From positions 25,463,063-25,527,062 of the forward strand of contig OZ017795.1 in the NCBI GenBank assembly GCA_963969395.1: DNA of 64,000 nt. Direction: 5' to 3'. Below, one piece after another: positions 1 through 64,000 of this stretch (the first letter of the stretch is position 1; every line of letters starts with the position of its first letter). A program made the translations under genes and the position numbers. The notes below the pieces were generated by a model, which made no database searches, was not told where the DNA came from, and saw only the letters and a program-made list of their open reading frames with translations. Origin of the DNA: Pseudoscleropodium purum (taxonomy: Eukaryota > Streptophyta > Bryopsida > Hypnales > Brachytheciaceae).

Positions 1-1983
1 TTTTTTGTTTCAAATTCTTGGAAGATAGAGATAAAAACTAGTAATAGAGATTTATGTAGCAATGGAGATCTTCCTACTCACATAGCAACTTCAACAAATT
101 CAAGTTAGAGCACTGAAAGTAATTACCAAAATTCATCTATATTTGTTATTTACTTCAATTCTTAATCTCTTATATGCCAAAATTCCTTTGAGATCATTTG
201 AGACCTTGATTTTTGCACTTTATCTTCAATTACTTTCTATCACTTGTAATCTTTAGAAGTCTATAAAGTATTTCAAGAAAAAGATGATTTCAAATAGTTT
301 TGCAATAAATTTGCTATAGTTTAGTCTCAACATAGATAATTCAACTACCTTCCATTACGTGTAGTATTCGCAATTTTACAAACATATAAATAAATTCATA
401 GTTTTGTTGTAGTTTTACTTATCTTGAAATTGATGATTCAATTAGTAGGTGCACTTGGCTAGCCAATCCGTGTAACTAGTTAGAGGAGGAAAAGGAAGAT
501 GGGAGCCATGGCCTCTTATATTATCTGCATGTCATCCACCTAGGCAACCTCACAAGGAGCATCAACGGAATTAGATTCAAGTAGAGATCTTTACACTCAT
601 CTGTGCAAAATGTGAGAAGTTTTTTGACGAATTGGACAATGTACATGAGCCTAATCTTATGCAGCGAGAGAATACTCAATGTAAAATTGTAGATCAATTA
701 TTGATAAAGTGATGGAAATATACAATCAATTGGTAGAGTGCTTTTAAGATTTTGTAGTATGTAGGCAAGTAGACTATGCTTCTAAAAGACTAAAAGAAAA
801 TATGCAATCATCATAATGGTATTGGCACAAATGAGGAATATTAGTCAATGAACTTACATGAATATGTAGCTTCTATCTTCTTTGCAACTTCTTGAAAAAA
901 AAATCTTATAACATAGAAGATTGGATCCACATTCACCCAATCATGAAGCTTGTGCATTCTTGCTATCTTAGTCAATTTAGAAATCATGCCGTCTACAATT
1001 GTGCTATAGTGTTACATGTATTGAATGATGAGAACAATAATGTCAATCCTATGATTTCTAGAAGCATCAACCTTGGCCCTCGGCCTTAGAGGCACTTGTA
1101 TTGATAATGTTCCACCCTTATCAAATTTGAATTTGAACTCTAGCGCTTTAGTTGAGTTGACAACCATAGCAAACTTAGAGCAACAATTAAATGCAAATCC
1201 AATATAGTAATGTCTACGTGTGTATCTACTCATGTTAGCAACACCTCCGGAATAGCACCCATGCACCAATGCTCACAAGGTCTTATCATCCTCCAAAAGT
1301 CTCTTTTGAGGAACTAACTTGAAAGTTGGCAACACAAGTTATAGACAAAAATCACTTTTAGATTACTCAAAAATTGCAAAAGTAGTATAGACATCTAGTG
1401 AAAAGCTCCTAAGCATATTCAAATAACTAAACAAACAAGATATTCAACTACAATAGGAGATATTTCAAGAAAAACTCAACTACAACAAAGAATAAGACTT
1501 GATTGTCCAAGAGAATGTATGTTTGACTCACGCTAATCAAGGTTCTCTTGTACAGGCAATTACTGGCCTTACAAGTATTTTGAGCCTTGCTTTGTGACCT
1601 CCAATGTATCCTTGAGTGGTATTTGAAGCTCTACTTGCTCACTAGATGTATGGAAGTCAAGTTCCAAATTATCCTCCTAATTACCTTCCAAATGGAGGTG
1701 CAACTTTTTACTCAACATTCAAAGGTCAAGCTATTAACGCTTTCAACAATACATACAACCTTATTGGAGTCAACAATATAAGAAATCAACCTTCTACACC
1801 TTCTAAAGTTCTAAGGGATATGCAAATTCTATTACTGAAGATGATAATGCTCTAATCTTCAATGTTAACAATTGAGACACTTCTAGATTCACGTATATTG
1901 TGACAACAATCATTTATACCTCCTCTTAAATGTAGTTGAATATAGAGTACAATATTTGTTTTATAATTATCTTTTGATCACAT
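1..1983. other. AT-rich flank with no supported gene
   Basis: No convincing coding region is seen. Short open frames exist, for example near 1646-1855 with a Tyr/Pro/Asn-rich start, but none shows a recognisable domain or continuity. This is the DNA into which the giant TIR element starting at 1988 inserted. It may hold old retroelement debris, which I cannot prove. Confidence 0.5.
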
Positions 1984-1987
1984 ATAG
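1984..1987. repeat. Left target-site duplication (ATAG) of the giant element
   Basis: ATAG directly precedes the left terminal repeat and is repeated directly after the right one (36322-36325). Four bases alone are weak evidence. The support comes from their exact position against the perfect 28-bp termini. Confidence 0.65.
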
Positions 1988-2015
1988 AAGGCCATATTCG
2001 TTAATTTGAGACAAA
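1988..2015 (+). repeat. Left terminal inverted repeat, 28 bp
   Basis: The 28 bases starting AAGGCCATATTCG are the exact reverse complement of 36294-36321. Beyond base 28 the two ends diverge, although both keep GAGAC-type motifs. Confidence 0.9.
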
Positions 2016-2251
2016 GTGAGGTCTCATTTTCATACAACTTGAAAATGTAGTAGAAAAAGCTCTACTTAAATTGAGACATTAGGGGAATATTGAGACTTTC
2101 AAATATCAATTTCCATGTGTAATCATTTACTTATTGTTTTGGAAAGTGGCAAGTGCTTATTGAACATTTAAATTTTGCAAAATTTTATTATGAATATAGA
2201 AATACTGCAATTAATAAGACAATAAAGTGAGACAATCCATTAAATTGAGAC
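2006..2251 (+). repeat. Left subterminal TTGAGAC repeats
   Basis: TTGAGAC occurs at 2006-2012, 2071-2077, 2090-2096 and 2245-2251, with a GTGAGAC variant at 2227-2233 and an inverted GGTCTC near 2020. The right end has GTCTCAA at 36186-36192, 36278-36284 and 36297-36303, so orientation is mirrored. Clustered short subterminal motifs are typical transposase-binding sites in plant DNA transposons. That role is inferred here. Confidence 0.7.
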
Positions 2252-2569
2252 TTGCATGTGTTTAGATTTAGGGTCTAAAGACTCTTTATTCCATATTGTA
2301 ATAAAAAGAAACATAATTATTTCTATCCCTTATGATTGTGCAATACATTTGCAAAGAATTCAAAAACATCATAATAAGAAAAATGACTTCATTGATAGAA
2401 ATCAGTAGTCATCCGGCGCTAGATTGCTTTTGTATCATAACAAACTTAATACATTCATATATCCATGTGTAGAGCTCAAAATATACAAAAACTAAAAATA
2501 ATATTTGCAACTATATAAACAACACTTCACTTATTTAAGTACGAATTCTTCATCCGTGGATTGAAGATT
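2252..2569. other. AT-rich left end without a gene
   Basis: This stretch lies between the subterminal repeats and the 3' end of the transposase-like gene on the minus strand. I see no ORF, RNA or clear repeat. Confidence 0.5.
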
Positions 2570-5330
2570 CTAACTAGTCTCTTCTTCAACCATAAAAGCT
2601 GCCAATGATGCTTTGATGATCTCAATTTGCTTTTTCGAAATTGATGCTCGCGGGTTTGTTGTTCCGTTTCTAAAACTAGGCTTCCATGCTGTCATAATAC
2701 AATCTGTATTCGACCATGTTGGAGATATTATTATGTCTTCATGCCATTGAATCCCTCCATTTGTGTCCCACCCACCATAAGTCTCCATGTCAATGTTTCG
2801 ATCCGAAGCTGGTGTCCAATACTGAATTTGGATTTGTTTTATGTGCGATGGATTTGGATTCGGCTTTGTAATCGCCCTTGCAAGCCAAAATGGCTTTGGG
2901 TCACCATCTGCAGGGCGCACTACAACAAATGAACCTGCATGCATATCACGTACAATACGAAATGAAGGTGGAGGACGATCACGCCTACGTCCAACAAAAG
3001 GGCGATCCTCTGCTTCTTCTTCATTCATTGTGCCATCTCTTTGCCTTCGGTCAACGTCGTCATGAGTGACTCTAGAAGTAGGCCAAAAAGCATCTAATAG
3101 CCTCTCGCACTTGTAGAGGTGCATCAAATGCAGCTCTAACACCCACCCAATACTTCTTGATGGGATCGTTTTTTTGTCTAAATTCTCCAGAGGCATCGTC
3201 ATTGGCCATTTGGTTCCAATAAGCAATGAAACCATTTAATCCTTTCTTTACCTCAACAAAGGCTTTAATTTGCTCCAGTTTTAGAGGTAGTGGACTACCA
3301 TTGGGTACGTTAGGACGCCCATCTTCAGTCTCATTCCACAACCGAATTCCTTTGCCATTTTCCGACAACCAGTCCTTGTCAGTGCAAAGGTCCTTATACT
3401 CCATTATGGGCCATCCATCAGAATTCATAGAAAACTTGAACTGTTGAGAAAAAGAATGACCTTCTAAAAAATTTCCACTTGTGCCCAAATATCCATGCAC
3501 AAATGTCTTGAAGTCCGGAACCTCCTCTATAAGATGAGGAATTACGGGGTGTGATTCACAATCCATAAATGATTTCATCAACTTCGGAAGTGTTGGGTAG
3601 TCATTCATTTTCAACTTCGTGCTCCATCGACCAAAAAGAGCATCGATGTCTTCGTGAGTATGCCCAACAATAAAGAAATTTATGTATACCTCCTTGAAAA
3701 TGCCTTTGTACACTAGCAAAGAGCAATAGGCAAAAACCCATCGGTTCTTGTTGTCTCCAAAGCAATTATCAAGCTGCAAAGTTAATATTGGTGGAAGAGG
3801 ATGAGCCAAAAGTGATTCATCAAAAGGGGGAAGTAGTGAATCCAAGCAAGCTTCTGAACCACTCAAAAGCGCCTTTGTTAACAAAGATTGCCCTTCTTCT
3901 ACTGAAAATAAATTGCGGGAAGAATTCTTTGGAGGTGTTTCTAAATCACGCAATAATTTTGCAATGGATCCAACAGTATGGTTTGAGTCTGTTGGAAATA
4001 TGTTGAGGCCATAGTGTGCATATCGGACATCACCATGACCATGTGCTATCATACCCGTCATAGCAATGGGCATCTTCATAAAAGGATCTATCGACTTGGT
4101 CTTGTGAGAGAAGTGTGGCGAAGCCGTCTTGGAGTGATCCATTTTGTCATGAATGATAGTGAGCATTTTGTCAGGGTATTTTTCAGATATATAACAATTT
4201 GCATAGTACAATTCTCTATGTGCCCTTTGGCCTACAAGGTGAATATTTAAAAGTGTAGACCACTTTTCTTGTGCAACCGAAAATGGAGTGCATGCACATC
4301 TGAGTTGCTTGTATCGATCACACAAGCCACAACGCGCAAAAGTATCTCCTCGAGCCTTTGGTGCATACTCTGGAAAAGAAGCACACCGAATGTTGCTCAA
4401 GCCACTAGATGATATTGGTTGTAAATTCAACATTGCATTGGCCTCATTGAGGATTGGCAATTGGTCACGCCAACGAAATGGTGATGGCAAAACCATTGCG
4501 GTCACTTTCTCTCCAGACTCCATTGTCCTAGTTTTATGTGGCATTTTGTCTGCATTCGACACAAGCAATGTCCGAAGCGTGGCAGTTGCTTGCAAGGTAT
4601 GTGTACGGGGTTTCTTGGACCCCGAATTCCCGTGCCCCTCTGCTTGCTTCCCAGCTCTAGCCATTTCCTTGTACCTATAGAAAGTTGCTTTTGATATACC
4701 GTGGATGGTGTACCAAGCTAGAGGACACACTTCCCTTCCTTTCAAGGTGATACAATCCTTGCCGTCATTGTCTTTGTGGATTTGCCGATGTACCTCAAGA
4801 AGACACTTCTTGCGGGCATACACTCCGTCATTCACATGAAGTTGGCACCGGATGGCTTGAATTTGTCCACATGGGAAAGGCTGTAAGCAATTTTTCACAC
4901 AACATGTTATAGTTGATACTTCAACAATAGACTACATTGTGAGGAGGGATTCCTTTTTGGGAGGAAGATTAGGCTCAAGCCTTTCACGCATGCTTTCATA
5001 CCGTCGAAGTCCTTTACGAACTCTTCTGTTCGCGGTAGACACAACTGTATTGTAAATGTACGTTTGGTCATGGTCATACAAACTGGCACCATTCAGAAAT
5101 ACTTGTTTAATGTGCCAAGATCGCATTGACCACATCCAAGAGGACGGAACTTCCTCTTCACATAAAGACTTTGCAATTTGAATGGCCACTCAATCATCAC
5201 CCAAAGGCTCTCCATTTGTATCGATGACGAGCTCGGGATCCACATTATAACAAATTGCATTTGCGACATCATCCCCAGCATTGTTTCTGATAGTGATTGG
5301 CATCGTATTCCATTTTGCTCAAAGAATTCC
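2570..5330 (-). pseudogene. DUF7869-type transposase-like protein, decayed
   Basis: The longest intact stretch is 608 residues (4898-3072). It holds IIHDKMD (residues 248-254), LQLDN (374-378) and GHTHEDID (412-419), a spaced acidic set that looks like an RNase-H/DDE catalytic core. A Cys-rich segment (CGLC, 190-193) and a further Cys cluster at the N-terminus suggest metal binding. I associate this layout with proteins labelled DUF7869 in plants and animals. The frame extends upstream through TAG (4932-4934) and TGA (5190-5192) to about 5330. It continues downstream, after a frameshift between about 3235 and 3075, to 2570. The downstream part encodes a C-terminal module (FVVVRPADGDPKPFWLA) usually joined to this core. 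Full length would be about 900 residues. It probably served as the transposase of the 34-kb element, which is inferred from position and motifs. Upstream exons are possible. Confidence 0.72.
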
Positions 5331-5674
5331 ATCACACTAAAAAACTCCTTCAGGTAGTGTAGGTACAGAAGTTGTAAACTATTCAGGTGTATGAAACGTT
5401 CTGCAAGAAAAAGTACCCAAAATATTAATTTAAATACACATCCCTTAAACAACTGATGATGCTAGAGTATTAGAAATGTATCATCAACTTGATGAAAAGT
5501 AAGAATAGATAAGATATAGATGGACTGACTCTAAAGAACTTAAAAATGTATCGTGTCAACTTTCGTCTAATGTCAAAAGTAATGTAATCTGATTTTGAAT
5601 AGTTTATTGTTGAGTCAATGATAAATACTATAAGCTTGCAGTAGGTCTAAGGTAAAAAAAGCCATTGGCACTTT
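5331..5674. other. Upstream region of the transposase-like gene
   Basis: AT-rich, between the minus-strand gene and the left inverted arm. It contains a diverged copy of the element's palindrome, centred on TTGAGTCAA (about 5602-5624). No further coding sequence can be assigned securely. Confidence 0.5.
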
Positions 5675-5765
5675 CTAAATGCTTCATAAACAGTCTTCTA
5701 ATATGATCAACTCTATATCACATCAATATACTGAGGTTCATATTCTAAATTTCTAGAATTGTTTA

Positions 5766-5788
5766 GTTATCGGTGAGTTGACGATAAC
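5766..5788. repeat. Diverged palindrome ahead of the 86-bp array
   Basis: A variant of the array palindrome with centre GGTGAGTTGAC, which lacks the intact GACTC core. It is mirrored at 28881-28903 in the right arm. Confidence 0.7.
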
Positions 5789-5846
5789 TTTGATGATAGA
5801 AAATAACATACAAAGTGATCATTTATATATTTCAGGCTAGCAATTA

Positions 5847-6375
5847 CAATTGATTATTGTGAAATGAACACACCCTCAGATTTGAATAAAAGTCATCATT
5901 GACTCAACGATAACTTTGTATATATTTCACAAAAGTTGATTATTGTGAAATGAACGCACCTTTGGATTCTACCAAAAGTTATCATTGACTCAACGATAAC
6001 TTGGCATATATTTCTCGATAGTTGATTATTGTGAAACGAATGCACCCTCGGATTTGAATAAAAGTTATCATTGACTCAACGATAACTTGGCATATATTTC
6101 ACAAAAGTTGATTATTGTGAAATGAACGCATCTTCGGATTTGAATAAAAGTTATCGTTGACTCAACGATAACTTTGCATATATTTCTTGACAATGGATTA
6201 TTGTGAAATGAACGCACCTTTGGATTCTACCAAAAGTTATCGTTGACTCAATGATAACTTTGGATATAGTTCACAACAGTTGATTATTGTGAAATGAATG
6301 CACCTTTGAATTCTACTAAAAGTTATCGTTGACTCAATGATAACTTTGCATATTTTTCACGACAGTTGATTATAA
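5847..6375 (+). repeat. 86-bp tandem array with a 23-bp palindrome (left arm)
   Basis: Six units of 85-87 bp. Each carries GTTATCGTTGA, then C, then the mirror half TCAACGATAAC, or a one- or two-base variant. Palindromes begin at 5892, 5978, 6065, 6150, 6236 and 6322. The linker contains TTGATTATTGTGAAATGAA followed by a GCACC block. The centre TTGACTCAA holds GACTC (a GANTC site) and TGACTCA (a bZIP/GCN4-like core). Function is unknown. A protein-binding array is the simplest reading. Confidence 0.93.
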
Positions 6376-6419
6376 CTAATACAAAGCAGTATACCTCGCG
6401 ATTATAACATTCAAAAACA

Positions 6420-7400
6420 CAATGCACTTCCAGATGGACCTAACATGGGTTCTTTTCACACAAATTTTGCTTCAACAACATCTACATGGGGCTACATGAC
6501 CAAAGACTCTTTTCCGGTTGAGAAAATATGAGGAAGCGTATTTTGCAATTGGAACAATACAATGGACACCGCACTTCCTAACATGAATTCCTTTCATACT
6601 GATTTTGTTGGAGCGACATCCATATGGGGTTGCATGATCGAAGACTACAATGTGATCTACAAAAAATACGAAGTGTACTTCGCGCTTACAACAATGCAAA
6701 ATACACCACGCTTCCTCATGGACCCAACATAAAATCTGAATACTAATTTCTTAAGAGGAATATCTACAAGGGGTTGCATGACCAAAAACTACAATATTCT
6801 CCGCACAATAATTGAAAAGGGAATTTTGCAATTGCAACAACGCAAAAGACACTACGTTCTTCATACACTAAAAATGAATTCTTCCTATATCAATTTCATA
6901 AGAGCAGCATCTACATGGAGTTGCATGACAAAGGACTAAAATTTCCTCCGTAGAAAATATGAAGCGTACTCCAATTACAACAATGTAAAATACACTGCGC
7001 TCTCATGGACTCATCATAAATTCCATTCATACCAATTTCTTAAGAGCAACATCTACATGGAGTTGCATGACCGAAGACTACAATTTTCTCCAAACAATAA
7101 TTGGAAGCATACTTCGCGATTACAACAATACAAAGACACCACCTTTCCTCATACACCCAACATGAATTCAAGACATACCAACTTCAAAATAGCAACATGT
7201 ATATAGGGTTGCATGACCAAAGATTGCATTTCTCTCGGCGGAAATGAGAAAAGCAATTGTGACACTTGTGATTACAACATTGAAAACCTAAATGCGTCTC
7301 CTCACAGATTCAATATGAACTACTTCCACACCAATTTCTTAAGAGCAATGGCTACATGTATGCAGATGCTTCTATGTTTCAAAACAAACAACAACGGCAA
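6420..7400 (+). repeat. About 143-bp tandem array (left arm)
   Basis: Six diverged units marked by a TGCATGACCAAAGAC-like landmark near 6493, 6631, 6775, 6922, 7064 and 7210 (spacing 138-147 bp). Each also has ACATCTACATGG-like and CATGAATTC-like blocks. It follows directly on the palindrome array. Short ORFs inside are by-products of the repeat. Confidence 0.85.
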
Positions 7401-7429
7401 CACATTGGTAATGCTACAACCTATTTGAG

Positions 7430-9250
7430 GATAATGGCACTTACTCGAAACTCATAGCAACGTCCACGCTCGCCACTGAAACTGTCAAACTTGGGCCAGA
7501 AGATGTTGGAATACAATACGCCGCAGTCCGCAAGAGTACAAGAAAGCTCAACAAAGGAAAATGAACAAGTCAGCTACAGAAAGATTGATTAATTTTGATG
7601 TGAAATTGGCACAGAAGATGGAGGTTCCGGAGAAGGTAGACAGAGCTTCTAGAGAGTAGGCGCGGAAATACTTGAGCAAAATGTTCTGGATTTTTGTATT
7701 TCCCTCAAATTCCTCAACATCATTCCACATCGGCGTACAACTTCTCTGACATCACTTAACGCTTTGAGCAATATCAGCACATTCCTTGTCAGGTTTACAC
7801 CATTGGAGTGCGGCGCCTTTAGTATGGAATCAACAACAGATTTGCCAACATTATAATGTTTATTAATAGTGTATATATTTATTCACATTCTTTGGATGAT
7901 ATTTGATGAATTTATGAAGGGCTGACATACCATGAAACAATACTTCCCAACAGCTACACACTTAAAGTAGGGGGCTCAAAAATCATTCATCTAAAGAAAA
8001 CGATGCATTTTTATTATTTTCGTTATTTTTGATATTTCGTTACAATATAACAAAATAACAAAATAACAATATGACAAAATTAAAAAATTAAAAAAACAAG
8101 TATTACTCAAATAAATACTAAAAATAAAAAAAAATTTAATTTTAAACTTAAAATTTTAAATTCAAAATTTTAAAATTTATAATTAACAATATAATAAAAT
8201 AACAATGTAAAAAAATAACAATATAACAATATAATAATCATACTACTAAAATCATAACTCCCATTGTAATATTGCAAATGCTACCATTAATACTAAGGAC
8301 TACTGCTTGTTATGCTACGCATTCATTGTATCACATTGGTAAAATTATGATACATTTCAATAGAATGCATGATAATGATTTCAATAAGTCTTTAAAATAA
8401 TTATTTTAAATTTTTGATAAAAGTACTTTCAATTATGCATACGTAGATATCATATTTTTTCACAATGTGATATTTCAGAAATACAGTAGCAATTTGCATC
8501 ACCTTTGTAATATCACTTATTACAAAGAGTGATATTATAGAAATAATATAGTTGTTGCAATTAAGGTGATATTAAAGAAGATTTGTAGGGTGATATTATA
8601 GAGGTAGCAATTCCATTGCTTCTCTTGGCTTACATTTCTATGATTTTGTGCTTTTGTGAGTTTTGAGCTTTCATGATTTCCATTTTCAATTGCTATTATC
8701 AAATGATTTTGAGAAATTTATTCAATTCAAGCAATTTTGAATTTCACAACAATTAAGCTATTTACAAAGTTTTTGATATTTATAAGTTTTTCTTTTCAAT
8801 TCTTCAATTTGAGGTGCCATTCTTTGTAAAAAATTGAGTCAAATTTCTAATGCATTATAATATACATGTATCCCTCATAGTATTCACTATTGCATATATT
8901 TCATTCATCATTCCATAAATTCCTATTGTACATTTCAATATATGCTTACTTGTATAGGAAATTATACAAAGATTTTTGTAAATTTTAATTAAAGATTTAT
9001 TGAATTTTTTTCGCATTTCAGGTGGAAAGTGAATATGCTCAGCGAGACGTAGTCGGAATTGAAACAGAGTGTTTTTTTCTTTGGAAAATGACGGTGCTTT
9101 CATGAAAACACAGAGAGAACAAACAATTAGGCTGGCTCACTCAGCAAACTAATTAAATGAACCGGTAACTAAATTAATAAAATGAAATATGGTGTTAAGG
9201 CAGGTACCCCAAAAATCGCCACTTTTATGAATTGTGTCTAGTTATTATTG
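7430..9250. other. AT-rich part of the left arm
   Basis: No coding sequence is supported. The 8000-8260 stretch is almost pure A/T with short iterated ATAACAA-like motifs, and 8450-8600 has several GTGATATT-type repeats. Everything here is duplicated in inverse orientation at 25419-27239. Confidence 0.6.
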
Positions 9251-9480
9251 TTAGACTAGTCAAATTTTCATATTTTCCTATTGGCAAGTGAAAGGAAGTT
9301 CTAGTGTACTAAAAAACATGACACTTGGATACCATATGCATAAGTTATGGAGGGTCAAAGTTCTTTTTGGTAGATGTTCTCAAATCATTTATTCAACATA
9401 TGTACATATTGATTTGGGATATGTACACAAAGAGATGGTGATGGTTTTAAGTAGGGTGCAATTTTGGGTGTACTCACCTT
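9250..9480 (+). repeat. Arm segment related to 51285-51520
   Basis: This part of the arm resembles a single-copy region downstream of the U6 gene. Both share, in order, CATATTTTC, TTGGCAAGTGA, GGATACCATATG, GGGTCAAGG-like and CATATTGATTT blocks. It looks like a diverged dispersed repeat or captured DNA. Its function is unknown. Confidence 0.6.
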
Positions 9481-9681
9481 AGTTCTTTATATTGATGAAG
9501 TGTCCGGAATTTCCCAATCCTTAGAAGAAAATCCTCTCTACAACCCACAATCACCAACATGGGTAAGTAACTCCACAATAGTTTGTCAAGGACTTGGGAT
9601 TATAAATTCATTTTCAAGCTAATTATGTAATTATAAAGAGTGAATTATTATTGTTAGTAATTTTTTGAAAAGAAATAGGCT

Positions 9682-11152
9682 GATATAATATAAAATTAAT
9701 ATATAAGAGTGATTCCTTTGATACAAAAATTAGAGGTTGAATTTTTCAAGGATACACACACACAAGCTCACTTTTCCATTGTACAATTTGATGCAAGGTA
9801 AATGAAACTGTGACAAGCAAAACAGCCAATGTAGAAACCCAAGAAATGACACAACATAGTGGCTTATATCAACTCTTGACAAAAAATGTGCAATAATAGA
9901 GATTTGAGCTAATTAGTTAGGATTAGTGGCCACAATCAATGTCTTGATTGATGGTGAAGGAATAATTAGTAACTATAGAAGGAACTTCCATTTTTTTAGT
10001 ATAAATTTGTGACAAGAAAGGAACTTTTTTATTCCTTCATATCATGGTCATGTTAGAGAATATTGTGACTATTGTAGGTGGTGAGATGACCATTATACAT
10101 ACACTTTGGGGGGGGTTGGGGGATCGTCTAAGGATTGTTTTGGGCTAATTGGGCAACAAACTTCAAAAAAATTATAACAAATTCATACTTTGTAAAAGAA
10201 AAATTTTTTTTTTCTCCATTTTCCACATATGTCTTTATATAGAATTTTTTTTTTTAAATTCAATAATGTCAACAAAGGAAACCAATCATTCTGCATGTTA
10301 TAGGTTGATGTATCTATTCATGAACCCTTAGATGTTGAGGGAATAATTAACATATTTGCATTGCTTCTAAGAGTCATTTGATAATAAGAAAATCTCATGT
10401 TAAGCTTACTTTAGGGTTAAGTTGTAGGAGGCAACCCATCCCTAACTAACACCTCATTCTAGCAATGTAAGCTATTTTCTTTTTGTGTAGAACACAAAAG
10501 TGATGACTAATTATGGCACATTTCCCAATGCAATTGTGGCTCATTATAATTGGCTAACAAGACTATCAATATTGCAAACACCCTTGGTGAATTTTGCAAC
10601 CAGCCCTTAGTTGGAAAGAGGAAGGTCTATATCACTGGCATGCAAGAAAGCCTATCTTCCACTAAAAAATTCTTAGTGATTTTGTGTTGTAGAAAAAAAA
10701 TCCAGAAAATTATGCATACCTTTTGTTGCCTATTTTTACACATGTGAAAATTTAGCCTATGAAGAAACCCGCCCTACAAGTAGCCTTTCGAGGTTGACAA
10801 CAAAGTAGGTCCTAGTGATGAAGCGATCCGTATCGTCCAATGAGGAACTCACGACGCAGATTAACCCTCCTCAATAAATTCCAGGGATGGAAAGTTATAA
10901 CTTAATCTATAACTTAGAAGCACTTGCAAGTACAGTCATTCAACTGACAACGCAACAAGGTATTGACAACAACAGATGCTACAATCAGAATGCGGAAAGC
11001 ACAAACCCAGAAACAGGGACAAATTTCTTAAGTTATAACAAGGAATGGTGAACTTCATTAATTAAATTGGCACGATTCCAGCTCCAAAAATTGTGACAAA
11101 TATGCACATAACGGTCAAAAATCTAGGACTGGTAGGCATTAACGATTACGAA
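9682..11152. other. Left part of the loop, no supported gene
   Basis: Unique AT-rich DNA just inside the left arm. Short ORFs at 10149-10331 and 10550-10747 show no recognisable domain. I see nothing else. Confidence 0.45.
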
Positions 11153-11503
11153 CTAAAGTGTTGGAATATCAAAATTGATGTTCAGGATCTCCCATTGTGC
11201 CCAAATTTTTTTCTCTCTTAAAATTCGCAATTGTAATCCCCCAATGAGACTCCAGATCGAACCCTCCCGTCCTTCGCAAACAACTTGAAGAAGATTGCCA
11301 TCGGGCTCAGCATTATAGATCAAACATGGAGGAGCTAGAAATTCACTGCCGCAATTAAACATGTGCGTTATTGTCCTCAGAATATGGTTGAAATCGGCCG
11401 GTTTGAACACCTGAATCGATCTTTGAAGGTATAAAATAGTTGCCTTTGAAGCTAGGTACAACCGGCTTGGAAAATAATAAGCTCGACGTAATTGCATTGT
11501 CAT
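11153..11503 (-). CDS. Hypothetical fragment in the loop of the giant element
   Basis: An open frame of 116 codons without a recognised domain. Downstream of its start (on the plus strand, 11520-11570) is a stretch similar to 9495-9560 in the arm (GGAACTCCGCAATCC against GGAATTTCCCAATCC). It may be part of a cargo gene whose other piece is 24304-24975, now separated by the 11.9-kb insertion. Both lie on the minus strand, but I cannot connect them by splice sites. Confidence 0.3.
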   Translation of the reverse strand: MTMQLRRAYYFPSRLYLASKATILYLQRSIQVFKPADFNHILRTITHMFNCGSEFLAPPCLIYNAEPDGNLLQVVCEGREGSIWSLIGGLQLRILREKKIWAQWEILNINFDIPTL

Positions 11504-12209
11504 TCGCTTTTTACATTGACTAAATGTCTGGAACTCCGCAATCCTTGGTGGAAAACTTTATCTCCACTCCCACTGAAAATAGAGTTTAGAGACCGTTGCA
11601 AGTGAATTCAAAGGCTTCCTTCACAATCTTGATGACTTAAAGCATCTACAAATTGCATAATGAGTGCACTGTCATCACATCAGAACCCACCCCCAACCAT
11701 AACGATAGGATACGAGTGTAGCAAGGGAACTGCAGGCAATCAAGTGTTCAAATCTCCCTCAAACATCAACACCTTTTTGTTACTCATTGAATTTAGGGTT
11801 GGAGAAAATCAACATTCCAGCACATTACATTACAAGCAAGGGGAACTACATCGCTCGAAGGATAGGACATCAGTTCCAATCAATCGAACTGCTTGAGAAG
11901 TAATCTAACCTAAGCATGTTCTATATGGAACACGAAACTTGTATTTGATAATAAACACACACCAACAATAATTACACACCAAAGAAAGTAGAATCTACAG
12001 ATTTGAATATACATAGATTCAATTAAGAACACAAAGTCTGCACATACTCCGCAAAGCCTGCATTTAATCCTGAAAAAGTTTACATCTTCCATAATAGCCA
12101 TCCAAATGGATTCTTCATAAAACTAATCTCCCAGTTGACCTTGTATTGACTACCTAGCCTCAACAACAAGTTTAATGTCGCCTAATCAATACTAAACAAG
12201 AATGTGCAT
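11504..12209. other. Loop DNA up to the nested insertion
   Basis: Short frames only. It ends at the 8-bp target site of the nested element. Apart from the segment similar to the arm (11520-11570) I see no feature. Confidence 0.45.
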
Positions 12210-12217
12210 CTTGTTCC
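12210..12217. repeat. Left 8-bp target-site duplication (CTTGTTCC)
   Basis: CTTGTTCC precedes the left terminus and is repeated without change at 24094-24101. A perfect 8-bp duplication is the signature of hAT and some other superfamilies (KDZ, P, Merlin-like). Confidence 0.92.
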
Positions 12218-12405
12218 CAGGGTTGACGAATCTCAACGTCCGCCCCAAAATAGCGTCCGTTTTCCGGATGTCCGGACGCACGGACACTAGCGGACGCAAC
12301 GTCCCTCCCGCCGTCAGAGGGCGGATGCGCGGGGCTGGGCGGACGGCCGGGGCGGTCGAGCGTACAGAGCAGATGGGGCGGACGGGGCGGACTTCGCATT
12401 GCCAT
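12218..12405 (+). repeat. Left terminus and subterminal CGGACG array
   Basis: The terminal CAGGGTTGAC is followed by GCCCCAAAATAG, GTCCGTTTTCCGGA and then dense CGGACG/CGTCCG repeats on both strands. The same block order opens the 242-bp MITE at 12602. Open frames over it are products of base composition. Confidence 0.85.
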
Positions 12406-12601
12406 TAGTCATTAGAAAATTTTATATTGTTATGTAATTTGAATGTTACACAATCAAAAATGAATGCATCCACGTAAAATAAGATGTACATATAAAAATA
12501 TTTTTATACGCAAATGAAAATATAGCATCTTTATATATAAATATATATGTATAAATAAAATACATGAAAACATAGTTCCAATATCACTATTGAATCCTAT
12601 A
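12406..12601. other. Short AT-rich spacer between terminus and MITE
   Basis: AT-rich with ATATAAAT-type runs. It contains no gene and ends in the MITE target site. Confidence 0.5.
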
Positions 12602-12843
12602 CAGGGTTGACGAATTTCAACGTCTGCCCCAAAATAGTGTCCGTTTTCCGGACGTCCGGACGCAGCGTCCCGACCGCCGTCGGAAAGCGGACGGGCAAGG
12701 CGGACGGACGGGGTGGACGGCCTGACCGCCCAGATCGTGCGGATCAGATCAGTCCGCGCGTTGATCGGACGGCCGTAATCGGGCGGACGGACAGGCGGAC
12801 GCTGCGAACACAGCGTCCACGTCCGGACGTCCTGTCAACCCTG
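12602..12843. mobile_element. 242-bp GC-rich MITE nested in the 11.9-kb element
   Basis: It starts CAGGGTTGAC and ends GTCAACCCTG, a perfect 10-bp inverted repeat. Flanking octamers are ATCCTATA (12594-12601) and ATTCTATA (12844-12851), a TSD with one change. Its interior is the same CCCCAAAATAG plus GTCCGTTTTCCGGA block and CGGACG array as the end of the host element. It is therefore very likely a deletion derivative moved by the same machinery. Confidence 0.9.
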
Positions 12844-12944
12844 ATTCTATACGATCTTTTTAAGATCTAAATCTTTCACATTCTTTTTTGTTTTTAAACA
12901 ATGAAAGGACCATTGTTTTTAAAAAACAAAATTCTCTTCAAATC

Positions 12945-15900
12945 CTACTTTCCACCGGATGGACCACTACCTTCTCCCAAAACAAAAGGAAAATCTGCTG
13001 TACCGAGGAATTTAGCAGATGATTGACGAGTTGACCATTGTTGACTTGGACGGACTATTCGCCCTCCAGATTGAACTTCGATGTCCACCTTATGAAATTG
13101 TTTCTTGGTTTCTAGAGAGAAGTCATTGTCCTCTTCACGCTTCCTTTTTTGTTTTCTTTTCGGTGATAAATCGGCTTTGTCTGCCTTCAAGGTTCTCAAG
13201 TTGCTCTCCACACGATCTACCATCGCTTGAACAACTTCATCATCTCCTTTCCCTTGCCATACTGTGAGGCAGTCTCCATCCAATAGGAAAGCCTTCCAAT
13301 GCCCTATGATATTGCTAATGCGCCTATCAAATGCTACTGCCACATCTACAGATGAATGTCTTGTGCTTGTTTGTCCATTTGTATCGTAGACAACACAAAC
13401 TTTTGTAGCCTCTTCCAACTTCGACAATAGAAGGGCCCTACCTACGAGGGTGTGGTCGTATGCCTTATACTGCTCATCGAACTCTTTTCCATGGTTCACC
13501 TCCACCCAACTGTCTTCTGGTCCTCTCTCTACTTTTTTATCTGGAAAACGAAAGAACTTTTCGTGTTGCAAGCTCCAATGTCCCCCCATATTGCGACAAA
13601 ACATTTCACGGGCCACGTCATCTACGATTCCTTGAGCCCGCAATTCCACCTCTCTATTGTGAGTCATCCACACATCCAAATCCAATGGTTGCTGAGATTC
13701 CTCGTACAAATCATGCCTCTGTTCATTTGCATTCCACCGGATTGGCTTCCTCCAATGTTGATAATTTTGAAATTTGTACGGCGCTTAATCAAGAGGAAGA
13801 TTCCAACGATTGTACTCGTGGTCTGGAGGCATAGCTTCCAAGATACCAAACATTTCGTAGAACCTAGCACTCAATGGACTACGACACTCGGCACACACCG
13901 AATGAATGAGTGATGCTTTCACAATGCAAGTGACATGGAAAGTGTGGCGATATTGACCCATGGTTACCGCACCTTCCGGTCCGAAGAGACCTTGGCAAAG
14001 GCTACAACAACCATCCAAGATTGGAGAGGCTGAATCACAAGCATGCACCACTCGCTTGTCTTTCACATTGATGTGTGCTGAAAGTGTGTTGTAAGGGACC
14101 CATCCTTCCTCTACTTCCAAGGCCCAATTGATGGGTGGAGCTTGGTCCTTCTTTGTGTGGTTTAACCGCTCAAACATGGCATCCATGTCTCCCCAACATG
14201 TGATCTCCGTATATCCCTTTGAAGGATGTTGGTCAAACATAGTCTTGAACCAACTCAAAGAGCTTTGAATGGCATCGCAATTTTCATTCGACTCCATTGC
14301 CAATGTTTGAAGATCTGCCATTGCTCGAGATACTACAGAGGGTCTGTCTTGGAGTCTTTGTACCCATGCTAACCATCGAGACTCCAAGCCGCTAGATGGC
14401 ATAAACTTCTCCAAATCCAAGCACAATTGCAATCGATTCAACTTGGATTCAACAATTCATTTTGCTTCAATTGCCTCCTCCAATTTATGCTTCAACTCTT
14501 CAAAGTCACAACTCTCCGTTTGCGTCTCCGCATTCACGTAAACGGATGAAAGTTTTTCCATTGATGGATGTTGTGTCGCTTTTAACATGCTCATGTCGTG
14601 ACTTTCTTGTACATTCACAATGGCAGGGTTGTCGCTTGCTTCGGCCTTATCAAAAGGAAGAGAGAGCTTATCTTCACTCTCTTGAGTCTCTTGACTGTCT
14701 CCGAGTACAATCACTGGTGAGATTGCAACCTCACTTGGATTTTTGGAGGTCCCTTGCAATTCTGCAATCCGTTTACGCATCTTCATCAACTCCTCCATTT
14801 GCCTTGATGATTGTTGATTTAAATGTTCAACCTCACTCTTCGAAGTCTTTAATTTCAACTCCAACACTTTGCACCTTGCTTCCACTCCTTCAAGGTCAGC
14901 AATTTTCTTCTCATATTCCACCAATTGTAGTATGTGAACATCTCTTTCTTCGAAAAGTGGTCTGAAAGTCTTCGTGAGATTCTGAAATGCTATAGCACCT
15001 TTCAACATCTCTGGTGCTATTAAAGAAAACTCCTTGGCCAAATTCATAAAAGTCGGAGCAACTCTCGCTAAAAATTCAGCTGACATCGTTATCTTGAAAG
15101 CTGTATCAAGTATATGTGCAACATCCTTTGGATCTGCAAGTGGACTCATTGGAATAGTAGTAGCACCATCATCGAGGTTCGACGATCCGCCTATTTCTTC
15201 ATGAAGGTTAGCAAACTGAACCGAGAGCTTCAAAAGATTTTCCAATTGTTTTTGATTTGGACATGTCTTACAAGATTCGATGTAGAGGACTTGGCAATGA
15301 CGTTGTAAACGGAAACTCCTCCGCCCACCTTTTACGCTCGGAACTCCATAATGAGGATATATTATCAATCGTCACGCCTTGTCCACGAGGCGTATGTACT
15401 TTGTCTTCTAAACTTAACGCTGGACTAGATTCAACGCCTTGATGCACAGGCGGAGATTTGTAGACCAAACTATCAAAACAATTGTTGGCTATCAGACTAT
15501 CAATTGTAGCATTAGCCTTTGCCACTTTTTCCGCCAAGACTTCGTCTACTTTACTTTTTGAAGTTTCCTCGCGTTCCGTGCAAATCTTGCCTTTGTTTAC
15601 AAACTCCGTTTGCGTTTGTGCCGCAACATTTGGTGTAAAGGTCAAACGCGTTGGAGCTGTGGAAAAGACTTCACCCTCCTGCGCCTCTACATCTTTCTCG
15701 ACATCTTTCCCCACATTTTTCGAAGAGCTTTCATTGATTGCTTTTGTTGGAGATTATACAGACCGTAATTCTTCGACATTTGAGGCTTTCTCCACACCAT
15801 CCGTTTTCACCTCAATAGTATTTTTAATACTTTTTTTGTTTCTCCCTCTGAATTGTACAAGTCGGGAATGTCCTTTTGATTGGCTTCAAGTAGAAGTGGG

Positions 15901-16343
15901 CAAGCTGTTGTCGTCGGAAACGTGCTCCAATTGATCTTGCGCTCTAATATAAATTCCGCGTAAACCATACACGCCACGCTATAATTAATATAGCCTTTGC
16001 TTCTGCGCTTGTTTCCGAATAGAACACGCCACACCTCCTCAAATCGATGGACAAAATGTTTGTTGTTGCAAGTCCATGGTTTACAACAAAAATCCCGTGT
16101 ATGACTCCTGTGCGACTCTTGAGGCCACAACTTGTCAATGTGGTACATTTTAACATAAGTCCTGCACATTTTTTATGTCCAATACTCCGCATCTTCATCT
16201 TCCCATCCGCTCTCTGCTTTAATTGTAGGGTCATTTAAAATGTCAAGCCGAAGGTCCTGCGTAGCCCCCTTCACTTTGCTTTTTTTCTTCACTTCGCTTC
16301 CCGGAGTCACCCCATCCATATTTCGATCACCTTCGCCGTTCAT
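12945..16343 (-). pseudogene. Broken CxxC / coiled-coil / RING-like transposon gene
   Basis: Reading leftward from ATG 16343 (MNGEGDRNMDG), the N-terminal part matches the plus-strand gene at 19694. The shared order is MC-x2-YVKM, KLW, Cys plus HF, R-x-L-F/G, NY-x-V, then AE-x2-L and DW. A central part (about 15330-14460) has coiled-coil-like heptads and two QTQT/ETQT segments. A RING-like cluster lies at about 14010-13880 (C-x2-C, H-x2-H-x2-C, C-x2-C). A Lys/Arg-rich tail ends near 12945. It is interrupted by TAA 16173-16175 (which takes the place of the first Cys of CxxC), TAA 15754-15756, TGA 14457-14459, TAA 13785-13787, and frameshifts near 15810 and 15270. Introns are an alternative for some breaks. 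Function unknown; possibly the mobility or regulatory protein of the family. Confidence 0.65.
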
Positions 16344-16555
16344 GATTGTCAATTGGATTCAATAATCAATTGAAGTGAATAAAAAAATCTCACGTGATAG
16401 TCAAAAGTGATGGCATCAACCGCAACACAGTAACACAAGATAGAGGACTCCAACTCTCCACCCCGTAGGAGCAACTAGCGCATAAAGCAATAGTAGCACA
16501 TCTAACTTGGCACCGAAGGAGAATTGAAGTGAGAAGAAATGAAAAGTCACTCCAC

Positions 16556-16800
16556 CCTTATAGCCGTCCGCCGCCGGACCTAGAGGCCGTCCGCCACCGG
16601 ACCTGCCCCGGACCGCGCGAAGCAGCCCCAAACCTCGCGTCCGCCGCGCGGACCGACGACGTCCACTTCGGCAGCGGACGCACCGTCCGTCCATCGCCCC
16701 GTCCGACCGCCCGGACTGTCCGCACTGTTTGCCTTCTGACGCCGTCCGCGCTTTGGACACGCCGACCGCCCCACTTAAACACTGACCGCCGACGGCATCT
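16556..16800. promoter_or_regulatory. CGTCCG/CGGACG array upstream of the minus-strand gene
   Basis: About 245 bp of dense CCGTCCG, GGCGGAC and CCGCCC motifs with GC content far above the flanks. It lies just over 200 bp ahead of ATG 16343. The same kind of array precedes both plus-strand genes. A promoter-type island or a transposase-binding array are both possible. Confidence 0.6.
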
Positions 16801-16809
16801 GCCCAGTTG

Positions 16810-18955
16810 TCAATTGGTGCATCCTATGAGGCCATTATTATTCAAAAAGAGCGGTAACATTTCAAAAATAAAACAGCCTTATAATCACTGCTAAATGAGG
16901 ATCAATGTAATTAGTTTGTCATTTTTTTTTTTTAAAATGTAAACCCTAAACCTTATACCCTAATTACCCTAAACTTTTTCTTTTCTCCCCTAAATTGTTT
17001 TACAAATGAGGGGAATGTGGTTAAGTTGAATATGTTTGAATTATTTACTGATATTATTCCTCTAAATAGGTTTTGAGAAGATCTGAAGATGGTGGGGATT
17101 TTTTTAAAGTTCATTAGGAAATCAAATGTTTTGCAAAAATAATCAATTCCATTTTCATTGTAAGCAAATGAAATTTAAAAAAAAGGCCCCAATACATAAT
17201 TAGAATAACAGTTAAATGGATTTCAACCTCATGATATTTAATGAAAGGTTGTGATTTCTCATTAAAAGTGCATCACGATCTTCAAATGAACATCGAGTCT
17301 TTCATATTTTTTAACGAAATTTTGATTAGATTTGAAAACAAAGAAAAAGAATCAATGTTTTAACTTTCAAATCATATATGGCTATATTTTTCCTTAAAAA
17401 CATAGAAAAATTCATTACTTGAGTTGGTTGAGTAGAATACATTATACATTTATACATGTGCTATATTTATTTTGAAGGGTAATTCCAATATTCTTATTTC
17501 AGATGTTTTTAAATATTAATTTTAAAAAAGAGGGTTCATTGTTTAAAGATCTAAAAAATTGACAAACATAATTTCTATTATAAATAGAAATTGAATTCGG
17601 AATTCGAATTTTGAAATGATTGAAATGAACAAGATATTGATTATAAAATATTTCTTTGTTTGAGTTTTCAAAATGAATTCACGAAACAATTGCAAACTTT
17701 TGAACTTAGGTATATGGTATTGTTTTTGGTTTGTACTTTGTAGAGTATAATATTTCCATTTTAATCCTAAATAAATGAAAAAATTCCACATGAATGAAAT
17801 GTTTCTATGTATTGTACAAAGATTTCTACCAATTATTATGATAATTAAATACATTGTTACATTTCATAAAATATTCTACATAGAAAAAAAAAATCATTTC
17901 AATTTTCAATCATGATAAACGATGTCTTCTACTCTTTCTGTTATATGTTCGTTTTGTATAACGTGTACATTATACAATCTTTGAGAGCAAGGTAGTTCAT
18001 TTTTGGCTCTCATTGAAATAGAAAATATATTTGTGTTTGGATTTTGAAATCATTATGTATTCTACGGTCTTGCAAGAATGCATCTTGTTTCTTCCTTTGA
18101 ATCCTTTTGATATTTTCTTTTTTTTCCTTTTTTTTCTGTCTCGTAGGGCTCTTATTATCTTGTTCTCTTCATTTGACCAGCCTATTTGGCTTGGCTCTTC
18201 GTTTTTTGTTTTTTTTAATGTAATGGTTCATGCATATGTTATAAAAAATATATATTATTTATCTAAATTAATATATTGATGAACAAACGCATAAAGGCAT
18301 TGAATGCTTTCACATTTAAAGTTATAAATCTATCATAAATCACTCTTGCAAATTTGAATGATTGAATTGAAAATTTGAAAATGTAATTACAAGAGCTTTC
18401 AATTCAATCAATTGCATAAATCATAAATGTTGAAATGCAACTCGTATAAGTTTAGCATCTATGAAGATTAATTCATGTCATCCACATGCAATTTTCCAAT
18501 TTAATAAAATGCAATTGAGTACTTCAATTTCTTTCTTTTCAATTCTCTAAGTAACATTCACTTCATATCTTTCTCTATTTGTTTATCTATTTTTTGGCAA
18601 CAAATAGAGAAACCATCTTTGTCTATATTTGCACATACATTCTTATTTGATTGATGAAGAATAGATCTTTGAAATATATAATCATTGATTTGTTCATGTT
18701 GATTTACCTAATATATATATATCATTAAAGAAGTATGAAAGACAAGATTGACAGATTGTGTTCGAATGTTGTTGATTTTGAAATGATTTAGTACTATATT
18801 ATTTATAAGAATATTATAATAGTGTTATGTTATAATATTTCTAAAACAATTGTAACAAATATTAAAATACATGCTAAGTTAGGTTTGTTAGCCTACCAAT
18901 TGTTCATTAGTAGACATAATTGTGTAGCCCTCTTAAATGAAACATTCAATATCTA
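16810..18955. other. AT-rich core of the 11.9-kb element
   Basis: This is the spacer between the two divergent gene blocks. Short A/T-rich frames have no recognisable content. No RNA gene or tandem repeat is evident. Confidence 0.5.
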
Positions 18956-19130
18956 ATATCTTACAATCCAAATGGTGGATTTGTCTAAAATTTTTTCCAC
19001 ATTTTTTCCAACTAATTTACTACAAGATCCTATGGTTACATATGCCCCAAAGTATTTTTCTTCTAAGACTTGATATTTGCATTACTATTGGCAGTTTTTA
19101 AGTGTTTTTAGTAAAAAGAACTTTACGGGT
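18956..19130 (+). repeat. Fragment of a dispersed AT-rich repeat
   Basis: It resembles 58245-58420. Shared blocks, in order, are CTTACAATC-like, TTTTTCCACAT, TACAAGATCC-like, GACTTGATATTTG-like and GGCAGTTTT. It probably represents a third insertion or a captured end. Confidence 0.6.
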
Positions 19131-19194
19131 TAAACATCTCTACCGTGAGATTTTGAAAAAGGAACAATTTCCTTCATTAGGTTTAGGGTTTAAG

Positions 19195-19480
19195 ATGAGC
19201 CGTCCGCCTTGTCCGCCCCGTCCGCCGCGATATCCGTCTGCCCGTCCTCCGTCCGCCCTATTTGCCCGATCCGGAGTCCGGCCTGTCCGGCCTGACCGCC
19301 CCGATACCCGTCCGCCCTGTCCGTCCGATCGGGCGTCCACCCTGTCCGCTCCGATACCCGTCCACCCCGGTACGGCCATCCGCCCGGTTATGGCCGTCCG
19401 ATTGACACGCGGACTGATGTGGTCCGCATGATCTGGACGTCCGCCTCGAGGCGTCTGCATATATATATGGGGAGGCGGAC
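19195..19480. promoter_or_regulatory. CGTCCG/CGGACG array upstream of the CxxC/GSY gene
   Basis: GC-rich array (CCGTCCGCC, CCGATACCCGTCC units) ending about 210 bp before the ATG at 19694. A TATATATA stretch sits at 19460-19470. Its position matches the arrays before the other two genes of this element. Confidence 0.6.
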
Positions 19481-19693
19481 GGCTCATTCCGAACAATTGT
19501 TCTCTTTTGGAGTGGGCGGACCAATGCATTGAAAGCTCTATGCGTCCCTTCCGCTTTGAGTGAATGATTGTTGTGGCATTGTTACAAATTTTCACAAAGT
19601 TCACGCTTGTAAAATTTTAATTAATTAATTAAATAAAAATTTTGGTTCTTAAGCTTTCTAATTGTTTCATTCTCTTTGCTTCAGCTTTATCAT

Positions 19694-20954
19694 GCCGAAA
19701 GATAGAACACCCAAAAAAAATAGTCGAAAGGGAAGACCCCAATTGTTCGATTGGGATGCTTGGGCCGATCTATTGTGCGTGGGTGAACCGGGATGGGAAG
19801 AAGAACCAACAAGAGTGTGGGATTGCTCAATGTGCAAGAAGTATGTAAAAATGACTTACATTCAAAAACTTTGGCAACGTGAACGTGTAGAGCACCAAGC
19901 GCCACGTTGGGAAGGACAAATGTCTACGTGCCAAAGTGAGCACTTCAAACAACGATACACACATGTGCATCGAGTTCTTGGCATTAAAAGCGCCAAACCA
20001 AATATAATGAATTATAATGTTATGGCAATGGTTTGGGCAGAGATTGTACTCCACAAGGACGTGGACTGGCGTACCGCTACAGGTCACAATGTGGAGAACT
20101 ATACGCGCACGGATGCCGTTATAGATACACAGTGGAGGGGCGCAAGCGATTGCATGCCAGAGTGGTCCAATTGAGGTTATTTACAACAACCTTCAATTGT
20201 TCTTCGAGATGCTGAAGATGCGTGGACAGATGACGATGATGACGATGATATGCAAGCACCTGTCACATTTGGAGTTAGATACGAGCGGGTAGAAGAACGA
20301 GAACGAATTGAATTCGAACAACAAATGCAAGAGGCAACACACAAAAGCCTTCAAGATCGTGGACGGCAAGATAGGCATGGTGGGTCCTACGGACATGAAC
20401 ATGGAACGCGAGAATCTGAACATAGAAGAGGTGGTTCATACTCTGGTTACAATCCTCAAAATAGATATGAAGGTGGAAGAGGGAGCTATGGATCCACGCA
20501 TTATGGTGGTTCAAGTGCAGTTAGTTCTCGTTATGGCACTCCCCCTGAAATTGGCTCTCTAGGTAGGACAGGTAGCTATGGCAACACGCACTATGGTAGG
20601 TCTACTGAATCTGGTTCATATTATACGACGCCCACTCAAGTGGGCTCCGAAGGTAGTGGAGGAAGCCATGTAACCCCGCAGTATAATTGCTCTTTTCACG
20701 GAAGCGCCCAATACTATTCGGAATCAACTAGAAGTGATTCATATGGGCATCATGGGGCCTCTTATTACGGGGCTTCAAATGAAAGAGGATCAGAGCCTAC
20801 TACTCCGGTTCCTCCTCCCACTTTTGGAGGTTCAAATTATGGACAAGGAGGTGCACCGAGTGGATATCACGGAAACTACGGAGGTGGTCCGTTCAATGGA
20901 GTACAAAGAAGAGGCAACGGTCAACAATTTGAGTCCGATTCAGATTCTGAATAA
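19694..20954 (+). pseudogene. CxxC domain protein with Gly/Ser/Tyr-rich tail, one in-frame stop
   Basis: One frame runs from ATG 19694 to TAA at 20954, broken only by TGA 20172-20174. It starts MPKDRTPKKNSRKGRP, a basic, AT-hook-like N-terminus, then DCSMCKKYVKM and a C-x5-HF segment that could bind zinc. This block is shared with the broken minus-strand gene. After the stop come an acidic run (seven Asp), an E/R/Q-rich helix and about 200 residues rich in Gly, Ser and Tyr (GGSYSGY, GRGSYGSTHYGG). Such tails are typical of disordered, condensate-forming proteins. Replacing TGA by CGA (Arg) would give about 420 residues. It could be a DNA-binding protein of the transposon, but no family is recognised. 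An alternative is two separate products. Confidence 0.6.
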
Positions 20955-21549
20955 AAAAACATGCAAGTATATATAGTGAGCATGTATTTGCTCGATTTTC
21001 TCATTTTTACTCTCACGACAAGTATAGAGCACTAGATTGGTAGAAGTAGTACAAAATTTTAAATGAATAGAACAATTTTGAACAACAATTTTGTTCACTT
21101 TTTCAAAAAGTGTTGTGTAATAGTGTACACCAAGTATGTATGTAGGCAAGCATATTGTTGAAGACATCATTGTATTATTTTATAATAGCGTTGATGTATA
21201 CGGCTATAAGCGACTTTGATAAATAATAAAAATATGAAGAAGAAATGTAATTTTGTAAGAGCCATATTATGTCTATTTTTGAATTTAGCATTCGAAGTTA
21301 AATATGTACTAGCATGGTCTGTATTTTGAAATTATTGTTGTGTGTTTATTACATTTAGAAACTCGTAAATGATATAAATGTATTTCTAATTAATTTATGA
21401 AAGATTAAAGTATTTGAATATTTGAAATTTTTTTATTTTTCATTCAACGATTGCTAAAAACTAAAATGATTTCTTATTCGTATGAAGAAATGCCCAAATT
21501 AGACAATTAGTGGTTCTTCTTTAGATTCTATTTTCAAATATGAAAAATA

Positions 21550-21900
21550 AATCGGATCGGGCGGACGCTTGATTTGTCTGCTCGTGCCTGTCCGATCGGG
21601 CGGACGGTTTGGGGCCGTCCGATGAAGCGGACGGGCCGTCCGCCGCGACCCGTCGGATCGGGCGGACGCCAGATTTGTCCGCCCGTGGCCGTCCGATCGG
21701 GCAGACGCGGCTGTAGGGTTTCGGGGAGGCGGATGGCTGATGCGTCCGCCAGCCGCGGCCCGTCCGATCAAGCGGACGGTTTGGGGCCGTCCGATGGGGC
21801 GGACGGCAGATTTGTCCGCCCATGGCCGCCCGATCGGGCGGACGGTTTGGGGCCGTCCGCGCCTCAATAAGATGGGCGGACGGGCCGTCCGCATTGTCAC
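21550..21900. promoter_or_regulatory. CGGACG array upstream of the kinase-like gene
   Basis: About 350 bp with two to three diverged units of about 95 bp (GATCGGGCGGACGGTTTGG, CCGTCCGATG, AGATTTGTCCGCCC). It ends about 190 bp before the kinase start codon. The unit is palindromic in parts (CCGTCCGATCGGGCGGAC). The long frames over it are compositional. Confidence 0.65.
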
Positions 21901-22084
21901 TTTTGCTTTGCCCCTTGTGAATTCAAGGTGGAGCAGAGAGCTTGGTGGTTCATCCTCCATTGGCTCCTTTCCGAGGCAAGGCAAGAGTGGTTTATTGGGG
22001 CCCCCTTGTTGCCAATTTTTTTAACACTTGCGCGTGAATTCACATTTAAATTAGAAAATTTGATCTATATCAATTTCATTTGTC

Positions 22085-23581
22085 ATGATGCCGAAGGGGA
22101 AGAAGAAGGTTGCGAAGCTTAAACATGGAGAGGGACCATCAAACTTGGAAGTAGCTTGCCAAAGTCCTTCGGAAGAATGCAAGAAATTCATGATCGAGCG
22201 CATCGTTCAATTTTATGAATCGAAAACAACATTGTCTTTAAACAATAAGTACATCAGATATCAAGAGGAGTGCGTGTCTAAATTCAAGGTAGACATGACA
22301 CAGATGTTGTTGGATGCATTGAATGTGGCAAAGTGGCATGACGAAATGCATAAAACGTACTTCACCAAATGTTTGGAGAACAAGGTTCATGACACTTTGT
22401 GGAATTCCAAAGTCATTTTGGTTAAATATGGCAAGGAATATCGACCCAATGACGCCCAGTTTGAAGAAGTGATTCTGAAAGCGGACTTGTTTAAGGGGCG
22501 ATGTGCTCCATTCGCCAAAAAGTACAATCGAGTTGATTCAATTGGTTGGTGGAAAAGCAATGATGGAATTGCTGAAGCGGAAAGGACCAAACGGCACCTC
22601 ATAACACTTCCAAATACAGCACGCGTAATTGCTGTTGATGATAGAACGATGAGAGGTGGATATGCAACGATTCGAAAGGTTCGTATTGAAGGATGTCCAG
22701 GAATACTTCTTTATTGGGAGTTTGCGGCAAAGAAATCCATTCACCACCAAACTCGACCCGATCTTGCAAAGTTAGAACATCAAAACGAATCAATGGCTGT
22801 TCGAATTTCACACGCGGGTGTGATACGATTTGCTGCAGTGCACGGAACGACGTGTGAAGGTTATGCGTATTGGTGGAATGGTGGAACTCTTCGACAAATG
22901 TTGAATGTGGATAAGGACTATCCAGACAACATTCAAATCCATTTGATGTATACAAATTCAACCAAAGAGGAGGTTGTAAAAGCTCACCGTTTAGGGCGAT
23001 ATCGGAAGAAGCGCACGAAGTTGACATGGGCGTTTATGCATATAATGTATGCAGTGCATCTTGCTGGACATTTGCACAATGATCTTTCTCCGGACAACAT
23101 CTTGTTGCATTTTCCAGAGGATGAGTCACGTGTGTACATTGGAGTTTGCGATTGGGGCATGACCACCTTAGCTTCTCAACCAATGAAGTCTTTGTACACA
23201 TTTACATCAGCAAATGAGATGAAACAGACTTTGCAGAGGAGATGGTGGGTGGATCCACATATTGCATATTTGCATAAAGCAGGTGCAGATGTGGAAGTCA
23301 TTCCGATGTATTCACATAAGTCGGAAGAGTATGCCATTCGAAAAATTGCTCGGCGGATGAATGGAAACAACATGTCAGAGGCGTATTTCAACGTGCTACG
23401 AAAAACACCTAGTGCGACACAATTTGCCTTTCATGACTTTGCAAAAGTGTTTTATGCTTACTTGAAGCGCATTTCTTCGAAGACTGACGATGAAAATACT
23501 AGTTTGGCCCATGTGATTATGCGATTTTCTAATACATATCGTTGGTCGATGCCAGATGAACATTTCCGCCATTTATATTAG
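22085..23581 (+). CDS. Protein-kinase-like protein carried by a transposon (498 aa, intact)
   Basis: An uninterrupted frame from ATG 22085 (a second ATG follows at once) to TAG 23581. The C-terminal two thirds follow the protein kinase fold: a Gly-rich loop GGYATI (191-196), a Lys in FAAKK (213-217), a hinge-like YAYWWNGGTL (260-269), a catalytic loop HNDLSPDNIL (331-340) and CDWGM (355-359) in place of DFG. The key Asp and Asn of the catalytic loop and the metal-binding Asp are present, so activity is plausible, although HRD is HND and DFG is DWG. The first 180 residues are not recognised. It does not look like a normal plant receptor or MAP kinase. It is the only intact long gene in the element, with its own GC-rich upstream array. 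Substrate and role are unknown. Confidence 0.85.
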   Translation: MMPKGKKKVAKLKHGEGPSNLEVACQSPSEECKKFMIERIVQFYESKTTLSLNNKYIRYQEECVSKFKVDMTQMLLDALNVAKWHDEMHKTYFTKCLENKVHDTLWNSKVILVKYGKEYRPNDAQFEEVILKADLFKGRCAPFAKKYNRVDSIGWWKSNDGIAEAERTKRHLITLPNTARVIAVDDRTMRGGYATIRKVRIEGCPGILLYWEFAAKKSIHHQTRPDLAKLEHQNESMAVRISHAGVIRFAAVHGTTCEGYAYWWNGGTLRQMLNVDKDYPDNIQIHLMYTNSTKEEVVKAHRLGRYRKKRTKLTWAFMHIMYAVHLAGHLHNDLSPDNILLHFPEDESRVYIGVCDWGMTTLASQPMKSLYTFTSANEMKQTLQRRWWVDPHIAYLHKAGADVEVIPMYSHKSEEYAIRKIARRMNGNNMSEAYFNVLRKTPSATQFAFHDFAKVFYAYLKRISSKTDDENTSLAHVIMRFSNTYRWSMPDEHFRHLY

Positions 23582-23984
23582 ATTGGTAGTGCAGAAGTAG
23601 TAGTTGAATACTTGAATAGGTTATATAGGCATTAAAAATTAATTTAGAAATATAGAGTTGGAATGAAAAAAATTATATGTGTAATTAGCCAAATGTGCAC
23701 AATGTATGGTATTCTACATTAAATTGAATACATTTTGCCCATATTGATTGTGTTTGTATTTGTGTTGATCTTGATTTTTTAAATAGTATATATATATATT
23801 TGAAGTCACAAATTTTTTTAGTTTGCCTTTTGAAAATGAATTGGAATTTTTTCATACTTTCAAGACTATCATGGACTCGTGGTCAAACTTTATAATCTTT
23901 CAACTTATGAGAAACATTGTTTTACTAACAAATCGCGAACCATTGCACTTCATTTAACATTTAATTGTTTAAAGATTAAGGGAG
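23582..23984. other. 3' flank of the kinase-like gene
   Basis: AT-rich with no ORF of note. It probably contains the 3' UTR and polyadenylation region. It leads into the right subterminal array. Confidence 0.5.
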
Positions 23985-24093
23985 TGACCGCGGGGCAATT
24001 TGGGTAGGGCGGTCGGGGGAAATAGGGCCGTCTGGGCGGACGGGGCGGTCCCGGCGGACCCTGCGTCCGCGTCCGGACGTCGTGTCAACCTTG
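23985..24093 (-). repeat. Right subterminal array and terminus of the 11.9-kb element
   Basis: CGGGGCGG, GGCGGACGGG and GTCCGGACGTC motifs end in GTCAACCTTG, the inverted match of the left terminus with one change. It is followed directly by CTTGTTCC. Confidence 0.88.
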
Positions 24094-24101
24094 CTTGTTC
24101 C
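24094..24101. repeat. Right 8-bp target-site duplication (CTTGTTCC)
   Basis: Identical to 12210-12217 and directly abutting the right terminus. Confidence 0.92.
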
Positions 24102-24303
24102 CTTCCATGAATCTGATTCGGTGATGAAGGAATTGAAATAAAAACAGATATATATGAGGAAATACTAATAAGCATTGGTCCAAAGAGCAACATCGATCAG
24201 CTTTTTCAAGTACTTTCAATTCCATCAATATGAAGCATTACATCTTCTGTTCAACATGGCCTTCTGCTAAGCCCAATGACAATGAGGATGGAATAAGAAC
24301 ATA

Positions 24304-24975
24304 CTATCGCACTGCAATGTTTTCTCCATCACCTTGGAGGAGCACAAGGTCTTCGTTGAGGTAGTCAAGAGTAGAAGCTGCATGAAAATACAACCATTCC
24401 CGTCTCCAATCGAAATTTTCAAGGATAGGCATTTCAGAGCCAATTATTTTCTTCAATCGCATTGTCAAGTGCTTTGCCGTTGATATATCCAAATTCTTGA
24501 AAGTTTCACTTCTTATCAAACTCGACTTAAATAAATGATGACTTACGAAATCTTCATATGTCAGTGTACAGTTGCCCCAAAGATCCTGTAATTTCCTACT
24601 AAACTTCACCTGATGAACAAAGATAGTCTCATTTTCATATTGTGTAACAAAGGCAGTACACCTAGTGTAAAACGTGTAAGGGAATGTACCTTGAAGCTCT
24701 TCATCTTCTAGTGTAATCCTATTATTAAACCCTACTCTTCTAAAAGCTAAGAAGCATTCTCTAGTGATGAAGAAATTGGTACTATTAATAGGAATTGATT
24801 TGGACAGGTAATTGAGTTCATCAGAAGTTAAACCCACTCCAACACTTTTCAACCATCCAAACGATCGATACGTTTCTCCTCGAAGTATCGGCTTGAACGT
24901 ATTCAAAACCAACAAGGCCATCTTGGAGTGCAAAGATTGCCACCAATCCATGACCATGAATATGATATTTGGCAA
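24304..24975 (-). CDS. Hypothetical cargo ORF beside the right arm (223 aa)
   Basis: An open frame with soluble, mixed composition, rich in aromatic residues. No domain is recognised. The frame starts 13 bp inside the right arm boundary, so its upstream sequence lies in the duplicated arm. The nested 11.9-kb element separates it from another minus-strand frame at 11153-11503. It could be a captured host gene fragment or an element gene. Because it is open while neighbours are broken, it may be worth checking for expression. Confidence 0.4.
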   Translation of the reverse strand: MPNIIFMVMDWWQSLHSKMALLVLNTFKPILRGETYRSFGWLKSVGVGLTSDELNYLSKSIPINSTNFFITRECFLAFRRVGFNNRITLEDEELQGTFPYTFYTRCTAFVTQYENETIFVHQVKFSRKLQDLWGNCTLTYEDFVSHHLFKSSLIRSETFKNLDISTAKHLTMRLKKIIGSEMPILENFDWRREWLYFHAASTLDYLNEDLVLLQGDGENIAVR

Positions 24976-27268
24976 GGTGAGGCCTAAAGCCTATTTCTTT
25001 TCAAAAAATTACTAACAATAATAATTCACTCTTTATAATTACATAATTAGCTTGAAAATGAATTTATAATCCCAAGTCCTTGACAAACTATTGTGGAGTT
25101 ACTTACCCATGTTGGTGATTGTGGGTTGTAGAGAGGATTTTCTTCTAAGGATTGGGAAATTCCGGACACTTCATCAATATAAAGAACTAAGGTGAGTACA
25201 CCCAAAATTGCACCCTACTTAAAACCATCACCATCTCTTTGTGTACATATCCCAAATCAATATGTACATATGTTGAATAAATGATTTGAGAACATCTACC
25301 AAAAAGAACTTTGACCCTCCATAACTTATGCATATGGTATCCAAGTGTCATGTTTTTTAGTACACTAGAACTTCCTTTCACTTGCCAATAGGAAAATATG
25401 AAAATTTGACTAGTCTAACAATAATAACTAGACACAATTCATAAAAGTGGCGATTTTTGGGGTACCTGCCTTAACACCATATTTCATTTTATTAATTTAG
25501 TTACCGGTTCATTTAATTAGTTTGCTGAGTGAGCCAGCCTAATTGTTTGTTCTCTCTGTGTTTTCATGAAAGCACCGTCATTTTCCAAAGAAAAAAACAC
25601 TCTGTTTCAATTCCGACTACGTCTCGCTGAGCATATTCACTTTCCACCTGAAATGCGAAAAAAATTCAATAAATCTTTAATTAAAATTTACAAAAATCTT
25701 TGTATAATTTCCTATACAAGTAAGCATATATTGAAATGTACAATAGGAATTTATGGAATGATGAATGAAATATATGCAATAGTGAATACTATGAGGGATA
25801 CATGTATATTATAATGCATTAGAAATTTGACTCAATTTTTTACAAAGAATGGCACCTCAAATTGAAGAATTGAAAAGAAAAACTTATAAATATCAAAAAC
25901 TTTGTAAATAGCTTAATTGTTGTGAAATTCAAAATTGCTTGAATTGAATAAATTTCTCAAAATCATTTGATAATAGCAATTGAAAATGGAAATCATGAAA
26001 GCTCAAAACTCACAAAAGCACAAAATCATAGAAATGTAAGCCAAGAGAAGCAATGGAATTGCTACCTCTATAATATCACCCTACAAATCTTCTTTAATAT
26101 CACCTTAATTGCAACAACTATATTATTTCTATAATATCACTCTTTGTAATAAGTGATATTACAAAGGTGATGCAAATTGCTACTGTATTTCTGAAATATC
26201 ACATTGTGAAAAAATATGATATCTACGTATGCATAATTGAAAGTACTTTTATCAAAAATTTAAAATAATTATTTTAAAGACTTATTGAAATCATTATCAT
26301 GCATTCTATTGAAATGTATCATAATTTTACCAATGTGATACAATGAATGCGTAGCATAACAAGCAGTAGTCCTTAGTATTAATGGTAGCATTTGCAATAT
26401 TACAATGGGAGTTATGATTTTAGTAGTATGATTATTATATTGTTATATTGTTATTTTTTTACATTGTTATTTTATTATATTGTTAATTATAAATTTTAAA
26501 ATTTTGAATTTAAAATTTTAAGTTTAAAATTAAATTTTTTTTTATTTTTAGTATTTATTTGAGTAATACTTGTTTTTTTAATTTTTTAATTTTGTCATAT
26601 TGTTATTTTGTTATTTTGTTATATTGTAACGAAATATCAAAAATAACGAAAATAATAAAAATGCATCGTTTTCTTTAGATGAATGATTTTTGAGCCCCCT
26701 ACTTTAAGTGTGTAGCTGTTGGGAAGTATTGTTTCATGGTATGTCAGCCCTTCATAAATTCATCAAATATCATCCAAAGAATGTGAATAAATATATACAC
26801 TATTAATAAACATTATAATGTTGGCAAATCTGTTGTTGATTCCATACTAAAGGCGCCGCACTCCAATGGTGTAAACCTGACAAGGAATGTGCTGATATTG
26901 CTCAAAGCGTTAAGTGATGTCAGAGAAGTTGTACGCCGATGTGGAATGATGTTGAGGAATTTGAGGGAAATACAAAAATCCAGAACATTTTGCTCAAGTA
27001 TTTCCGCGCCTACTCTCTAGAAGCTCTGTCTACCTTCTCCGGAACCTCCATCTTCTGTGCCAATTTCACATCAAAATTAATCAATCTTTCTGTAGCTGAC
27101 TTGTTCATTTTCCTTTGTTGAGCTTTCTTGTACTCTTGCGGACTGCGGCGTATTGTATTCCAACATCTTCTGGCCCAAGTTTGACAGTTTCAGTGGCGAG
27201 CGTGGACGTTGCTATGAGTTTCGAGTAAGTGCCATTATCCTCAAATAGGTTGTAGCATTACCAATGTG

Positions 27269-28249
27269 TTGCCGTTGTTGTTTGTTTTGAAACATAGAAG
27301 CATCTGCATACATGTAGCCATTGCTCTTAAGAAATTGGTGTGGAAGTAGTTCATATTGAATCTGTGAGGAGACGCATTTAGGTTTTCAATGTTGTAATCA
27401 CAAGTGTCACAATTGCTTTTCTCATTTCCGCCGAGAGAAATGCAATCTTTGGTCATGCAACCCTATATACATGTTGCTATTTTGAAGTTGGTATGTCTTG
27501 AATTCATGTTGGGTGTATGAGGAAAGGTGGTGTCTTTGTATTGTTGTAATCGCGAAGTATGCTTCCAATTATTGTTTGGAGAAAATTGTAGTCTTCGGTC
27601 ATGCAACTCCATGTAGATGTTGCTCTTAAGAAATTGGTATGAATGGAATTTATGATGAGTCCATGAGAGCGCAGTGTATTTTACATTGTTGTAATTGGAG
27701 TACGCTTCATATTTTCTACGGAGGAAATTTTAGTCCTTTGTCATGCAACTCCATGTAGATGCTGCTCTTATGAAATTGATATAGGAAGAATTCATTTTTA
27801 GTGTATGAAGAACGTAGTGTCTTTTGCGTTGTTGCAATTGCAAAATTCCCTTTTCAATTATTGTGCGGAGAATATTGTAGTTTTTGGTCATGCAACCCCT
27901 TGTAGATATTCCTCTTAAGAAATTAGTATTCAGATTTTATGTTGGGTCCATGAGGAAGCGTGGTGTATTTTGCATTGTTGTAAGCGCGAAGTACACTTCG
28001 TATTTTTTGTAGATCACATTGTAGTCTTCGATCATGCAACCCCATATGGATGTCGCTCCAACAAAATCAGTATGAAAGGAATTCATGTTAGGAAGTGCGG
28101 TGTCCATTGTATTGTTCCAATTGCAAAATACGCTTCCTCATATTTTCTCAACCGGAAAAGAGTCTTTGGTCATGTAGCCCCATGTAGATGTTGTTGAAGC
28201 AAAATTTGTGTGAAAAGAACCCATGTTAGGTCCATCTGGAAGTGCATTG
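27269..28249 (-). repeat. About 143-bp tandem array (right arm)
   Basis: Mirror copy of 6420-7400. Confidence 0.85.
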
Positions 28250-28293
28250 TGTTTTTGAATGTTATAATCGCGAGGTATACTGCTTTGTATTAG

Positions 28294-28822
28294 TTATAAT
28301 CAACTGTCGTGAAAAATATGCAAAGTTATCATTGAGTCAACGATAACTTTTAGTAGAATTCAAAGGTGCATTCATTTCACAATAATCAACTGTTGTGAAC
28401 TATATCCAAAGTTATCATTGAGTCAACGATAACTTTTGGTAGAATCCAAAGGTGCGTTCATTTCACAATAATCCATTGTCAAGAAATATATGCAAAGTTA
28501 TCGTTGAGTCAACGATAACTTTTATTCAAATCCGAAGATGCGTTCATTTCACAATAATCAACTTTTGTGAAATATATGCCAAGTTATCGTTGAGTCAATG
28601 ATAACTTTTATTCAAATCCGAGGGTGCATTCGTTTCACAATAATCAACTATCGAGAAATATATGCCAAGTTATCGTTGAGTCAATGATAACTTTTGGTAG
28701 AATCCAAAGGTGCGTTCATTTCACAATAATCAACTTTTGTGAAATATATACAAAGTTATCGTTGAGTCAATGATGACTTTTATTCAAATCTGAGGGTGTG
28801 TTCATTTCACAATAATCAATTG
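28294..28822 (-). repeat. 86-bp palindrome array (right arm)
   Basis: Mirror copy of 5847-6375, six units each with the GTTATC-to-GATAAC palindrome. It sits 170-700 bp upstream of the ParB/methyltransferase-like gene, where it could act as a regulatory or binding array. Confidence 0.93.
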
Positions 28823-29934
28823 TAATTGCTAGCCTGAAATATATAAATGATCACTTTGTATGTTATTTTCTATCATCAAAGTTATCGTCAACTCACCGAT
28901 AACTAAACAATTCTAGAAATTTAGAATATGAACCTCAGTATATTGATGTGATATAGAGTTGATCATATTAGAAGACTGTTTATAAAGCATTTAGTGGGTC
29001 AAAGAACAACACAAGGACGGAGGCAGAAAACTGGATTTGCAACACCACGGCCGTCTGCTCCCACAACATCCGGAAGTAGAGCAAAGCCAGGGAACACAAG
29101 ATCTGAGCCAAAGAAGAGGGGTGCACCAGTAGGAGCAGAAACTAGTCGAAAGAGAAGGAAGAGTTTCATGGTTGGTACAGAAGGTGCAGCTAGTTCAGGC
29201 TCAAGTTTGACTACAAACTCTGTTGGGTTAGCAGCCTTCAAAGGTCCAATTCCAAACTTTGAGGAAATTGGCAAAATCCAAAAAGACTTTTGGAAGGAAC
29301 ATAGGCACTGCTTCCTCTTTGACATGGTTACAGTGACAGTCGACATCGAACAGTGTATTATAGCGAGCGACGAATACATCATTCGCACACTGCAACAGAA
29401 TATGGTGAATGACATGAAGCAAGTTCTTATTCAAATGGTGGAAATAGGTCAACGCCAAAAAGTGTGTCTCACTCCAGTTGATGATCGGAAAATGCTTTTG
29501 AAGGAAAAGCCAAAGAAATGGGAGGACATTAAAAATATGTGATTTATGATTATCAACGGTCAGCATAGCATTACGGCTTCAAACAACTTCAGAATGAAGC
29601 ATGCGATGAAGACTGGAAAGCCGACCTCCAAAATTGGGATGCCTTAATTGTTTGGACTCAAGATCCAAATAAACTTCGAAACATCTCAAAGTTCTACAAT
29701 CTCATCAACCACCTACATCATGCCCAACCAACTTGGGGCAACCAGTTAATTGCGTGTCGGAACATTTGGAGCATTTTGAAATGCCCAGCGATCGATAGTT
29801 TGGAGCCAAAGGTCAGAGGCAACGGCTCGGTCTACAACGAGAATAACTACAAGGGAAGGTTCAACTCCTTCAAACTTATGTAGTGAAGAACAGATTCCTT
29901 TGCTAAAAATCTGAGCCATAATGAATGTTTTGAA

Positions 29935-30197
29935 GTTTGTCATGGCTACAATTTCTTTCCATTTGAGACTTATCCTTGAGTCAATGATAAGTTGTGGTAT
30001 ATGCTATGAATGACATGCTCTACTCTCAAGACATTTAGCTTTGACCTATACATTCTTTTGAGCACTACAATAGTCTAGAAGTCATACATTTTTTTATTCT
30101 CCTTAGCATTCAGGACTTATCCTTGAGTCAACGATAAGTTGATGTACAAGAAATGAACTATGTGCTCTACTCTAAAGACATTTAATTTTGAACTGCA
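29935..30197 (+). other. Probable intron with two palindromes
   Basis: Non-coding between two coding stretches of the methyltransferase-like gene. It holds palindromes at 29968-29992 and 30115-30139, both built as ACTTATCCTTGA, G, then TCAA(T/C)GATAAGT. Exact splice sites are uncertain. Confidence 0.45.
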
Positions 30198-31520
30198 GAG
30201 TTTCTCGTTAGCTGTTATTCAAAGGTTCCAAAACATAAATCCTGACAAAGATGGCTCCAAGATTAACTCCACTTCGGACCTAAAGAATGAACTCCAAATC
30301 ATAATATTGCCGGAGAAGAAATGGGTGCATTGGAACGATTCCTAACCATGCACGCTGGAGGCAAATTGATTAATCCCCTCACCGACAAACCGTTCAGAGT
30401 AGAGAAAGGATTCAAGGTGAACAATCAAAATTTGAAGCGAGAGTTCTTCAGACATTTTGGGCACTTCACTGATACTGACTTCGAAGAATTCGCAAAGCAC
30501 CTCATTGGTAGAACAAATTGCGGTGTGGTGTATCCGAAGGTGTCTGTTTCCAAGACAAGGATCCCAGTAGCCGACAATCACATTGCATTCGATTGAATGG
30601 AGCGCAGAAAACGTAAGAAGGTAATCATATAGGATTTGATGGAGTTGAAGCCAAGTTTCAAATTTTGGGATAGTGTAGGTGATGTGAAAAATAAGATGTG
30701 GGCAACGTGGAAGGTGAAAAGCAGGTTCTCATCGACAATATGGGATTTCTTACTCTCGCATCCAAAATCAGAGTATTTTAGGAAGCGGTTGAGGAACGAA
30801 GCACGCCTGAAGCGAGTGACAGATTTGAAGACAGAATTCCCAGAAGTGCTCCACATGTTCAAGAGGTTTGTGCAACTAAAGTCTGAGCTTCCGGTGAATA
30901 TCGGAGGAGTGCAAATGCGGGGAGTTGACAGTGTTGGGAAGACGCTAGTAACGCACAGCAACTACTTGTATTCCCCTAAGCAGCTCAACTTGGCAGTCTT
31001 TGATGCTAGGGCTGTCGTCAGGATCACACCCACAGAGACTAAAGCTGCTATTGACCCGTTTTTGATCTTTTTGAAAGAGGAATTGGAGCCTGCCATTACA
31101 AAGCCAAACGTATGGCTCTTCATCTTAAATGACTCGGATGACATTGAAGCCGCAACAAAGTTTGCAACTACAAGTCTAAAAGACTACGATGTTGTCCACT
31201 CTACTTATGTCCCTTCAAAGGGCGAGCAACTGAACAACGTAGGTAGTAAAACGACTGCTCCAGATGTACCACTTCTCTTCCTTTTCAAGAAAGACAACGA
31301 TTTTGTTGCCTCCGTACGTCCATTGATACAAATCAAGTATGATACACCCTCTGATTGTGTATACTACAAGGAACCTGCCAAAAACACGGAGGCAAAGTAC
31401 AGAGTATATATTGGCGAACTCCGAATGGAGTTTTATTTGGAGATCTTGCAGAGCTTTGCCGACCCCCAAAAAAATGTTCTTCGAATTTTTTCAGGCATGA
31501 AGCTCATGATGGCCTCAAAG

Positions 31521-31681
31521 GTATGTACATTCTACTAATAGTTATCCTTGACTCAATGATAACTTCTTTGTTTTGTACATTGCTATTGTTGTATACTGTT
31601 ATCATCGATTTGACAATGGTCCATTGTCCAAAGCGTTTGTTGTCATTCTCATTGAGCTACATCCTTCTGCTTGTGGGTTAG
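31521..31681 (+). other. Intron of the methyltransferase-like gene (161 bp)
   Basis: Donor AAG|GTATGT and acceptor TTAG|ATG. Removing it joins FSGMKLMMASK to MFGAYFYGMVE, restoring the order expected for a beta-class methyltransferase. It contains one palindrome at 31541-31563. Confidence 0.75.
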
Positions 31682-32876
31682 ATGTTTGGAGCGTATTTTT
31701 ATGGGATGGTCGAGAAAGAAGACGTCGACTTGTTCAGGAATATACCAAGTGTTGCTGATCAAATGGATCTTAATGATTTCTTATTTTCAAACTCTCCCTA
31801 CTCGGTGTCGTATACAAATCCACCCCGTCTTATTTCAAGAGTACTCGAATCCATTCCCTCTGAGACAAAAGATGAATCCGAAGAAGAAGAAAAGGTTGGT
31901 GAAGAAGGGTCTGATCCAGACGAGCAGGTGTTTGGTAAACTCGAAAGGGACGTGGCGGAGGCAAATGCAACACAAACGTCTCTCATCAATGCTCCTGTTG
32001 AGTCTCGTGAGGATGATGGAGACATCGAAGCAGATCCTGAATTTGAAACGCAGCGACAATAGAGGCACGACAGAGAGAGAGATTCTGAAGACGAGAGTGA
32101 GAGTGACCCGCAAGAAATAGATGAGAGTGGGGATGACAAAGCTAAAGAGGATTCTGACTCAGAGCAACAAATATAAGAGTTGCAATTGAAGCGACAACAA
32201 GACGTGTTCTTGGTCGATGCTAGTAGGGCAGTCGATGTCGTGATTCAAGAGAATATGAACGATATTATTGAGGTGAGCAGCGAGGTGATGCAGCCAGAAG
32301 ACGACGACTCTGCCGACGAGGTGACTATGAACTCAGAGTGCAAACCAGTGGTTGCTAGTGATGAAAAAGTCATCAAGGTTGAAAAGGACTGGTGGAGATT
32401 GGATATGGAATGAAAGGAGCGGAGGTTGGCACGTAAAGCTGAGAGGGAAGCAACAGAAAAAGCTCTATTTACTGCGCTAGCAGAAAGTAAGGCTGCCAAC
32501 CAGAGACACATAGATGAACAAGCAAAGTCAGACAAATAGTTTAGTGAAATGAGGTTCCAACTTGCAATGCTTGCTAAGGCCTTGAAATCCCAATTGCAAG
32601 GGGGATCTACCAGCCTTCAAATGTCACCTGCCTCCATCCCAAGACAATGTCCTGCACCCACATTGTCCCCTCTTCTCTCTCAAGAGGTGCAACAGTTGGT
32701 TCCACAGTGGCCATATCGTGGAGTGAACGATAAAATTGACTTTGTTCCTTTGGAGGCCGTTGTCACAAGCATTTCAACTACACTAACCGAGTTGCCAAGT
32801 GCATCCCGTGAAGCGCACCAGGTCTCTGGAGAACCAAAAGTACAATTCAATGTGATTCAGACAAACAACAATGAGA

Positions 32877-32899
32877 GTTATCATGGACTCAATGATAAC
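32877..32899 (+). repeat. Palindrome copy inside coding sequence
   Basis: GAGTTATCATGGA / C / TCAATGATAACTC: a copy of the element's palindrome read as protein ESYHGLNDN. It shows that the motif is present in an exon as well as in introns and the arms. Confidence 0.75.
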
Positions 32900-33592
32900 T
32901 CCCAAGCCAATTTGGCTTCTGTGGCTGTAGCAACTGCTTCTGCATTACCTACTTCAAAGATGGGCGCGGCTTTTCCCTTGCCTTATGAAAAAGAACCAGT
33001 TGACTATGGAGAAGGCGAAAAAGTCATCTATGAAAATATGAATGTTGCTGAGGAGGAACAAGGAGATGCAAAGGCACATAATCAAACAATAGCAGGTTCT
33101 TCTCAGGTAATTGATACTCTTTTGATTGTTGATTGAATTGATTGCTTAGTTTCAGCTAAAAATGCATGGCTAATAACAAAGTAATTGAAGTTTTAAATCT
33201 TATATAAATTTTTGCTGCGTAACAAGATGGCAGCACCAATCCTTGATGGCTCGAGTGCTCGACGCTAACGGCAAACGCATCTAAGGAGAGGATGCGTGTA
33301 GCATAGTGATAGCATCAAGTGTACAACATTAGTTGACTTGTTGTCTCGAATTTATGGAATTTTAGTTATTTGTAAAGAAAGTCACAATGCGCCAACTACG
33401 TCTAATTGCACTTCAATGTCTTGTTGCTCAGCTTTCAAAACTCGTATGCGTACTGCCTCCGCTACCAATGAGAGCTTTTTCTAACGGGAGACAAGAGTTG
33501 CTTAGTGGAATTCAATTTGTGTTTCCACTCTCTGGAATTCCTACTGCATTTCAACAAGTAACTTCATTTCTCTGTTGTTTTCTTTTGGTCAG

Positions 33593-34423
33593 GTAGAATT
33601 GAAGTGCGGAAGAGAGGTCGTCCCAAAGAACGTTCCACCGGTAGTACCAGAACCCAAAAGAAAATGGTTGAACATTGTCTTGGACTTAAACGGTGTACTC
33701 TGCCACACTGCTTTGAAGTCCTATGTGGCAAAGTACAAGCCATTCAACGTCAAAGACCATGTTCTCTGCCATCGAAACCCCACTATAATTGGTCCTAAAG
33801 CCGTATTTGCCCGACAGAATGTGGGCGAATTTCTCCAACAGGTTGCTATGATGGCAAAGAGGGTGGTAGTGTGGACCACAATGATGAAGCACAATGCAGA
33901 ACCCATCGTTGCTCACCTCTTTCACGGTTGCAGACATCCTTATGACATCCTAAGTCAGGAGCATTGTACCAAAATAGAGGTTTCCGAGGGAAATTTCTTT
34001 CATCAAGGTGGCAAAGTACATTGCATGAAAGTTCTGTCAGAAGTCTTGTTCGCAAATTCTAGTGGAGACGATCCATTCACTCACAATAATACTATTTGTA
34101 TTAACGACTCTCCAAGTAAGAGCGTCTACAATGAGAATGGAAATGCCATCTTTCTAGACACCTGGAATCACGTAAAACGGAGGGATGATGTTCTTATGGG
34201 GGAGCTCCTACCATGGCTATGGCGTCTACATTTGAACTGCCAAAATGGAGAATTGCGGGATTATGTCCAAGAGAACCGGCTTGGTGTGAACCCTTTCACT
34301 GCTCGTGATCTCTCTATGAAACAAATTGTGGCAGCAATGAGAGAGTCCAGCAAAGCCTTCAATGTACGATATGAACTTCCTGGGATAGGTTTAGTCATAG
34401 GGCGTGGCCGCCGTAGGAAGTGA
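33593..34423 (+). CDS. FCP1/NIF-type (HAD) phosphatase domain exon
   Basis: An open frame of 276 codons with LDLNGVL (about 33678-33700) at the place of the DxDGT(L/V) motif, VVVWTTMMKHNAEPI (HAD motif II position), and ICINDSPSKS (about 34095-34125) at the DDSP motif, followed by a GNAIFLDTW segment. This is the layout of CTD small phosphatase (SCP/FCP1/TIM50) domains. The second Asp of DxD is Asn and the first Asp of DDSP is Asn, so activity may be lost or changed. It reads straight from an intron acceptor, so it is probably the 3' exon of the upstream gene and not a separate gene. It ends with a basic GRGRRRK tail. Confidence 0.75.
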   Translation, partial: VELKCGREVVPKNVPPVVPEPKRKWLNIVLDLNGVLCHTALKSYVAKYKPFNVKDHVLCHRNPTIIGPKAVFARQNVGEFLQQVAMMAKRVVVWTTMMKHNAEPIVAHLFHGCRHPYDILSQEHCTKIEVSEGNFFHQGGKVHCMKVLSEVLFANSSGDDPFTHNNTICINDSPSKSVYNENGNAIFLDTWNHVKRRDDVLMGELLPWLWRLHLNCQNGELRDYVQENRLGVNPFTARDLSMKQIVAAMRESSKAFNVRYELPGIGLVIGRGRRRK

Positions 34424-36293
34424 ACATCCCATGTACCCACATTTAAAATGGCAGTGGTATGTTATATTCGTGTATGAAATAATCTTTTGTAAATAATGTT
34501 TCGTAAATATTGAAAAAAAATTTCAAAGTTTAGATTTTTTATTCTATTCCTTAGATTTCTTCTTATGTGTCCAATTAGGTCAGTGCTATTAGCGATTGTT
34601 GTTGCTTGCTGGAGGATCATGTCTCAAGCATTTAAATATTCTGTACTTGCTTCAGGTTGGACTCCCGTTTGATGCAAGCCTTTCTACAAATGGGAGGCTC
34701 ACGCGGAGCCTCCTTTCCAGATCAGAAAAGTCTTTTTCAACTTGTAGCGAGTCCATGGATGGCAGTTGTGACACTGCACCTTTTTCTAAACCGTACTTGT
34801 TGTGCTCCGCCTCCGATGTAGTGTCCACAGCCATAGACTACTCAAAGGGAAACATGGAGGACAGGGTCGTCAATAGTTCCCCCAAGAGAAGGGTGGTTTA
34901 GTACTATATCTATGAGCTCAAGAAATTTAGTGAAACTTTCAAAAACTCCTATAACATAAAGAAATCCATTAGCTTTAGGGAAATTTCATTTTTATTTCAA
35001 TCGGTGTCTGAAAGCATTCATTATGCTAGCTGAATCTTAGAGGAGACCGGGCAGTCCAAAAAATTCCCAATAAAATTGAAATAAATTCTTTGATATTTTT
35101 TTCTTGTATGTCACATTTGTGTTAACTTTATATTTGAAGCTTTGGTTCATCCATTTGGAGAAGTAATGAGAAAGTTATGGACAATCTTGTTTTTGTGACA
35201 ATTTGAGCATTTTCAGGAAAAAACAACTAATAGAACTCACATTCGAATGCAATTTTGACACCCTCTTCCAAAAACATTGTTAAATAGGTTGGGTATATTT
35301 GCTACAACAATTTGACCATTGGAATTATTGTGTTTTAATTTCATCTTAGAACTATTAAGAATTTAGTTTTTATTTCAACCTTGAATCTACATCTGCTTAG
35401 TATTAATTGAATGAGTGAAAATTTAGTACTTTGTTGTTGAATTTCTATGGTCTACATTTTCAACACAGTTGTTCAACATCCCAAAATATAAAATCAAAAT
35501 GCGTCCTACAAATTTATTTAAGTTAAGAAGATTCAAACTAAGCCAAAAAAGTTTGCCAAGCAAGGTTAGGAAATACATGTTTTCTTGTCCTTTAAATGTA
35601 AATATCTTTATATCCATGTGGTGAAAGTTTTTGAAACATCATACTCCACATTTTTATACTAGTGTAGTACAAGATCCTGTAGTCAAATCTAAAAGAAAGC
35701 CAATTTTTTGCTCTTTTGCAATAGAAATAAAAACATTTTCAAGTATTTTTTGCAAGACTTTGAATACTCTCTTCCTCTTTGCAATAGAAATAAAAACATT
35801 TTCAAGTATTTTTTGCAAGACTTTGAATACTCTCTTCCTCTTTGCAATAGAAATAGCAGTTTTGAATGGTCTTTGTCTTCAAAAATACCTTGGGACTTTA
35901 TAGGTTAATAACAAGGTAGATATAATGTAAAAATCTAGTATTTTGAAAAACAAAGCAAGCAACCACTTTGTATATACACACAAACTCTAAGAAATTAGAA
36001 GTTCATTTATGAAGAAATGCTACAAGCCATTCAGAATAGAATAATATAGTCTAATATTCCAAGTAAATTGAACTTGTTGAGTGCAAACTCTTTCAATATT
36101 TTTCCTTCAATGTGAACGAAAATTTCTAATTATACGGTGTACTAATGTAATTTTCCTTCATTGGTTGCATTTGTTTGAAATCGCAGTCTCAAGGTTGCTT
36201 AGTCATTCAATACTAAACTTTATTTATCATTGAATTGAACTATATTGTCAAAAAAACGTTGCACTTGTGTTTTGAAAGTCTCAAAATGACCAT
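34424..36293. other. Right end region of the giant element, no gene
   Basis: AT-rich. Segment 34970-35450 is related to 58975-59400 (shared blocks TTTTTATTTCAAT, GACAAT(C/T)TTGTTTT, CCATTGGA). A 63-bp repeat lies at 35715-35850. Inverted subterminal motifs occur from 36186. No coding gene is supported. Confidence 0.6.
35715..35850 (+). repeat. 63-bp tandem duplication
   Basis: Two full copies and a partial third of a unit starting TTTGCAATAGAAATAAAAAC at 35715, 35778 and 35841. The unit length is a multiple of three, so it creates a false repetitive ORF. Confidence 0.95.
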
Positions 36294-36321
36294 TTTGTCT
36301 CAAATTAACGAATATGGCCTT
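36294..36321 (-). repeat. Right terminal inverted repeat, 28 bp
   Basis: Exact reverse complement of 1988-2015. It ends in AATATGGCCTT followed by ATAG. Confidence 0.9.
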
Positions 36322-36325
36322 ATAG
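36322..36325. repeat. Right target-site duplication (ATAG)
   Basis: Same four bases as 1984-1987, directly outside the right terminus. Confidence 0.65.
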
Positions 36326-36474
36326 GAGTCAAATATTATATATCATAGTTGATGGGCAGAAAAAAAAAGCAAATTGGGAGGAAAAAATTTTAGGCAATGT
36401 GTACTTATTTCTAATAAAAAAATGTTACATAGCCTACTAATACAATACCAATTCTTCCTGCATTTCTTTAGCCT

Positions 36475-36775
36475 CTAGAATTGCAGGTTGTCTTTTTGTG
36501 GTGGTGGTATGTCCCAATCTTCATCACCATTGTCATCCATTAATCCATCCATCTACAATTATTCTATGAGAAGCTCTACTTCATGAGGATCTTGATTGAG
36601 GAACATGTTGTAAAGAGAATAGCAAGCCATAACAACATTTGGTAAAAATGTCATATAAAGCTTCGATTTCTTCATCAACTTACAAAAATTTGTATACTAA
36701 AGGAGTTTTCAACAATACTCTTTGTAGTACAATTTTTATAAGACAAAACCAAGGCAATTCTAAATAGGTTCATTC
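36475..36775 (-). pseudogene. PIF/Harbinger transposase remnant, C-terminal part
   Basis: Reading leftward, the translation gives IVENSFSIQIF, then PNVVMACYSLYNMFLNQDP and an acidic tail with WDIPPPQ. This matches the end of Harbinger-type (DDE_Tnp_4) transposases, where a vi-aC-xLHN motif precedes an acidic C-terminus. It contains stops. It is the continuation of the piece at 38520-39500, separated by an AT-rich insertion. Confidence 0.65.
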
Positions 36776-36779
36776 GAGG

Positions 36780-38515
36780 GGAAAATTCAAGTGAGCTTAG
36801 TGTTTTAATTAGCTAATGTCACTTTGTAGGTAAATTATATCTTTAATCTTAATATATTAGGGTATTTGGTATCTTTCATATTCTATTTAGGAATGGGAAG
36901 GAATTCTCTCTCTAGTTTTTGTCCAATTATAAATACAAATTTCTAACCACTAAATCCGTCTCGGTCCTATCTTAAGATAAAATATAAATTTAAAAAGTGT
37001 GAGTTAAGGGCACCTGCATCCACAAATCTCATACTTTGAATTCATTGAAATATATTACAAATATATTCATTTGCAACATGCATCACACAATACATATTTG
37101 AACTTTGAAAATTCGGTTTAACCGAGAACTCATGAATCGTTTTGCACAAATATCATTTCGCTTCGAAATTGCTTTAAGCGCTAATGTCTTGATTACTTAA
37201 AGTAAATGTACCATATATCCTATCTAGAAATTGAAAACAACTAAGGACATTGCTTAAACAATTCTAAAATTTTCCTTAAGGAATCTATAATATGCTTTGC
37301 TAAATTATTTTAAAGTATTTTGAATTCTTCCCTTATCAAGGCTCCGGTCTTTATTTGAAAATATTCTTTCATCGTTCAGCATCTCCAATTGATCTTTCTT
37401 TGCTGCAAATCTTTTCCAACTTGTCTTCTATTGAATCTTTACTCTTATATTTTATCTTAATGTTTTCCTTTTTAGTCTCACATTTTACTTTTGCGTAATT
37501 CAATTGGTTACAAAATTTACATTGCTTCAATTTTAATTTAATAGGTTCTCTATTCATTTTACATCATTTATATTCCCATCATATTAACTCTATAGTCAAA
37601 CAATTGATTTCTCTCAATAAAATATTGCTACAACATAGAAATTCTCTCAACTTGCACTTTAGATAAACAATTTCACACACCAATATCACATAAGAATTTA
37701 AATACACATTCAAGCATTAATCCATGTATACATAACTTCAATTGGAATACCATTTATTAATCATATGGATAATCATTCCATAATTAAAATGTACATCAAT
37801 TATTTACAATTGTTCAATAATTTCTATTCATTAGAATTCTAAACTCATTTCTCAACTCCAAATAAATCTCAATTCCTAATTTTATTTCCAACATATATAT
37901 CCACTTGTGACACAAAGATATTCCAATCTTTTAAATAAAAATAATTTCCAATCATTGGAATTAACAAATTAATTACTAATTCAATATTTTGCTCCACTTT
38001 TCTTCCCCTCTCACTTTAAACATTCACACAAAGAATTCTCTTAAGAGATGAAACACAATTGATAGACAAAATTCTACTCAAAAGATAATAAAAATTCTCT
38101 TAAAGAGATTCTCCTTCATAAAAAATTACTCATGGCAATGTAACACAAAAATGAAATGTAATGCTTAAAGCAATAAAACTAACACTTAAGTGAATAAAAA
38201 AATCACAACTCAAGATGACAATGAAAAAACATAACTTCACCACACAAAATTGCAAGAGAAAATTAAAAAAAAAAAGAGAGAAGAATGAGAGAAAAACCAC
38301 TATTTATCACCCTCCATTCTCAAAAACACCCCTTCAAATCTCTTGATAAAAACTGTCACAATTCACAACCGTTCAAACTAAAGAGACTTTTCACATTTAA
38401 ACATCAACTATCACCACATTCACACTTTATTGCTCAAAATTTTGAACATAAAACCCATTTTATACTCAAAAAAATAAAATTTTACTATAAAATAAAATTG
38501 TTTTGATTACACTCC
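36780..38515. other. AT-rich insertion splitting the Harbinger remnant
   Basis: About 1.7 kb that interrupts the transposase. Its edges show CAAGTGAG (36790) and CTCACTTG (38520) in inverse orientation. On the minus strand a GATAAATAG box followed by a pyrimidine-rich run near 38250-38300 resembles an LTR promoter. A solo LTR or another DNA element are both possible. I found no clean target duplication. Confidence 0.35.
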
Positions 38516-38519
38516 TCCC

Positions 38520-39500
38520 TCACTTGTGTTTTTGATTGTATATTTCCTCTAGCATGATCAACCTCTTTTCTTTGTATGGTACCATAAGCCAAGAAAGAAG
38601 GAAATATTTCTTGTTTACGAGAAGAAAAACTAGAAATTCTTCATGACAAAATGGTGAACTGTCAATGAGATTTCTATTTCTTGTTTTCTTGAAAGGTCTA
38701 GACTTCCTCAAAACTTTGACAATATTCATGCTCCCTGGTAGTCCTACATAGACATTGAGAAATTTCTTTTGTCTCTTGACAACTACTTAGCAATCCATGC
38801 TATATCCATTTGTCTGGAAGTAAAAATGATCCTCTAAAAAGTGGCTTGGTTTTGACATACAAAAATGGGTCCTGTCAATAGTACCTATGATTCCTAGCAA
38901 TCCAAACAATCTTTGGAACTCTCCCATATTGACTTGTGCTTGAGCAGAGTTTGGCCAAATGTTGATTTCAATTCTGAAGCATTTGTTGATAGTAGACACA
39001 ACTTCTTGCAAAATTTTTGACACAATGGATAATCCTATAGCAAATTTCTCTAATACTATTAACAATGTAGTTCCTTGAACAAGCTTGTAGATTGCAACTA
39101 CTACTTGAATACAAACAAAAATTGCTTGGTGAAACTCCATATCTTGTTTTTCAATATAGGATTGTAGAATGGCAGAATGCATGCCAAATTGAAGATTGTC
39201 TGCTTTGTCATCCTAAAATTTTCTATCTATTTTTTGTCATCATACATGGTGAGTAGAAAAATCAAGAAGTAGACCTTTGAGCGTGGTTTAATAAACCAAT
39301 CCAAGTCCTTCTCTAACAAAATCTTGGCATTATTAATATGAAAATCATGTAGTACAAACAAGGTGATATGTTCCGTTTTGTTCAAGGTATTATGTACACA
39401 ATTGAAAGGCTAAATTACTATTGCATCTTTGTCTCTTTCTGTCCCTCCAAGTGTGTCTATGTCATTATGAATGTTTTGAAGTAGCAAAATCATGGCCATG
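38520..39500 (-). pseudogene. PIF/Harbinger transposase remnant, N-terminal and core part
   Basis: Reading leftward from about 39430: a segment ending IENFRMTKQTIF, then IEKQDMEFHQAI, VVVAIYKLVQGTT, FAIGLSIVSKILQEVV and GIIGTIDRTHFCMSKPS (the first catalytic Asp in an IDRTH motif), then HFYFQTNGYSMDC. After one TAA (38787-38789) come VYVGLPGSMNIVKVL (usually PGSxND) and LLSWLMVPYKE. This order is characteristic of PIF/Harbinger DDE transposases. Frameshifts affect the N-terminal part. It is dead as a gene. Confidence 0.82.
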
Positions 39501-39758
39501 AAGAACCCTACAACCCTTGCAAGTTTAGATTACATCATTTAAAAAGACATTAAGTGGATTGTTGCATTAGAATCTCTAAAATCTAATCTCCTTTAAATCA
39601 CTCAACACTCAAATCTTTTAGAATCCAATTTTTGTATTGAATAGTGAATACCATAGAAGTCTCCAAATTAATTTATTGAAGAGCACTTGCCTCTTTCAAA
39701 CTCAGCTCTTAGAAGTGCATGTCTCTAAATTCAAGAGCACAAGCACGTCTTTAAATAT

Positions 39759-39985
39759 CACTATAAGAAACTAAAGTTTGTTGATGTCAAAAGGAATGGA
39801 TTTAAGGTGATTGAAAAAAACAAACCCATGTTTTTATGTCAACAATAATGTCCAATATAACATCAATGGACATCATTGTTGACATAAAAACATGGGTTTG
39901 TTTTTTTGGAGTCACCTTGGATGTCATTTAACATCTGTTTCTTTTGATGTCAATCCGTCACCTAAAACAAGGTTTTCTTATAGTG
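39759..39985. mobile_element. CACTA-type foldback MITE (227 bp)
   Basis: Starts CACTATAAGAAA and ends TTTCTTATAGTG, with TAT on both sides (39756-39758 and 39986-39988), a 3-bp duplication. The interior forms a strong hairpin: AAACAAACCCATG with GTTTTTATGTCAAC on the left arm, and the complement on the right arm around 39866-39905. Termini and 3-bp TSD fit the CACTA superfamily. Confidence 0.88.
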
Positions 39986-42685
39986 TATCTTCAAATCAAT
40001 GAACACTCAAATTTTCTACACTCATTATAAGTACTTGAATTAATACACTAAAGAATATTCTTCCACTACATAAAACATGCCCAAGAACATTGAACCAAAA
40101 AAATGCACAATACTCAAACCTTTGCAATTTGAAATACAATTTTTAGAATGAATTGTAAGAAATTTGGGCACCCATATTGAGTAGGAATTTGAAATTCAAA
40201 ATCAAATTTGGGTTACATTTTTGAAATTTTAGAATACGAGCTTAATTGTGAGCTTAGAAGAGAAGAAAAGTTGCATAAAATCAATGCTCTTATGAGAACA
40301 CATAGTAACATACATGGTAATAGGTAATAAAAAAATTTAACCATTTTTTGATGTGAAGTGTGGGAAACGTAACCATACCTTGGTAAAACCCATGATCCTT
40401 TGTGAATTTCAAAAAACTAGTTCTAATATGTATTGTGAAAATAGAACAAGATATTTCGAAAACTTGTGATGTTAGACTATATCACTATGTGATAAATTAG
40501 TTTGGTGTGCAGTGCCACCAAAGTGCTCTGTAATTCTCTTTCAGTTGCGAAGAAGATTTCAAAAAAATAATTTTTGTTTTAATAATAATAACTACACTCA
40601 ATTGTAAATAGTGACAATTACAAGTGCACATACTTTACACTCTAAAGGAAAGAACTACAAGGCTCCTTGATCTCGAAGGGCTGTTCGCACAAGAGGCCCA
40701 ATCTGATCTCTAGGTTAGGTCGAGGGTGTTCGCATGGGCTAAATTGTCACTTGATTTCCAATGTAGAGCTCCGGTCCTGACTTCTCTCAACCATCCTTGA
40801 TTGTAGGGTTTGCAAGCCCACTCTCCATCCCATCAACCCGACTTACTATTTATCCAAAAGTAATTTTTTATTTAAAAAATTCTTTCACCTATTTCAAGAC
40901 TTGTCATTATGGCTTACCTCATTCATTGGTTGTCACATGTCACTTAATTTTAAATATTGAAAAAAAGGTGGATATTTTATTTGGAGGTCCAATTCACATC
41001 CAAAAGTACGATTTGAACTAGACCAAACCTCACAGATTGGTGCCCGGAGCTCCACTTTCAATTGGCCCCCCCATGCAAACAAGCTCTAAGAGCACCTCCA
41101 CCGCATTCACGGGAAAGCCACTATAAATAAAGTTTTGGAGGTTGTAGTGGTGTGGTGGGTTGAAGAGGCTCCCCGTTTCTCATAGCAACTCTCCACTGCA
41201 TCTACATCGTATGCCCCTTCAAAACCTTATCGAAAATTTGATGCTATCATTGTTGATGTTACCATAGACAATAGTTTGGATTTATGCATATAGCTTGTTC
41301 ATACTTCCCATTGAAACAAGCACCAAACATTGTTGCATGTTCCAATTATTAATGTTTTAGGATTGCTATTCTTGAGGATTTATTGAGTGTCTTCATTCAA
41401 ATAGATCAATTCAGAGTATTCAAATTTAGTGCAAAAACTACTACACCTCTTTTGCAAATACCTAGTAATGTACAGTACAGTAAGTTCACAAAAGCTTTGA
41501 AGATGCATTTAATTTTTTTTCAAAAATGGCCCACTTTCAATAAGGTTATATGTTCAATGTTCATGTCACTTCCATTTTTGTATAAGGTAGAAGCACTAGC
41601 AGTGCATTATCATGAATTTTGGGATGCAAGAAGTGAATGTAAAAAGTGAATGCAAATTTTGGGATGCAAAAAGTTGAAAGAAATTAAATGGCTATATAGG
41701 TGCTATTATTGGGGTTGCGGTTGCTAATGTCCACAAACGAGTCTCCAAAGATGAAGAGCTTGTCAAAGCTACCCTTCCTTGCGCTTGTTGTTGTTCAAGA
41801 CAACCAATTGAAGTACATGAGACCAGATTGGTGGTTTCTCTATGGTATGGAATGCCTTGACAATGCGGTAGCTAAACTTATGCGGTCGTGTCTCCTTGTT
41901 GTGCGCATGTCAAGTCAATTAAAATGAAACTTTGTATACAAAAGGAAAAATTACATTACATTAGTAACTTCATTTTTAAGATTAATTTTCATTATAGACA
42001 AATGGATGTCAAAGCTAACCCGCATAGCAACAGAGCAGCAATAGTATTATTGCAATGTAATAATACCCACAAAAGTTGTTGCGAGAGCTCTTGCGTGCAC
42101 TCAAAAGACCTTTAAAGTATCGTGAATGGAACCTTATAGTGTTGCCTAGGAAAGCCAAAAATCCTTTAAAGCTAGATTCCATTGGCCTCCAGAATGCCGA
42201 TTTTCAGAGCTCCAGTTAGGCTCCATTCTCCTTGCTAGTCTTGCCAGACCTTTGGATCGGCGTGTAGCCTTTAGCCTTTGTGAACTAGCCGTGTAGGCTT
42301 GGAGGGTCCAGAGGGGTTCCGAAGGGCCAGTAGAAGACAAACGAGAAATCCTTTTTTTGAACTTTCTGAGTAGTAAACTAAACTAAAGCTTAATTTGCTA
42401 GGCTATACTGGAGGTCTCGCTCCCAATGGAGCATTCCAGAAGGTCTAACCCCATTTGGCACACCTTTTGGATTCCGGACCTCCAAAAACTCAATGGAATT
42501 AGGCCCTTAGCGACAACACAATGGGGACCTAAAGTGCTAGTTAAGTGCCATTTCAAGTGTGCGGTGGAGACAATATTGCTATAGTTTAACTGAATGCCCA
42601 ACCTCTTGGATGTAAGTAAAATTTCATCCATCTTTTTGAGTTTTCCATCAGCTCATCAACTTGCATTGGGCAAAAGAGTATAGGA
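39986..42685. other. Intergenic region, no supported gene
   Basis: Moderately AT-rich. Frames at 40797-41021, 41383-41649 and 41700-41927 have no recognisable domain. Around 40640-41100 a more GC-rich patch with many CTCC/GAGCTCC segments may be old transposon sequence. At 42120-42560 short inverted blocks (GGCCTCCAG, CTGGAGGTC) suggest another decayed element. Confidence 0.4.
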
Positions 42686-42689
42686 AAAG

Positions 42690-42915
42690 CATATAGGAAA
42701 AAGCAAAGTAAAGAAATGGGAAAAAGGGAAAGAAAAAGAAAAGGGATAAACGAAAGAATAGAAAACAGGGAAAACAAATGAAAAGAAAACGGGAGAAAGA
42801 AAAGGACAGAAAATGGGAAAAAGGAAAGAACAGAAAATGTCGAATAGGAAAGTGAAGGACTTGGGAGAAAGAAAAGGAAAACAAAATGAGGAAAAGGAAA
42901 GAAATGAAAACGACA
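42690..42915 (+). repeat. Polypurine tract of about 225 bp
   Basis: A long run of nearly pure A/G with GGGAAAAGGAAAGAAAA-like iterations, only rarely broken by T or C. It lies about 0.8 kb upstream of the F-box gene start. Mirror-like polypurine tracts can form triplex DNA. ORFs on the other strand (Phe/Ser-rich) are by-products. Confidence 0.9.
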
Positions 42916-42919
42916 ACGA

Positions 42920-43688
42920 ACCTCGGCCTTCTATTTTCAAATCCAAGAGCGGCGGCGTTGATCCAAGCGGGGCAACGCTTATAAATTCCTCGTGGAATTG
43001 ACTTTTGATGACAATGGACTAACAAGCAGCTTTTCCAGCTCCGTCTTCCTCTCCGTGATAGTCATGCAGGATGATCAGTAGTACAGTACAGGTTGTCCAC
43101 GACTTAACAGTAGTCCCCAAATGCACTTCGCGAAGTCCTTCTGATTTGTACGCCAACCCACAACGAATTTTCCACGTAAAGCCCACCTCCCTTCCAGTGT
43201 TTTGAAGGTTTATCATCAACCAGCCAGATCACGCACCAGGTGCACTCACACAAGGTGTGCCAGTCCAGATGGTGCCTTCATGGGATGGTGCGTTGCAGAT
43301 GACACCTCTGTGTAGAGATCAGATCGTGCAATGGAGTGGAGTTGTTCGGCTATGGAATCATTGCAGGTGCAGATTGAAGGTACGCTCTCTTCGTCCATAC
43401 CTCTTTCGCTGTCATGTCTTGGGCTTCCGCGCTCTGTAGCTGAAATTTCTCGGGTGGGTTTGTTCGGCGGTCGCGGTGGAAGGTCGGTTGAGGTTCGATT
43501 GGTAGAAGAGGGTAGAGGTGATTGCGTGGATTTTAGGGTTGATATTCGAGTAATTTTTGAATGATTTTTGATTGAGTTTTCGAGATGATTGATTGCTAGG
43601 GGTTAAGGTGAATTTGTGTTTTTTGTGATGTTGAGCGTGTGTTTGTGGTGGTAGGGTTTGAAGCTTGAGCAGATGTTGTGACTGGGCC
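42920..43688 (+). promoter_or_regulatory. Likely promoter and 5' UTR region of the F-box/LRR gene
   Basis: Base composition rises toward typical genic values. No TATA box can be named with confidence. A GT-rich stretch from 43570 to 43660 precedes the start codon. An upstream ATG-TTG-TGA mini-frame ends just before ATG 43689. Confidence 0.35.
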
Positions 43689-46600
43689 ATGGCGGTGGCC
43701 CGTGAGGTTCAGCAGCGGGGGGAGGAGCCGCTGATATGGAAAGTGGCCGACGAGAATCTGCAAGACATCTTGGCTCGGCTTCCGGATCGCGTAGATCGGC
43801 AGTCATGGTGCTTGGTGTGCCAGAAGTTTTTGTACCTCGAAGCCGTGGGTCGGAAGTATGTGCATTTGATGAGCCCTAAGATTTTGGAGCCCGTGTTGCA
43901 TCGCTACCGCTTAGTGGAGCATCTGGACTTGTCGTCGTGTGTGAAAATCACCGACGCGGAGCTGGCTACCGTCGCCAAGTTCACAAGCCCGCGGTTGCTG
44001 TCGATCAAGCTCGTGAGGACGAAGGGGTTCGGAGGGGCCGGCATTCGGAGCCTCGTGGAATGTAGTTTGCTTCAGGACGTGGATCTCACGTTTTGTACTG
44101 CGGTGGGAGACTATGAGATCTTTATCATTAGTGAGCTGGAGCATTTGCAGAAGCTCAAGTTGACTGCGTGCCGGAATGTCACGGATTTAGGGTTGACAGC
44201 GCTCACGCGGTGCAAGGACTTGAGGAATTTGAGCTTAAAGTTTTGCACGGTAGGGGATGATGGCGTTCGGAATATTGCGGCCGGGTGCTCGCAGCTGCAA
44301 GTTATCGATCTTTCATTTACTGAGGTACAAATTGGGGATGTATGCTTTCTCTTTTCGGATGTAAACTAGTTTTATGTTATCAATTCTCAGTTACCTTGAG
44401 CTCTTTTTCATCCGTTTATCATGGAAAAAGTGTGTCCTTTCTTTGCGATTAATCTGAGTTTAATCTGTGCCTACACATAAGTATTTATAGATGCATAGAT
44501 ATAGATACATAAACAAGTAGCGACGCTGAGAGAGGTCCGACTCACTGTAGCACCGCTTGGCTTTTCAAGTGACAACCTACTCAAACTTCCTCACATGCAG
44601 TGTAGATTTAGCTTTTGTCATTTTAATGCCTCATCCCCTTTAGTCCGGATCCCATGAATGCATGTTCTTGAGAATGGGCACCATTTTGGTAAAGGGTTTC
44701 AAATTTAGTGGTATTTGGGTCCATTTGAAATGCTAACATCGGTTTTGGTTTGGAGTAGGTTTCGGACGCTGGGCTAGCATCCCTGGCTCTTTTGGAGAAT
44801 CTCGAGTGTCTCTCTCTCATATCATGCAACAATGTGACTGACAGGGGTCTCGATTGCCTTAGGAGTGGATGCAAGCCATTACAGGTGCTGCTGTTTTTTC
44901 ATGCACGTGTATGAATTTCCAATGTGTTGTCTTGTCTTGAGAGTGTTTGAAATGGTGCTAGAATGAAACCGCACTGATTGCATATGAAAGAGTAATTTCA
45001 GCAAGTTCTTAATATTTGTAATATCATCTCTCAAATGCTGACCTCATGTATTTGATCCCGGTTACTTTTGACGCTGAGTTGATGTTGATGCTTACCCTCT
45101 TGTTGCTTGTTATAGAAGCTGGACGTGGCAAAATGCTCAAATGTGAGTAGCCAAGGTATCATTGCCTTGACAGGAAGCTCTGTGCACATTCAAGAGCTCA
45201 ATCTCTCCTACTGCAAGGCGGTAAGTGGTTGTTTGTTCTGTAATTCATATTGGTAATATGGACATGCAACTAACCGGACCATTAGAAGTGTGAGTGTAGG
45301 AGACGTCTGTGTGCTACATCTTTTGAAAATGTAACACCTGTTCTTGGTGTTTTTGACAGATAAGCAGCGTGCTATTTTCTAGTCTCCAGAAACTCAAGAC
45401 ACTGCAAGTGATCAGACTGGACGGCTGTGCTATTGGGGAGGCCAATTTGAGCTTGATTGGGAGAGGATGTAAAGTGTTAAAAGAGCTCAGTTTGAGCAAA
45501 TGCCAGGGGGTGACTGATGTTGGTGTTGTGGGCGTAGTAACAGCTTGCACTGGCCTGCAAAAGCTAGATTTGACCTGTTGCCGTGACATCACAGATGCAA
45601 CTTTGGAAGCTATCTCATCGAATTGCAGGGGTCTGCTGAGCTTGAAAATAGAGAACTGCCTTTCGATCTCAGCTGAGGGTCTGGTTTTGATTGGGAAGAA
45701 TAGCTTCTATCTCGAGGAGCTTGATCTCACTGACTGTAATTTAAATGATAATGGTAAGAGTTTGATCTGATATGCAAATCTCACTTCTTGCTCAAATTCC
45801 ATTGTTCGTAGTACCTGTAATAATTTATGATAGAGAAACCTATATTAAGGGACTGCCCCTTGCTAGTCTTCACTAGAAGATCGTGTTAACAAGGTTATTT
45901 ATATTGTTTTCATTGTGGTGTTTTATCAGTATTTGGTCTTGAAGAATTGAAGCATCTGACTGAATCTGGTCGCTTGTGTGGCAGGATTGAAGTCAATTGC
46001 TAGGTGCACTAGGTTAAGGGTATTGAAGGTGGGTTACTGCATGGATATCACAAATGCTGGACTCGTGAACATTGGTGCCACGTGCAAGAGTCTGCGTGAA
46101 ATTGACTGTTACAGGTTAGTCCTAAACTGTGGCAATAAATTGCAAATTTTGCTTTTGTACAGGATCGAATCAGGATCTTTCCTCTTGAGCCACACTGATT
46201 CGATTTGCGTGTACTACGATAGTTGTGTTATGAATTTGTGCTTACAATGTCCTCATATAAGTATGGTATGTCTACACTGCCAGGCAGCTGTTGCAATGTT
46301 TTGCTTTTCTTCTCTGCAAAATTCTCAGTTTCACTAAAGGGTTGGGGCACTTTCAGGTCGGTGGGGATCAGCGATGGAGGAATTGCAGCAATTGCGAGTT
46401 GTGGCAGGCGTCTGAAAGTGGTCAATATGTCTTATTGTGCATCGATCACAGATGAAAGCTTACACTCACTTGCACAGCTGAGAGATCTTTTGCAGCTAGA
46501 GTTACGGGCTTGCAGCCAGGTGACCTCAGTAGGAATCTCTTACATTGCCTCATCCTGCAAACACCTGCGGGAGTTGGATGTCAAGCGCTGCACCTTTGTG

Positions 46601-47327
46601 GGAGATTCTGGAGTACTAGCTATTTCACGTGGATGTCGAAACCTGCGGCAGGTACTGCTGGGACTTCGAGTGTTTTCTTTATGTATTCAATTGTGCTTCG
46701 CCTTTTCTTCGGATTATTAAGGCATCCTCACGGAACACTCTACATTCACATTTCAAAGTACAGTTTCACAATTTCAAGTGACCCAACGATACTCACTACA
46801 TGTGCCCATCAATGGATCAACCACAAACCTACTTATTCAGATTGTAGGACAAGATTCCATCTCTTGTGTAATCAAGGACAATAGTCTTACCCAAACTTAG
46901 TCTGTAGAGGGTGGTTTGAGGGACTCAAAATCATGAGGAAAAATGAATTGTTGATCTGAGCTTCATGGAATCGAAGGCTATTTTAAGTTATTTTTTCATT
47001 CAGTCTTAGGAGTGTCAGACGGTGCATTGACGATGCTCTTACCAAGTTCTAATTTTGGGATGGTGGTACATGCAGATCAACCTATCCTACACAGCAGTGA
47101 CAGACTTGGGGATGATGGCTGTCGCAAATATGTCATGTCTCCAGGATATGAAGTTGGTTCATATAAAAAATGTTACCGATGACTGCTTCGCGAGAACTCT
47201 CCTTTCTTGCGGTAGCTTGAGAAAAGTGAAGCTTCTCACAGCGCTGCGTATGACGCTACCTCCGGAAGTGATCAACGAACTGGAGGAGCGTGGAACTAGG
47301 CTCCGCTGGATGGAGAAGCCCGCTTAA
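43689..47327 (+). CDS. F-box/LRR-repeat protein, FBL3/RAE1 family, seven exons
   Basis: Exons 43689-44324, 44759-44884, 45116-45220, 45360-45753, 45985-46114, 46357-46651 and 47076-47327 have GT/AG introns and join into 645 codons plus TAA. The N-terminus holds an F-box (DENLQDILARLPDR, then SWCLVCQKFL). About 17 Cys-containing LRRs follow (VTDLGLTAL, CKDLRNLSLKFC, GLQKLDLTCC, ITDESLHSL). The C-terminus (EERGTRLRW) matches the end of Arabidopsis F-box/LRR protein 3 (At5g01720, RAE1) and the length is close. Such proteins are SCF ubiquitin-ligase receptors: the F-box binds SKP1/ASK and the LRR arc binds the target. RAE1 degrades the transcription factor STOP1 in aluminium and phosphate responses. 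Whether this gene does the same is inference. No stop or frameshift is seen, so it is probably functional. Confidence 0.94.
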
Positions 47328-47980
47328 ATAGGAGACTTGGTGGCTTAATTTGTGTAAAAATCTATACCTTTAAGCTGGAGTGGCATGCATCTGCGCTCTT
47401 GGGGTGATTCATGAATGCAAAACAGTTGAAAAGTGTTCCGCATGAATTATTGAGAGCTCAAGGTTGACAGTCTGTGGAAGACGTCGCAAAGCAGGTGGAG
47501 TCCTGTACAACCTCTGCCTCAGTAGAGAACTGCACTGTCGAGGTCAGCAAGGCTGTACGCTTTCGAGCTCTACCTTTGGTTCACCTTGTTGGCAACTAGA
47601 ATCACTCCCACTCTGTTGCGACTCAGCGGATGTTCTGTACTCTACAGTGGGGTACCATAAGGATAGATGTTGGCAATTTGGACCTTTGGACCTTTGGCAG
47701 TTTGTATAATGTAGAATACAATTGACATTTTTTGTTTTGCAACAACATTTATACATCACGCAATCCCAAATGAAGCATTTTAAAATTTCAGTTTCAAAAA
47801 ACTAAAACTCCATTTTTGGTGAATTTTCTAATTGATTTTCATGGTTTTTCATGATAATTTGTTGATGAACGTTGGTGATGAATTTTCAATTTGATTGCAG
47901 AGAAAAACAGAAAACAAACATACACACATCTTTTCTCCAACAAGCATCTCCAAAAATTTTCACAATTTCTTTCATGGAGA
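47328..47980 (+). other. 3' flank of the F-box gene
   Basis: Likely 3' UTR at first, then AT-rich DNA. A GC-richer part to about 47700 contains short frames without a domain. Confidence 0.4.
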
Positions 47981-47984
47981 TTTT

Positions 47985-48180
47985 CAATATTGGTGTAACA
48001 ATGTCCTAATTTTGGAAAATAGATACCTCTTTATTGTAACTAGATTTTGATAAAGTATATGTACCATGATGTTCAAATATACAAAAATAGTGACAATGTG
48101 GACAAATAGAAAAATCTAATTACAATAAAAAGATATCTATTTTTCAAAATTAGAGCATTGTCATGCCTATTACATTGCAA
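47985..48180. mobile_element. Foldback MITE-like inverted repeat
   Basis: The left arm (47991-48047) and right arm (48111-48167) are inverted copies of each other: ACAATGTCCTAATTTTGG against the complement of CAAAATTAGAGCATTGT, and AATAGATACCTCTTTATTG against the complement of CAATAAAAAGATATCTATT. A 60-bp loop lies between. Target duplications are not clear, so the superfamily stays open. Confidence 0.7.
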
Positions 48181-49490
48181 AAGAATGTACATCAACTATT
48201 GCTATGTTAGAAAGAGTTGTGAACTTCAAGAATTTGTAGGTATGGGAAAATGGTTAGTTGCTCTCATAGAATGAATTTCCACACTTGGTGACATTTGCTC
48301 TCTATGAGAAGAAGGTTGCAATTTAGTCTCCCACTACTTTGTTTGGAAAATCCAAAGCTTCTAGCCTAAAGGATGTATGTGATGTGAGAGTGACTCTTTT
48401 GAGTTTCTATAATTTAGCCCTTGTATAGACAATACCTTGGAATTGTACAACTTAGACCTTGTGATGGCCTTAGAGGTTGCTTTAGGGAGATTATATTGTA
48501 CAAGTCTAACAAGAGGATGTTGTGTTATATTTTCCTTCTCCTTAGTGTGTATCATGATGCAGACAAGATCATTCATGTGAATATTGCAAGAGTGGAAGCA
48601 AAAAATAGTATTGTGGAGAGGAAGTACTAAGCACAATTTTTCCACTCCATTGTAGAAAGTGCAACAAAGGCATTGGCAATGGACAATTGACATTTGTGTC
48701 TATGGCATTGTATGGAATGGAGGTCATCTACAATGATGGGCAATGGAGATAGAGAATTGTGGAATCATGGCAATAATGGGTCCATCTTCCACCATTCCCT
48801 ATCTAAATGCACAAGTGGTCAAAATTCTTGCTACTTGAATAAAAGAATGTGGAATACAAACCTTACAAGTTGACATTCTACAAGGCTTATTGGATTAAAA
48901 ATATTTATTGTCATTTCCCTATACAATGAGGACAAACAAAACATGCATCAAAAGTAATAACAAGGGGGTTCTTTCATATACTATTTGTTCAAGAGGTTAA
49001 ATGTACACACTTTTGGTTGGCAAATAGGCAACGTGAAGGTAGAGACTCCTCAAAACATAGAGGAGATGGAAGGCTCTTTCATATTTGTTGTAGGAGATTG
49101 ATGGTGCTCTACAACTATCCTCAATAGGGGGCTAGGGGTGAGTTGGATGAGCACAATTTCCATTTAGTTTCAAGGTATATCTAGTGACATTATGTAGTTG
49201 GATAATTTTCTTTGACCTTCAATTGGGGCATGAAAGAGTGCACATACAGCAGCCTAGCAAGTGGTACATAGAATTTGTCACAATGGAAGCCATAAAAATC
49301 CTATCTCATGGTGTTTCATTTACTAATGCCAACCCCATTCCAGAAGGAGCTAGTGTGCCCCAGCGAAGTACTGGCTCTGATCCCCTCAAACCCAATGATG
49401 GAAGTTTGAATGAAAATTCATACCAACCGGCAAGGATGAACGAGAGTTGGTTTACTTTTACTTTTCCGCAAACGTTCGAAGGCTAGAAAA
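48181..49490. other. Intergenic region, no supported gene
   Basis: Frames at 48421-48630 and 49184-49486 show no domain. Nothing else stands out before the U6 promoter. Confidence 0.45.
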
Positions 49491-49492
49491 AT

Positions 49493-49503
49493 AACCCATA
49501 TCG
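49493..49503 (+). promoter_or_regulatory. Upstream sequence element (USE) of the U6 gene
   Basis: AACCCATATCG matches the plant snRNA USE consensus RTCCCACATCG at 9 of 11 positions. It ends 26 bp before the TATA-like box, the short spacing that goes with Pol III rather than Pol II snRNA genes. Confidence 0.85.
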
Positions 49504-49529
49504 TTTGTGAATCAGGTATCCGTTAGGAG

Positions 49530-49536
49530 TAAATAG
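49530..49536 (+). promoter_or_regulatory. TATA-like box of the U6 gene
   Basis: TAAATAG starts 28 bp before the transcription start G at 49558, as expected for plant U6 genes. Confidence 0.8.
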
Positions 49537-49557
49537 CGTAAATTGAACACTGTGTTC

Positions 49558-49577
49558 GTCTCTTCGGAGACATCTGA

Positions 49578-49609
<32 letters not shown>

Positions 49610-49659
49610 GGCCCCTGCGCAAGGATGACACGCACAAATCGAGAAATGGTCCAAATTTT
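49558..49659 (+). ncRNA. U6 spliceosomal snRNA
   Basis: It begins with the 5' stem-loop GTCTCTTCGGAGAC, followed by AAAATTGGAACGATACAGAG, the ACAGAG box that pairs with the 5' splice site. Next come AGATTAGCATGGCCCCTGCG, the AGC triad and U4-pairing region, then AAGGATGACACGCACAAATC and the 3' end with GGTCCAAATTTT. The length, about 102 nt, and all core motifs agree with plant U6. Only the 5' stem has compensating changes compared with the common GTCCCTTCGGGGAC. With the USE and TATA upstream and a T run downstream this looks like an active Pol III gene and not a pseudogene. Its product joins U4 and U5 in the spliceosome and forms the catalytic core. Confidence 0.97.
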
Positions 49660-49662
49660 TTT
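49656..49662 (+). terminator. Pol III terminator (T run) of U6
   Basis: Seven T residues directly follow the conserved CCAAA end, the normal Pol III stop. Confidence 0.92.
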
Positions 49663-49833
49663 GGCTTTTCTATCTTTTGCTGTGCGCTTTAGGGGTTGCT
49701 TGGCACAGTTTTGATCTGATTGAGTATGGTCATCTTAGGAATTTTGAAACGAAATTTGAGACTTCTGTCTCATCATCGAGAGGGAAGTTTTTTTCCTTTT
49801 CTGGACATGGATTACGCATTCTTGAAGACTTTC

Positions 49834-50180
49834 TGCATTGATAGTGGCGTGTTTGCGATGAACGAGGAATTAGGGGTTCTTTGGCACAGTTTTGATCGCA
49901 TTGGAGTGTCTCTGTCTTTTTGCATTGATAGTGGCGTGTTTGCGATGAACGAGGAATTAGGGGTTCTTTGGCACAGTTTTGATCGCATTGGAGTGTCTGT
50001 CTTTTTGCATTGATAGGGGTGTGTTTGCGATGAATGAGGAATTAGGGGTTCCTTGGCACAGTCTTGGTCGGATTGGCGTGTCTCTGTCTTTTTGCATTGA
50101 TAGAGGTGTATTTGCAATGAACGAGGAATTAGGGGTTCCTTGGCACAGTTTTGATCGGATTGGAGTGCCTCTGTTTTTGC
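49834..50180 (+). repeat. 87-bp minisatellite downstream of U6
   Basis: Four units start TGCATTGATAG(T/G/A)GG(C/T)GT at 49834, 49921, 50006 and 50093, with GCGATGAACGAGGAATTAG and TTGGCACAGTTTTGATCG inside. Diverged partial copies extend to 49683 and 50410. Because one unit is 85 bp, the frames over it are accidental. Confidence 0.95.
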
Positions 50181-50419
50181 AGCCGATGCATGTGAGGCTG
50201 AATATTTTGTGCTTTCGTATGAATATTCTTCAATGTAAACGGAAGAAATTTTTTAAGATAAAGTATCAAGAAAGGGAGGGAGGCTTCTTTCTTGTGCTTT
50301 GGCCATGGATTACACTATCTTGCAGACTTCTTGCATTAATAGAGGTGTGCTTGCGATGAACGAGGACATAAGGATTCCTTAGGATAGTTCTGATCGGATT
50401 GGAGTGTCTGCCTGTGTTG

Positions 50420-53400
50420 ACAGCGGATGCGTGTGGGGCTGAATATATGCTGCTTTTGTATAGATATTATTTAATGAAAATAGAAGGAAATTGAGGTACA
50501 GTATCATGATAGAGAGGGAGGCTTCTTTCTTTTGTTCTGGTCATGGATTATACTCGGTTGCAGAATTGTTGCTCGTCGTTTCAATCCTATCAGAACTATC
50601 CTAAGGAATGATGGACATGCGTGGTCGGATATCTTGGTCAGTTTGATTCGAATTTATATCGATTTCTCGATGTTGCAAGGTCGCGCATTACAAGTTTTTG
50701 TTTAAAATTTTCTGCTCTGTCTTATGAGCCCTAATTTTTTGCCTTTTGAGACTCGTAGGTTCCTCACAGTTGTCTTTCGAGGACTTCGTGTAATGAACGG
50801 GAAGAATGACGCATTGATGTGGAATGTATCTGGCGTGGTACAGGTTGCAGATACTAGTAACCCAAAATTGGCAACATGGATTCACTCCGTCTATTCCCTG
50901 GAAATTTCGAATTGTGATTTACGGACGAATAAACTCTAACTGGGTTTTATGTTTTTGAGTGGGTCATATGGGGATGTTCTTTTCTCCAATTTTAGTTATT
51001 ATTTGGCCAACACGTGCAGTGTTCTTCACTACTTCCGTTGACGTATAATTCATCTGAATTGTATTTTTCACAATATGATCAATTGAATTGAGCATTGAGC
51101 ATTTGATAACTATGAATCCTCTGTAGTTTAGGGTTATGTTTGGCAGACCCAATTCACAAATCGTTGGAAGTGAATAGTTGCATTGTTACGATTGCTAGTC
51201 TCCACCTGTTCTAATGGGATTCTTGTTTTGTATAGTGGATACAGGCAATGTGATACCGATACTGTGCATAATTTCTATCATTAGTCTAATCAAAATTTCA
51301 TATTTTCTTGTTGGCAAGTGAGGTTCCAATGCACCAAAGACTGCAATATGGATACCATATGGATACCATGTGCAAAAGTTACGGAAGGGTCAAGGTTTTC
51401 TTTTTGGGTTTTCTTTTTGTAGATGCTCTAAAATTGTTTCTTTTCACATACGTTCATATTGATTTTGGAGATGTACAGACTGATGGCGGCCGTTTTAGAC
51501 AGTGGTTTTGGGGGTGCTCTCCACCAGGTGGAAGTTCTTTTGAACAGCAACTCTCTCAGTTCATGGAGGAAAGAGGAATATGGCAGGTAACCTACTGTGG
51601 CTTTAATATTAGCATTCTTAAGAGGTGCTTCATCGAAGGACACGGCTCATAGCCTTGTCCTTTGCTTGACTTGTACAAGGTCTGACTTGACGTCATATCC
51701 TCTCGACAATCTAAGTAACTGAGTGTAAATTCATTTTCTTTAACAATTGTTAATGCCCTGCGTTCACCAGCTTACCAACAAGATGTTTCAAAGAGCTGCT
51801 CAAACGTTCATTTTTCTCAGCTTCTACACCCTCAGAATTATGTGGTTATTTAACCAGAAACGAAATTGAGAGGAATACTTTCTGATCTTATGTCACATCC
51901 AGAGTTTTGTGGTTCCCTGCATGACTGTTTTGTGTTGTGATGCAGTAAAACTGGTTCTTCAAGACCCTTGATACCTTCGTTAGGTGATCATTCTGCAGTG
52001 AAGCATTAAACTGAATCTCCAATATCATAAAATTGGTTTACAAGCAGTTGCGGTACATATTAGGGCCTCTTTACGCTAGTGACTGGGTCTGCAGACTGCA
52101 GCCAAAACATTTGGAGCATTGTGATTGGAGGACATGAAGGAGTTGGTTCAAGTTCACTCTACATTAGGCCTCATAAATGGAGAATGACCAAAGCTAAAAT
52201 GGAGAATATGAAATGACATGGAATCCTACATGTCCTAAAATGGATAGGGTTTTATGGTCATTTGCACTTTGGAGTGAAAGAACCTCAAGAGGTTCTTGCC
52301 AGATTTTGAAGCCGATTAGATTATTAGTGAATTGTTGTTTTTACTACAGAAAATGCATTTTTGACATTTCTAAAATGAAAACCACATTGTAGTTGTGAAA
52401 ACAACATTCTAGTTGTGAAATGATAGTAGAACAACATTTTTTTGTAGAAAATAGCATTAAGGAATGACAAAAATAGACCAATTGACTTTAATAGGATGGC
52501 TTGATCACCATCAAAATTGGACAAGATAATCTCTCTAGGTTGTCTTGCCAAGATTATATCATGCCAACAGGTGACAAGTGTGAATAAATGACAATAATGA
52601 TGCAATGATAACTTCGCAAGTGCCTAAGCACTATCATTGTTACATCCAAAAATATGAATGAGGTGAAATTCATCTTCAATCAACATCAATATACCAAGAT
52701 GCAAATACACATTGTATAGAATTCCATTAAGTGATTTGTAAGAGAATATACAACCCTTAGTGCAATACAAGGCTTGGTAATGGCTAGAATATTAATTCAT
52801 ACTATGACCTAAAAGTTCTAAACTTAAGGTGGACACCATAAATCAATGGAACCATGCCATGTGGCTTGTGAGACTTGTTACAACCACCAAGTGATTCTAA
52901 AAGCAATAACAAAAATGGAAAAAAAAACTACATCACTACTAATACTTGGCATTGACAACATCTGTAGCAACAAAATAAATGAAGCTATATACACAAATGT
53001 GAGAAATGGCTTAGCAATACTTCTTTACTTGCCCCCTTCACTATTGTCAAAATTCCTTTCACATTTGCAAAAGCGATGCCCCTTATATGAGCCTTTGAAA
53101 ATACCAATTGTAAAAACTTGACATAACAACTATGATGATTGACCATCATTTGAGACACAACATGGACACAACCACTAACTAACATGGATTTTTTGTAGAG
53201 GCAGATTCAAACAATGTAAATGCCACCCTATAGAACAAACATCATACTAAACCATAGTGGTAGCACCTTTGGCACTTCTATACAACATACTTCCTCTCAA
53301 AAGATGGCTCCCCCTTTAGTTTGCATTAGTTGCTCCCCCCTCCCCCCTCTCTCAAAAAATTTATAGATCATTGATTTTTTTTTAAGAGAACATGCTTACC

Positions 53401-53480
53401 TTCAAAATTGCCATTGGTTTCTCAAAAAATCACAAGCCATTGATCTTGTGAGATTTAATCTGAGCCATCCAAATATGAAA
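50420..53480. other. Intergenic region, mostly single copy
   Basis: No gene is supported. The 51285-51520 part is related to the arms of the giant element (see 9250-9480). A short frame at 51308-51652 overlaps it. From 52320 to 52450 several TTGTGAAA / ACAACATT segments repeat loosely. Confidence 0.45.
51285..51520 (+). repeat. Diverged relative of the arm segment 9250-9480
   Basis: Shares the order CATATTTTCTTGTTGGCAAG, GGATACCATATG, GGGTCAAGG and CATATTGATTTTGG with the left arm. It could be the source or a relic of the sequence now in the arms. Confidence 0.55.
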
Positions 53481-53489
53481 TACGAAATG

Positions 53490-53920
53490 AATACAGGACA
53501 GGTACATAGTACTAGATATGGCTACATGATGAATATTGTATATGGGCACTGGATACGAATACAATATCAGATATGAATATGAGATGAATACTCAATACAA
53601 ATACCGGATACAAATATAGTACTAGATATGGATACAAGATGAATACTAAATATCGGTATTGGATATGAATACAATATCAGATATAAATCTGAGATGAATA
53701 TTCAATACAAATACTAGATACAAATATAGTATCGGATATAGATACAAGATGAATACTAAATATGGGTATTAGATATGAATACAATATCGGATATAAATAT
53801 GAGATGAATACTCAATACAAATACCGGATACAAATATAGTACCGGATATGGATACAAGATGAATACTAAATACGGGTACCGGATATGAATACAATATTGG
53901 ATATGGATACAAGAGGAATT
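53490..53920 (+). repeat. 110-bp satellite-like array
   Basis: Higher-order unit of 110 bp marked by GGATA(C/T)GAATACAATATC at 53551, 53661, 53771 and 53881. It is built from shorter GGATAnnnATACnnnAT sub-motifs of about 20 bp. Confidence 0.93.
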
Positions 53921-55560
53921 ATCCCATATTGATTGTCACTATGTTCGTTACTGAAAATTACAAGAGGGGGAAGGGGATGGTGGGGAGTGCAAATAAAAAA
54001 TTTGAAATCTTTAAAACATAAAAATGAGCCCAAAAATGGAGTCACTTTTGGGTGGATAGTGGGTACCTCTCTTCACTATCCATTCAAAAGATGCCTCCAC
54101 TTCACTTCTATACAACACACATTTCAATCTAGTTGAAATATGAGACCAACTAGCATCAATTTGACCATCAATGCGTGGCAAATAATAAAATACATAATTG
54201 TGCATGTAATCCTTCTAGACCTTGCCATCACAACCTTCAAGAGTAATACTTTTGACTAAAATACCTCATGCACTCATAGAATAATGTGCTCCATTGTCAC
54301 ATAAAGCATCACAAGTGCTATCTACTACAAGTAAATATAATCCCTTGGCAAAAAAAACAATCTTGACACATACCCAATCAATCTACAAATCAATTTGTTG
54401 TTAACACATGCCCAATCAACTTCATAATGATCTCAATACCAACTTCATACTTCCATTGCAAGAATGAATTGATTTGCATTGATTTGAGGCTAATTCAAGG
54501 GTAGTAACAAGAAATACCTCCCGTTTTTTGTAGCATTTGGCATTCTAGTGCTGATTTTTGGGGGAGTACTTTATAATTTTTAAACAATTTTTAAAAATGA
54601 AAAAAAAACAAAAAAACGTGTTTAATGTACACACCTTTAAGAAGGTACCTTAAGAAGGAAAAGTGTAGAAAACTTCTATAAGTAGGAGAACTAGAAAAGC
54701 ACAAAATATCACAAAAATAGGTATTTTGACATTTTAATTTGTAAAAGATAGGAAAAGTAATTTGAAAATAAACTAAAAATTGTCAATTTGGGAAATCTAT
54801 ATGATGAAGGTATTTCACCAAAAGGATGATCTTATAACCTTTTTCATTGTTCAAGAAGGCGTGCACAAAGGGCCCCTATTTGCATGCATGTGGACATCAA
54901 AAAATAGTATTTTTTTTATGTGCCCCTTGGTAGTTACATGTTTGCTTAGTGTGGAAATAGACCATAAAATTTTTAGCTCTAAATCATTTAAGAAAGGTAC
55001 TCCTTAGTACTAAAAAAACCTTAATTACAAAATGTGACATATTAGCTAAATTGAAATTTAATTATAAAAAGTTTTTATTTATTTTGAAAAATAATTTTTG
55101 TCTTAATGACCAAATTAGTCATCTTTAGTAAGAATTTCAAGTACATCGGCTTGATTCTCCAGAAGTTATGTCCAATTTAAACTTTGTAATTCCACTTGTG
55201 ATGCAAAATAGTACATGATTTTCTTGCAACTACCCTCAAAGTGTTTATTGATGAATTTCCTCATCACTTTAGAAAGGATTGAACATGTTCCAAGAATGGA
55301 TTGTTGGAAAGTGATAACTAATTGAGGTTTCCATCTATTCTAATGTTGAAGAAGTACTGGATTTTGTTTGAAATTGTAGAGTAGATGTCCTTGTTATTGT
55401 GTTGGCTTCCAAATCTATTCAACCTAGGCCCATTCTTGCACAGTAGCTTATTTTAGCTATGAGTGCAACTTACTTATTCTTTTAAATTTAGCTCTATCAT
55501 AACTTGCCACTACGCCTCGCATTCTTGTTTCCATTGGTTATCTTGGCCATTTATAGTTTT
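53921..55560. other. Intergenic region, no supported gene
   Basis: AT-rich. Frames at 53933-54136 and 54780-55007 have no domain. Confidence 0.45.
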
Positions 55561-55569
55561 AGCCCTTGT

Positions 55570-55690
55570 GTTTGTTATGTTATGTTTGCATTTGTTGCTT
55601 TTGCTTGCACATTTGCTACTTGTGTTTGCACGTTTGTTGCTTGTACTTGTGCATTTGTTGCTTGTACTTGTGCATTTGTTGCTTGTATCC
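55570..55690 (+). repeat. 21-bp minisatellite
   Basis: About five copies of a unit like ACTTGTGCATTTGTTGCTTG, the last two nearly identical. Because the unit is a multiple of three it makes false Leu-rich, Cys-rich or Thr/Asn-rich ORFs on both strands. Confidence 0.9.
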
Positions 55691-57585
55691 TCAAAATGCA
55701 CACATTCTTGGTAGATAGAAAAGGCAACATAAAGGTTCTTTTCAAAGCTTCCCAAACATTCACAATCAAACCCTATGATAACATATCTATCCATAATTAA
55801 AGTCAAAGAGTGTTCAATAGAGTGAACAAAGGGCTCTATTGCCCAACTTGTAGGATCAAAAACATTCACAACAAACTTAATATAATAATATATAGTATTC
55901 TTATTATGCAAATAAATCAAATACCAACCACATAGACCAATATTCTACCAAACAACCTTTGTACTTGAAATAAAACATCTCTACCACCACATGAAAATAG
56001 ACACATACTAATTACACCTACACTCCCCACATATAATGTTACACCAAATAAAAATATCCACCAATAAATGTCTATTGTACAAATAGATTGTTTAACCCTC
56101 TAAAAAAAATTCCACGAGATTTTGAGTTATAGATTGTAAAATTTGTAGGGTAAAGTATTTATAATCCAAAAGGCAAAATCAATGTAGCAACAAGACTATT
56201 AGAATTACAAAACATATTCCTTGTAGAGTTGACTACAATACATAGCTACCTACAAATTCTAAAAGCATCACACTCAAATGAACTAGCATGTATCTTTAAA
56301 GATCTATTTTAAACTCACTCTATCTTATTTCAATACAAATCAAACATCTTTTTCAACAACATAATCAACCTAATAAAACAATGTTAACATCAATTTTCAG
56401 CTTATTAAAAAGAACAAAAAACTCACACAAAATAAAGTTAAAGCATACATAAACATCTTTGTAAATGAAAAGCAAATGTTCCAGGAAAAATAGGTAGCCA
56501 ATAAGAATATAGACACTTCCAAATAGATTATAAAAATGTCCATTCAAAACCTTTCTATTTATACAAAAATGATTGGCCTTCAACACATTTCATTCTTTAC
56601 AAAGGTCCCATAAGATTCATAAAGTCATATCTTATTAAAATTGAAGATACAAAAATAAACTAATAGCCTCAAACTTCTCTAAAATTAACAAATGGCCAAA
56701 CAAAAATGACATCCATTACAAACTCTCTAACAACTTCAAAGAAAATCCACATATCACGAATGCACAACAAATCACACTAATGAAGTTAGATATGGACAAT
56801 ATAATGGGTAAACTACAAAAACATATTTACACCCTAAAACCCAACAACTACATACCACTTTGCAACCTACAATAATTAGATATGTGGATCCATGTCTTTA
56901 TAATATATATAATGAAAAACACATCAAGACTCTCAAAACAAAAAAAGACTTAACAAATCAATACACAAACTTTGTGAGCTTATTTTTTCCACCTCTAAAA
57001 CAAGTTGTTTCACATTAATGAATTCAAAACATTTGATAACATAGTGCCATCATAGCTCCTATCAAGCTCAAGTTTCCTACCAGATGTCAATGCAAAGCAC
57101 AACTTAAACTAGATATACTTTGTTTACAAAACCACCCCTAAATTCTATATCATCCTTCAACACAAACACTAACAATCATATACAATTCATTGAGTTTACA
57201 TTTTGCAATAACAAATACTCAAAAAAAGCTATATAAATACAAAGTAAAATACTAAAATATCAAAACCTCCTAACCAACATACAAAACCTAAGTTAGAAAA
57301 TAAAACCACTAATAACAACAAAGTATTACAAATGAAGCCCATGGAGCATCATGCATCCAATCTATTCAATCTCTACACAAGAAACTCAAAATCCCAATGA
57401 AAGACATTAAAAACTCTCTTAGTGAAATAAACTCAATTGCTATAAGATATTCTATGGCTATATTGTTGACTAAAAGAAGATTAGAAAATAAAACTCACTT
57501 ACACTTACAAATCTACCATAAACTATAAAATCCATTTGCAAAATGATCTATATTAACCCCTCCAACCCTAAACATGTTTTTTTGA
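55691..57585. other. AT-rich intergenic region
   Basis: No coding sequence, RNA gene or tandem repeat is apparent. Confidence 0.5.
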
Positions 57586-57589
57586 GAAC

Positions 57590-58440
57590 ATAACCTTTTT
57601 GGGCAATTCACTGCAAACAAAAAAAAAATTCTTTGAAATTTTCACACTGCATGTACCCAATGAATAGCTTTAAAGCCCAATAGTTTTCATAACTTTTCAT
57701 TGCATGGTTAGAAAGTTTTTGTGTAGCATGTCATTTTCAGGGAAGTGCAAGCAACTTGGGCAATTTAATAAAAATTCTTTAAAAATTAATTTTTCAAATT
57801 TCAAATTTTTTTTCTAGATTTATGTACATGTGGAAAGCCTTAAATCATTCCATTTTGATTAATAAGATGAAAGTTACGAGGAATTTTAGTTTGTAAATAG
57901 TTATGAACTTTGAAGTCTTTTATTGAACTCAATTTTCAATGTTCTAAAATAAAAATAAAAATAGAGTATAAGGATTGTTTGTTACAACATTACAAGCATT
58001 GGATTTGGCATTTTGAATCATTCTCTACTTCTTTCTACTTACTATTTTTTTCCTATATGTTGTTCAATTCCAAATGATCTAAACTTTTTCAGGAATGTAT
58101 CTAACTTGCCTTAAAGAATAAATCTAAAGAGTCACCACCATTTGGGGCATTTTTTCATACAAATGTGACTTTGTAAAGTGCAACTGCCTATGTTTTTAGA
58201 GGGCACAAAAAAGGATTTTTGTCAATTCAAACACTAATATCTTGCAATCTACACAGTGGAAAATTCTGAAATTTTTCCACATCTTGTCAAATCAATGTGC
58301 TACAAAATCCCACAATTCCATGTGTCCAACGATGGGTTTTGTCTAAAACTTGATACTTGTACTAGAAATGGCAGTTTTAGAGAGTTTTGGATGAAAACAT
58401 AATCAAAAATCTTTAGGGAATGATAAAAAAAATATTAAAA
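57590..58440 (+). repeat. Dispersed AT-rich repeat, copy 1
   Basis: The part to about 57960 is related to 59780-60150. Shared blocks, in order, are TCACTGCAAACAA-like, TTTGAAATTTTCACA, TAGTTTTCATAA, CATGGTTAGAAAG-like, GTGGAAAGC and TTTGAAGTCTTTTATT. The part 58245-58420 is related to 18956-19130 in the 11.9-kb element. No protein-coding content remains. Confidence 0.7.
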
Positions 58441-58974
58441 TTAAAAAAAATATATATATATATACTCGTAATAGAAAGTGCAATGCTTCTAAAATTATAT
58501 AATTAAAAAAACTATAAATAGATTACATCTTCAATGTCATTGTCAATGAAGATCAAAGAACCAATGTGCAATGAAAAACATCATAATTTGTTGAAACCAT
58601 CATGAAATCACGACTCTACCCATCATTCCATGCATCCTATAAATTCCTAAATAGCATGAGTAAACCTTGAACCATGTAACCTCAAAGATCACCCACCCAC
58701 CTATTCCTTTGCAAATGAATCCTTATAAACACCTCTCTATATGAACACCCTCCAATACAATGACCTCATGAAATCACAAAATCACTTTTGAACCATGATG
58801 CGTTGTCATTACAACTTCTATGGAAAACACTTAATCATAAATGATGTAAACTATAAACCCCTAAAAGACCATTGTTCCCTTATGGAACAAAAATGGATTT
58901 TGAGTAGGTTCCTATGACCTCAATTCTTATTGAATTTCTTTAGATTTCATAAGATACAAAAATTAATTAGCTTT

Positions 58975-59400
58975 GTATGAATATAATTTTTATTTCAATT
59001 GGTGTATAGGAGCAAAAATCGTACCACGAAAGGTCTAGAAGTAAATTCATTGGGTAGCAGAAAAATGGCAAAAAGTCAAAATTAAAATTTTAAATTTTTT
59101 CCTAAAAATACTATATTTTGTGTATACATAAAGCTTTGATTAATTATATTTGAACTAGTAATTAGAAAGTTAAAGACAATTTTGTTTTGGGGCAATCTAA
59201 TCATTTTCTCAAAAGAATAACTTATAGGATTTATTTCTAAATTCTAAAAGTGATTTTTCCAATTTCCCAATTTGACAAGGTTAAGTTTGTTTGCTAAAAC
59301 AATTGCACCATTGGAGTTTATTAACAATTTAGTTTATTTTTTCAATCTTAAACCTACTTCTACTTAACAATTTTTTAAAGGATGAAAATCAAGTGTGTTT
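58975..59400 (+). repeat. Dispersed repeat related to 34970-35450
   Basis: Shares TTTTTATTTCAATTGGTGT-like, AAAGCTTTGATT-like, GAAAGTTA..GACAAT, CATTTTC..AAA and CCATTGGA blocks with the right end of the giant element. Confidence 0.65.
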
Positions 59401-59779
59401 TGTTTTTTTAATTTTCTTTTCTAGACTTTTAATTCAATTCTTGAATACAATTTTTTTTTATGCAAAGTCTATAGTAGAAAAGAAAATCCACAAATGGCAG
59501 GTCAAAGTCATCTAAAATTGCAAGCTAGCATTCAAATTTATTTTTTTAACTTTGAATTGACTAGTATCTTCCAATCTGTGCTATCAAACTTCATGAAATT
59601 TTTACCACATGAAATTAAACAAATGAAGTACAAGATCTTCTAGTTTTATTCTAATATTTTTTAATTTCTTAATTGAACACAACAAAAATGGCAATAATGA
59701 GTGGTTTTTGACATAAAAATGGCCTTTGGTCCTATAGGAATTAAAACATTAAGACCCCAAAGGACCAATCATTGTTTTT

Positions 59780-60250
59780 GGCAACATAGCAGTTTTAGAC
59801 ATCTCACTACAAACAAGATTGTTTTTCTTTGAAATTTTCACATAATATATTATAAAAGAGTAGCTTTAAGGGGCAATAGTTTTCATAAATTTTGACAACA
59901 TGGTTAAAAAGTTATTGTATGATATGTAGTTTCTATGGCTCAAAGGGCAACCTAGATAGTTAAAAAAATTCATTTTAAAAATAAATAAAAATTCAGACTT
60001 GGTTTTATAGATTTATACATATGTGGAAAGCTTTTAATCATTTTATTTTGATTGACAAGAATGAAAGATACAAGGAGTGTTAGTTTGTAAGCAATTAAAA
60101 AATCTCTATTCCAAAATAAACTTTGAAGTCTTTTATTTAATTTAGTTTTCAATGTTTATGAAAAAAAACAAAAGAATTGGATGTAGATTGTAGATTACAA
60201 CAGTACAAGGATTGGAATTGGAATTTTTCAATTCCATAACTAAATTCTTA
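59780..60250 (+). repeat. Dispersed AT-rich repeat, copy 2
   Basis: Direct, diverged copy of 57590-58040. Both contain TTTGAAATTTTCACA and GTTTTCATAA in the same order, with small insertions between. Confidence 0.7.
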
Positions 60251-63200
60251 ATAATTTTGATGTTTAAATCATACCCTACTTATTTCTATTTACTTTTTTT
60301 TTCAAGAATGAATCTAAAATACTCTTTGTTGAAATTTTTTATACATATTTTCAACTTATTTTTTCAATATATTATAGAGAGTTACAATTTATAGGATCTA
60401 TTTATTTTTGTTTAAAAAGTTTGAAGATGAAAGCTAACCATGTGGAAAGAGTTGAAAAATACTTCATTTTGAAATCCAAGTATCATGATCTTGCAATTAG
60501 AAACATTTCTAATTTTGAAATTTTAAGAGGATGTACTCTAATAAGTCAACTAAATGTACTCTAATAATGTCAACAGTTGAATTTGTTAATGAACAAATAT
60601 AGATGAAGATTTTAGCCTTGCTTTGGATTTGAGTACTTATAGGCAATTTTGAGTCTTCAAACATCAAATTGCTTTAAAGGTTCATCTAAACCAAATCGAA
60701 TAAACACCAAGCTTACATACCACCAAATATGAAAAGATACAAACAAAAACACAAAAATCCTACAACAATAACAAAACAAATTAACATAACTCAATATCTC
60801 AACTCATTGTATTTCAACAACTACACCACATCAAAGTGCTTGATATCATTGAAGGATAGCTCTACAATATTTTCAACACTCCAATCACAACAATAGCATG
60901 TGAGCCTAGGTGCCTTGAGCCTAAGTTTGGTGAACCTAGAATTTTGAAAAAAATCCAAAACTAAACTTTAGAGATTATCTTTGAAACTTTTCAAAAGTAG
61001 TGGATTTAGGGTTCAAAAGTATAGTACTTAGGACCATGGAAAATGATGCATTGTACCTTTGTGTCTTGCAATTGCATGTTGCATACAACTATAGTCTAAA
61101 CTTATCAATCCGTAATATGGACTATGTAGAATTTTTCAATATTCAAAACCCCACCCCCATCCACCCAAAATGGGATTTTAGCCCCGACATGGATCTCTTG
61201 ATAGTAAGGGTGTATGAGTATTTCACTTAATTTTTGTAAGGCATTCAAATAGTGTACCCTTACAATTTATTTTGTGTTCCTTAATTGTGATCCTAAAATT
61301 TCCTAAACCACGATCTTAGATCCTAAACCACAATCGTGGGTCCTAAATCTGAAATTCCAAAAAAATACCTCAAAAATGGAAGCTCCCAAGTTCTCAGGCT
61401 CATGCTCTCAAGCTCATATATTAGCACACCTAACTTCAATCATAGATTAAATCATAATCACTACAAACCAAGTACAAACAATGACTAGTCCATTAGATAA
61501 TGCTACCATTTAATCAAAGGTTGGATGAATATTGATCAACATTTCTTGCCATTAATGCTCCCTCTAAATCCTACTATATACAAATCACAATCAAGATTCA
61601 AACCCATACTACTACATCACTACCCATATTGCACCAACAATCACCCTCAATGCTATTGTGATATTTAAACAACACAAAACAAAGCAATATATACATCCAA
61701 AGCACACGACCACAATAAATACATTCATACATACACTGTCTCAAATGCTAAAATACAATCAAACAAACCCTCAAAACGGAAATATAAACACACAACAAAA
61801 TCACATCATTGATTATCCTTTTAACCCCTCAACGCCCTTGATTGTTTCTCCATGGAGCTTGTTTCCAAATACCAACTTTCAAAATCCAAAGTGTAGTGGG
61901 GAATCAAGCTCATTGTTCAACAATTTACTGTTGAAATTCAAAGTACACTCCTTTAGTAACCTCGCGATCATTTTTTTGAAGTCCACCACATGGATTGAAA
62001 GTTATAATGTTTGATCTATGGCAAGTACTATTTAGAAAATGGGTTCACAGGGGCACGTTTTGAGCCCCTTAGGCTTTGAGGGATTAATATACAAAAGAGT
62101 CTATCCCATAACAAGGAAATATAGTTTCTATATTACATTTAGTATTCTATAAAACCTATTGTAAGACCTCAGATGAACAAAATCATAACCCTCAAATTGT
62201 CCATGCAACTAGAAAGTGGATGGCCAAATTGGCCTTGACCTAACTTAAAATGAATGATTTTCATCCATTTTTTTCTAGAGTTCTTTGAATGAATAACTAT
62301 ACATCACTTAGTAGTGGAAAAACCTTCATTGACAAACTACAAAATTTTCTAGAGAAAAAGATGCTAAATCCATGAATCACAATTTGGGTCTAGTTATTAA
62401 ATCTAGTTTCTACTCTAATTTGGGATTTCGTAAAATTTCTTAAAATGCATATTTTATAGCCATTTGAACTTCGGTCCTATTATCACATTCTATAAGTTTC
62501 TAACTATAGGACGGTGTAGAAATTTATTTTACACCATGATGTTATAAACTTTAAAATATCTCAAGAGTGAAAATTTCAGATTTATTTAGCTTATTTTGCA
62601 TCTAATATGAATTTCTATAATTTTTCCTTCAAAAATTCAAAATAATCCAAAATTTTCTACGGACCATAGATGGCACATGACTTAACCCCTTAATGCCTCA
62701 ATCCTTTTTGCACATTTTGGCTTATATCTTTTTATAGAAATATCATTTACTGCAATTTCATGAATTTGGTCATTAAGAAAGGTTGTCTTTTCAAGATTCA
62801 AGTTTTACATTGGATGAATGAAAAGTTTGTTGGACTATACAACTCATGGAAGCGCTCTGTTCATCATCCAAGATATGGATGTTGACACGCTTCAGGGTTA
62901 ATCTCTAAAAAATAAAAATATTAAAAAAATCTCATCCATTTTCAATGACAAAATGAAACATCCTAGAAGAAAATTTAAATGTTTGACCATACAGTCACAG
63001 GCTTTAGTATTTAAGGGTAATCCTATATAAAGTTGTTCACACTAAGTGTTTGATGGACAATAGAGGATCTTTTTTATATAAGGGAAAAGTGCAGACGTTC
63101 ATCATTGGAATTTCATGAAAAGGGGAGGTCTTGTACAATAGTTTGACCTCCATTGAGTGCACTTGAATTTTTTGAAGCAAATGATTCCCACAATGCTTGA

Positions 63201-63520
63201 AAAGATAATTTCCATAGTGACTTGTCTAATGTTCTATGGTTACAAAGTATGGTAGAACCACTCATTGTCGACCACTTTAGGGATTCCACATATGTTCTAG
63301 AGTAGCATAAGGCAATGTAAATTTTCATGACTTGATTAGTCTCAACTATAAAAGGAGAAAAAACTCATTCTAGGCCTTGGATGCCAACTATTTTCAGCCA
63401 TCAAAGTTGGAAATGGGTCCCTGGTTGGGAATGGGTGGTTCTACCCATATGCAGATTCCAAACAAAGAAACTGGAGTTATTTCTCTCTCTCTCTCCTTCA
63501 AGCATGCTTACCGTACTGAA
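60251..63520. other. AT-rich intergenic region, no supported gene
   Basis: Short frames, such as 61658-62014, have A/T-driven composition. Near 61300-61350 a CCTAAACCAC(A/G)ATC motif is repeated. I see nothing else of note. A CT run lies at 63482-63500. Confidence 0.5.
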
Positions 63521-63524
63521 CCAA

Positions 63525-64000
63525 ATGAAGCCGCCACGGCAACGTCCGCCGAAAAATGAAGGCTGACCGGGAGCAGCAGATTGAAGGGGAGGCTGGGATA
63601 CCGGCCACCATGCCGGGACCCGCTTGGCCGCATTGCTGGTGGGCCTCCCCCCCGTCCAGTAGTGGCCAATCCCAGCAGGCAGGAAGACAGGGAAACCAAG
63701 AGACCGACCGAGCGACCCAATCATCACAGCATCGGTCACATGGCACGGACCATGACGTCGACGTGGACGCCTGCCACCCACACTCAGACACACTGCGCTG
63801 CGAGCCCTTCTTTATGCGGTCAATCATAATGGCATCATCAATGCCGCCTTGATGGCCCCCCCGCGGGCCCGCCCGCAATCCCCAAAAGGCCCAAATAAGT
63901 TCAGGGAAGGTCGACTTGTGGACGAGGCTGCTGCCTCACCAGCAATTCAGCACCCGCCAGATCGACTGGACGGGGCCAGCCCAGTGGGCTCTTTCCGGGT
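63525..64000. other. GC-rich block at the window edge
   Basis: Base composition changes abruptly from AT-rich to very GC-rich, with CCGCCACGG, GGGCCCGCCCGC and CCCCCCCG runs. It could be a promoter CpG island, the end of a GC-rich transposon or the start of a gene beyond the window. Overlapping frames on both strands follow the composition and no domain is recognised. Confidence 0.4.

What the first reader, a model, noticed from the sequence alone, without database searches (positions are those of the whole stretch)
1988..36321. A 34-kb TIR transposon with two internal 4-kb inverted arms
Perfect 28-bp termini, a 4-bp ATAG duplication and mirrored TTGAGAC subterminal motifs delimit one element with unusual cargo. 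It has a DUF7869-type transposase-like gene at one end and a ParB/methyltransferase/phosphatase-like gene at the other. Plant DNA transposons of this size with such cargo are not something I can match to a named superfamily.
Basis: partly seen in the sequence, partly recalled or inferred. Interest (0 to 1): 0.92.

Follow-up and report, generated by a model that had tools for sequence, protein, structure and literature searches.

The report
Giant moss transposon with mirrored arms
This is a real, multi-copy giant "jumping gene" of what is most likely a moss: it carries its own cutting enzyme and a conserved partner gene, and one sub-type has two inner mirror-image arms that stay nearly identical and let its middle flip over.

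Summary
The 34,334-bp block 1988-36321 is confirmed as a transposon: identical 28-bp inverted termini, 4-bp ATAG duplication, inward TGAGAC motifs. The host genome (a moss, judging by the nearest named proteins) holds 102 termini (<=3 mismatches); I formed 28 convergent pairs, 18.6-106.6 kb apart, 20 with exact 4-bp duplications. The DUF7869 gene lies 1.1-2.0 kb inside one end in 31 of 33 copies; its model has an integrase-like core (middling score). The right-hand gene region (ParB-like fold, NIF phosphatase) is no random cargo: the divergent pair recurs in two more families (about 68% and 52% transposase identity); four loci of the latter have exact 4-bp duplications, 4 of 4. The inner arms are derived ("type A"): right-gene matches start at the same residue in 23 loci, while 7 ("type B") keep the start; 4 of 6 type-B pairs hold a TET/JBP-like oxygenase. 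Arms are 98.9-99.98% identical within an element, 95-97% between; the middle is flipped in three of five; two C43 copies look recombined through their arms. 11.9 kb of the window copy is a nested second transposon. The superfamily seems undescribed; kinship to Academ is untested.

The parts
1984..1987 (.). left copy of the 4-bp target site duplication ATAG
36322..36325 (.). right copy of the 4-bp target site duplication ATAG
1988..2015 (+). left (L) terminal inverted repeat, 28 bp, followed by L-specific GTGAGGTCTCAT
36294..36321 (-). right (R) terminal inverted repeat, 28 bp, with R-specific ATGGTCATTTTGAGAC
2006..2251 (+). L subterminal TGAGAC motifs (2007, 2072, 2091, 2228, 2246 +; 2021 -)
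36186..36303 (-). R subterminal TGAGAC motifs (36186, 36278, 36297)
2585..5414 (-). DUF7869 transposase gene (tblastn extent of relative P0004); frame interrupted in this copy
   Evidence: element coordinates plus 1987
5675..9681 (+). inner inverted arm 1
5846..6373 (+). 86-bp repeats (6.1 copies) inside arm 1; one unit with the perfect palindrome AAAGTTATCGTTGACTCAACGATAACTTT, others near-perfect
9682..12218 (.). middle region, left part (type-A specific; inverted in E01, E04, E06 relative to this copy)
12219..24093 (.). nested second DNA transposon, 11.9 kb, 9-bp duplication CTTGTTCCC (12210-12218 and 24094-24102); not part of the outer element proper
24094..24987 (.). middle region, right part
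24988..28994 (-). inner inverted arm 2
28296..28823 (-). 86-bp repeats, arm 2 copy
28988..29853 (+). right-hand gene, ParB-like part, truncated at its 5' side by the arm (match starts at residue 181 of the type-B sequence)
30291..31538 (+). right-hand gene region, second conserved part (ORFs 30291-30596, 30633-31538); no Pfam match for 30633-31538
33506..34423 (+). NIF/FCP-like phosphatase part

Best explanation
A DDE-type DNA transposon family of a moss, 18.6 to 106.6 kb between termini, apparently part of an undescribed superfamily. The left gene encodes the transposase (DUF7869), which binds the 28-bp terminus and inward TGAGAC/dyad subterminal sites and inserts with a 4-bp staggered cut. 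A divergently transcribed right-hand gene region, ParB-like domain plus NIF-type phosphatase, is the conserved second component (inferred: helps assemble the end complex on repeated palindromes and/or keeps the element expressed). The original layout is type B, which often also carries a TET/JBP-like oxygenase (inferred: acts against the 5-methylcytosine that visibly mutates these copies). The window copy is type A: one aberrant repair event copied part of the left arm, inverted, into the right gene; that derivative then outnumbered the full form. Its arms are kept nearly identical by gene conversion; crossing over between them flips the middle and, between two elements, probably inverts the chromosome segment. 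Shown: anatomy, duplications, copy number, gene-to-terminus linkage, conservation over families, arm identity, flipped middles, crosswise duplications. Inferred: catalysis, roles of ParB-like, phosphatase and oxygenase parts, conversion, order of events.
Confidence: 0.88

Rival explanations
1. It is a member of an already named Repbase superfamily, most likely Academ (AcademX lineage), unrecognised because the moss copies are large and Pfam calls the transposase a DUF.
For: AcademX makes 3- or 4-bp duplications (passage of PMC10045372). DDE-like core.
Against: No XPG nuclease or helicase Pfam match among the ORFs scanned; a conserved ParB-like and phosphatase part is not recalled for Academ. 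No Academ protein could be compared.
Confidence: 0.25
2. It is an endogenous large DNA virus or virus-transposon fusion (Teratorn- or Polinton-like) with terminal repeats and a viral integrase.
For: Large size, inverted internal repeats around a unique segment found in both orientations, TET/JBP-like gene in type B.
Against: No polymerase, capsid or packaging match among the ORFs scanned (not all ORFs were scanned); 4-bp duplication, while Polintons make 6 bp (PMC10045372).
Confidence: 0.04
3. The inner arms plus middle (5675-28994) are a separate fold-back transposon that inserted into an ancestral element.
For: The arms bound a unit whose middle type B lacks.
Against: Arm 1 is largely native: both type-B elements carry about 3.3 kb of it in place; only the right arm is a new junction, which cuts the right gene at the same residue in 23 loci with a 3-bp CTA overlap (by eye).
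Confidence: 0.05
4. The R-R and L-L copies and flipped middles are assembly errors caused by the long inverted arms.
For: 4-kb arms are hard for assemblers; C41:2320047 R-R has mirrored flanks.
Against: Re-inverting the stretch between the C43 pair restores two perfect duplications, ATTA and ATAC, which fits a true inversion but also a mis-oriented 49-kb segment; middles are flipped in 3 of 5 elements on three contigs.
Confidence: 0.2

Closest known systems
TET+ fungal DNA transposons (Kyakuja, Dileera, Zisupton and others; PMC12730594)
   Same: DNA transposon that carries a TET/JBP-type oxygenase (here type B only, profile match below cut-off)
   Different: Moss, not fungi; transposase is DUF7869; 4-bp duplication (Zisupton 8 bp per the paper); conserved ParB-like/phosphatase partner; 18.6-106.6 kb
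Academ (AcademX)
   Same: 3-4 bp duplication (PMC10045372)
   Different: No XPG nuclease match found in the ORFs scanned; transposase kinship untested
CACTA/EnSpm and hAT plant transposons (recalled)
   Same: Short TIRs and subterminal motif arrays
   Different: 3-bp and 8-bp duplications (recalled); no Pfam relation found for the transposase
Teratorn, Polintons, Starships (giant eukaryotic transposons; PMC6431247 outline and search listings only)
   Same: Giant size, accessory genes
   Different: Other integration enzymes (recalled); Polintons make 6-bp duplications; no viral hallmark found in the ORFs scanned
Herpesvirus or plastid inverted repeats and human Y palindromes (recalled)
   Same: Inverted arms kept near-identical, inner segment found in both orientations
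   Different: Here inside a dispersed transposon, in one sub-type

Membership tests
DDE/D TIR transposon | terminal inverted repeats at many loci | tested here: met
   102 termini; 28 convergent pairs formed from the 72 with up to 2 mismatches
DDE/D TIR transposon | fixed-length target duplication | tested here: met
   20 of 28 exact 4 bp; third family 4 of 4
DDE/D TIR transposon | transposase with RNase-H core and three acidic residues | tested here: inconclusive
DDE/D TIR transposon | empty sites closing on one duplication | tested here: inconclusive
   gapless closure in paralogous repeat units for C45:11455806; with gaps for E01; none for the window copy
Academ (AcademX) | 3-4 bp duplication | tested here: met
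   4 bp; definition from PMC10045372
Academ (AcademX) | nuclease gene (XPG, recalled) | tested here: inconclusive
   no match among ORFs scanned; multi-exon genes and short ORFs not all scanned
Academ (AcademX) | homologous transposase | not testable with these tools
   no Academ sequences at hand
Zisupton (KDZ) | 8-bp duplication | tested here: not met
   4 bp here; 8 bp per PMC12730594
Polinton/Maverick | 6-bp duplication | tested here: not met
   4 bp here; 6 bp per PMC10045372
ParB/Srx fold | ParB-type fold | tested here: inconclusive
ParB/Srx fold | CTP binding and parS-like site | not tested
   palindromic repeats present, no link shown
TET/JBP oxygenase (type B only) | Tet_JBP profile | tested here: inconclusive
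   25.3 bits against cut-off 34.9 on one exon, E 9.7e-6; 11.9 bits on the next
NIF/FCP phosphatase | PF03031 above cut-off | tested here: met
   54.4 and 68.7 bits against 21.8

The most novel reading that the evidence does not exclude
A new superfamily of giant plant DNA transposons whose conserved core is a DUF7869 DDE transposase plus a ParB-like/phosphatase partner acting on iterated palindromes, i.e. a partition-style clamp recruited to transposition; one lineage adds a TET/JBP oxygenase against methylation, and its inverted-arm derivative turns same-orientation copies into inversion substrates that reshape moss chromosomes.
Probability: 0.4. Interest if true: 0.92.

Novelty: new variant of a known kind. 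Interest (0 to 1): 0.82.

Why it matters
It gives DUF7869, a protein family abundant in mosses without a known role, a likely function as transposase; it would add a plant case of the transposon/TET arms race described in fungi; it links a ParB-like fold to eukaryotic transposition; and it offers a natural system to measure gene conversion and inversion between inverted arms in plants.

Tried and rejected
Methyltransferase reading of the right gene: no Pfam match in the parts scanned. TET/JBP in the window copy: none among the close matches; only in type B. Cargo reading of ORFs 12945-23581: rejected, they lie in the nested element. Fold-back insertion for the arms: rejected. PDB sequence search for transposase and right gene: no match better than E 0.1. 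Foldseek alone on the transposase: nothing below E 0.5; integrase rows appear only on VIA realignment. Virus: no hallmark match among scanned ORFs. Papers (ten searches; of the hits only the listed 6-20 titles were seen): DUF7869 occurs in 0 held papers; no listed title describes this element; the Academ paper is not held. Diverged-terminus pattern searches did not complete, so copy numbers of the second and third family termini are unknown.

Full report
OBSERVATION. The window copy is bounded by 28 identical bases in inverted orientation (1988-2015, 36294-36321) and a 4-bp ATAG duplication. The inner arms are 4007 bp with 99.975% identity. TGAGAC is concentrated at the ends: six in the first 400 bp (five pointing inward) and three in the last 400 (all inward), against about 0.1 per 400 bp elsewhere; the six other complete copies show 5-6 and 3.

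FAMILY IN THE GENOME. The terminus occurs 50 times forward and 52 reverse with up to 3 mismatches, 59 exact, control zero (100 places listed). From the 72 listed with up to 2 mismatches I formed 28 convergent pairs, 18.6 to 106.6 kb apart; 16 termini stayed single, and those with 3 mismatches (diverged relatives, among them a C49 pair 29.7 kb apart) were left out. Six complete copies besides the window were fetched (E01-E06), and the ends of the other pairs. Exact 4-bp duplications: 7 of 7 complete copies, 12 of 19 further pairs, 1 of 2 more, in all 20 of 28; the chance of one match is about 0.5% under assumed base composition. Termini come as an L type (GTGAGG, transposase side) and an R type (ATGGTC); one single one, C49:8149330, deviates.

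THE EIGHT EXCEPTIONS. C43:9649503-9685053 is R-R with ATTA/GTAT and C43:9734258-9753440 is L-L with TAAT/ATAC; re-inverting the stretch between their middles gives two ordinary elements of the same orientation with ATTA and ATAC duplications. Same-orientation copies can invert DNA only through inverted shared sequence, and the inner arms are such sequence (inference). C44:16188334 is L-L (ATAT/TCAA), C41:2320047-2339075 is R-R with mirrored flanks, C44:13361720 differs by one base (TAAT/CAAT), and C45:18268410, C48:19353972 and C48:20459255 are unexplained.

TYPE A AND TYPE B. Type B (complete copies E02, E05) lacks the second arm and has another middle with a TET/JBP-like gene (25.3 bits, below Pfam's 34.9). 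Six close loci of this gene exist, four inside the 28 pairs (E02, E05, the 66-kb and the 106.6-kb pair); the second exon has no stop in 6 of 6 and the third in 5 of 6, while all six rows of the first show a stop, in E05 apparently at the joined edge of my query. The right gene starts at residue 1 in 7 loci (6 of them in the 28 pairs) and at 47 in one, and at residue 180 or 181 in 23 loci, so the arm junction probably arose once; left arm and right gene overlap there by CTA (by eye). Both type-B copies keep about 3.3 kb of arm 1 in place, so the left arm is native and the right arm the copy. Five complete type-A copies (W, E01, E03, E04, E06) have arms 98.9-99.98% identical within and 95-97% between elements. 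A middle probe is forward in W and E03, inverted in E01, E04, E06, absent in E02, E05. L-L copies have arms of 99.95% (4000 bp) and 100% (2035 bp) identity although left arms of the seven complete copies are 97.3-98.25% identical: conversion between arms, or a fold-back or recent-copy origin.

SILENCING. In six left arms (E02 left out for its deletion), 146 of 185 private substitutions are C>T or G>A, hitting 46 of 188 CG, 39 of 160 CHG and 61 of 1120 CHH sites: the mark expected of plant 5-methylcytosine. That makes an anti-methylation role for the TET/JBP-like gene plausible but untested. PMC12730594 (abstract, passages, sections 4 and 26 read) describes such transposons from fungi.

NESTED ELEMENT AND EMPTY SITES. 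12219-24093 is a second transposon with duplication CTTGTTCCC; E01, E03 and E04 hold the exact empty site. For C45:11455806 the joined flanks align without gap across the junction to tandem-repeat units of the window at 53.3-54.1 kb (84% over 184 bp): a paralogous empty site. E01's flanks align across the junction only with gaps. The window copy's own empty site was not found.

HOW IT WORKS. Most likely cut-and-paste by DUF7869 at termini and subterminal dyads with a 4-bp stagger. The ParB-like/phosphatase region is a conserved partner; its task is inferred. 86-bp repeats upstream of the transposase hold a near-perfect 29-bp palindrome in all seven copies (1 to 9 matching units within the 1.5 kb looked at); in the window element they hold all four long palindromes found, shuffles none. 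They are a candidate binding site. Type A spread although it lost the TET gene and the front of the partner gene, so it was probably helped in trans.

NOVELTY. It works like a DDE TIR transposon and meets most tests of one. Superfamily membership is open: 4-bp duplications speak against Zisupton and Polinton and fit AcademX (PMC10045372, passages read), whose proteins could not be compared. DUF7869 is in none of the 5.39 million held papers; the titles listed by the other searches describe nothing matching, which does not exclude print elsewhere.

Noticed in passing
window 12219-24093: Nested 11.9-kb transposon with 9-bp duplication, termini AGGGTTGAC..GTCAACCTTG, CGTCCG-rich ends, and RING-like, coiled-coil and kinase-like ORFs (weak Pfam matches, below cut-off); present elsewhere too, since the left flank of C48:20459255 matches 13138-13257 at 98%. 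Its superfamily is unknown.
   Followed up: partly
L030, L031 (C41:2320047-2339075): R-R element with mirrored 12-bp flanks and equal-scoring right-gene copies: a palindrome that extends beyond the element, or an assembly error.
   Followed up: partly
window 5846-6373 and 28296-28823: 86-bp repeats (1 to 9 matching units per element) carrying a near-perfect 29-bp palindrome in all seven complete copies.
   Followed up: partly
G000: About thirty more distant TET/JBP-like places (24-58% identity) in this genome, outside the six close ones.
   Followed up: no
window 49558-49660: U6 spliceosomal RNA gene next to an 87-bp tandem array (49829-50181).
   Followed up: no
window 43662-46720: LRR-bearing ORFs, one with a weak F-box match, right of the element.
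   Followed up: no
window 53424-53977: 55/110-bp tandem repeat, a relative of which is the target site of another copy of the transposon (C45:11455806).
   Followed up: yes
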